A DNA stretch of 35,036 nt from a virus. Under the pieces are notes generated by a model. It was not told the origin of the DNA, did not search any database, and saw only the letters and a list, made by a program, of their open reading frames with translations. Location: positions 1-35,036 of the IMG/VR virus record IMGVR_UViG_3300023172_000097. One strand, given 5' to 3'. Both the position numbers and the translations under genes were made by a program. Position 1 is the stretch's first letter. Each line of letters opens with the position of its first letter. Positions 1-35,036 of this stretch are shown piece after piece.

Positions 1-933
1 CACATATAAGCTCCAGTCTCCATTAGCAGGAGAGCCTATAATTGAATCAAAAGAATGTAATAGGGTTTGATTATCATAGCCAATAATTATTTGTTCATCA
101 ACACCAGATCCACTACCAGATCCACTGCCAGATCCACTAGCATCACCCAATACTGGAATTCTAAACCTGATATAATTTGTTTTGTCGGTAGTTCTACACA
201 TGCCGCCATTCTGAACATTATGAGTAGAGGTGTTTTCTGGTGCTCGATCAGATAATATAAAGCTAAACCCAGGGCTATAGTTTAAAAACTTTTGACTACC
301 AACAAGCAATATAGAATTTTGTTCACTTCCAGGATACTTCAAAAATATATTCAAATCTTGCATATTTGTGTGATTAAGGCCAACAAGACCAATTTCGATA
401 CTTTTAATATTTCTGGTGTCCGCAATGCTTATAGTATTAGAGACAACTGAATCGTCCACCATAGTTAATGGGCCGCCAGTATAAACAATAGCATCAGAAA
501 GCATAACAGGAGGACATAGATCTTGATCCGCAGGAAATACAGTTAAATTAGATCTTGTAGGAGGATCTAATAATCTAGAAATAACAGAAACGTTACCGAA
601 TAAGATTCTATTGCTCTTAGTGCCAGATCCAACAAAAACCTCGTTGGGTTCTTGTATATCTAATTCATATTGGGCGGTATTAAAGGTGTAATTATCTGTT
701 ACTTTTGCCGGAATATCCAGGGTTATAAAGCCATCTTCTGTAGTAACCAAAGAATATTCGCTAGTTTTAGTAGTATTGTCAAAATTATATTCGACACCGG
801 TGTTATCTCTCATTCTTAATAAAACATACATGTTTTTAAGATTAATTGGATTCTGGTTTTCATCAAGATAACGAAAAACAACCTGAAAATCAGAACCTTG
901 TTCTATACGAAAATTAAAAGATGCTGCTGGCAT
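1..933 (-). CDS. Virion protein with IEQG N-terminal domain and P/Homo B-like domain, truncated by window edge
   Basis: The reading frame is open from an ATG at 933 (ribosome site AAGGA upstream) to the left edge, giving 311 residues with no stop. Residues 1-120 form a domain with the signature NFRIEQG near residue 7 and FNTAQYELDIQ near 84; the same domain makes up the whole protein at 16654-17058. Residues 165-311 match the pattern of the proprotein-convertase P domain: ISIAD, then LNHTNMQDLNIFL around 186-198, then NGDWSLYV at 304-311. A Ser-Gly linker interrupts it at 266-277. In secreted proteases and adhesins this domain is a beta-sandwich that stabilises or binds; here it is probably a virion surface module. 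The domain calls are by pattern recognition, and the role is inferred from its place in the late operon. Confidence 0.8.
   Translation of the reverse strand, partial: MPAASFNFRIEQGSDFQVVFRYLDENQNPINLKNMYVLLRMRDNTGVEYNFDNTTKTSEYSLVTTEDGFITLDIPAKVTDNYTFNTAQYELDIQEPNEVFVGSGTKSNRILFGNVSVISRLLDPPTRSNLTVFPADQDLCPPVMLSDAIVYTGGPLTMVDDSVVSNTISIADTRNIKSIEIGLVGLNHTNMQDLNIFLKYPGSEQNSILLVGSQKFLNYSPGFSFILSDRAPENTSTHNVQNGGMCRTTDKTNYIRFRIPVLGDASGSGSGSGSGSGVDEQIIIGYDNQTLLHSFDSIIGSPANGDWSLYV
106..141. repeat. Three tandem 12-bp repeats encoding a Ser-Gly linker
   Basis: Three near-identical 12-base units (AGATCCACTRSC on the plus strand) lie end to end. On the minus strand they encode an alternating Ser-Gly run inside the P-like domain of the partial virion gene. 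The in-frame unit length means that repeat-number changes would only lengthen or shorten the linker. Confidence 0.85.
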
Positions 934-942
934 TTGTTGTCC

Positions 943-1464
943 TTACGAAAAAAAGTTTCTGGTATGTGGTGAAGGGTTAAATGCATAACTAGGATCAAAA
1001 TTATTGCCAACAAAAGGACTAAGTACAGCCCTGATTAGGCTCGTATTGCCTAATTCATGCTGCATTTTTAATTCGCTATATAGAGCGCATGGCCCATTTT
1101 TAAGAATAGTCTCAAAACCGCGTATATTGCCACCTACGCTGATGCTAGCGGGCCCAAGAGCAGCCCTAATTCCCTCTGTTGCGGCTCTAGTCCTGAGTGT
1201 GCTTTGATCTAAAAGGCAAGACGCCTTTAGTGACACGAAACTAATAAAATCTAAATCTCTGGACTCTCCGACAGTAGGATCTGGGGTGATATTTGGATTA
1301 ACAATATCTATAGAATATTCATTGACTAAATTTATTTCTTTTGTGATATATTGAGCAGAAACAACGATTAGCTGTTGTATCCTCTCGTCGCTATATTCTG
1401 GGGTATCAGAGAGATCGTTTATTAGGGATCTAACAATTATGGGTATCTCAATGTTCCAAGACAT
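943..1464 (-). CDS. Probable head-tail connector (neck) protein
   Basis: This encodes 173 residues. The start is ATG with AAAGG upstream, and it follows one of the proposed late promoters by about 40 bases. The N-terminal half is helical (SLINDLSDTPEYSDERIQQL, then a long helix to about residue 50). A conserved-looking core, FISFVSLKASCLL, is followed by the GPASISVGG-to-ILKNGPC segment and another helix. This helix-bundle-plus-loop layout and length fit head-completion or adaptor proteins (gp6-like connectors) that sit under the portal. I recognise the general layout rather than a specific family. The protein is cytosolic until assembled into the neck. An unrelated small structural protein remains possible. 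Confidence 0.5.
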   Translation of the reverse strand: MSWNIEIPIIVRSLINDLSDTPEYSDERIQQLIVVSAQYITKEINLVNEYSIDIVNPNITPDPTVGESRDLDFISFVSLKASCLLDQSTLRTRAATEGIRAALGPASISVGGNIRGFETILKNGPCALYSELKMQHELGNTSLIRAVLSPFVGNNFDPSYAFNPSPHTRNFFS

Positions 1465-1495
1465 ATTGTGGCCTTTTGTAAAAATTGTTGAATAT

Positions 1496-1513
1496 TTATT
1501 CTAATATACACCA
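1496..1513 (-). promoter_or_regulatory. Candidate late promoter, copy A
   Basis: On the minus strand the gap before the connector gene reads GGTGTATATTAGAATAAA. The core GTGTATAT (1511-1504) ends 39 bases before the start codon. It shares core and spacing with four other minus-strand gaps (near 6090, 17102, 22589 and 32124). There is no TTGACA-like box upstream. Recognition by the phage sigma factor is an inference. Confidence 0.45.
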
Positions 1514-1524
1514 TGGTTTAATGC

Positions 1525-2232
1525 TTATATGATAGGCTGGCATTTTGACCCACCATTTTTATCATATCCTGGCCCGCAATCATCTTGTGGATCTGATAGA
1601 CTTATTTGAAGAGTATTAATATCTACACTGTTGTTTGCTTCTGTTCTAGCTAATGCCTCGTTCTTGGCAGATTCCAGCTTTCTATTTGATTCTACATAAT
1701 TTTCTATATTTGACTGCAAAATTTGTTTGGATAAAGTTATTTCGTTTCCTTCTATGTCTTGTATTACAGGGTCGGTATCTGATACAATCGAATTTACTAG
1801 TGTCGAAAGGATTTTAAGCTGGCTATCTTTATCTCTTGGTAAAAAGACGTCGTTATTATTAACTGTGATTTTATAACCATTAGCTATTTCTCTGTCATAT
1901 TGTTTTTTTACAATATTAGCCTTTGCTTCTGCCCAAACTTCTGGACTTGGTTCAAGTGTTGTATGGGTATTTTTCCACACAAGATAGCATTCCCAATCTG
2001 ACAATAAATCTCCTCCATCAAACTGATCGCAAGGCAATAATGCTGACTCAATGCCATCAAAAGTAATAATCGACTCTTCTTGTGTTTCGGTATTCACCCT
2101 AAGGATAGGACTACTGTAGCTTTTATCTACCACTAATTTACCATTAGACTCTATGATGCGAGTATAATAATAGTTATAATTTTGAGTATATTCGCAATAA
2201 TCGTATACGTTATCAAAACCACAAAATGTCAT
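1525..2232 (-). CDS. Tail-fibre-associated protein, DUF4376-like, possible fibre chaperone
   Basis: This encodes 235 residues and lies 1 base downstream of the large fibre gene, so it is certainly co-transcribed with it. The N-terminus is tyrosine-rich (residues 10-25). Residues about 105-190 resemble the DUF4376 type found in fibre-assembly proteins: IANGYKITVNNNDVFLPRDK, followed by two helices ending in KLESAKNEAL. The C-terminus carries two cysteines in a short Gly/Asp tail (CGPGYDKNGGSKC). Small genes directly behind a fibre gene are usually fibre chaperones or attachment factors. That role is inferred from position and weak resemblance. Confidence 0.55.
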   Translation of the reverse strand: MTFCGFDNVYDYCEYTQNYNYYYTRIIESNGKLVVDKSYSSPILRVNTETQEESIITFDGIESALLPCDQFDGGDLLSDWECYLVWKNTHTTLEPSPEVWAEAKANIVKKQYDREIANGYKITVNNNDVFLPRDKDSQLKILSTLVNSIVSDTDPVIQDIEGNEITLSKQILQSNIENYVESNRKLESAKNEALARTEANNSVDINTLQISLSDPQDDCGPGYDKNGGSKCQPII

Positions 2233-2233
2233 T

Positions 2234-5200
2234 TTACACCTGTTCTATCCAGAGTCCGTAAATATCGTTACCTTTTTGAATAAATGAAACATTACATACT
2301 AAGCCATTAGTAAATGTATATTGGGTATAATTATTGAAATTATGAGAACCTAATTCTAATGCAATATTATATGATTTTAAATAATATTCAAAATCTGTAT
2401 CTATTTCTTTTGCTAATCTATAGTAATAAGAAGAAGTAAAAGCACTATAATTACCATAGTATATAGGAGTAGTAAGTAATGCTGCTCTAACAGACGCAAT
2501 AGACCTACCCTGTGGCCATCTAGAATCATTGTTTGACATAGTCAAGCGACCAGTAGATCTCAATCTTATATTGTAAATAGGTCTGTTTTCTATTAAAGAC
2601 ATTAAAGATGATGGGGCCCATGTCATTAAGCTATCACCTTTAATTGGGGGTTTCGTATACGTTTCAGCGGTATTATATATACCATAATTGGCGTAAGATC
2701 TGACAACACGGAAAAATGGAATAAATTCAAATCTTTTGCTTCTATTAGAAAGACTAGTTGATGCAAAAGCGGTGCTTTCTGAGCTTTCTGTGGTGTTGCT
2801 TGTTCTGAAAACAAATTTATGTTTAATTTCAGGCGATATAGAGTAATTAACGCCAAACACCCGATCTATATCAACAGTAAAAACATATGGAGAACCAGGC
2901 CCAACAAGATTTTGGTAAGAAATTGTTTTAACCAGAGAATAATTATTTTCACTATCGACATAGTAGGTCTGTAGGACCATATTGTTTACAGAATCTTCGC
3001 CCCTTCCTTCTTCGGTATGTAATAGTTTTTCAACTTCAAAATAAATATAGTCATTTCTAACTCTTTGAACAGAAAAATTTGGAGCTTGTGGTTTTTTAAG
3101 AGGGTCCCATAATTTATGAACAACTGGAGTAGATGTGTATTGAGTGCCAGAAACATTAACAATAGCAGTAGTACTTTGCCATAATTCGGAAGACACATCA
3201 GACAAGGCCCACCTAGTTCGGTATGGTATATAGATATTATCTCCGATTCTGGTGCGCCTATATCGATCCATGTATAAGATTGTAGATTTTATATTAGAAT
3301 TTGGATATACACTTGGATCTCCACTATATATAACACCAGATAATGTGGGGTATCCTATAGCAGAAGAATCTGGACTTTTTACCAATAAATTGACCAACGG
3401 CGCAGTGGTTCTTTTGTATGAAACACCATTAAGCAATATTGTGTCAGAATTAAAGGAAGAGCCGATAGCATTTGGTGTTGATATTGTTGCACAGCCCGTA
3501 TTGGAAAGGCCGTGATAGTTATAATACGTTGCCCCCACACCATAATTTACGCCTGCGTCAAGGTTGTTGATTTTAAGTTTATTGCTGGTACTAGATGCGA
3601 TATTTTCTGATGAGTATTGAGATAAGGACGAGCAATCAATACCGGTATATGAAATGCCGCTAACAATAGTAGAACCTCTGTCGTTTATAGTGTAGTAGTG
3701 GTTTAGAGAGCAACCAGATATGCTTGCGTTATAGAAATTATAGTTAAATTCCTGACCATTCAATGGAATAATATCAGGTGTAGTACTAGTTAGTGAAACA
3801 GCACCGGAGTATAAGCCGGTACCACTAGCATTAACAGCCGCACATTTAGCGTACCACGTTGTAGAATTATTTCCGGTTAATTTATTGATAAGCTTTAATC
3901 TATTGATTCTAAAAGTATTAGTGTTGAACGATTGTAAATTAGTAGAATCAAAAGTATTTACGGTATCTACTAAAATATTGTAATATGCAATAGACTGTCC
4001 GCCATTATCTGTAGGAGCAGACCACGCTAAAGTAGCCAAAGAATAAGCGCTACTACTATAGTCGCCACTATAACCAGGATGAACAGAATAAATCCTTTGC
4101 TCTGATAGATTTCTAGATTGTGTGACGCTAGATCCAACAAAAGATAGTTCGTCGTCCCAACCAAATGAGAGACTATTGGGTTCTGAGCAGGTTGCAACAG
4201 ACCTACCTGGTGTTTCATAAGAAGTAAAGGACCAGGTGCCAGTACCAGCATAATTAAGCGGGGCTAGCCTGAAATAATATGTCGTATTAGTAGTTAAAGA
4301 ACTTATGTTTGTTGAGTTGCTGGTTCCTTGTGCTGCGATAGTCACAGTGGAACCATTTTGTATATTGCCACTATCGGCAGAATATTGCAAGAGATATCCT
4401 GTGACAGAATAACCGCCATCAGAATATGGGGCAGTCCAGAAAACAGAAACGCTGTCTGATCTAGGATATGTAATAATATTATTTATAGCAGTAGCTGTCG
4501 ATCTGCTTTGCGTTATAGTGTTACTATAAACTCCAGTAAGATTGCTTATAACAGGAGCTATTCTATGATAAAAATTAGAATCATTAGTATTTAGGTAAGC
4601 AATGTCTGTATTAAGGCTGTCTCCAAGTTTATATTCTTTAATATGTCTTGAGAATATACTACTATCAAAAGTAGATACAGTATCTGTTTCTATAATAAAT
4701 TTGTCTGGAATACTGTTTGTAGAAAAAATATAATTCCAAGAAATATTAGATACGCCATTTTCAAAAATCGCACTAGCGCCAAATGTTTGAAGTCCAGAAG
4801 ATACTGGAGAACCTTCGAAAGTATGAGCCATAGTATTTGACGGATCAGATTCACCTATGGCGTTAGTTGCTGTTATGTTAAAATAATAATTTTCTGATAA
4901 GTCTATATTAGTAATAGATCCGGATGTGACAATACCCCCATAGTGATTACCAGAAACAGGAATATCAATACTATTATTAAGAGAATTTATTTCTGTACCA
5001 TAATTAATGGTATATTGACTAATCTTTGAATTATTGTCGGTAGAGCCTGACCAGTATATTACTAATCCAGAAGTAATTAAATTAGTGTTAGAGGTAATAC
5101 CAGTAGGGGGCAGAGGTCTATTTTCTGGATATATTTCATTATCTATAATAATGTTATCTAGAATAATATTATTGTCTTGAGCATTAGCGGCGTCTCCATC

Positions 5201-6052
5201 AAGAAACACGGAATTTTCTCTAATATAGGGAGCTAGATTGTTAACTCCACGAGATTTATTTTTTGCATTAGGGATTAAAACTCTCGCCTTGGACATTTTT
5301 CTAGGTTTAGAATTAAGTTTTACAGAGCTGGTGAATTTCTTAGCATTCTGCGGTATAGCTTCAGCATAAGAAACCTTTTGATAAAATGCTTCGCAAGATA
5401 ATAGTTGCGAGGCATAAGATTTATGTGTTAGTTGTGTTGGTATAAATCCAAGTTCTAATTTGGCTTGACTAAAGTTTATTTTAGAATTACCAGCAAGACC
5501 TGTGGTGGTTTCTGGCCTAATCTCAAAAATCAATGTTCTAGCATTAGAAGGAACGGTAAAGCTAGAATAATATTGTGTCCACCCAGAAGATATGGCGGTA
5601 TTCACAATAGAGCCTGAGATAATAGTTTTATCTTGCAGAGCATCATCTTCATGCGGAGTGTAGTACATGGCAGAATAAATATTGCCACTTAAAGACAGGT
5701 TAGGACTCATGGCATAGTAGCTCATACTCATATCTTCACCCTGGTGAGGTAAAACATCCTCTGTTGGCACAACATACAATAAGCTGTAGTAGCATCCAGA
5801 CACCGTGTTTGTGAGACTGATGCCATAGCTATTATTGTCTAAAACTCCGTTAGTCATGCATTTGGTGGCGGTAGCTCCTTGGCTATCATATTCGTTCTCA
5901 AAAATAGAGAAGAACCATCTATCAGCAGTATATCCCTGCTTATTGAAAGAAATACCCCTTTGCCATACATCAAAATTACCATTAATAATGATATTCTCGC
6001 TATCGACTTTGCGATTTAGTAAAGATTTGGCGTAATTAATGATTCTTGACAT
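2234..6052 (-). CDS. Large tail fibre with N-terminal jelly-roll-like domain and fibronectin type III repeats
   Basis: This encodes 1272 residues, starting at ATG 6052 with AAAGGA upstream. Residues about 19-50 (IIINGNFDVWQRG, then GYTADRWF) begin a carbohydrate-binding-like beta-sandwich typical of phage fibres; it closes near SYASQLLSCEAFYQKV around 213-230. At least three fibronectin-III-like units follow, recognisable by PPTGITSNTN, WTAPYSDGGYSVTGYLLQYS and WSAPTDNGGQSIAYYNI, each ending in a TYYFRLAPLN-like strand. The last ~350 residues are beta-rich and unrecognised, and could be the receptor-binding tip. The protein is likely a trimeric virion appendage. Its operon partner directly downstream is the DUF4376-like gene. 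Confidence 0.85.
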   Translation of the reverse strand: MSRIINYAKSLLNRKVDSENIIINGNFDVWQRGISFNKQGYTADRWFFSIFENEYDSQGATATKCMTNGVLDNNSYGISLTNTVSGCYYSLLYVVPTEDVLPHQGEDMSMSYYAMSPNLSLSGNIYSAMYYTPHEDDALQDKTIISGSIVNTAISSGWTQYYSSFTVPSNARTLIFEIRPETTTGLAGNSKINFSQAKLELGFIPTQLTHKSYASQLLSCEAFYQKVSYAEAIPQNAKKFTSSVKLNSKPRKMSKARVLIPNAKNKSRGVNNLAPYIRENSVFLDGDAANAQDNNIILDNIIIDNEIYPENRPLPPTGITSNTNLITSGLVIYWSGSTDNNSKISQYTINYGTEINSLNNSIDIPVSGNHYGGIVTSGSITNIDLSENYYFNITATNAIGESDPSNTMAHTFEGSPVSSGLQTFGASAIFENGVSNISWNYIFSTNSIPDKFIIETDTVSTFDSSIFSRHIKEYKLGDSLNTDIAYLNTNDSNFYHRIAPVISNLTGVYSNTITQSRSTATAINNIITYPRSDSVSVFWTAPYSDGGYSVTGYLLQYSADSGNIQNGSTVTIAAQGTSNSTNISSLTTNTTYYFRLAPLNYAGTGTWSFTSYETPGRSVATCSEPNSLSFGWDDELSFVGSSVTQSRNLSEQRIYSVHPGYSGDYSSSAYSLATLAWSAPTDNGGQSIAYYNILVDTVNTFDSTNLQSFNTNTFRINRLKLINKLTGNNSTTWYAKCAAVNASGTGLYSGAVSLTSTTPDIIPLNGQEFNYNFYNASISGCSLNHYYTINDRGSTIVSGISYTGIDCSSLSQYSSENIASSTSNKLKINNLDAGVNYGVGATYYNYHGLSNTGCATISTPNAIGSSFNSDTILLNGVSYKRTTAPLVNLLVKSPDSSAIGYPTLSGVIYSGDPSVYPNSNIKSTILYMDRYRRTRIGDNIYIPYRTRWALSDVSSELWQSTTAIVNVSGTQYTSTPVVHKLWDPLKKPQAPNFSVQRVRNDYIYFEVEKLLHTEEGRGEDSVNNMVLQTYYVDSENNYSLVKTISYQNLVGPGSPYVFTVDIDRVFGVNYSISPEIKHKFVFRTSNTTESSESTAFASTSLSNRSKRFEFIPFFRVVRSYANYGIYNTAETYTKPPIKGDSLMTWAPSSLMSLIENRPIYNIRLRSTGRLTMSNNDSRWPQGRSIASVRAALLTTPIYYGNYSAFTSSYYYRLAKEIDTDFEYYLKSYNIALELGSHNFNNYTQYTFTNGLVCNVSFIQKGNDIYGLWIEQV

Positions 6053-6081
6053 ATGCTATCCTTTAAAGAAAATTTGCGCCT

Positions 6082-6099
6082 ATAAAGATAAATACACTA
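6082..6099 (-). promoter_or_regulatory. Candidate late promoter, copy B
   Basis: The minus strand reads AGTGTATTTATCTTTATA, with the core at 6097-6090, ending 37 bases before the large fibre start. It matches the core and spacing of the other four proposed late promoters. It overlaps the stop codon of a 12-codon reading frame. Confidence 0.45.
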
Positions 6100-6135
6100 A
6101 ACTCTAAGACTCTGTAAAATTGATAATTCTGCCAT
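6097..6135 (-). CDS. Possible 12-codon peptide with strong ribosome site
   Basis: Between the two fibre genes, a TAAGGAGAATAATATG sequence gives a near-ideal ribosome binding site and start codon at 6135. The frame stops after 12 codons (MAELSILQSLRV). The peptide has no recognisable function. It could be a leader peptide, a decayed remnant of a small fibre gene, or chance. Its stop codon lies inside the proposed promoter of the next gene. Confidence 0.2.
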   Translation of the reverse strand: MAELSILQSLRV

Positions 6136-6148
6136 ATTATTCTCCTTA

Positions 6149-6817
6149 TTATGAAAGTTCTCCGAAAATTGATACGCAAATAATGGTTGTATCTGCGGTA
6201 GTTGCGGTGTTGCTTTTCCATGAATAAACGTCTAAGTAGCTTGTTTGTGGGTTTCTCACTTCTAAAAACATATCGCTGGATACATTAATCCCAATAACCC
6301 CAACTGTGGCGCAATAGTTTGTATTGGCAAAAGAAGTGTTAAAATTAATTCTATACTGTCCAGTATTAAGATCGGTAATACTGTCAACATTAAAAGCACT
6401 CCTAATCCCACCATTAGCCAAAGTGAAGGGCGAAGAACCGAAGGTTCCATCAAAATTAACCCAAGCTTTGGCTAGTCTATTTTGTACATTATCACCCTCT
6501 GTCGAACTGTCTGAAAGTTTATCAAAAGTCACAGCCCCATCAACTATCTGACCAGTATCAGCCGCACTGAATCCACTATTAGAAGTATTGCGAATAACAA
6601 ACTCAATAATATCTCCAGCACTCGCCCCTTGCGTTAGCGTAATACCACTTGTGCCATTAAGGCTATAATCTTGCCCCTGTACTATTCTCGCGCCATTAAG
6701 ATATACGTCAATATTAGACCCACTGAACCCACCAGTAACAGTAACAGCTGTTTGACTTGCTGTTAACGTAACTGTTTGCTTGCTGGACTGTCTACTTATA
6801 TCTCTCGCAATGCTCAT
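6149..6817 (-). CDS. Short tail-fibre protein with linker repeat and fibre-tip domain
   Basis: This encodes 222 residues. The start ATG overlaps the preceding stop by one base (TAATG). Residues 15-75 form a fibre unit (VTGGFSGSNIDVYLNGARIV, then ASAGDIIEFVI) that also occurs twice in the 1038-residue fibre. Residues about 110-222 form a tip domain (RLAKAWVNFDG, SFNVDSITDLNTGQYRINF, ending IFGE) shared with the 125-residue protein at 7676-8053. Such AKAW-to-FGD domains are common at the ends of environmental and cyanophage fibres. It is probably a minor fibre or an exchangeable tip. Confidence 0.75.
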   Translation of the reverse strand: MSIARDISRQSSKQTVTLTASQTAVTVTGGFSGSNIDVYLNGARIVQGQDYSLNGTSGITLTQGASAGDIIEFVIRNTSNSGFSAADTGQIVDGAVTFDKLSDSSTEGDNVQNRLAKAWVNFDGTFGSSPFTLANGGIRSAFNVDSITDLNTGQYRINFNTSFANTNYCATVGVIGINVSSDMFLEVRNPQTSYLDVYSWKSNTATTADTTIICVSIFGELS

Positions 6818-7422
6818 TAGATTGCCTCTAGTTCTTCTAGTGTTGTGGCGTCTTTGACTAACTTTCTTCTGGCAGCATCGGCCCCACTAAGTTGTGCCCT
6901 AGCCTGACCATAAGCCAACATTAAAGGTGTCATTTCAGCAACCGTAAGAGAATGAGGTTCTCCTTCAGTGTCTAGTATTGTAATAGGATCTGTAGAGCCT
7001 AGCGATGCAGCCTCTTTTGCTAATGAGTAAGCGCCGTTAAGTAACGCAACGTCGTCTGTATGAATACCGAGACTCCAACCTTCTGGTGTTTGCCAGCCGT
7101 TATTAAGAGTCACCTTCCAATCTTGATCTATCTCTGTAAGCTTATTTAGTTTGGCTTGGTCTAATTCTGATATACTCATAATTTCAGAAACTGGATCTAA
7201 GGTTTTTAGTTCATCTGGCGTGGTTGCCTCGTCAATTCTACTATCCGCTGGAGCGTCACGAAGTTGTTGTTTTTTAGTTTCAATATGGTTCTTAAGCGTA
7301 ACATTCTGAGCTTCAGTAGCCTTTAAGTAATCTACATCTAGCGACTCAAAATAAGGCTGTCTGTCATTTCTTACCTTGTCTCGCCAAATATCTTTGGCTT
7401 TATTCATGTTTACATTAATCAT
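6817..7422 (-). CDS. Tail-fibre assembly-like protein
   Basis: This encodes 201 residues with a strong GGGAGG ribosome site. The N-terminal part, MNKAKDIWRDKVRNDRQPYF, followed by LDVDYLKA and a long helix, resembles the short alpha-helical proteins found next to fibre genes. Two ATTPDELKTL/ATTLEELEAI-like segments (around residues 66 and 192) look like a repeated element. The middle (WQTPEGWSLGIHTDDVALLNG) resembles the DUF4376 type. It sits between the 82-residue and the 222-residue fibre genes, so a chaperone or attachment role in fibre assembly is likely. An alternative start is the second Met (residue 6). Confidence 0.6.
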   Translation of the reverse strand: MINVNMNKAKDIWRDKVRNDRQPYFESLDVDYLKATEAQNVTLKNHIETKKQQLRDAPADSRIDEATTPDELKTLDPVSEIMSISELDQAKLNKLTEIDQDWKVTLNNGWQTPEGWSLGIHTDDVALLNGAYSLAKEAASLGSTDPITILDTEGEPHSLTVAEMTPLMLAYGQARAQLSGADAARRKLVKDATTLEELEAI

Positions 7423-7423
7423 A

Positions 7424-7672
7424 CTATCCTCCCATGCCTAATCTAAAAAATTCATCAGCACCTATACCAGCGCCGTCTGGATTACTAAAGTCTGCTTCCC
7501 AAGCGTTACGAAATGTTCGATCAGTTGGGATGTCTGTGTCTTCAATAATCCTGTAGGGCTTTCCAGCAGGAACATCTTTCAGAGCAATTTGCTCTATTGT
7601 ATATTTAGTGTTGGGGCTTGGTATAACTACTGATACCCCGCCATCATCATTTGGATAAATTATTCTTTTCAT
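7424..7672 (-). CDS. Small conserved fibre-cluster protein
   Basis: This encodes 82 residues. The ribosome site GGAGA lies within the end of the upstream gene, and the gene is tightly packed between fibre genes. The sequence begins MKRIIYPNDDGGVSVVIPSP and contains KDVPAGKPYRI and DRTFRNAWEADF. I have the impression of a small family that recurs beside phage fibre genes, but I know of no established function. The content suggests a compact beta-rich protein that may take part in fibre assembly. Confidence 0.6.
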   Translation of the reverse strand: MKRIIYPNDDGGVSVVIPSPNTKYTIEQIALKDVPAGKPYRIIEDTDIPTDRTFRNAWEADFSNPDGAGIGADEFFRLGMGG

Positions 7673-7675
7673 TTT

Positions 7676-8053
7676 TTAGTCTCCGAAAACTATTACACTA
7701 ATAAACTGAGCTTCGCCACCAGCGCTAGGGACTACTGGGGTAGTACCCGCCCTATCGACAAGAGTTTGCATTTGAATGGAACTAGTAGAGTGAGCGGTTA
7801 CTCTACAGTCCATAATATGCCCTACACTTGAGGCGTAACCATCGTCGTGAGCAAGAGCAACAGGATAATGATCGCTACTCATAGCTGTGTCAAAATTAAC
7901 CGTATAAGTACCGACAGAATTTTCTACAACACTAGAGACATTAAAGGAGACATCTGCATTGCCCGCAGCTATTCCTGTCGAAGATCTGCCGTCAAAGACG
8001 GCCCAAGCCTTTGCCCGTCTTGCGTTTTCACTAGTTTCTCTTGCTCTTGTCAT
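7676..8053 (-). CDS. Fibre-tip domain protein
   Basis: This encodes 125 residues and consists almost entirely of the tip domain seen at the C-terminus of the 6149-6817 protein: RRAKAWAVFDG, SFNVSSVVENSVGTYTVNF, ending VIVFGD. The N-terminus (MTRARETSENAR) is a short helix. The gene reads by eye as more GC-rich than the large fibre genes around it, which would fit a recently exchanged module. It is likely a receptor-binding or capping piece added to a longer fibre. Confidence 0.7.
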   Translation of the reverse strand: MTRARETSENARRAKAWAVFDGRSSTGIAAGNADVSFNVSSVVENSVGTYTVNFDTAMSSDHYPVALAHDDGYASSVGHIMDCRVTAHSTSSIQMQTLVDRAGTTPVVPSAGGEAQFISVIVFGD

Positions 8054-8066
8054 GTTAAATACCTTT

Positions 8067-9482
8067 TTAACTCCATGTTACCCAGTGTTCCCAAGTTCCA
8101 CTTCTGTTAGCATATATAGAAGTAGTACTTTGTCCGGTACCCCATCTTAAGCCGTTGGGAAAACTACCACAAGTACTACCATCCCAACCAGCTCCTATAG
8201 CGCCGTCAGCTCTTGCCCAATTACATTGATTTTGATAGTTTGGATTATATATCCCATGACCACCGGCATAACCCAGTATAACCTTTCTTGGTGTGTATCC
8301 GCTATCAGCAGTTAAATAATTTACAGTATTATATGTCTTCATGGTATTAAAATACACTGCAGCCCTATGGTCTTTGGTATCACGCTCAACCAATAAACCA
8401 TGCATTGGTATGCAATAATCAATAGCGTTTACTGTAGCTGTTCCGGCATAAGGAGATGAAAATGTCTTACACCAAGGTAAATTGTCGTAGTAGTTTGCTT
8501 CATATATCAATAGTATTGGACTGCGCATTCCTGGACCTTGAAAATAATATGATTGGGAAGATTGAGCATTTAGTCTGGCGGCCTCTACCGGACTAGCAAA
8601 AGGTCTAGAAATAGTGCCGTCATTGTATGAAGGCGTATTGGGATAGGCAACTATGACTATGCCACTACCACCAATACCGCCAGCCGCACCTCCTCCGCCA
8701 GTATTAGACTGTCCGTTTAAATTACCAGCTCCTCCACCTCCTCCTTTTCCTTTGGCTCCAACATTAGCTGCGACACCACCGTTCCTATCTTGACCGACAC
8801 CTGCGCCGCCACCAGCAAACCAATTCTCATAATTAGAATCGCCAAGATTCAATCCGCAACAAGCTGCTATGAGAAATTCACTTCCGCTTCCTCCGTTTCC
8901 GCCATAGCCCGCTGTAGTAGATAAATTTCTTGATCCTGTTCCGCCAATACCACCAGCCCCACCACCGCCTGCACCTTGATCGTAATTACTAGGAAGAGTA
9001 TTTCCACCACTATTGCCCTGACAAGCAATACCAGGTCCACCTAGGCCCCTAACGTCGTGATTAGCCCCTCCGCCTCCAGAACCGCCATAACCACCATTTG
9101 GAACACCCGGATCACTACCTCCATAACCTCCTCCGTATGCAGTTAGAATCAGGCCTGGTCCAATAATACTAGAACTGCCACCAGAACTATTCAAAGAACC
9201 TCCTGATCCAACAGTAATGGTATAATTACCACCAGAAACGAATTGACTCTTCGTATATAGTACACCACCAGCCCCTCCGCCACCAGCACCTTTGGACCAT
9301 GTTCCGCCACCGCCACCTCCACCAATAATCAGCAACTCAATATCTCCTCTTCCAGTCAAAGATAATGTATCGCTAGAATTAAAAATATGAAAAGTATAAT
9401 CTCCGCAAGTACAAGATGTACCTCCACTTGCAGAAAATTTCTGGTAATGTGTCAAAAATATTTTTTTTGGTATAAATATCAC
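8067..9482 (-). CDS. Glycine-rich phage adhesin / receptor-binding protein
   Basis: The chosen start is GTG at 9482, which overlaps the upstream fibre's stop (GTGA) and has AGGAG upstream; the frame also reaches a TTG at 9515. It gives 471 residues. After a short N-terminal strand region (YTFHIF, then IELLIIGGG) comes a long polyglycine-rich section (residues about 40-270) with repeated GGGGAGG and ending GGSGIVIVAYP, a pattern of glycine-rich distal adhesins. The last ~170 residues are Trp/Tyr/Cys-containing and non-repetitive (PWCKTF, NQCNWARADGA, GTWEHWVTWS), probably a globular receptor-binding head. Position right after the 1038-residue fibre suggests it sits at that fibre's tip. Confidence 0.75.
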   Translation of the reverse strand: MIFIPKKIFLTHYQKFSASGGTSCTCGDYTFHIFNSSDTLSLTGRGDIELLIIGGGGGGGTWSKGAGGGGAGGVLYTKSQFVSGGNYTITVGSGGSLNSSGGSSSIIGPGLILTAYGGGYGGSDPGVPNGGYGGSGGGGANHDVRGLGGPGIACQGNSGGNTLPSNYDQGAGGGGAGGIGGTGSRNLSTTAGYGGNGGSGSEFLIAACCGLNLGDSNYENWFAGGGAGVGQDRNGGVAANVGAKGKGGGGGAGNLNGQSNTGGGGAAGGIGGSGIVIVAYPNTPSYNDGTISRPFASPVEAARLNAQSSQSYYFQGPGMRSPILLIYEANYYDNLPWCKTFSSPYAGTATVNAIDYCIPMHGLLVERDTKDHRAAVYFNTMKTYNTVNYLTADSGYTPRKVILGYAGGHGIYNPNYQNQCNWARADGAIGAGWDGSTCGSFPNGLRWGTGQSTTSIYANRSGTWEHWVTWS

Positions 9483-12400
9483 GGCGTATACTCCTGTACA
9501 AGGTTTCCGTACCAATTTGTACCATCAGAATAAAAAGTAAGTATATCCATTCTAGAAGCAGTGGTTGTGATAGTTGGAGCAGAGCTGGATGGCCACTTAA
9601 CACCAGTAAATGTTGCGGAGTATCCCCCGGTCCCTGTTTTAAGAAACATTGTGAAACTTCTACCAGCATCTGGAGTCGGCATTGTAAATATACAGTTATC
9701 TGTCAAGGTGTATGTTTGAAGAGTACTATTGGTAATAGATATAGTTTGAGATGTGCCAGTATTACCTTGATTAATATATGTTTCTTTATAGCCCTTGACT
9801 ATCAGATCTGCATTGACTGTCAAATTACCCGTCATTGTATCGCCGGTTTTTTGCAGATTCGTGGATGCTATGGTTGATCCGTAGGCGATATATTCTACAA
9901 TATCCCCACTAGCTGCTGGAGAGGTTAGGGTAAATGATGTATTGCTAGTTTCTTCAAAATCTTCGCCTTCTACAAGTTTAACGCCATTTAGGAATACCGC
10001 TAATCCACCACTAGGGTATATGTCGGTCGTATTGAATAATGATTGACTACTTGTGACCGAAAGAGTACCTAAAGAAGTAGTACTAGAACCTCCAGAACCT
10101 CCTGATACGCCGCTCCATACAACATTATAATTACCGTCATAAACCAAGCTGTCTCCTACATTGCCAACTCCTGTTGGGAAAGTATACTGATCGTTAAATG
10201 TAATAGCCCCAGTTAGTCTGTCTGTTTCTAAAATTGTTTTAGACACAGTACCAATAGTGGATCTAAACTCATAACCACTAAAATCGCTCTGAGTTCCTTT
10301 AAATACCAACTGTCCAGTACTTGTATTTCTTCCTATAAGAAAATGTTGGTCTGGCGCACCAGTAGTGTGAATACACAATCCTTGTTCGTTAGAATCTGCT
10401 ACTGTTAATCTACAAATAGTGCCTGTGGTTCCTATGGCGAGTCCGGTAGGAGTATATACAAGATCATTTTGAGCATTAACTGTGGTTGAAGAGCCATCTG
10501 ATATTAATAGTCTATAATTTCCGGGATTACCAATAGTGGCATATTCTGGGGCTGTTCTATGTCCTTCCCATTCTATAACATCACCAGCACCAGCAGATGC
10601 AGATAAAAGAAAAGATGTTCCATCAGTTGCTGTATAGTCATCTCCGTCTATAAGTTTAAGACCATTATAATAAACATCTAAACTACCAACAGTATATCCT
10701 CCATTAACAGTAAAACTCTGCTGAGAAGTAGTTAATACTTCATGATCACTAAATCCAGATAATATATCGCTAACACCACTCCACGCTACATTTCCATTGC
10801 CGTCTGTGGCTAATACTTGAGAATTAGTTCCATCTCCAGTTGGGAAAGTAAACTGATTATTAATATTAAACGAATCTACAGTTGCTCCGCCTTTGAGATT
10901 TAAAGAGTATCCTTGTGCTATATATGTGCCTGTTTGTCCAATAAAAATTTCTTTAGACCCATTGATACTCATTGCGGTAGAAGAAACACCTCCGCTACCT
11001 CTTACGTTAAAAAATATGCCGCCATCAGGATTATTTTGATTACCATCTGTTTTTTCAAAAACAAAACCGTCGTTGCTACTATTACCAAGACCCCAACAGT
11101 CACTATTTTGGTATGCGATAAATCCGTCATAAATAGTAGGACCAGATAATGGAATATCATAAGTTCTAAAAGCTATAGTAGGAGATATAATTCCAGATTG
11201 AATGTAGGCCGTACCGTCTGCTATATGTAATTTGTGGGATGGCAAAGCCGTCCCTATACCAACATTTCCGTTATCTACCGCCAACGCAGTATAACCATCT
11301 ACAGTAAGCTGTTCAAAATGTCCACTGTTAGGAACATCATTGCTTCTACCCGGACCAAGCACAAGTATCCTGCCGTTAGTGCCAGTTTTTAAAACGCGCC
11401 CTATGTTCTGAACTAACTCGCTAACACCAGTTGGTCTTACATTGGTCAAGCCGCCCCCATTATCAACATAAACTGTATTTCCAACACTAAAGCCATTAGT
11501 AACACCGCTTGGGAGATTCTGTGCTAAACCGAAAACGTGAACGTGGCCTTCTGAGCCAGTTGTAAGCTCTGAAGCAAGCAGACCGATAGCGGGCATCTTT
11601 GTGGCGTTTGCACAATCCGCTGGGGCGACAAGGGGCTTGCCATTAGACGAATAATACCCAGCAACATAAACAGGAGTACCTTCAGCGATAGTACTTCCAG
11701 TATCGTTTCGACATTCTGTAATTACAACACCGTCTAGGTCTCCATAAAAATATTCGGCAGTAACGTTACCGTCTATCGTAATGTTACCAGTACCAACTAT
11801 ATCATAGTTGTTAAGATCTAAGTTTCCGTCTAGCTGACCAGATAAAGCTGCTGACACGCCACTCCAAGCTACTTGGTTTGATCCAGCGTAAACAAGACTG
11901 TCGCCCACACTTCCAGTGATGGTGGGAAATGTATACTGACCACTCACATTAATACTATCGGAGCTAAAAGATCCATTTACTTCTAACTTATAAGAAGGAG
12001 AAGCCGTCCCTATACCAACTCTATCTGTACTAGCGTCTGTAAATAACAAATTAGCGTCAGTATCTCCTGCTACTCTAAAATCACAATCATATCCTTGTGC
12101 ATTAAATACAAAATTGCCACTATTATCTATTCTTAGTCTTTGCGCACCAAACCCATCGCCCTGTGTAAGATCAAAATAACCGCCTGATGGCATAAACATT
12201 CTTATTCCATCCCCAAACCAATTTTCGATACCAACATTAGGCGAGGAGCTATTAGCGGCTTCTAAATAAATTTTACCATTAATATAGCAATCACGATCAA
12301 CACCCAAGCTTCCTCCTACATAAAGCTTTCTTGGTGATGTATAAGCATATCCTATAGCAACCCCTGATCCATAATCAAAGATAGTGCTATTACCTATACT

Positions 12401-12595
12401 GTTAGATGTTGTCCACTTAGTAACATAAGACCCAAAAGAACTAGTAGTACCAACACCAGTAGGCACAGGTATTCCACTTACTTCTAATGAAGTAGTAAAA
12501 TTTCCAGTAGCAGCAGTTATACTATCAGTAGTTATGCTATTAGCAGTTATGCTGCCGGATGTGCTGATATCATTATTTCCGAAATTCGCTGACAT
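9479..12595 (-). CDS. Long tail fibre
   Basis: This encodes 1038 residues, starting at ATG 12595 with AGTAGG upstream. The N-terminus (MSANFGNNDISTSGSITANS) leads into repeated shaft units of the GIGTASPSYKLEVNGS type. There are FPTG-containing connectors, such as the one leading into NGNVAWSGVS, and two YNGLKLIDGDDY/LNGVKLVEGEDF units. A deacylated-fibre-like patch, TECRNDTGSTIAEGTPVYVAGY, lies near residue 290. The C-terminal ~100 residues (TLTDNCIFTMPTPDAG, then FYSDGTNWYGNLV) form a common fibre end domain. It is a trimeric appendage protein. The downstream adhesin is translationally coupled. Confidence 0.85.
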   Translation of the reverse strand: MSANFGNNDISTSGSITANSITTDSITAATGNFTTSLEVSGIPVPTGVGTTSSFGSYVTKWTTSNSIGNSTIFDYGSGVAIGYAYTSPRKLYVGGSLGVDRDCYINGKIYLEAANSSSPNVGIENWFGDGIRMFMPSGGYFDLTQGDGFGAQRLRIDNSGNFVFNAQGYDCDFRVAGDTDANLLFTDASTDRVGIGTASPSYKLEVNGSFSSDSINVSGQYTFPTITGSVGDSLVYAGSNQVAWSGVSAALSGQLDGNLDLNNYDIVGTGNITIDGNVTAEYFYGDLDGVVITECRNDTGSTIAEGTPVYVAGYYSSNGKPLVAPADCANATKMPAIGLLASELTTGSEGHVHVFGLAQNLPSGVTNGFSVGNTVYVDNGGGLTNVRPTGVSELVQNIGRVLKTGTNGRILVLGPGRSNDVPNSGHFEQLTVDGYTALAVDNGNVGIGTALPSHKLHIADGTAYIQSGIISPTIAFRTYDIPLSGPTIYDGFIAYQNSDCWGLGNSSNDGFVFEKTDGNQNNPDGGIFFNVRGSGGVSSTAMSINGSKEIFIGQTGTYIAQGYSLNLKGGATVDSFNINNQFTFPTGDGTNSQVLATDGNGNVAWSGVSDILSGFSDHEVLTTSQQSFTVNGGYTVGSLDVYYNGLKLIDGDDYTATDGTSFLLSASAGAGDVIEWEGHRTAPEYATIGNPGNYRLLISDGSSTTVNAQNDLVYTPTGLAIGTTGTICRLTVADSNEQGLCIHTTGAPDQHFLIGRNTSTGQLVFKGTQSDFSGYEFRSTIGTVSKTILETDRLTGAITFNDQYTFPTGVGNVGDSLVYDGNYNVVWSGVSGGSGGSSTTSLGTLSVTSSQSLFNTTDIYPSGGLAVFLNGVKLVEGEDFEETSNTSFTLTSPAASGDIVEYIAYGSTIASTNLQKTGDTMTGNLTVNADLIVKGYKETYINQGNTGTSQTISITNSTLQTYTLTDNCIFTMPTPDAGRSFTMFLKTGTGGYSATFTGVKWPSSSAPTITTTASRMDILTFYSDGTNWYGNLVQEYTP

Positions 12596-12602
12596 AATTT
12601 AC

Positions 12603-12923
12603 CTACTCAGTAATTGTGACTGTTCCATCTTCATTCATGGTTGCTCGACCAATTTGTGTCATCTTATCTGCTATGGCGCTCATATCATATTTATATATCA
12701 GTTCGCCAAGATCATAATGTAGTTGAAATATTTCAGCAGCATTTGTGCCAAGAGCGTCTGCTATTTCTTGAGGAGTAGCTCTAGGATTTCTCCAAAAAAT
12801 ATCTACTCCGTGCCTGTAAGACTTGACCATCCTATCAAAAGTCGAATTTGTTATTTCTATCAAATTATTCTTAGCTTCGTTGGCCCAATCAGGTTGTTGA
12901 TTATTTGTATTTATAATTGGCAT
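12603..12923 (-). CDS. Small helical protein between fibre genes, unknown function
   Basis: This encodes 106 residues with GGGG upstream of ATG 12923. It is predicted largely helical, with a core of TFDRMVKSYRHGVDIFWRN, ATPQEIADALG, then AAEIFQLHYDLGELI, and a charged C-terminal strand (EDGTVTITE). I have a recollection of similar small proteins among fibre genes in environmental phages but know of no function. It lies 7 bases from the next fibre gene and is clearly within the operon. Confidence 0.6.
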   Translation of the reverse strand: MPIINTNNQQPDWANEAKNNLIEITNSTFDRMVKSYRHGVDIFWRNPRATPQEIADALGTNAAEIFQLHYDLGELIYKYDMSAIADKMTQIGRATMNEDGTVTITE

Positions 12924-12934
12924 AATTTAAACCC

Positions 12935-14416
12935 CTAAAAACGTGAGACGACACCATCTAGCGAACACACCCACCTGATGGTTTTTCCCGATATTCCGTT
13001 GACTTTAATGTTCATGCGATCATAAGTGCCGTTTGGAACAACACTAACAGACGCTGAACTCATAGACGCATCTGCAAAATTTTCAGTAATTAAGGAACCA
13101 ACAATTTGTGGAGTGCCTGTACTGTTTTTAATACACCCTCTGATTATCCAGCCAGCGGCTGTATCGTCTGTATCATTATTGGCTGCTATGTGTAATGTAA
13201 AAGTTAATACCGTACCCAAAGCAACATAAAACGCAGAACTATAGTTTGATCCAGATTTATCAGCAGTTAAATAATGGTCACTAGCATCAGTACTCTCATA
13301 TTGTATTACATGAAAAACTCTTTGAGCGTCTCCTTTACTAGTGAAATAATTAGTAGCAAAAACCATACTGTTAGTCGCATAATTTTTTGCTCCTTCTCCA
13401 ATAAGTAGTCCTGGTGAACCAGCTTGTTGATTAGTAACAGATGGGTCAAGTTGAACGCTAAGATCTTTTACCGATGAAAACCAGTATCCTCCAGTATCGG
13501 TCGCCCATCCACCATTTTCTTGAGCAACGATGGTCGGACAGGAAAATGTTCCATTAACGTCTAATGTATTTTCAGGAGCTAGCTCAGAATAAACACTACC
13601 ATCATGCATATTGATACCAACTCTGTGGTTGGTAGAATCGGTAACAATATCGTATAATTTATATGAGCTAACATATGTAGGAGGAGCAGCCTGTTGAATT
13701 CTAACCTCTCCAACAGATAAATATCCGGGATTTTCTAGGTCAGAAGGTTGATAGCCGCCAATTTTTAATTCACCACTAGCTACAACATCGTTGTTGATAT
13801 TTATTCCACCAATGCCAGTAACGCTATACGTATTAATATCTAGATTAGCACCTAACTGAGGACTAGTATCTTCTACAACATTTTCCAGTACTCCAGTTAA
13901 AGAAATATTAATATGAGTATCAGGAGTTTCTAGAATAGTAAAATTATCAGAAAAATCTAGTATTGCTATGTCGCTATCACCAACCTGGACTCCGGTATGA
14001 TATATGCTTAATGTTGAGCTGCCGCCAGTAGCAGTATTATCTGTAGCCCAAGCAATATTGCCATTTCCATCAGTTTTTAATACTTGCCCCTGATTTCCAT
14101 CTCCGGTAGGAAAAACAAAACCTCCATTACCAGCATTAACACTCAATGCTGTAAAATTACCACTATTAGCAGATAAATCCCCATCTATGTCTATATTACC
14201 AACACCAGTGATACTATAGGTATTAATATTCAGGTCGTGGTGTAATACTGATCCTACAGGAATTAAGCCAGACCAAGGTGTAGATCCATCTCCTATATTT
14301 AGAAGATTTTTGTCCAAATCAAATCCTGGTTCGCCACTAGCTAAAACTACACTAGAATTATCAGACCATTGAACAGAAGTTCCTTTGCGTAGTTGTATAA
14401 TATTTTTGGCTGGCAT
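12935..14416 (-). CDS. Tail fibre with LRKGT-type N-terminal domain
   Basis: This encodes 493 residues. The N-terminus (IIQLRKGTSVQWS, LASGEPGFDLDKNLLNIGDG) is the short repeat domain found at the start of many phage fibres and tropism proteins. Shaft units such as GVGNIDIDGDLSANSGNF and FPTGDGNQGQVLKTDGNGNI are shared in style with its neighbours. The C-terminal ~150 residues (after SVQLDPSVTN) are a different beta-rich domain. It is paralogous at the N-terminus to the 642-residue fibre upstream. It is a virion appendage component. Confidence 0.82.
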   Translation of the reverse strand: MPAKNIIQLRKGTSVQWSDNSSVVLASGEPGFDLDKNLLNIGDGSTPWSGLIPVGSVLHHDLNINTYSITGVGNIDIDGDLSANSGNFTALSVNAGNGGFVFPTGDGNQGQVLKTDGNGNIAWATDNTATGGSSTLSIYHTGVQVGDSDIAILDFSDNFTILETPDTHINISLTGVLENVVEDTSPQLGANLDINTYSVTGIGGININNDVVASGELKIGGYQPSDLENPGYLSVGEVRIQQAAPPTYVSSYKLYDIVTDSTNHRVGINMHDGSVYSELAPENTLDVNGTFSCPTIVAQENGGWATDTGGYWFSSVKDLSVQLDPSVTNQQAGSPGLLIGEGAKNYATNSMVFATNYFTSKGDAQRVFHVIQYESTDASDHYLTADKSGSNYSSAFYVALGTVLTFTLHIAANNDTDDTAAGWIIRGCIKNSTGTPQIVGSLITENFADASMSSASVSVVPNGTYDRMNIKVNGISGKTIRWVCSLDGVVSRF

Positions 14417-14443
14417 TTATTTTTCCTGTTTGAATTTCGTCTT

Positions 14444-16372
14444 TTATGGCGTACCACCATCAACAACAGCATAATACATATAAACAGGGTTAGCTGCACT
14501 AACACCACTAATTCTGGTTAGACCATCTATAACAGAAGAATTCTGTCCCAGATTAATGGTAGTAGACAGAGTGCCTACCTGTCCTAATGTAATACCACTG
14601 CTAGCAAGTTTAGTAACAGCTATGTTCGCATTGTCTGCTATATGCCTATCAAAAATTTGAGCATCCTTAATCATACCGCTTTCAATAACATTATTATTAA
14701 TAATAGTATTATCAAAAACCACACTCCAGTAGTCTCCTTCTCTACCTAGATTATCCAAAGTATCTAATGTCATGGTACCGCTAATATGACCAGAAAGACT
14801 ACCACTACCAGTAGGAGAAGGTAAATTAGTAGCATTGCCAAAATTTAAATAATATGAACCATGCTGATCGTCTAACAAATCAACATTAAGATTACTGACC
14901 AAACCTGTTGAAGCAACAACTAATGGAGCACTAGGTCCAGAAACAGTTGAAGTTAATGTATTACCACTAATATCTCCACTAGTATAAACATTTTCTCCTC
15001 CAGTAAATTCCCATCTGTCATTAATAGTATTCCAAACAAATTCTTTATAATCGCTAGTTCCACTAACCAGAACCTCAAAACCGCCAGTACCAAGACCACT
15101 AGCATTAACTCTGATAACATTATCTCCAATATCAACAGTAGTACTATTAACTGTAGTTGTGGTACCTTTGACCAAAAGATCTCCCCCAACAGTAACATTA
15201 CCAGTAGTAGCAATATTACCACCAACATCAAGATGTCCTCCAACATTCACATTAGACAAAGTCTCTATAGTATTGGCACTAATTCCGCTAACAGTAATAA
15301 GATTAGTATCAGGATTATATTTAATAGCAGAATCAGTATACAAATTATTGGTATTAGACGATCCGCTGTCGTTATCATCAACAAAAGTTATAAAATGATC
15401 GCTAGCACTATTACCAGCATCATTTGTAATAATACCACTAGAACTTAAACCAGTTCCTTGTAAATTACCTATAAACAGTGGCGCAGTAACGTTTCCTGAG
15501 GAGACTATTGTTCCTCCGACAGTAAGATCTGATTCTACGATAGCACTATTGTCTACATACAGATAACCAAAAGTTCCACTATTACTAGCAGATAAATTAA
15601 CAGCACTAATATCTCCAGTAGAACTAATATCATGAAGATTGGATATACTATTGCCTGAAGCTGTTACGGGATCGTTTATGCCGTCTATATCCGTAATATT
15701 ATGAACATGGTAGCCCACATTGATTTCTTTTGACCCACCAACATCATTAATAACAATACCAGTGCCTTCTGATAGATTTGCAGATATTTCCCAGCGGTTA
15801 TTGCTAGTACTATAATCAGCAATTGCTCCACTAACCCCGACTAGTCCTGTTAAGCCAAAAGTTAGTGTGCCAGATCCACCCTCTCCATTATCGTCATATA
15901 CAACACTAATTCCAGAAGCTTGTCTTACAAAACCAGTAGTGACATGATCTCCACTACCAATAATATCTTGAATTATTTCTACTTGATCAGGATTATCTGG
16001 GTTTAAGCTAGCATCCCCCGTATAGGCAATCTGAATAGCTCCATTAACAACAGAAAGACCTATGTCTGTACCAGCCACAAGATTAGCATCTATTTGCACT
16101 CCTGTAATATGGCCGTTCACTCCTGTTAGTCCAATTAAAGAAATCCCACTTTGTGTAGTTAATCCGTTTAAAGAACCAGGATTGCTAGGATCTTCCATAG
16201 TAATAAACGAATAAGGAATACTATTCCATTGGGTAGTACTACCACTAGGGCCAATTTTTACTCTACCAGTATCTTGCTCCCACCCCATTTCTCCGTAATA
16301 AAGTACGGGATCTACGCCGCTCCACTGAGCTGCTGTTCCTTTTCTTACTTGTAATCTTGTATTAACTGGCAT
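14444..16372 (-). CDS. Tail fibre with LRKGT-type N-terminal domain, paralogue of the next gene
   Basis: This encodes 642 residues, with GGAG eleven bases before ATG 16372. The N-terminus (RLQVRKGTAAQWS, YYGEMGWEQDTGRVKIG) parallels that of the 493-residue fibre. The central shaft has repeated units of the LYVDNSAIVESDLTVGGT type. A segment TTVNSTTVDIGDNVIRVN is a unit I associate with cyanophage and other environmental phage fibres. The C-terminal region contains DRHIADNANIAVTKLASSGI, a common fibre motif. No catalytic domain is seen. Confidence 0.82.
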   Translation of the reverse strand: MPVNTRLQVRKGTAAQWSGVDPVLYYGEMGWEQDTGRVKIGPSGSTTQWNSIPYSFITMEDPSNPGSLNGLTTQSGISLIGLTGVNGHITGVQIDANLVAGTDIGLSVVNGAIQIAYTGDASLNPDNPDQVEIIQDIIGSGDHVTTGFVRQASGISVVYDDNGEGGSGTLTFGLTGLVGVSGAIADYSTSNNRWEISANLSEGTGIVINDVGGSKEINVGYHVHNITDIDGINDPVTASGNSISNLHDISSTGDISAVNLSASNSGTFGYLYVDNSAIVESDLTVGGTIVSSGNVTAPLFIGNLQGTGLSSSGIITNDAGNSASDHFITFVDDNDSGSSNTNNLYTDSAIKYNPDTNLITVSGISANTIETLSNVNVGGHLDVGGNIATTGNVTVGGDLLVKGTTTTVNSTTVDIGDNVIRVNASGLGTGGFEVLVSGTSDYKEFVWNTINDRWEFTGGENVYTSGDISGNTLTSTVSGPSAPLVVASTGLVSNLNVDLLDDQHGSYYLNFGNATNLPSPTGSGSLSGHISGTMTLDTLDNLGREGDYWSVVFDNTIINNNVIESGMIKDAQIFDRHIADNANIAVTKLASSGITLGQVGTLSTTINLGQNSSVIDGLTRISGVSAANPVYMYYAVVDGGTP

Positions 16373-16405
16373 GATATAATTCTCCGTGATATATTATTTG
16401 TGACT

Positions 16406-16657
16406 TTATGGTGTTCCGCAATCTATCTCAAAAGTATCCATGAAATTAGTTAAAAATTCTGTTAATCCAATTACATCGCTTGCGTATACTAGAGATGTTG
16501 TTATAGCAGCACTAAATCCTGTGCTAATCTCAATAGAAGATGCTGTGCTTGTTTCTATATCCACAACTCCAATACCCTCTCCATGAGTTACCGCAGTGCT
16601 AGTCTCGATTTCAATAATATGATTAGTGTCAAAAACTTCTACAGTAAAATCGCTCAT
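16406..16657 (-). CDS. Small beta-repeat virion protein
   Basis: The chosen start is ATG at 16657, which overlaps the upstream stop as ATGA with GGAG nine bases before; a GTG at 16666 is the alternative. It gives 83 residues. The sequence contains three short tandem units, IEIETSTAV, VDIETSTAS and IEISTGFS, a pattern expected for a small beta-solenoid or strand stack. The function is unknown. It is translationally coupled to the IEQG-domain gene and probably accompanies it in the virion. Confidence 0.6.
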   Translation of the reverse strand: MSDFTVEVFDTNHIIEIETSTAVTHGEGIGVVDIETSTASSIEISTGFSAAITTSLVYASDVIGLTEFLTNFMDTFEIDCGTP

Positions 16658-17058
16658 GGTTGACACTCCAACGCATCTGAAGATTTACTGTTTCTTTTCA
16701 ATATGGTGACTGTTCCATATATAATTCTAACAGTATATTTGCCACCCTGATTATAATGATCATAATTAGCCTGCAATTCAAGATCATATTTAGCGGTATT
16801 GAAAGATAAAGCATTTGTTGTGGATGCAGGGAGCAAGAAATTTATTCTTCCTTCAGATCCAACAATCTCAAATTTATATGCTGTAAGATCAGTATTTTCT
16901 GTTGTGAAAGTTTGAGTAACATTAGAGCTAGTTCTCCAAGTTAATCTAGCACACCAATCTGTAATATCAATAGGGTCGCCATTAGCGTCTTTATAGACCA
17001 AAGACATTCTAAATGAGGTTCCTTGTTCTATATTAAAATCATAATTACCAGCACTCAT
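16654..17058 (-). CDS. IEQG-domain virion protein (baseplate or fibre-base type)
   Basis: This encodes 134 residues. The motif YDFNIEQGTSFRMSLVYKD at residues 6-24, followed by FNTAKYDLELQ, is a domain common in small phage structural proteins. It equals the N-terminal domain of the truncated gene at 1-933. It is the first gene after the major-capsid terminator and has its own proposed late promoter 43 bases upstream. The ribosome site is weak (GAGAG), so the start is less certain than for its neighbours. A role as an adaptor for the following fibres is inferred from order only. Confidence 0.7.
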   Translation of the reverse strand: MSAGNYDFNIEQGTSFRMSLVYKDANGDPIDITDWCARLTWRTSSNVTQTFTTENTDLTAYKFEIVGSEGRINFLLPASTTNALSFNTAKYDLELQANYDHYNQGGKYTVRIIYGTVTILKRNSKSSDALECQP

Positions 17059-17093
17059 ATGGCGTATCTCTCATCAAAGGTACTCAAGTCATG

Positions 17094-17111
17094 ATAAAAT
17101 AGTATACACCT
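17094..17111 (-). promoter_or_regulatory. Candidate late promoter, copy C
   Basis: The minus strand reads GGTGTATACTATTTTATC, with the core at 17109-17102, 43 bases before the next start codon. It lies just downstream of the capsid-gene terminator, so transcription of the appendage block must start here or read through. It shares its core with four other sites. Confidence 0.5.
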
Positions 17112-17136
17112 TAACACAGATATATACTAACGATTA

Positions 17137-17168
17137 AGAAAAAAGCCGCCCTGGGAAGAGCGGCTTTC
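17137..17168 (-). terminator. Intrinsic terminator after the major capsid gene
   Basis: On the minus strand an 8-base GC-rich stem, AAAGCCGC pairing with GCGGCTTT (17160-17167 with 17142-17149), has a 10-base loop and runs into a T tract. It lies 28 bases past the capsid stop. This is a textbook Rho-independent terminator and the clearest one in the window. Confidence 0.92.
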
Positions 17169-17195
17169 TCTTAGTGATAAAGATATCGCCAGAAA

Positions 17196-18206
17196 TCAGA
17201 CAGCACCAAGAAGTACTCTTCTGTTATCTAGAACAGCAAAGCCAAGTTCAGCCCAGCCATAGAAACCAGCTCTCTTCTGACGATGTAAACTATCGTCTTC
17301 AAAGATCTGAACTTCTTGTCTGACTGGCATGATAAAGCTATCTCTCTTGCGTAGGTCCAGACCCACAACAACTTCGTCTTTACCAGTAGGTGGAGTTTGG
17401 CCCAAGGTGTTGGCATAGAAGTTTTGGTATTCTTGGCCAATACCAAGCTCATCTCTGTCATGGAGATTAACACCAAAGATTCTATTAATAGCACCATCGG
17501 CTGCGGTATAAATTTCACGTCTGGTAACTTCATCAACAATATCAACGCCCCAATTTCTAATGTCTTCCATAGCTTCTGGAGAAACATAAAGATCAGTAAG
17601 AGCACCTCTATTTGCTGAAGAACTATTACCACCACCATTGCGGCGCATAACAGTTTTCATAAGGCTAACAAGTCTCTTGGTAAACTGATTTGAGGCAGCA
17701 TCGCTATCAAAGACAACAATATTTCTGTCTACAGCAGCAGCAAGAAGAGTGTGCCAACCATCATCATTCATCTTCTTAACAAAGGAAGCTTCAAGGACTT
17801 CCATAGCACGACCAACAACATCCCATCTAGCATCACGAGCATATTTTAGGAGATAGTCGATTGAGGCGCCAATGTCATAGGTTGGAACCATGACATAATC
17901 ACTCTCAACGTGACGCTCTGGAATATATCCATGATTAGGAATGGTGTAAGCAACGAAATCTCTTTCGGTGCCAGGAGCAAGAAAATCGAGAGGAAATTCT
18001 GGAGTAGCACCAGGAGCAAGTTGAACTGACTCGAAGATGTTATCAAGAATATTACCGCTCATAAGACCTTGTCTGAGAGGAAGCTCAAGAGCTTTGGCAA
18101 ACTCCTTGTTTGCTGCTAGAGCAACTTCTCTATCTGGTGAACCAGACTTGACCAAAAGATCGGTGATCTCTGGTGTTGGTTTAAACTGTTGAGTATTAGC
18201 TGACAT
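17196..18206 (-). CDS. Major capsid protein, HK97-fold type
   Basis: This encodes 336 residues with AGGGAG upstream of ATG 18206. It follows the decoration gene and precedes a strong terminator, as expected for the most abundant virion protein. The N-arm is helical (residues 1-50). YLLKYARDARWDVVGRAMEVLEASF (around 118-142) would be the spine-helix region. LTDLYVSPEAMEDIRNWG and IFGVNLHDRDELG are typical A-domain segments. The C-terminal part, GLDLRKRDSFIMPVRQEVQIFEDD then GWAELGFAVLDNRRVLLG, is the usual ending of this fold. It forms the icosahedral shell and is probably processed by the protease-scaffold gene product upstream. Confidence 0.9.
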   Translation of the reverse strand: MSANTQQFKPTPEITDLLVKSGSPDREVALAANKEFAKALELPLRQGLMSGNILDNIFESVQLAPGATPEFPLDFLAPGTERDFVAYTIPNHGYIPERHVESDYVMVPTYDIGASIDYLLKYARDARWDVVGRAMEVLEASFVKKMNDDGWHTLLAAAVDRNIVVFDSDAASNQFTKRLVSLMKTVMRRNGGGNSSSANRGALTDLYVSPEAMEDIRNWGVDIVDEVTRREIYTAADGAINRIFGVNLHDRDELGIGQEYQNFYANTLGQTPPTGKDEVVVGLDLRKRDSFIMPVRQEVQIFEDDSLHRQKRAGFYGWAELGFAVLDNRRVLLGAV

Positions 18207-18231
18207 TATTTATTCTCCCTTTGTTCTAGTT

Positions 18232-18690
18232 TCAAGAAATGTTGATGTCTACTTTGGCGAAATCGTCTGCATCTTTACGACTTAAAAAAGTACCAACCTT
18301 AGCGTTGGCATTATTTGTGGTCAAGAACCCATTAGCACCCAGATATGCGGCATCACCGGCCTCTGGTGAGTCAGTGCTAACAATAGCATCTGTAGTAACT
18401 TGACCTTGGCGAAGTAGTGTTACTTTGCCACCAACTTGTACTTCATCTTTATACCAATTGACGTGCTGTTTAGTAAGATCGTAGTCAACAACATCGTTTA
18501 ACAAAACACCCATAGGTGTTCTACCAGTAGCACTAGTAGCATACTCAACAAGTGCGCCAGCATCATCCATAGATGCTCCGACATTAGTATTACCTGTGGC
18601 GGCCACAACAACACCGCCTCTTTCAGCAATTGCGCTCATGAAGAAAGAGATATCGGTGTGTGATTCAATTCTATCTGGTTTAAGAGCCAT
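18232..18690 (-). CDS. Probable capsid decoration (head-stabilising) protein
   Basis: This encodes 152 residues with AAAGGGAG upstream. It lies between the protease-scaffold and the major capsid genes, the usual place for a decoration or stabiliser protein. The sequence is small and beta-rich (RGGVVVAATGN, VQVGGKVTLLRQGQV, KVGTFLSRKDADDF). A start such as MALKPDRIESHTDISFFM looks typical of this kind of gene. It probably binds the outer surface of the mature shell. Family assignment is from position and size. Confidence 0.7.
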   Translation of the reverse strand: MALKPDRIESHTDISFFMSAIAERGGVVVAATGNTNVGASMDDAGALVEYATSATGRTPMGVLLNDVVDYDLTKQHVNWYKDEVQVGGKVTLLRQGQVTTDAIVSTDSPEAGDAAYLGANGFLTTNNANAKVGTFLSRKDADDFAKVDINIS

Positions 18691-18714
18691 GTTATTTTCT
18701 CCCTTTATAAAGAA

Positions 18715-20355
18715 TTATTTTTTGGTATTGAGTCTGGAACTAACAAAATCAACAAGAGCAGCGCGAGTGCTTTCTGCTGAATCTTCAGCTTCTTCACCAA
18801 CACTAAGATTTACTTCGTCTTCTACTTCGACACTATCAAGAATTTCAGCAGATGTGTCTTCCGACTCGTCTGACTCTTCTGATACTTCTTCTGAAGCTTC
18901 TTCTGATTCTTCAGCCATAGACATCTTTGGTTTCTTAGCCTCTGATTCGTCTTCTTTCTCTTTCTTGGCCATTTCTTCCTTTTTAGGTTTCATGGCTGCT
19001 AAAACATCAGTCATAGCATCAAAAGTTTCGTCGTCTAAGGATTCGAATTTTTCAATAGTAGCATCGGCTGAATCATTGTCTACTCCAGATTCGATAAGCT
19101 TGGCTTTTCTTTGCATCATCTTTTCTTTTTTCTTCATCTCTTCCTCTTTCATCTTGTATTCAGCAACAAGAGTTTCTGCATTAGAAAGAGATTCTGTTAA
19201 GGATGCAATCTTTTCTTCTTGTGCCTTGATGGTTTCTTCGTGCGAAGCAACTGTTTCAAGAATAGAAGTAAGTTCTGAGCCTTTGTTTTCAATTTCTTCT
19301 GATTTAACTTTTAGCTCTTCGTCAAGCTTAGAGATCTGATCAGCCTTGGCATCAGAATCGGCTTTGCTTGCGGTAAGAGCTTCGGATAATTCAGAATACT
19401 GTTTTTCTAGATCTGAAGCTGTCTTCACAAAGCTATCTTTAATAGCTTCAGAAGATTTAGCAATGCTTTCAATCTGATCTTTAATTTCTGATACGTCTTT
19501 ATCTAAGTTCATTGGTTCAACCTCCGAGTTAAAGCTTGACTTAAGTGTTGATACACCTAATTCTGTAAAATTATTAATATTTTGATCATCTTTTTTTTCT
19601 GGCGTCTGATTTATTTTCAAAATGATACTTTCAGGGTTAGCTGGCTTAGCAACAAAACCCTTTCCGCTGAATACAATATTTCTTAAAACTCTGCCAATTT
19701 TGTAATTTTCATGCTCTCCAGTACCGCCGTATGCTCTTAAGTGTTTAGTAAGGTGTGCTGTGGATTCACTCCTGGGAAGCACCTCGTATTTATTGGTATT
19801 CTTTTCTATAAGACCATAATCAAAGCCACTAAACATACATTCCATACTGACATATTTTTGGCCGTTTTCTATTTCCTGTATAAGATTTTCTGCTCTCGAC
19901 CTTAGTTCTGGATCAGAAAACGCTCGGTATATTACGGATCCTGTTAATATGTGGTATTTATTTGGAAGATTATCTTCTGGAGTATCTTTATCTATAAGTA
20001 ATCCGTCTTCAGTAATTGGCCAATTAGAAATAATATGACCTATAATTGTTTTTTCATCATGCTCTAAATTTGTTGGCTTATCTTCTGGGGTGCTTTTAGC
20101 TCTCCAAACTTCTAAGCTATCGAAAATATCATCATTTCTATTCCAGTTAGATGTTACTAAGATAGACTGAACATAATATAAGTCTTCGTCGCTATATGAA
20201 GCTAGACTTTTATATTCATTTTTATTTTTGTTATGCAGTATATTGTCTTTTGAAGATGGTACGGCTTGACTAGCATAACTAATAGAAGCAGTAGACTTAA
20301 TCATTTCAGACAAGCCATCCGCTACTTCTACATCATAAACTTTGATATTATTCAT
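18715..20355 (-). CDS. Prohead protease fused to scaffolding protein
   Basis: This encodes 546 residues. The start ATG overlaps the portal stop (ATGA). Residues 50-250 have a herpes-assemblin-like protease layout: the strand WNRNDDIFDSLEVWRA, a likely catalytic His at 99 (NLEHDEKTIIGHI), and a likely catalytic Ser at 170 (KYVSMECMF). FSGKGFVAKPANPES closes the domain. Residues about 280-430 are strongly coiled-coil (repeated Lys/Glu heptads), as in scaffolds. The C-terminus is very acidic (Glu/Ser/Asp-rich, 440-520) and ends VDFVSSRLNTKK. It acts inside the prohead, shaping the shell and then digesting the core. Catalytic residues are assigned by pattern. Confidence 0.82.
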   Translation of the reverse strand: MNNIKVYDVEVADGLSEMIKSTASISYASQAVPSSKDNILHNKNKNEYKSLASYSDEDLYYVQSILVTSNWNRNDDIFDSLEVWRAKSTPEDKPTNLEHDEKTIIGHIISNWPITEDGLLIDKDTPEDNLPNKYHILTGSVIYRAFSDPELRSRAENLIQEIENGQKYVSMECMFSGFDYGLIEKNTNKYEVLPRSESTAHLTKHLRAYGGTGEHENYKIGRVLRNIVFSGKGFVAKPANPESIILKINQTPEKKDDQNINNFTELGVSTLKSSFNSEVEPMNLDKDVSEIKDQIESIAKSSEAIKDSFVKTASDLEKQYSELSEALTASKADSDAKADQISKLDEELKVKSEEIENKGSELTSILETVASHEETIKAQEEKIASLTESLSNAETLVAEYKMKEEEMKKKEKMMQRKAKLIESGVDNDSADATIEKFESLDDETFDAMTDVLAAMKPKKEEMAKKEKEDESEAKKPKMSMAEESEEASEEVSEESDESEDTSAEILDSVEVEDEVNLSVGEEAEDSAESTRAALVDFVSSRLNTKK

Positions 20356-22547
20356 ATTTTAGGCCTTTTTGAGTACAAGTGTTCATACACCAAAGAATAA
20401 AAAGAAGACTTTATATGTTTGTTTGACTCTGAGTTTAATTCATAATTGGTCTGATGTTTAATGTCTTTGACCCAATCATTGAATTTATTATATATGGAAA
20501 TGTTTTGTGGGGAATTTATTTTTGCAAGAGTATTTTGAATAGAATCCTCTGCTATTACTATATCGGGATGGCTAGCAAATAAGACTTGTGTTTTTAGTCT
20601 ATCTAACTCCTGGTGTTCGGCTTTTGATAAACTCCTTAAATTTTTCTTGTTGTAAAAGGTCAACATGATGGGGTTTATTATGTCTGATATTTTATCTTGA
20701 GCTTGCGCTGCCCAAAGTGCTATTTTTGCCCCGGTTTGTGGTTTGAAGGTTTTTTCTTTTCGCTGCTCTTTGTCTTTTGATAATCTGGGTCTTCCTTCTC
20801 CAGGTACTCCACGCAACGATTCCGGGGAATCGTTAGCCAACTTCGTTGATGACATTTCCTGTTTAAGTTGTATTGCTGTTTTTTCTGATGGTTTTTTCTT
20901 TGGTAAGCTGAGACCAACTTGGGAAGGCGTTACTATGCCTAATTGTAAGGATAGTTTCTTTAATGCATTATCGAATTGTGGATCATGCCAAGGCCCAGCC
21001 TTTTTAATCATTCTGTCTGACTTCCTATCTCTGTTTTCTCTATTTAGTCTTGTTTTTTCCATATCAGGATCAAAACCAAACTTGGTTTGTAGTAGCTCGT
21101 CACTAATTAGATTTCTATCAGCTAATTGTATAAGTAGTGCTTTTTCAGCATCCTCATTACTTAGATCCATTCTGTCAAATTCTATACTAGCCGGAAATCT
21201 AAAACCCATTGCTTTTTGTACCAATACAATTTCTTTTTCCCAAAAATCCATCAATAAATCTCTACCGTACTGTAGTCTTTGGGTTAGTGTTTTTAGTGAT
21301 ATGAAATTATTTGTAGTGCCAGCAGCACCGTATGTTCCAGTAAGAGTTGGAGGGATTCCAAGTCCAGCATATATACTATTTAAGTGAGGTGTATATTTAC
21401 CTTCTCCTAGAAATTGATGTACGTTTGTTTTGCTTTCTAGTAATTCTATATCTGGCCCCCACACCAAATCCATTGTTCCTCCGCCAACATTATTTCCTAA
21501 AATCTGAGCGAGTTTAGCTGTAGCCGCTTTTGTCGGAGCTATCTTGTGTTCAAGACTACCTAGCTTAAAAATCCTAATATTGGAAATGGCCCCATCTAAT
21601 GCTGCGATATCTGCGAGTTTTAATTTTTCGATGACTGTAATATCATCCATGATTGCATAAATCATAGGATAAGCCCATGTTTGCCAATCATCTTTCTTAT
21701 AATGATATACTACGACTTTGTTGGGGTCTAGAGGATAGGGCTTTCTTGTCTTAGCGGCATCTACGATAGAAGGAGGAAGATTGTTAATAATATTTTTTTC
21801 ATTATCGTTTCTTGGAGAATTTACAATTTTTCTTATTCTGGCTGGTAAAACCAACTCATAAAGTTTATCGTGTACAAATGAAGATAAAGCACCAGCAGAA
21901 ACTTCTACACATACAGGATCTATGAAAGTATATCTCCAAGGGATTTCTTTCTTTTCTATTTTGTATTCTGGTAAAGTATCTATCTTTAGGTCGGCAACAC
22001 CTATGGCTTTATAAAGATCTTTTGCTACTTTGGTTCCAATTTTACCAGTTTGTTTATTTATAACAACATTGCCCGTCTTGTATAGGTTATTTAAAAATCT
22101 TTCGCTTCTATCTTTGCCGTTGATTTTCTTAAACCACTGCCTATAAAATCTCTCAATCCTTTTATTCTTATGAACAATTTTTATTCCTTGTACGGCAAAA
22201 TCGCCCATAAGATCAATCACATTTTTGACTAAACCAACTCTTTGATATATGTCTTCCGCTTTTTTAATTACCGCCTTAACATGTTTTGGTACGGCTTCAT
22301 CTGGACGAAAATAGTCATAATCTTGTCTTGTTAATCCTGGTCGGCCTCCAGTATTACCATCCAAATTAGAGAAATCGTTGTAATATCTACGACCGGCTAC
22401 GGCTTTGTTTATTCCAGTATATTCTTCTAGGGCTCCAGCAGAAGCTTTGAGCGCCTCCCCTTGAGTATTAGGGTCATTAGTCCAAAAAACATATGCTTCA
22501 TTAGGGGAAATAGAGGCATTTTTAATAGGCGATTGTTTATCTGACAT
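20352..22547 (-). CDS. Portal protein
   Basis: This encodes 731 residues and is the first gene after TerL. The N-terminal half shows portal features: a helical stem-and-wing region (VKNVIDLMGDFAVQGIKIVH), RYTFIDPVCVEV, and PNKVVVYHYKKDDWQTWAYP. The clip/stem region is AYPMIYAIMDDITVIEKLKLADIAALDG. FISLKTLTQRLQYGRDLLMDFWEKEI is the long helix near the crown. The C-terminal ~200 residues are lysine-rich and longer than in minimal portals. It forms the dodecameric ring at one vertex through which DNA enters. It is preceded by a proposed late promoter and translationally coupled to the protease-scaffold gene. Confidence 0.88.
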   Translation of the reverse strand: MSDKQSPIKNASISPNEAYVFWTNDPNTQGEALKASAGALEEYTGINKAVAGRRYYNDFSNLDGNTGGRPGLTRQDYDYFRPDEAVPKHVKAVIKKAEDIYQRVGLVKNVIDLMGDFAVQGIKIVHKNKRIERFYRQWFKKINGKDRSERFLNNLYKTGNVVINKQTGKIGTKVAKDLYKAIGVADLKIDTLPEYKIEKKEIPWRYTFIDPVCVEVSAGALSSFVHDKLYELVLPARIRKIVNSPRNDNEKNIINNLPPSIVDAAKTRKPYPLDPNKVVVYHYKKDDWQTWAYPMIYAIMDDITVIEKLKLADIAALDGAISNIRIFKLGSLEHKIAPTKAATAKLAQILGNNVGGGTMDLVWGPDIELLESKTNVHQFLGEGKYTPHLNSIYAGLGIPPTLTGTYGAAGTTNNFISLKTLTQRLQYGRDLLMDFWEKEIVLVQKAMGFRFPASIEFDRMDLSNEDAEKALLIQLADRNLISDELLQTKFGFDPDMEKTRLNRENRDRKSDRMIKKAGPWHDPQFDNALKKLSLQLGIVTPSQVGLSLPKKKPSEKTAIQLKQEMSSTKLANDSPESLRGVPGEGRPRLSKDKEQRKEKTFKPQTGAKIALWAAQAQDKISDIINPIMLTFYNKKNLRSLSKAEHQELDRLKTQVLFASHPDIVIAEDSIQNTLAKINSPQNISIYNKFNDWVKDIKHQTNYELNSESNKHIKSSFYSLVYEHLYSKRPKI

Positions 22548-22580
22548 ATCATTCGTTTTGTAATGGTATTGTAATTGTAT

Positions 22581-22598
22581 TGATAATTATATACACTA
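22581..22598 (-). promoter_or_regulatory. Candidate late promoter, copy D
   Basis: In the 52-base gap between TerL and portal the minus strand reads TTAGTGTATATAATTATC, with the core at 22596-22589, 41 bases before the portal start. It is the member closest to an extended TATAAT-like -10 element. It would give the head genes their own late transcript. Confidence 0.5.
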
Positions 22599-22599
22599 A

Positions 22600-24612
22600 T
22601 TATCTGTAAATTCCAGTATAAATATCTGCATTAGCTCCTTGGGTGAACCAATCTGGACCTTTATACATCTCTCCGTCCTGTTTTGCGCTGCTGCTACGCA
22701 GGTTGTCTCCAATAATATCATAAGATATTGGAGCTGATTGTCTATGCATTTGTCTAGCTAACATATTAGCTATTACTAATGAGCTATATCTATCTTTGCG
22801 TAATCGACCCTTTTTTCCTCCGTGCATTTTAACTTCTGGAGTATCCCATCTATCTCTAGCGTTGGGACCATTGCTGGTTTGAGTCATAACAATAGTAGTT
22901 AATTCGTTTTTAAGCTCTTCTATTTCCATAATACAATCTTGTGCGCTGTCATATAGATTTGTGCTATCTGTATCTATGATGTCCTTGCCTTCTTGCAACA
23001 TAGATAGTCCTAAACTTAGATTATCAAATCTTGGAAATAACAAAAGTTTGTCTTCTAGGTCTTTTCGTAAACCATGGTTAGCCTGTGAGGTCCATTCTGA
23101 TTTAGCGAATTGTATTAGCTCTAATATGTGTAATCCAGATTTATCGTCAGTTTCTTTCGCTTTGTTTGGATCAATAGCTGGCCATATAGGCACTTCTCCC
23201 TCTTGGAGTTTAGAAGGATCATGAAGAGCTTCTTCGATAGCAACGCCACCGCCTTGAGCATCTAGTCCAATTCGTGCGCAAGGAAATATTTTCATAAGAT
23301 CTCTTATTTTTCTAGCACAAAAACCATAAAAATCGTGTTCATTGACTAGTCCTGTTTTTTGTCTGTCCTGAAAATTTGATCGATTAGTAGTCCATACATG
23401 AACAACCCTAGAATGATCAGGATGTAATTCTATAATTACAATGCAAAAATTGTCTTTTTCGCTAGCGGGATCAATACCATATATGTATTCTAAATTAGGA
23501 TCACCCTTGGTCTTTGCTTCAAAAATAATTTCTTTTTCGCCTATCTTGATAGGATTGGGATTTCCGGTAACACAACTTTCTATCAAACTTCTTCTAAAAA
23601 ATCCTTCACTATCATTGACAAAACAGGCAGCATATTCCATGTTATATATACCAGTATGAATAGTAGCTTTGGCTCTTGATACTTGCTTATCATCCATGAA
23701 GCCCTTAGGTATTAATTCATAAGGTATTCTAATTACGCTATAATCTTTCCAATTAAAATTTTCTGGAACTTCCCCAGTAAATATTTCTTGTAATTTATTA
23801 ATATCTCCTTTGCTTTCTACAATAGCCTTATATCTTTTCCAGTACTGGGCAAAGTGTTTAAAGCCGTAGTCTGCTGTTCCCGATATGATAGCTTGATTAC
23901 TCTTTCTGACTATTAAGCTTTCTAATTCTGGTGTCCATAAACCAGCATCTTGCATAGCCTTTTTTCTTGCTTCCTCTTTTACATTTTCAATAGGGCTGGC
24001 ACTAACAGCAGCGAAACCAGCAACGACTGTTTCGTAAATATCGGGAGATATAGATGCGAATTCATCAGCAACAATAATATGCGCTCTTAAACCTCTGATT
24101 TTGCTACCGTCGCCCATAGGAATAGCAATAGTCCAACTATCTCCTAGTCTTAATGTGCATCTATCTACATCTCTTCTAGGCCCGTCATCGTTGCCGCTAA
24201 AAATACTTCTCAGTACAGGGCTATTCTTCCAGATATTTTCCATATACTCAAATAAAATCTTACTCTGTCTAAATGCGGCCCCAACAACAACTATTTTGGT
24301 TCCTGGAACAAACGTGCATTTTAATATACAGTATAGACTCATCAAAAAAGATTTACCAAATCCACGGCTAGCAATAAACATGGGAAATGGTCTATGCCAA
24401 AATTCTTGTAGAATAACCATTTGAATAGGGTGTAGCTCTATATCAAACAGCATTTTAACTGTAGACCCAATATAGCTTGTGTCTCTCATTAGTTTCATTA
24501 AATGAGTGTCTGGATGCTCAATGTCGTATTTCGATCTGTGTATCATTGGATTTTTAATATCCAACGAACTTAAATCACCAAGACCTAACCACGCATTGTC
24601 ATAATTAGCCAT
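22600..24612 (-). CDS. terL: Terminase large subunit (packaging ATPase and nuclease)
   Basis: This encodes 670 residues. The ATPase domain has Walker A ASRGFGKSF at 81-89 (Lys87), an adenine-binding-type HPIQMVILQEFW at 61-72, and Walker B IIVADEF at 179-185 (Asp183, Glu184). The C-terminal RNase-H-like nuclease has Asp381 (YIYGIDPAS), Asp451 (IGLDAQGGG) and a probable third acid Asp607 (RKDRYSSL). All key acidic residues are present, so it looks active. It drives DNA into the prohead through the portal and cuts concatemers. The start overlaps the end of the ERCC4-type nuclease gene by 8 bases. Confidence 0.95.
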   Translation of the reverse strand: MANYDNAWLGLGDLSSLDIKNPMIHRSKYDIEHPDTHLMKLMRDTSYIGSTVKMLFDIELHPIQMVILQEFWHRPFPMFIASRGFGKSFLMSLYCILKCTFVPGTKIVVVGAAFRQSKILFEYMENIWKNSPVLRSIFSGNDDGPRRDVDRCTLRLGDSWTIAIPMGDGSKIRGLRAHIIVADEFASISPDIYETVVAGFAAVSASPIENVKEEARKKAMQDAGLWTPELESLIVRKSNQAIISGTADYGFKHFAQYWKRYKAIVESKGDINKLQEIFTGEVPENFNWKDYSVIRIPYELIPKGFMDDKQVSRAKATIHTGIYNMEYAACFVNDSEGFFRRSLIESCVTGNPNPIKIGEKEIIFEAKTKGDPNLEYIYGIDPASEKDNFCIVIIELHPDHSRVVHVWTTNRSNFQDRQKTGLVNEHDFYGFCARKIRDLMKIFPCARIGLDAQGGGVAIEEALHDPSKLQEGEVPIWPAIDPNKAKETDDKSGLHILELIQFAKSEWTSQANHGLRKDLEDKLLLFPRFDNLSLGLSMLQEGKDIIDTDSTNLYDSAQDCIMEIEELKNELTTIVMTQTSNGPNARDRWDTPEVKMHGGKKGRLRKDRYSSLVIANMLARQMHRQSAPISYDIIGDNLRSSSAKQDGEMYKGPDWFTQGANADIYTGIYR

Positions 24613-25081
24613 CTGTTAATTCCTTAGATATATGGTAATACATTCTTTTGAATATCATACCAGCAAGCTTGCTTGCGCTCATAGGATCTCCGCAAAATAT
24701 TACTTTGATATTATGTTTTAATTCTAAATCCAGAATATTTTTCATGATAAACGCTGGAGAAATTCTGATTTTACTCCACATCCTTTTAGGAACATTAGAG
24801 CCTACGGGATATTTTAGTATGTCTTCAACACTAAACTCTAACAGAAAGAATGGGTATTTGATATCTTTTAGTCTCGCAATAACATCCTTAAAACGAGATT
24901 CTGTAATATTATTTGCAAATTCACTAACAGACTTTTTGCGTTCTATACAAATTAAATTTTCGAAACCTTCAATAGAATAGTCGCCAGTATCTAATTTAGC
25001 TACTGTGCTCATATAGTCCTGGAATGCCCAGGGTTGTTGTTCTCTGGTATCTACGACTATTCTGAAGTCTTCGTTTTTCAT
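24605..25081 (-). CDS. ERCC4-type (XPF/Mus81-like) nuclease
   Basis: This encodes 158 residues and is a stand-alone nuclease domain. The signature is intact: VVDTREQQPW with Asp11, TGDYSI with Asp34, and the catalytic core IERKK (Glu47-Lys50), followed by EFANNITESRF. The C-terminal helices (KRMWSKIRISPAF, then the region to ELTDG) complete the fold, with no helicase or HhH domain. This family cuts branched or flapped DNA. Its position directly before TerL suggests resolving branches in replicated DNA before or during packaging, or debranching during recombination. The functional link is an inference. Confidence 0.88.
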   Translation of the reverse strand: MKNEDFRIVVDTREQQPWAFQDYMSTVAKLDTGDYSIEGFENLICIERKKSVSEFANNITESRFKDVIARLKDIKYPFFLLEFSVEDILKYPVGSNVPKRMWSKIRISPAFIMKNILDLELKHNIKVIFCGDPMSASKLAGMIFKRMYYHISKELTDG

Positions 25082-25091
25082 GTTGAGATTG

Positions 25092-25697
25092 CTAGCCAGA
25101 AACAGATTCTGCTTCTTTAGAATCTTCTTGATTCTTTGCTATAAGCTTTCTTGATTTGTATATGGCCCTCTGAACCATAGACTTTGCAACAAATTCTACG
25201 TAAGGCAATTTTCTTTTCTGGCTTTCTTCTTTTAGCCAAGAAAGAATAGTGTCAATATTCTGCTCACACCAATCTGGGCCTTTTTCGTTCATTTCTAAGG
25301 CGTGACGGCGACAACTACAATTAGATGAAGACTTAATACCAATAGTCTTTATCATGCTCGTTAGAATGCTTCCTGGTCCATCTGGGTCTTGTTCTAAGGT
25401 TTTTGGAAATTGATTATTAATGGTTGTTTCAATATCGTCGCCCAATACCATCAAGAGCTTGTATGTTAAAGATGTAATATTGATATCGTCTTGATTATTT
25501 TCATAGTCTTCACCCTGATATAACATGAATCTACCAGGAACATTGCTAAACGTAGCAAATGCCATTTTTTGCTCTGGGTGAATATGATATAAAACATCAA
25601 GCTTGTCTACAACTTGAGGTTCTGGGGTAATAACTTTATCATTCTGGTCCGTATATGGAGGAGCTTGAATAGTTATAGTTTTTTCTAATTCAATCAT
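25092..25697 (-). CDS. Conserved hypothetical protein with Cys-x-Cys motif
   Basis: This encodes 201 residues; I know of no function. Residues 1-100 are beta/mixed. From about 105 there is a distinct block: DGPGSILTSMIKTIGIK, then NCSCRRHALEMNEKGPDWC (Cys127, Cys129, Cys144). An amphipathic helical region, ILSWLKEESQKRKLPYV, and SMVQRAIYKSRKL follow. The Cys-x-Cys...Cys pattern suggests a small metal site. I have an impression of similar blocks in uncultured phage and bacterial hypothetical proteins. Location between HNH and ERCC4 nucleases hints at a role in DNA processing for packaging. Confidence 0.65.
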   Translation of the reverse strand: MIELEKTITIQAPPYTDQNDKVITPEPQVVDKLDVLYHIHPEQKMAFATFSNVPGRFMLYQGEDYENNQDDINITSLTYKLLMVLGDDIETTINNQFPKTLEQDPDGPGSILTSMIKTIGIKSSSNCSCRRHALEMNEKGPDWCEQNIDTILSWLKEESQKRKLPYVEFVAKSMVQRAIYKSRKLIAKNQEDSKEAESVSG

Positions 25698-25983
25698 TGC
25701 TGTTCCTTTTCTTGTTTTTGTTAAAGTCTGATAGTAAAATTTTTAAAAAAGCTGTACTATATTGATCTTCCATTCCTCTTATCATGTCGTGGTGTTGTTT
25801 GCAAAGAGTGATACCATTATTAATCTCGTATCTCAAATGCGGAAAATCCGACCAAGTTTTAATATGGTGAGCGTTTATCTTGTGACGAGAACCACAATTA
25901 GGCCACCTACAACGAAACTTATCTCTTGAATAAACTTCTTTTCTCCATTTTTTATAAACTGGATCATTAAAGTTTCTTCTCAT
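25690..25983 (-). CDS. HNH endonuclease
   Basis: This encodes 97 residues. The zinc-binding HNH fold is complete: Cys25 and Cys30, the AHHIKTWSDFP strand with catalytic His40, Asn55/56 in EINNGITLC, and Cys61 with His64/His65. The start overlaps the preceding stop (ATGA) and the end overlaps the next start by 8 bases, so it is an integrated operon member rather than an inserted homing gene. HNH proteins next to terminase genes assist TerL in specific cutting in HK97-like phages, and that role is plausible here. Confidence 0.9.
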   Translation of the reverse strand: MRRNFNDPVYKKWRKEVYSRDKFRCRWPNCGSRHKINAHHIKTWSDFPHLRYEINNGITLCKQHHDMIRGMEDQYSTAFLKILLSDFNKNKKRNSND

Positions 25984-26969
25984 CTAAATAGTTCCAAATC
26001 ACTATACACCATATTGGCCACTAACTGCTGAAAGTTGTATTCTGGCTTCCAATCAAGAGTTTGTCTAGCTTTAGTAGCATCACCCTTAAGAAATTCTACT
26101 TCGCAAGGTCTATAAAATTCAGGATCAATTTGTATATAATTATTATAATCTAAATCCCAAAGCTGGAAAGCTTCTTGTAGGAAATCTTTTACACTATGGG
26201 TTTTCCCTGTTGCTATTACATAATCGTCTGGAATATCGTGGTTTAGCATCATGTGCATAGATTTTACATAGTCCTGAGCATGGCCCCAGTCTCTATATGC
26301 TTCGATATTGCCTAGTCTTAATTTTTCATCATCTTTAATCAGACCATTAATCAATTTGGCTAAATATATAGTAATTTTTCTGGTGACAAAATTAGCTCCT
26401 CTGCGAGGGCTTTCATGATTAAATAATATACCGCTACAACCAAACAAGTTATAAGAGTGTCTATAAATATGCACCATATGATGAGAACATAGTTTAGAAC
26501 ATGCATACGGACTCTGGGGAAGCATTGGTGTTTGCTCGTTTTGATATTTTTCGCCTTGTGAATCAACCAAATAATTTCGCCCAAACATTTCGCTTGTGCT
26601 AGCTTGGTAGAATTTAGTGTCTGGAGAGTGTAATCTAATTGATTCTAAGAGATTGGTGACACCAACGGTATTTATTTCAAATGTAGTAGTAGGCTGCTTG
26701 AAGCTAGTAGCAACATGGCTCTGAGCAGCTAAATTATAAAATTCGTCTGGAGCATACTCTTTTATAGTAGAGCTACAATCTGAAGGATCTGTAAGATCAA
26801 ATTCCTGTAGTATAAAATTTTTATGCTTGATCAAGGATTCTATTCTGGATATATTATGATTACTAGATCTTCTATGTAGACCTACTACTTTATATCCTAG
26901 ATCTAACAGATACTCGCCCAGATAAGATCCGTCTTGTCCTGTAATTCCACTAATTAAAGCTGTTTTCAT
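25980..26969 (-). CDS. gmd: GDP-mannose 4,6-dehydratase
   Basis: This encodes 329 residues, a little shorter than many bacterial forms. It is an extended short-chain dehydrogenase: NADP-binding GITGQDGSYLGEYLL at 8-22, LHRRSSNHN, the AAQSHV loop, catalytic STSEMFG and SPYACSKL (Tyr-x-x-x-Lys). Substrate-site segments are NHESPRRGANFVTRKI and RDWGHAQDYVKSM. The motifs appear intact, so an active enzyme is expected. It converts GDP-mannose to GDP-4-keto-6-deoxymannose, the precursor of GDP-fucose and related sugars, in the host cytosol. No partner synthase or glycosyltransferase is seen in the window. It may alter host surface sugars or supply sugar for virion or DNA decoration. Confidence 0.95.
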   Translation of the reverse strand: MKTALISGITGQDGSYLGEYLLDLGYKVVGLHRRSSNHNISRIESLIKHKNFILQEFDLTDPSDCSSTIKEYAPDEFYNLAAQSHVATSFKQPTTTFEINTVGVTNLLESIRLHSPDTKFYQASTSEMFGRNYLVDSQGEKYQNEQTPMLPQSPYACSKLCSHHMVHIYRHSYNLFGCSGILFNHESPRRGANFVTRKITIYLAKLINGLIKDDEKLRLGNIEAYRDWGHAQDYVKSMHMMLNHDIPDDYVIATGKTHSVKDFLQEAFQLWDLDYNNYIQIDPEFYRPCEVEFLKGDATKARQTLDWKPEYNFQQLVANMVYSDLELFR

Positions 26970-26970
26970 T

Positions 26971-27789
26971 TTAGTCCTGATTTTCTGGTAATAGTAAAGG
27001 TTGATCTATTCCATTGTCCTCGTATGTATGTAACTCTGACAGGTTCTCCCTGAACTTTTTAGAGGCCATATTTAAAATTTCCATCTCTCTGCCCTGCTTT
27101 TCTCTAAGCTCCTCGTCTTCTAGCATTCTTATAAGTCCTACCCAGCTACTTTTTCCATCCTCGATCCTTTTGATTCTTTGCTCTCTAGTAGCCTTTAGGT
27201 CTTTGCTAATTTTTTGTTGTTCGCTTAATAATTTAGTATATTCATTAGTATAGTTGGCAATGCTATTTCTTGCAAAACTTAACTGGGTTTCTAAATTGGC
27301 CAACCTGTTTAGATCTCGCTCACTCTCTTTCTTTTCGTATTCAGCATCTACTTGCTTTTGTAGTTTTTCAGTTTCGCTAATATGGCGTTTGCGTTCTTTC
27401 ATACTCCTATTAATAAGGATGTCTATGGTGATAAATTGTTTTATTTGTAATTCTTCTGCAGGTAGTACGTCCTCCCTGAACTGTTTGATTAACCCAATCC
27501 AGGTATTCTCAAAATATTCAAGCTCTCCTGTTGTTTGGTCAAATTGTCTTTCTATTTCTTGCCAAAAGGTTTTACTATGTAGTTTTGCTCTTAGGAATTC
27601 TATTTGTTGGTCATCTTCTCCTGAAAGTAGGCGATTTTGTTCAATAAATTTTTTAACGGGGTTTACTGTGCGATTAAGGTGATCTGCTATATCTTCTATA
27701 GATAATTTATTAACATTATCTTTTATGTATTGTTCTTCGTCAAGGCCTAATTGACCTCTTTTTTTCCTGATCACAGCTTTTTTTGGCAT
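26971..27789 (-). CDS. HTH plus coiled-coil protein, possible small terminase
   Basis: This encodes 272 residues. Residues 17-53 look like a helix-turn-helix (DEEQYIKDNVNKLSIEDIADHLNRTVNPVKK, split over two helices and a recognition helix). From about 110 to 235 it is highly charged and helical with heptad character, probably a coiled coil. Small terminase subunits combine an N-terminal HTH with an oligomerising helical region. No other small terminase candidate is seen upstream of TerL, though three genes and gmd lie in between. Alternatively it is a transcription factor partner of the adjacent sigma factor, whose end it overlaps by 19 bases. Confidence 0.5.
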   Translation of the reverse strand: MPKKAVIRKKRGQLGLDEEQYIKDNVNKLSIEDIADHLNRTVNPVKKFIEQNRLLSGEDDQQIEFLRAKLHSKTFWQEIERQFDQTTGELEYFENTWIGLIKQFREDVLPAEELQIKQFITIDILINRSMKERKRHISETEKLQKQVDAEYEKKESERDLNRLANLETQLSFARNSIANYTNEYTKLLSEQQKISKDLKATREQRIKRIEDGKSSWVGLIRMLEDEELREKQGREMEILNMASKKFRENLSELHTYEDNGIDQPLLLPENQD

Positions 27790-28517
27790 TGGAATCGCTC
27801 TATAAGTTCTTGTATATATTTTTGTAATTTGACTACTTCTGCCTTGGGTACTTTAGATCCATGTTTCAATTTGAGATAAGGTTCTCTATATTGGGCTTCT
27901 ATGTTGTCGTCTAGAAAAGTGATAATTTCTTGGTTTTCTATGTTTTGCAGAAAAGAGTCTTTGCTAAGGCTGGACGAAATATTTTGGTTTTCAGATATAT
28001 ATTGGGGCTGCATTATGTTTTTCTTGGCGTCATTACGATTAAACCAGGCAGCATACATTTCACAATTGAGTTTGTCTTTGTGTTCCTCGCATTGATTGTC
28101 TGATTTTTTATAGTCCTTGTCGAAAAAAGGGCAACCTTGACAGGGTTTATCTGGTCGCTGATAATTATTCCTTTTGTAGTTAAATAGGCGATTTCTTACA
28201 TGGGTCCAAAGAAAGTTTTCTAGTGGTCTGCTTTTGTCATAATTTTGCAGACCTTCTATGGCGAATATGGCTGCCTGCTGTTTCATGTCATCAACTTCAT
28301 GATAGCCAAATTTAAATTTAGTGGCTAATCTTCTAGTTATGTTTTCGAGGGCTTCCAGAAACTCTTTCTCGCAGACACCATTTAAGTAAGAATCTTTATT
28401 GGTTGTTTCACCCTTAGTTTGTTGGGTGCGATTCTTGTTCGGATTCTTCTGTGTCTTCTTGGGAGTTTTCTGTAATTTCCTCGTTGTGTTTTTCGTCTTG
28501 GTTGTCTTTTTCGCCAT
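27771..28517 (-). CDS. Phage RNA polymerase sigma factor (sigma-70 region 2 type, late-sigma-like)
   Basis: This encodes 248 residues. Residues 55-116 match sigma region 2: a core-binding helix with FGYHEVDDMKQQAAIFAIEG, then YDKSRPLENFLWTHVRNRLF and NYKR. A cysteine cluster follows (Cys126, 129, 143, 152; C-x2-C-x13-C-x8-C). The C-terminal ~45 residues (YREPYLKLKHGSKVPKAEVV) may be a reduced region 4. The lysine-rich first 34 residues are read from DNA shared with the upstream gene. ATG 28517 is the only canonical start, though its ribosome site is poor. T4-type phages use such a sigma for late promoters; the recurring GTGTAWW motif on this strand is its candidate target. Confidence 0.78.
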   Translation of the reverse strand: MAKKTTKTKNTTRKLQKTPKKTQKNPNKNRTQQTKGETTNKDSYLNGVCEKEFLEALENITRRLATKFKFGYHEVDDMKQQAAIFAIEGLQNYDKSRPLENFLWTHVRNRLFNYKRNNYQRPDKPCQGCPFFDKDYKKSDNQCEEHKDKLNCEMYAAWFNRNDAKKNIMQPQYISENQNISSSLSKDSFLQNIENQEIITFLDDNIEAQYREPYLKLKHGSKVPKAEVVKLQKYIQELIERFQCQKKL

Positions 28518-28635
28518 TTAATAAATCGTTGATGGATGCGGTTGATTTTGAAGCAAGATCTTTGCTTACATCTAGGTCTGATTTGGCTCTAGTTTCTAGT
28601 ATGCTGTCTACTGGATGGCCTTCAAAAGGTTGCAT
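28414..28635 (-). CDS. Small acidic protein overlapping the sigma gene
   Basis: This encodes 73 residues with a strong AAGGAG ribosome site and its own promoter. It is the first gene of the sigma-capsid operon. Residues 1-38 are ordinary; 40-73 are extremely acidic (Glu/Asp/Asn/Gln-rich, ending ESHPTN). The last 104 bases are also the first codons of the sigma gene in another frame, where they encode a lysine-rich tail. The function is unknown. Candidates are a sigma partner or antagonist that could bind the basic tail, but this is speculation. Confidence 0.6.
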   Translation of the reverse strand: MQPFEGHPVDSILETRAKSDLDVSKDLASKSTASINDLLNGEKDNQDEKHNEEITENSQEDTEESEQESHPTN

Positions 28636-28670
28636 TTTTTCTCCTTGCTCAAAGTGATCAATTATTTATT

Positions 28671-28698
28671 ATAGTAACATAGAACTTAAAGTCGTCAA
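28671..28698 (-). promoter_or_regulatory. Sigma-70-like promoter for the sigma operon
   Basis: The minus strand has -35 TTGACG (28698-28693), a 16-base spacer and -10 TACTAT (28676-28671), about 36 bases before the acidic-protein start. It fits host polymerase use, so the sigma gene could be expressed before late promoters fire. Confidence 0.6.
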
Positions 28699-28704
28699 TA
28701 TACT
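28699..28704 (+). promoter_or_regulatory. Possible -10 element of the divergent HTH gene
   Basis: TATACT lies 21 bases before the HTH gene start, with no good -35 box at 17 bases upstream. It directly abuts the -35 element of the opposite-strand promoter, so the two promoters would compete for the same DNA. Confidence 0.35.
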
Positions 28705-28725
28705 TTACACGAAAAAGGAAAAATT

Positions 28726-28938
28726 ATGGCCAGTTATAAAAGATGGCAGGACTCTGAGTTAGAATTTATTAAGCAGAATAAAGACGTAATGAGCGATTTA
28801 GAGCTGGCTGCTAAGCTTAGTCAGATGTCCAGCACTAATGTAACTACTAGTATGATTAGGCGACAAAGACGTAAATTAGGCATAGTAAAGCCTAAAGGAA
28901 GAAGAAAAAAGATTTACCAGAGTGCTGATCAGGGATAA
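28726..28938 (+). CDS. Small HTH DNA-binding protein
   Basis: This encodes 70 residues with an AAAGGAAAAATTATG start. The layout is SANT/Myb-like or homeodomain-like: WQDSELEFIKQNKDVMSDLE, then LAAKLSQM, then a basic recognition helix, TSMIRRQRRKLGI, with a basic tail (KPKGRRKK). It is the only plus-strand gene among the late genes. It is divergent from the sigma operon and its end overlaps the next minus-strand gene by 10 bases. It is well placed to regulate the sigma/late operon or its own promoter. That is inferred from position. Confidence 0.75.
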   Translation: MASYKRWQDSELEFIKQNKDVMSDLELAAKLSQMSSTNVTTSMIRRQRRKLGIVKPKGRRKKIYQSADQG

Positions 28939-29294
28939 AGAGCTTTTTGTCCGGGTTTATAGTTTATATTGTTTTCTGTGACTAAGATTCCTTGTCTATC
29001 AGATTTTGTTGTATTAGAAGGAGTCTGGAAGAAATCTACAAAATTAAGGTATTGCTGGTCTGGCTTATAGAATTTTTGATATAATTCCGAGATTGATAGA
29101 GGGAAATCTCTTTTTTCTTTTATCGGAATTTTTTGTTGTGTTGGTGCCCAAGTAATAAGAAAAAGATTTTCTGGAGTTAGATCATCGAATCTATTAGTTA
29201 GTTTTAGGTTGTCTCTATTATCGGTTGAGTATAAAGTATTATTTGCTGTATAAATTAATATTTGTCCAGTATTAATGTAATATGAATTATTCAT
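28929..29294 (-). CDS. Hypothetical protein, last gene of the right-hand late operon
   Basis: This encodes 121 residues. The start overlaps the upstream stop (ATGA). It is beta-rich at the N-terminus (YYINTGQILIYTANNTLY) and mixed later (FPLSISELYQKFYKPDQQYL). I do not recognise it. The last 10 bases are shared with the convergent HTH gene, and no intrinsic terminator is visible between them. Confidence 0.65.
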   Translation of the reverse strand: MNNSYYINTGQILIYTANNTLYSTDNRDNLKLTNRFDDLTPENLFLITWAPTQQKIPIKEKRDFPLSISELYQKFYKPDQQYLNFVDFFQTPSNTTKSDRQGILVTENNINYKPGQKALYP

Positions 29295-30475
29295 AAGTTT
29301 TTGGGCACCCTGAAAGTAACACGACCTCGTTTGATTGGGAATCCATTATTGATGTGCAGTAGCATATTGTTCTGACCAATAGAAGACATAGAATTAGTTA
29401 TAGTAGGCAAAGCGGACACACTAGCAATGCTCGTGGAAATAGAAGGAGCCCCAGGTCCGACGGGGGTTCCTACTGTAGGACCTCCTCCTCCTGGTGTGGT
29501 GTTCATTGCGCATTTTACATTCCTAAATAATGGATTTTGTTGAAATTGATTGATTTTTTCTTGTAGCATTTCTTGTAGCATCTCCATTGTTGGCATCATA
29601 ATCATAGTGGGTGCACCAACTCCGATGCCTCCGCCACCGCCTCCTGTTGGGGGTTTGCCGGCATCTCCTAGTACTTTTTTAATAATATCCACTAGAGTTT
29701 TGTTATAAGCAGTATTACCACCAGCGCCACCTCTAGGAAAATTAAAGCCACACTGGCCTGTGGCTTTGTCAGCAAGAATAGAAACTTTTTTAAACCATGC
29801 TGCAGCAATTTGTGATGGTGGTGCGTTAATACTCATTCCAACATCTCTAGCCATTTGGGCGGTTATTACTCTTATCGATGTGCTATTAAATGTTCTAAGA
29901 AACTCAGAGGCCATACGTGCGGCAGGTATGTCTGGATTGAGATTAAATGCTCTAATCGCACTAAGAGGAATTGCGCACTGTAGTGTTAGTTGTATTTCTT
30001 CTGCCCATGATCCTGGCACTTCTGTTTTAACACATTTTTCCTCAGGAGCAGGACAGCAAACACCCACAAAACTTCTAGAATAATCACTAGCAGTACAATT
30101 ACCTTCATCATCAGTGCCACTAGATACAAAACTATCTAGAATCACTGTACTTCCATCGCTACAGGTTGCACTTACTACCATGAAAGCAGGATATCCGGCG
30201 CAATAAGCGGTGCTATCAACTGTGAAATTGCCGTCGTCGGGTATGGTCCCTCCTCCGTAGTTTAATCCGTTTGTGCCTCCGCCGGTACCAACTTCATTAA
30301 TAGACCATGTTCCACCACATGGTGGTGATGTTTCAGAACATACCGTAGTTTCGGTCGTGTAAGAACAAGATATATTAGCTGTGCCCGCTGGGCTTCCTCC
30401 TGGATTTGAAGGCGGACTATTTGGAAGCGGAAATTTAGGACCGAAAAACGGAGGAAGAGGCGAAGAAATTGGCAT
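29291..30475 (-). CDS. Probable virion protein, Pro/Gly/Cys-rich
   Basis: This encodes 394 residues with GGAAGG upstream. The N-terminus is proline-rich (PISSPLPPFFGPKFPLP). Residues about 30-150 contain many cysteines (TVCSETSPPCGG, VGVCCPAPEEKC), unusual for a cytosolic phage protein. A helical middle (WAEEIQLTLQCAIPLSAIRAFNL, then ARMASEFLRTF and AAAWFKKVS) follows. Glycine runs (TGGGGGGIGVG, TPGGGGPTVG) flank a methionine-rich helix, MIMMPTMEMLQEMLQEKI. The family is not recognised. Position with two other unrecognised genes suggests a minor structural or neck/tail component. Confidence 0.6.
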   Translation of the reverse strand: MPISSPLPPFFGPKFPLPNSPPSNPGGSPAGTANISCSYTTETTVCSETSPPCGGTWSINEVGTGGGTNGLNYGGGTIPDDGNFTVDSTAYCAGYPAFMVVSATCSDGSTVILDSFVSSGTDDEGNCTASDYSRSFVGVCCPAPEEKCVKTEVPGSWAEEIQLTLQCAIPLSAIRAFNLNPDIPAARMASEFLRTFNSTSIRVITAQMARDVGMSINAPPSQIAAAWFKKVSILADKATGQCGFNFPRGGAGGNTAYNKTLVDIIKKVLGDAGKPPTGGGGGGIGVGAPTMIMMPTMEMLQEMLQEKINQFQQNPLFRNVKCAMNTTPGGGGPTVGTPVGPGAPSISTSIASVSALPTITNSMSSIGQNNMLLHINNGFPIKRGRVTFRVPKNL

Positions 30476-30490
30476 TTTATACCTTCCAAA

Positions 30491-31357
30491 TTAAGGAGTA
30501 TACGTTAAGGACAAGGCCGAGGAGGCAGAAGTAGTGTCAGAATCCGGAGAACCTAAAGAGAAACTAGTTATTACAGTATAATTAACATCTGGATCTCTGG
30601 ATGGATTGCTGTTCTTGATATGAGAATCCCTTATTGTTTCTTTGCGAGGCGTGTAGACTATATAAGGGTCTTTACTAGATCTAGCCACTAAACCAATTGG
30701 AGGGTCTGAGGAATAATCAGAGGACAATGTCTGGTCGTCAAATTCTGTGGTAGCAAAAGGATAGGCTCTGGGGTCATGATTAATTTCTGTAAGGTTGGGC
30801 GCAAAGGTTTGGTATCCAATACCCTGGAAAGTTATGGTGATGCCAACAATAGCAAAATTATTATTAATAGAAAATTGAGCAGAAGCGTTGTCGGAGTTAC
30901 TGAAGTAGTATAGTCCTTCAAGATCTGATGCCCACTTTAAGCCTCCGAAAACATCAAAAGACCCGATACTGCCGTTAGAACCAGTTGTAATCACGCTTAT
31001 ACTGCCGACAGGATTATTACTACTGTTATAAATCTCAAAAGAATCATATATATCATATCCAGATCCGCTATTGGTCATTGTAACAGAATCTTCATAAAGC
31101 TGAAATATTGGTATGCCTGATGCTCTCAATCCTTCTGGATGTTCAGGTACAGGAAAAACTATAGAACTTTCTTTTGGATAGTTAAACCCTACGTGTTCTA
31201 CTGTTGCAGACAGTATGCTGACGTATTGGGGGTTTACGTAAATCTCATTATAATCATAGTATTTCCCTATATTTTCTGGTTGCCTAGCATGCAATCCAGA
31301 GAATTGTTTTTGTCTATTAAATCCCTCAAGAGAAAATCTATTGCTAGTATCACTCAT
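30491..31357 (-). CDS. Probable structural protein, beta-rich, unrecognised
   Basis: The start chosen is ATG 31357, overlapping the preceding stop by 8 bases; a TTG at 31372 is also in frame. It gives 288 residues. Much of it is beta-strand with Gly/Ser turns (VTMTNSGSGYDIYDSFEIYN, ITTGSNGSIGSFDVFGG). A second similar turn appears later (ITFQGIGYQTF). The N-terminus carries a helical/loop segment (FSLEGFNRQKQFSGLHARQP). Such proteins occur among neck and baseplate genes, but no family is assigned. Confidence 0.65.
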   Translation of the reverse strand: MSDTSNRFSLEGFNRQKQFSGLHARQPENIGKYYDYNEIYVNPQYVSILSATVEHVGFNYPKESSIVFPVPEHPEGLRASGIPIFQLYEDSVTMTNSGSGYDIYDSFEIYNSSNNPVGSISVITTGSNGSIGSFDVFGGLKWASDLEGLYYFSNSDNASAQFSINNNFAIVGITITFQGIGYQTFAPNLTEINHDPRAYPFATTEFDDQTLSSDYSSDPPIGLVARSSKDPYIVYTPRKETIRDSHIKNSNPSRDPDVNYTVITSFSLGSPDSDTTSASSALSLTYTP

Positions 31358-32087
31358 AATTAAACTCTTCAAAATGTAAAGTTCTGGTTTCTATTTTTTC
31401 TGCTTCGTCTTTTGAGGTATAAACCAACTGATCTTCTAATATGGAGCACTTATATACATCTTGATCTAAACTGTTTTTTATTGTTTTATGCAGGGAAAAG
31501 TCTTCGTTCAGTAGAACACTAAATGCATTCTTGTTTGAGTCTTCTCCTGTAAGAATATATTTATTTTGATTGTATAGTTTGTTGATTTTTAGTATGTGTT
31601 TAAAACCCAGGTCGGCAAAATCTATCAATGAATCATTAGATATTTGTAGTTTAGCGTTTTTGAAACCTGTTTGTCTTATCAGCAGCTGATTATTTATTAA
31701 TGTTCCGGTGAAACATTTTTGTATAACTTTAAATGTTTGTGGGTCAAACTCTGAAAAAGTAGGATCACTAGCTTCCATACTGACTAAATAATAAACTATT
31801 GGATGGTTTCCTCCCAAAGAAAATCCGGCATTCCAGTATAGCGTATTGGGATTTTCTGGGTATGTATGAGGATTACACTCTATCAATGAAGAACCATATT
31901 TTGGATGATATCTAAGAGTTTTGACGATTCTAGATTCTTCTGAATTTAAGTTTTTATAATGAATTTTCCAGGGTCTAGCGGCATAGTAACCATGATAATA
32001 AAAATTACTAACTTTGTCGCTATAGCAATATAGCATCAAAGTGTCATTTTGGTAACTATACAAAAATGGCTGGCTACTATTAATCAT
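31350..32087 (-). CDS. Hypothetical protein, first gene of the right-hand late operon
   Basis: This encodes 245 residues, aromatic-rich (many Tyr, Phe and Asn). Recognisable segments are YHPKYGSSLIECNPHTYPEN and YWNAGFSLGGNHPIVYYLVS. The C-terminal half alternates short strands (LLIRQTGFKNAKLQIS, DEAEKIETRTLHFEEF). I do not recognise the fold; it may be a beta-propeller-like or beta-sandwich virion protein. It is preceded by one of the proposed late promoters. Confidence 0.65.
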   Translation of the reverse strand: MINSSQPFLYSYQNDTLMLYCYSDKVSNFYYHGYYAARPWKIHYKNLNSEESRIVKTLRYHPKYGSSLIECNPHTYPENPNTLYWNAGFSLGGNHPIVYYLVSMEASDPTFSEFDPQTFKVIQKCFTGTLINNQLLIRQTGFKNAKLQISNDSLIDFADLGFKHILKINKLYNQNKYILTGEDSNKNAFSVLLNEDFSLHKTIKNSLDQDVYKCSILEDQLVYTSKDEAEKIETRTLHFEEFNYE

Positions 32088-32115
32088 AATATTTAGTTTT
32101 CATGTTACTATGGTT

Positions 32116-32133
32116 ACAAAGTTAATTACACCT
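32116..32133 (-). promoter_or_regulatory. Candidate late promoter, copy E
   Basis: The minus strand reads AGGTGTAATTAACTTTGT, with the core at 32131-32124, 36 bases before the start of the first right-hand late gene. It is slightly divergent (GTGTAATT), but its spacing falls in the same 36-43 base range as the other four. Confidence 0.4.
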
Positions 32134-32204
32134 TGTTATAAAGATTAGAGATTTTTTTAGAAGCACTCGGAAATGTTGTCGATAAGAAAAGAATAAAGGA
32201 GAAA

Positions 32205-32321
32205 GTGGCTAATAAACTGGCCAATTATATTTGGACGGCGGTATTGTGTATGAACCACCCGGCGTTTTTTGATACAAAATCAAAGGACTATTATAAAATG
32301 AAAAAACCCCCCTATTTGTAA
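32205..32321 (+). CDS. Possible 38-residue small protein (GTG start)
   Basis: The 429-base gap 32088-32516 contains one protein-like frame. From a GTG at 32205, just after AAGGAG, it reads VANKLANYIWTAVLCMNHPA and then a basic, aromatic tail ending KKPPYL. The frame extends 19 further sense codons upstream, to a stop just before 32146, without a canonical start, so it may be the remnant of a longer gene. Ribosome-site spacing (3 bases) is short. The stop codon lies in the first regulatory stem-loop, as in neighbouring gene/element junctions. The function is unknown. Confidence 0.35.
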   Translation: MANKLANYIWTAVLCMNHPAFFDTKSKDYYKMKKPPYL

Positions 32322-32413
32322 GTGATTGATAGGTATAGACTTATGTATCGTTCTGCCGGCCGACCCCCTCTCTGGTGGGGTAATGAAGAAAAAACTTTTG
32401 GCACGATATTTGC
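32318..32413 (+). repeat. Regulatory stem-loop element, copy 1
   Basis: This first copy of a repeated intergenic element has four parts. The stem is GTAAGT (32318-32323) with ACTTAT (32339-32344) around a 15-base loop. The palindrome GCCGGC is at 32355-32360. A CCCC/GGGG hairpin (32365-32380) has loop TCTCTGGT. An inverted form of a block found in the other two copies lies at 32395-32413. It precedes the promoter of the 63-residue gene. Confidence 0.75.
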
Positions 32414-32448
32414 AGTAGAAAAAAATAAAAAAATTTTTCAGAAAGTGC

Positions 32449-32477
32449 TTGACACCTGACGATACTAGGTATATACT
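32449..32477 (+). promoter_or_regulatory. Sigma-70 consensus promoter for the 63-residue gene
   Basis: TTGACA, a 17-base spacer and TATACT, followed 39 bases later by the start codon. The leader is purine-rich (AAGAAAGAAAAGG). This is as close to consensus as host promoters get. Confidence 0.88.
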
Positions 32478-32516
32478 TGAGGCATAGCAAGTAACCAAGA
32501 AAGAAAAGGAAAAGAC

Positions 32517-32708
32517 ATGAAAAAGTTTCTCTCATACTTCGAAGCAAACGGAATTCGCTACACTATCCTGAATAAGATGAGAATCTTTCTCTCACAGAAT
32601 AATCGAGTAATTGCTGTTCAGCCTCAAGATGCTGTGCTGCAAAAGCCTTCACAAGATCCCTTGCTTGTTCGCTTCTGGCAGAATGAACTCAATCGGGAAT
32701 ATGCTTGA
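32517..32708 (+). CDS. Small early protein, unknown
   Basis: This encodes 63 residues, mixed alpha/beta and basic. The N-terminal half is MKKFLSYFEANGIRYTIL, then NKMRIFLSQNNRVIAV; the C-terminal half is LLVRFWQNELNREYA. It has a consensus promoter and a purine-rich leader with AAAGGAAAAG. The stop codon abuts a hairpin. It has the size and setting of host-takeover early proteins, but nothing in it identifies a target. Confidence 0.75.
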   Translation: MKKFLSYFEANGIRYTILNKMRIFLSQNNRVIAVQPQDAVLQKPSQDPLLVRFWQNELNREYA

Positions 32709-32735
32709 CCCCATATTGGGGTAGATCTATCCCCC
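32709..32735 (+). promoter_or_regulatory. Alternative hairpins after the 63-residue gene
   Basis: CCCC (32709-32712) directly follows the stop codon and can pair with GGGG (32718-32721). The same GGGG can instead pair with CCCCC (32731-32735) across a TAGATCTA palindrome. The two folds are mutually exclusive. There is no T tract, so simple intrinsic termination is doubtful. Confidence 0.6.
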
Positions 32736-32755
32736 AAAAGAATTGCTAGCCAAAG

Positions 32756-32896
32756 GTAAGTGCTTGGTAGATAAAGACTTACGAGCGATTCGACCGGCCG
32801 GCCCCCTCTGTGGTGGGGGTGTACAAGTGTTCCACTAGCAAACGCTGTGCCAAACGAGAGCAAAATGCCAGAAAGTTTTGTCAAATTTTCTTGACA
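32756..32896 (+). repeat. Regulatory stem-loop element, copy 2
   Basis: Stem GTAAGT/ACTTAC (32756-32761, 32777-32782) has a 15-base loop. Palindrome CCGGCCGG lies at 32794-32801. Hairpin CCCCC/GGGGG (32802-32806, 32815-32819) has loop TCTGTGGT. Block GCAAACGCTGTGCCAAACG lies at 32838-32856, and the inverted repeat TGTCAA-N6-TTGACA at 32879-32896. Order and spacing match copy 3. Confidence 0.82.
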
Positions 32897-32916
32897 TAAA
32901 AATTCCAAAATTATTG

Positions 32917-32945
32917 TTGACAACTAAAGATTGCTTTGGTATAAT
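32917..32945 (+). promoter_or_regulatory. Sigma-70 consensus promoter, extended -10, for the zinc microprotein gene
   Basis: TTGACA, a 17-base spacer and TATAAT, with TGG before the -10 (extended -10 type). It lies downstream of the TGTCAA/TTGACA inverted repeat in copy 2, which could act as an operator. Confidence 0.9.
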
Positions 32946-32989
32946 GTCGATATAAGGAATAAGGAAAAGAAAAACGAAAGGAAAGAAAA

Positions 32990-33136
32990 ATGGAAATTGA
33001 AATCATCTACACTAGCGATTGCTGCACTGCTTATCTTTCAGATGCTCACGTTGAGCATGGCCTCTGCCCTGAGTGTGGAGACCATTGCGAAGTGAACAAG
33101 GAAGAAATCCTCGTCACCCCCGTTTGTGGGGGTTGA
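32990..33136 (+). CDS. Cysteine-rich microprotein, zinc-ribbon-like, copy 1
   Basis: This encodes 48 residues. The start ATG follows a purine-rich leader, GAAAGGAAAGAAAA. Metal-type residues are SDCC at 9-12, His20 and His23, and CPECGDHC at 26-33. The pattern SDCC-x(13)-CPxCG[DE]HC recurs in the 38-residue protein at 34913-35029. It is probably a zinc knuckle that binds nucleic acid or a host protein. The stop codon overlaps the -35 box of the next promoter. Confidence 0.78.
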   Translation: MEIEIIYTSDCCTAYLSDAHVEHGLCPECGDHCEVNKEEILVTPVCGG

Positions 33137-33160
33137 CAAACACAAAAAATTTGCTAGACT
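33116..33160 (+). promoter_or_regulatory. Hairpin fused to a sigma-70 promoter, copy 1
   Basis: The stem ACCCCC/GGGGGT (33116-33121 with 33128-33133) leads straight into TTGACA (33133-33138). After a 16-base spacer comes TAGACT (33155-33160). The hairpin is coding sequence at the end of the zinc microprotein gene. The same layout, including GGGGTTGACAAACA, recurs at 34433-34474. Confidence 0.78.
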
Positions 33161-33185
33161 TTGGATAACTAAGGAGAAAAACAAA

Positions 33186-33365
33186 ATGACGATTTACCCA
33201 AGCATGAACGACTACCGCAAGTATTTCAACGCCATGAAAACCGATCTTCTTTCGGTGTGGGTTGAGGTTGCAGAACATAAACTGCCGAACTATACTAGGA
33301 TCGAAGAGGTCGAAACCGTAAAGGCCGCTCTAATCGTAGCCCGTCAAGTATTGTCCACCCGATAG
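33186..33365 (+). CDS. Small early protein, LSVW family, copy 1
   Basis: The start is ATG 33186, preceded by AAGGAG and downstream of the promoter; in-frame GTG 33126 lies before the promoter and is rejected. It gives 59 residues. Core LLSVWVEVAEHKLPNY with RIEEVETV is shared with the protein at 34233-34430, so the two are paralogues. It is predicted mainly helical. The function is unknown. Confidence 0.8.
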   Translation: MTIYPSMNDYRKYFNAMKTDLLSVWVEVAEHKLPNYTRIEEVETVKAALIVARQVLSTR

Positions 33366-33376
33366 GAGATTGAAAA

Positions 33377-33451
33377 ATGATGATCTTGACCGTTGCAATT
33401 TCGTTCGCTATACTGTTCTGCGGGTTCGCCGCTCTTTACCTCGCCCTATAA
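33377..33451 (+). CDS. 24-residue membrane microprotein
   Basis: Start ATG 33377 (or 33380) follows AGGAG at 33364-33368 with good spacing. The product is almost entirely a single hydrophobic helix (MILTVAISFAILFCGFAALY), long enough to span a membrane once. It lies between two coding genes with only short gaps, so it is likely translated as part of the operon. Similar tiny phage membrane proteins act on host envelope functions, but no target is visible. Confidence 0.6.
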   Translation: MMILTVAISFAILFCGFAALYLAL

Positions 33452-33462
33452 GGAAAATCACA

Positions 33463-33753
33463 ATGAGTACCGAAAGACTTGTTCAACAATACCCGATTCT
33501 CACTGACGCTTGGAATCAGTGTACCCTAGTGTGGAAAGGTATTGAACAGAACGGAAACCTTCACAAGTTCAACCGAAAGACTTTGAGAAAAATTGTAAAG
33601 GCTAACCGTCGGTCGGTCGATAAAAGGTTAGTGGGTGGGAATGACCACATGATTGAAAAGGTAGGAAAGCCTGGCTCCCCCGAAAGGGTGGTTGCGTTGG
33701 CTGCTCAATATGCTAGACTAAGTGAAAGTGAATCGTCACCATTTGGAGAATGA
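33463..33753 (+). CDS. Small basic early protein, unknown
   Basis: Start ATG 33463 has AAGGAAA upstream; the frame is open further upstream but lacks an ATG there and overlaps the microprotein. It gives 96 residues, basic in the middle (KFNRKTLRKIVKANRRSVDK). The N-terminus has a helix (ERLVQQYPILTDAWNQ) and the C-terminus another (GSPERVVALAAQYARLSE). A DNA- or RNA-binding role is possible from charge alone. Confidence 0.75.
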   Translation: MSTERLVQQYPILTDAWNQCTLVWKGIEQNGNLHKFNRKTLRKIVKANRRSVDKRLVGGNDHMIEKVGKPGSPERVVALAAQYARLSESESSPFGE

Positions 33754-33757
33754 TAGA

Positions 33758-33994
33758 ATGACAACCTACGAAAAAATGACAACGCGAGAACTTGACGCTT
33801 GGATCCGGGAAGGTGGAAAAGACTTGTGCGATAATGCTCAAACGTACACCCCGGCAAAGTATAAGTTGGTGGCCCATATGGTACGCTCTGCCGTTCGTGA
33901 GAGACTGCGACGACTTCGCCATGCCGACTGGCTGGAGAAGGAATACGCTTGGGAAACTGAACGGGCGATCAGGGGTGGTACAGGGTGGAGTTGA
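33758..33994 (+). CDS. Small early protein with basic helix, unknown
   Basis: Start ATG 33758, four bases after the previous stop with GGAGAA upstream; Met at 33776 is an alternative. It gives 78 residues. The segment TTRELDAWIREGGKDL weakly echoes the start of the LSVW family, so it could be a distant relative. A strongly basic helix (VRSAVRERLRRLRH) follows, then an acidic tail. It is the last gene before regulatory element copy 3. Confidence 0.7.
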   Translation: MTTYEKMTTRELDAWIREGGKDLCDNAQTYTPAKYKLVAHMVRSAVRERLRRLRHADWLEKEYAWETERAIRGGTGWS

Positions 33995-34015
33995 TCCCTC
34001 ATCAGGGTGGGCGTT

Positions 34016-34143
34016 CGTAAGTTGTTGCTACGTAAGGACTTACGGCCTGCCCGGCCGGCGGAACCCCGCTTGCGAGGGGTATTAGCAAATGCCGTGCCAA
34101 AAGCACGCAAAATACCGAAAAGTTTTGTCAAAATCTCTTGACA
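34016..34143 (+). repeat. Regulatory stem-loop element, copy 3
   Basis: Stem CGTAAGT/ACTTACG (34016-34022, 34038-34044) has a 15-base loop. Palindrome CCGGCCGG lies at 34051-34058. Hairpin ACCCC/GGGGT (34063-34067, 34076-34080) follows. Block GCAAATGCCGTGCCAAAAG lies at 34085-34103, and the inverted repeat TGTCAA-N6-TTGACA at 34126-34143. The loop keeps TTG, TA and TA at the same positions as the other copies. Confidence 0.82.
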
Positions 34144-34163
34144 TAAAAATGCAGAAAAATCTC

Positions 34164-34192
34164 TTGACAATTCAAGTTTCGTATGGTAAAAT
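34164..34192 (+). promoter_or_regulatory. Sigma-70-like promoter for LSVW copy 2
   Basis: TTGACA, a 17-base spacer and TAAAAT with TGG before it. It has the same arrangement and the same distance class from the inverted repeat as in element copy 2. Confidence 0.85.
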
Positions 34193-34232
34193 GTCGATAT
34201 AAGAAGTAAGAGAGAAAGAAAGAGAGAAAAAA

Positions 34233-34430
34233 ATGACAACGCTACAAGCACAATACGATAGCCTTCAAGAGAGATTCCACAAGATGAGCGATGAAATGCT
34301 CTCAGTGTGGATTGAAGTAGCAGAACACAAACTGCCAAACTATCGTCGAACCGAAGAGATACTGTCGGTTCTCAATGGCATCCACGCTGCCAAGAGTGTT
34401 CAACGCTATCGAGAAAATAATTGGGAGTGA
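34233..34430 (+). CDS. Small early protein, LSVW family, copy 2
   Basis: This encodes 65 residues. The leader is a long purine tract of GAGA/GAAA units ending at the start. Core MLSVWIEVAEHKLPNYRRTE matches copy 1 closely, with about 15 of 17 positions identical in the central block. The N-terminal helix (YDSLQERFHKM) differs from copy 1. The stop codon abuts the hairpin-promoter element. The function is unknown. Confidence 0.8.
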   Translation: MTTLQAQYDSLQERFHKMSDEMLSVWIEVAEHKLPNYRRTEEILSVLNGIHAAKSVQRYRENNWE

Positions 34431-34432
34431 TC

Positions 34433-34474
34433 CCCCAGCGGCGGGGTTGACAAACAGAAAATCTTTGGTATAAT
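34433..34474 (+). promoter_or_regulatory. Hairpin fused to a sigma-70 promoter, copy 2
   Basis: CCCC (34433-34436) pairs with GGGG (34443-34446), which abuts TTGACA (34447-34452). A 16-base spacer and a perfect TATAAT (34469-34474, extended TGG-type context) follow. The hairpin lies just past the LSVW copy 2 stop. Confidence 0.82.
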
Positions 34475-34499
34475 GTCTGAAAAGAAAGAGAGAAGAAAA

Positions 34500-34694
34500 A
34501 TGAGAAAACCTAGTTTCAAGACCGTTGAGAAAAATCTGGCACAGTATGCTAGAAAGATGGATTGCGAAATCGTCAAACACCACGACGGTTCCTATTCACT
34601 GTACGATCGTAAAATGGATTATGTATCCATTACCAAAGCAACTCGACAGCGTGTTGCAAACGAAGTTTACTATTGGATGAGTGCTAGTAAGTAA
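34500..34694 (+). CDS. Small early protein, unknown
   Basis: The start chosen is ATG 34500; an in-frame ATG at 34473 falls within the -10 box and would not be transcribed. It gives 64 residues: N-terminal helix TVEKNLAQYARKMDCEI, a strand turn VKHHDGSYSLYDRK, then a helix, ATRQRVANEVYYWM. A compact alpha-beta-alpha fold is plausible. The His-His-Asp-Gly turn faintly resembles HicA/dsRNA-binding-like folds, but the match is too weak for a call. Confidence 0.75.
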   Translation: MRKPSFKTVEKNLAQYARKMDCEIVKHHDGSYSLYDRKMDYVSITKATRQRVANEVYYWMSASK

Positions 34695-34713
34695 GAAAGA
34701 AAGAGAGAGAAAG

Positions 34714-34911
34714 ATGAGTAAGCATGATGATGATCGGATCACCTCTGACGACCTTCTGATGAATCAAGAATCATTTGAACAGATGATTCTGGACAGCATT
34801 CATGCTCGGGATGAGGATTGTCATGATGAGGAAAGCGAAGAACGAATTGTTAGTTTTGCCCAACAGCGTCGTGCTGACAGGCTTAGGAATTGGAGTAAGA
34901 AAGAGGGTTGA
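34714..34911 (+). CDS. Small acidic early protein, unknown
   Basis: The start chosen is ATG 34714 after a GAAA/GAGA purine tract; the upstream in-frame GTG 34681 lies inside the previous gene. It gives 65 residues, rich in Asp/Glu (MSKHDDDRITSDDLL, HARDEDCHDEESEERI), ending in a basic helix (QQRRADRLRNWSKK). Nothing identifies a function. It shares its promoter with the 64-residue gene. Confidence 0.7.
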   Translation: MSKHDDDRITSDDLLMNQESFEQMILDSIHARDEDCHDEESEERIVSFAQQRRADRLRNWSKKEG

Positions 34912-34912
34912 T

Positions 34913-35029
34913 ATGTCGATGATGATTCAAAGTGACTGTTGCAACGAGCCAATGAGTGGCTCACAAATTGACCACGAAATTTGCCCGTGCTGTGGCGAAC
35001 ACTGCGTAGTGATTAGCGACGAGGATTGA
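34913..35029 (+). CDS. Cysteine-rich microprotein, zinc-ribbon-like, copy 2
   Basis: This encodes 38 residues. Start ATG 34913 lies just after the previous stop and is preceded by GAGGG. It carries SDCC, then HEICPCCGEHC, the same arrangement as the 48-residue protein at 32990-33136. It is likely a zinc-binding knuckle. The bases after its stop (ATGAA at 35032) look like the start of another gene cut off by the window. Confidence 0.75.
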   Translation: MSMMIQSDCCNEPMSGSQIDHEICPCCGEHCVVISDED

Positions 35030-35036
35030 AAATGAA

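Follow-up and report, generated by a model that had tools for sequence, protein, structure and literature searches.

The window considered here is the entire 35 kb record of a virus (35,036 nucleotides; IMG/VR record IMGVR_UViG_3300023172_000097). Its minus strand carries terminase, portal and phage sigma factor genes and, ahead of several genes, a short recurring element built on the word GTGTAWW; a host-type promoter precedes the sigma operon, and others lie in a plus-strand cluster. The main features are given below, with promoters, start sites and expression classes as predicted:

1504..1511, minus strand: promoter element GTGTATAT, predicted start 1497, before gene 943-1464; GTGTAW kept in 15/15 orthologous leaders
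6090..6097, minus strand: promoter element GTGTATTT, predicted start 6083, before gene 2234-6052; motif in 3/4 leaders
17102..17109, minus strand: promoter element GTGTATAC, predicted start 17095, before gene 16654-17058; terminator upstream; motif in 20/22 orthologous leaders
17139..17167, minus strand: intrinsic terminator (from sequence) that follows the major capsid gene and directly precedes the promoter at 17109
20352..22547, minus strand: portal gene (phrog_3753, weak match), motif-served, late
20383..20390, minus strand: promoter element GTGTATGA in the portal 3′ end, predicted start 20376; PWM 12.0; motif in 21/28 and 18/23 orthologous leaders
22589..22596, minus strand: promoter element GTGTATAT, directly after the terminase stop codon, before portal gene 20352-22547; motif in 37/40 leaders and 35/36 new ones
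22600..24612, minus strand: terminase large subunit (phrog_2, E 5e-23), query for relatives
26002..26009, minus strand: promoter element GTGTATAG, score 15.8, predicted start 25995, before HNH gene 25690-25983 and inside the end of gene 25980-26969
27771..28517, minus strand: phage sigma factor (Pfam Sigma70_r2), region 2 only, with a Cys4 insertion (C126, C129, C143, C152)
28414..28635, minus strand: small acidic ORF that lies upstream of the sigma gene and overlaps it; relatives keep it (46-81 aa)
28668..28698, minus strand: host-type promoter of the sigma operon, TTGACG...TATAAT, with GTGTA at 28706-28710, 12 bases upstream of the -35
32124..32131, minus strand: weaker promoter element GTGTAATT, predicted start 32117, before gene 31350-32087; PWM 8.9
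32449..34476, plus strand: early-type cluster with host-type TTGACA/TATAAT promoters at 32449, 32917, 33133, 34164 and 34447

The elements at 1511, 6097, 17109, 22596 and 32131 are those from which an initial annotation had proposed a late promoter family, and its description of them proved accurate: they lie where it placed them, the 8-mer is 36-43 bases from the start codon in all five, the base preceding GTGTA is G, A, G, A and G, an AT-rich run follows each site and a TTGACA box is absent. Its further statement, that the sites occur only in real gaps between genes, has to be given up. A weight-matrix scan of the window adds two sites that had been overlooked, at 26009 and 20390, and both sit inside upstream gene ends. 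GGTGTATAG at 26009, the best-scoring site of the window, precedes the HNH gene by 26 nt; GGTGTATG at 20390, inside the portal gene, precedes the presumed protease/scaffold gene 18715-20355 by 35 nt. The weakest site is GGTGTAATT, before 31350-32087, a gene with hardly any relatives for testing. The gene behind the element at 6097 (1272 aa) probably encodes a tail or fibre protein.

The word itself is not enriched: GTGTAWW occurs 22 times in the window against 22.6 expected. Its placement is unusual, with at least 5 copies in the minus-strand gaps (548 nt) against 0.28 expected (P ~1e-5, for gaps picked with the sites already known). In a de novo k-mer ranking of 460 leaders from 12 sequences, GGTGTAT was the top 7-mer (59 against 4.5 expected), followed by TTGACA-type words. 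Refinement by EM and alignment of 95 sites gave the motif WWT[G/A]GTGTAT[A/T]nW. These 95 sites hold no information at -35, and no TTGACA about 17 bp from TATAAT was found. What they do share is a downstream signal: T stands at +13 in 61 of the 95 (P 3e-11), and a pyrimidine-purine step at +13/+14 is present in 55, compared with 12-34 at nearby positions. At each of the seven sites in the window +13 is T, and at six of them +14 is a purine; the portal site has T,C instead of T,purine at the predicted start. The initial annotation had expected transcripts to begin 6-9 bases downstream of the motif; the in silico initiator, T at -1 and a purine at +1 with a constant offset of 13/14 bases, predicts starts within that range.

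Terminase searches of viral contigs gave 234 confirmed relatives and sigma searches at least 389; 80 of each were kept (L001-L080 for terminase), and eleven relatives of 52-238 kb were fetched. INPHARED contained no close relative: the terminase reaches about 25% identity there, and the capsid protein about 23% to Bacillus phage G. The only two terminase matches in genome bins were MAG contigs labelled Alphaproteobacteria and Flavobacteriales. Across the 12 related sequences (>1 Mb), strong sites (PWM >=11) number 34.1 per 10 kb of leader, 0.66 in sense coding sequence, 0.54 in antisense coding sequence and 0.62 in a Markov background, a roughly 50-fold excess in leaders over gene interiors and the opposite strand, although the comparison is circular in that the weight matrix was trained on those same leaders. 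The equal frequency within genes or on the other strand that had been named as speaking against a promoter family was thus not what was found (34.1 versus 0.5-0.8 per 10 kb). The plain word of the initial annotation and the orthologue test at new loci are free of this circularity. In the first set of orthologous leaders the motif was found in 37/40 for portal, 15/15 for the 943-family, 20/22 for the 16654-family and 21/28 for the 18715-family, with control leaders at 0/32 (MCP), 0/24 (p27) and 2/43 (ERCC4). At independent loci that were not part of the matrix it was present in 35 of 36 distinct portal leaders and 18 of 23 leaders of the 18715-family (protease/scaffold), and in none of the control leaders of terL (0/43) or p27 (0/44); P for the independent loci is ~2e-33. 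Leaders of p943, p16654 and MCP are absent from the new loci, so that each of these was tested once only.

As to transcription units, 11/95 motif sites have an intrinsic terminator in the 60 nt upstream, compared with 5/395 other leaders (P 2e-5); the window's terminator at 17139-17167 is among the former. Leader enrichment by strand, conservation before orthologues, upstream terminators, the lack of a -35 and the fixed-distance initiator all support the promoter reading. The genes served are mainly structural (portal, tape measure, tail fibre, minor tail, virion protein) and otherwise encode Laminin-G, Volactin, PhoH, trypsin-like and DUF1501 proteins and HNH nucleases. TTGACA/TATAAT promoters precede DNA polymerase III alpha, SSB, ligase, IMPDH, dCMP deaminase, HU and a glycosylase. 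The label “late” is supported by this division between portal, tape measure and tail fibre genes and replication genes; HNH nucleases and proteins without an assigned function make up a considerable part of the motif-served set, so lateness is not proven gene by gene.

Several individual loci can be recorded here. The plus-strand early arm (32290-34221) contains repeated promoter cassettes: one repeat of 139 nt (76%) occurs at 32836 and at 34083, and there are families of shorter ones. One relative has a full-length DUF1501 gene behind a GTGTA promoter on a phage contig (L108:5514-6788, minus strand; Pfam E 8.5e-111), which is only a hint as a clue to the host, and another has a Volactin-like (viral actin) gene behind such a promoter (L113:16935-17939, plus strand). 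Between promoter and portal ATG, at 22548-22589 on the minus strand, lie ATTACAAT-like units with a modal spacing of 11 nt. All distinct portal leaders (77/77) have at least two such units, against a mean of 30 and a maximum of 38 in shuffles, and the units are rare in other leaders; an operator array and a 5′ UTR element are both candidates for what they are.

All 32 sigma relatives match Pfam Sigma70_r2, region 2 is nearly invariant in the aligned relatives and the four cysteines that follow it are invariant. No region 4 was matched by Pfam among the 32, and none is recognisable in the window protein. A structure model is of low confidence (mean pLDDT 70) and had no PDB match below E 1e-3, most matches listed being sigma factors. 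The gene is present in each of ten long relatives (159-244 kb), five of which pass the Pfam cut-off. One of the ten has a second, weak Sigma70_r2 match (E 0.013) that is below the cut-off; no other match exceeds it in the ten, which may be fragments, so that another sigma factor or an activator might have escaped detection. PF00940 (T7-type), PF00623 and PF00562 (RpoC/RpoB) are absent from the ten, with positive controls that included T7, and promoters for a phage RNA polymerase (T7-type or phiKZ/AR9-type) were rejected for want of any polymerase domain found in these relatives.

A TTGAC/TATAAT promoter precedes the sigma operon in nearly all relatives. GTGTA occurs at +9/+10 of its spacer in 18/31, and 12 bases upstream of the -35 in 5/5 members of the window's clade. 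Genome-wide, three of 55 TTGAC promoters have GTGTA in the spacer, two of them belonging to sigma operons. Many of the spacer copies are GTGTAC, a weaker match, so the idea of a hybrid promoter is treated as a lead only. The product of the small acidic ORF is possibly a sigma co-factor or anti-sigma. Divergent from the operon is a conserved small HTH-like protein (28726-28938, plus strand) found in all 12 long sequences, and adjoining sigma is a protein (26971-27789, minus strand) that is 73-86% identical in long relatives and has weak HTH-type matches; it could be a small terminase or a transcription partner.

The best inference from these sequences is that the phage sigma factor would read the motif, because it is found in every long relative examined with no rival sigma over the cut-off, no phage polymerase was found in them and its own operon has a host-type promoter. 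An unlikely alternative is that the motif is an operator through which a phage activator or repressor, such as the divergent small HTH protein, acts on host sigma-70 promoters. The gene for that protein is conserved and adjoins the sigma operon, and GTGTA recurs within the spacer of the operon's promoter at +9/+10, but the motif is strand-specific, carries TATAnT at the -10 place itself and is followed by the T/purine initiator at +13/+14 and not by a second -10 element at fixed spacing. It is more improbable still that a host alternative sigma factor is the reader. This would leave the phage sigma without a target class, and the motif has been retained by a diverse family of phages, every long member of which has this one sigma, with region 2 hardly varying.

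There is very little reason to regard the motif as an RNA element, a processing or translation signal in the 5′ leader of longer transcripts. Its position on the sense strand near start codons would suit such a role, and the conserved ATTACAAT array also lies in portal leaders; against it stand the intrinsic terminators directly upstream of several sites, the initiator signal downstream and the lack of an Rfam family match. Chance repetition of a word in an AT-rich genome, with which the overall count agrees, has a negligible probability and was ruled out by placement and by conservation at independent loci.

The reading that we consider highly probable is that these are single-element promoters of a large group of uncultured phages, read late by a phage sigma factor on host core polymerase, and two characterized systems offer comparisons. 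In phiEco32, gp36, a sigma without homology to region 4, reads tAATGTAtA middle/late promoters, from which transcription starts 6-8 bp downstream (PMC8948821). The present motif is likewise a single element with a TGTAtA core and no -35, its predicted initiator lies 7 bases after TGTATA, in silico, compared with the 6-8 bp of gp36, and both phages would combine a phage sigma on host core polymerase with host-type early promoters. Owing to this shared core and predicted spacing, phiEco32 provides the closest known promoter. Within the element only the core is common: T[G/A]G, not TAA, stands before TGTATA. The best PHROG of gp36, phrog_1740, is matched by 32/32 sigma relatives (best E 5e-6; window protein E 0.012) over region 2 only, and hhalign of sigma against gp36 gave a weak similarity that again did not extend beyond region 2 (E 1.2e-3, probability 19%). 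The Cys4 insertion of the window sigma was not seen in gp36.

Late promoters of T4, read by gp55, have the sequence TATAAATA (PMC2988020, PMC1524935), and T4 homing endonucleases also have late promoters (PMC2988022). Similarities with the present system are one -10-like box without a -35, a region-2 sigma, and virion genes and homing endonucleases among those served; the box differs, and the TATAAATA element was not found. No match to phrog_234 (the gp55 family) was listed for any member of the sigma alignment, while gp55 controls match, and hhalign of sigma against gp55 shows a weak positive signal, which covers region 2 (E 2e-4, probability 46%). No gp45-type or beta clamp (PF02916, PF02768) exceeded the cut-off in the ten long relatives, in which remote clamps could be missed. 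Direct T4-type assignment was dropped on account of the missing phrog_234 match and the different box. As judged from sequence, the system would be a new lineage of the mechanism known from phiEco32 and T4, as neither family's defining features are all present. A literature search for GTGTATA as a late promoter returned nothing relevant.

In the proposed mechanism, the phage would use the host core RNA polymerase, and ordinary TTGACA/TATAAT promoters would drive the early genes and the sigma operon. Sigma, having no -35-binding region 4, would then direct the polymerase to WWT[G/A]GTGTAT[A/T]nW. The motif would occupy the -10 region, with TATAnT at about -11 to -6 and GGTG at -15 to -12, and transcription would begin at the purine that stands 14 bases beyond the first G of GTGTA. 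This would switch on, late, the genes for virion assembly together with some accessory genes and genes for homing endonucleases; we infer both the recognition of the motif by sigma and the temporal lateness of the class. A more elaborate proposal, which we hold tentatively and think somewhat doubtful, is a distinct late system that comprises a new family of region-2-only sigma factors, whose Cys4 insertion would be zinc-binding-like, a small acidic co-factor encoded by the overlapping ORF, and a sigma operon under a hybrid promoter, where GTGTA inside the host-type spacer would act as a feed-forward switch from host to phage sigma.

That this group of water-dwelling phages would turn on its virus-building genes through a one-box promoter, GGTGTATA, is well supported by the patterns described above. 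It would supply a sequence rule by which late genes, transcription units and start sites could be located in the genomes of hundreds of uncultured phages from aquatic habitats. It would also place another single-element sigma/promoter pair beside phiEco32 gp36 and T4 gp55, from which it may be learned how a sigma factor with region 2 only picks its box.
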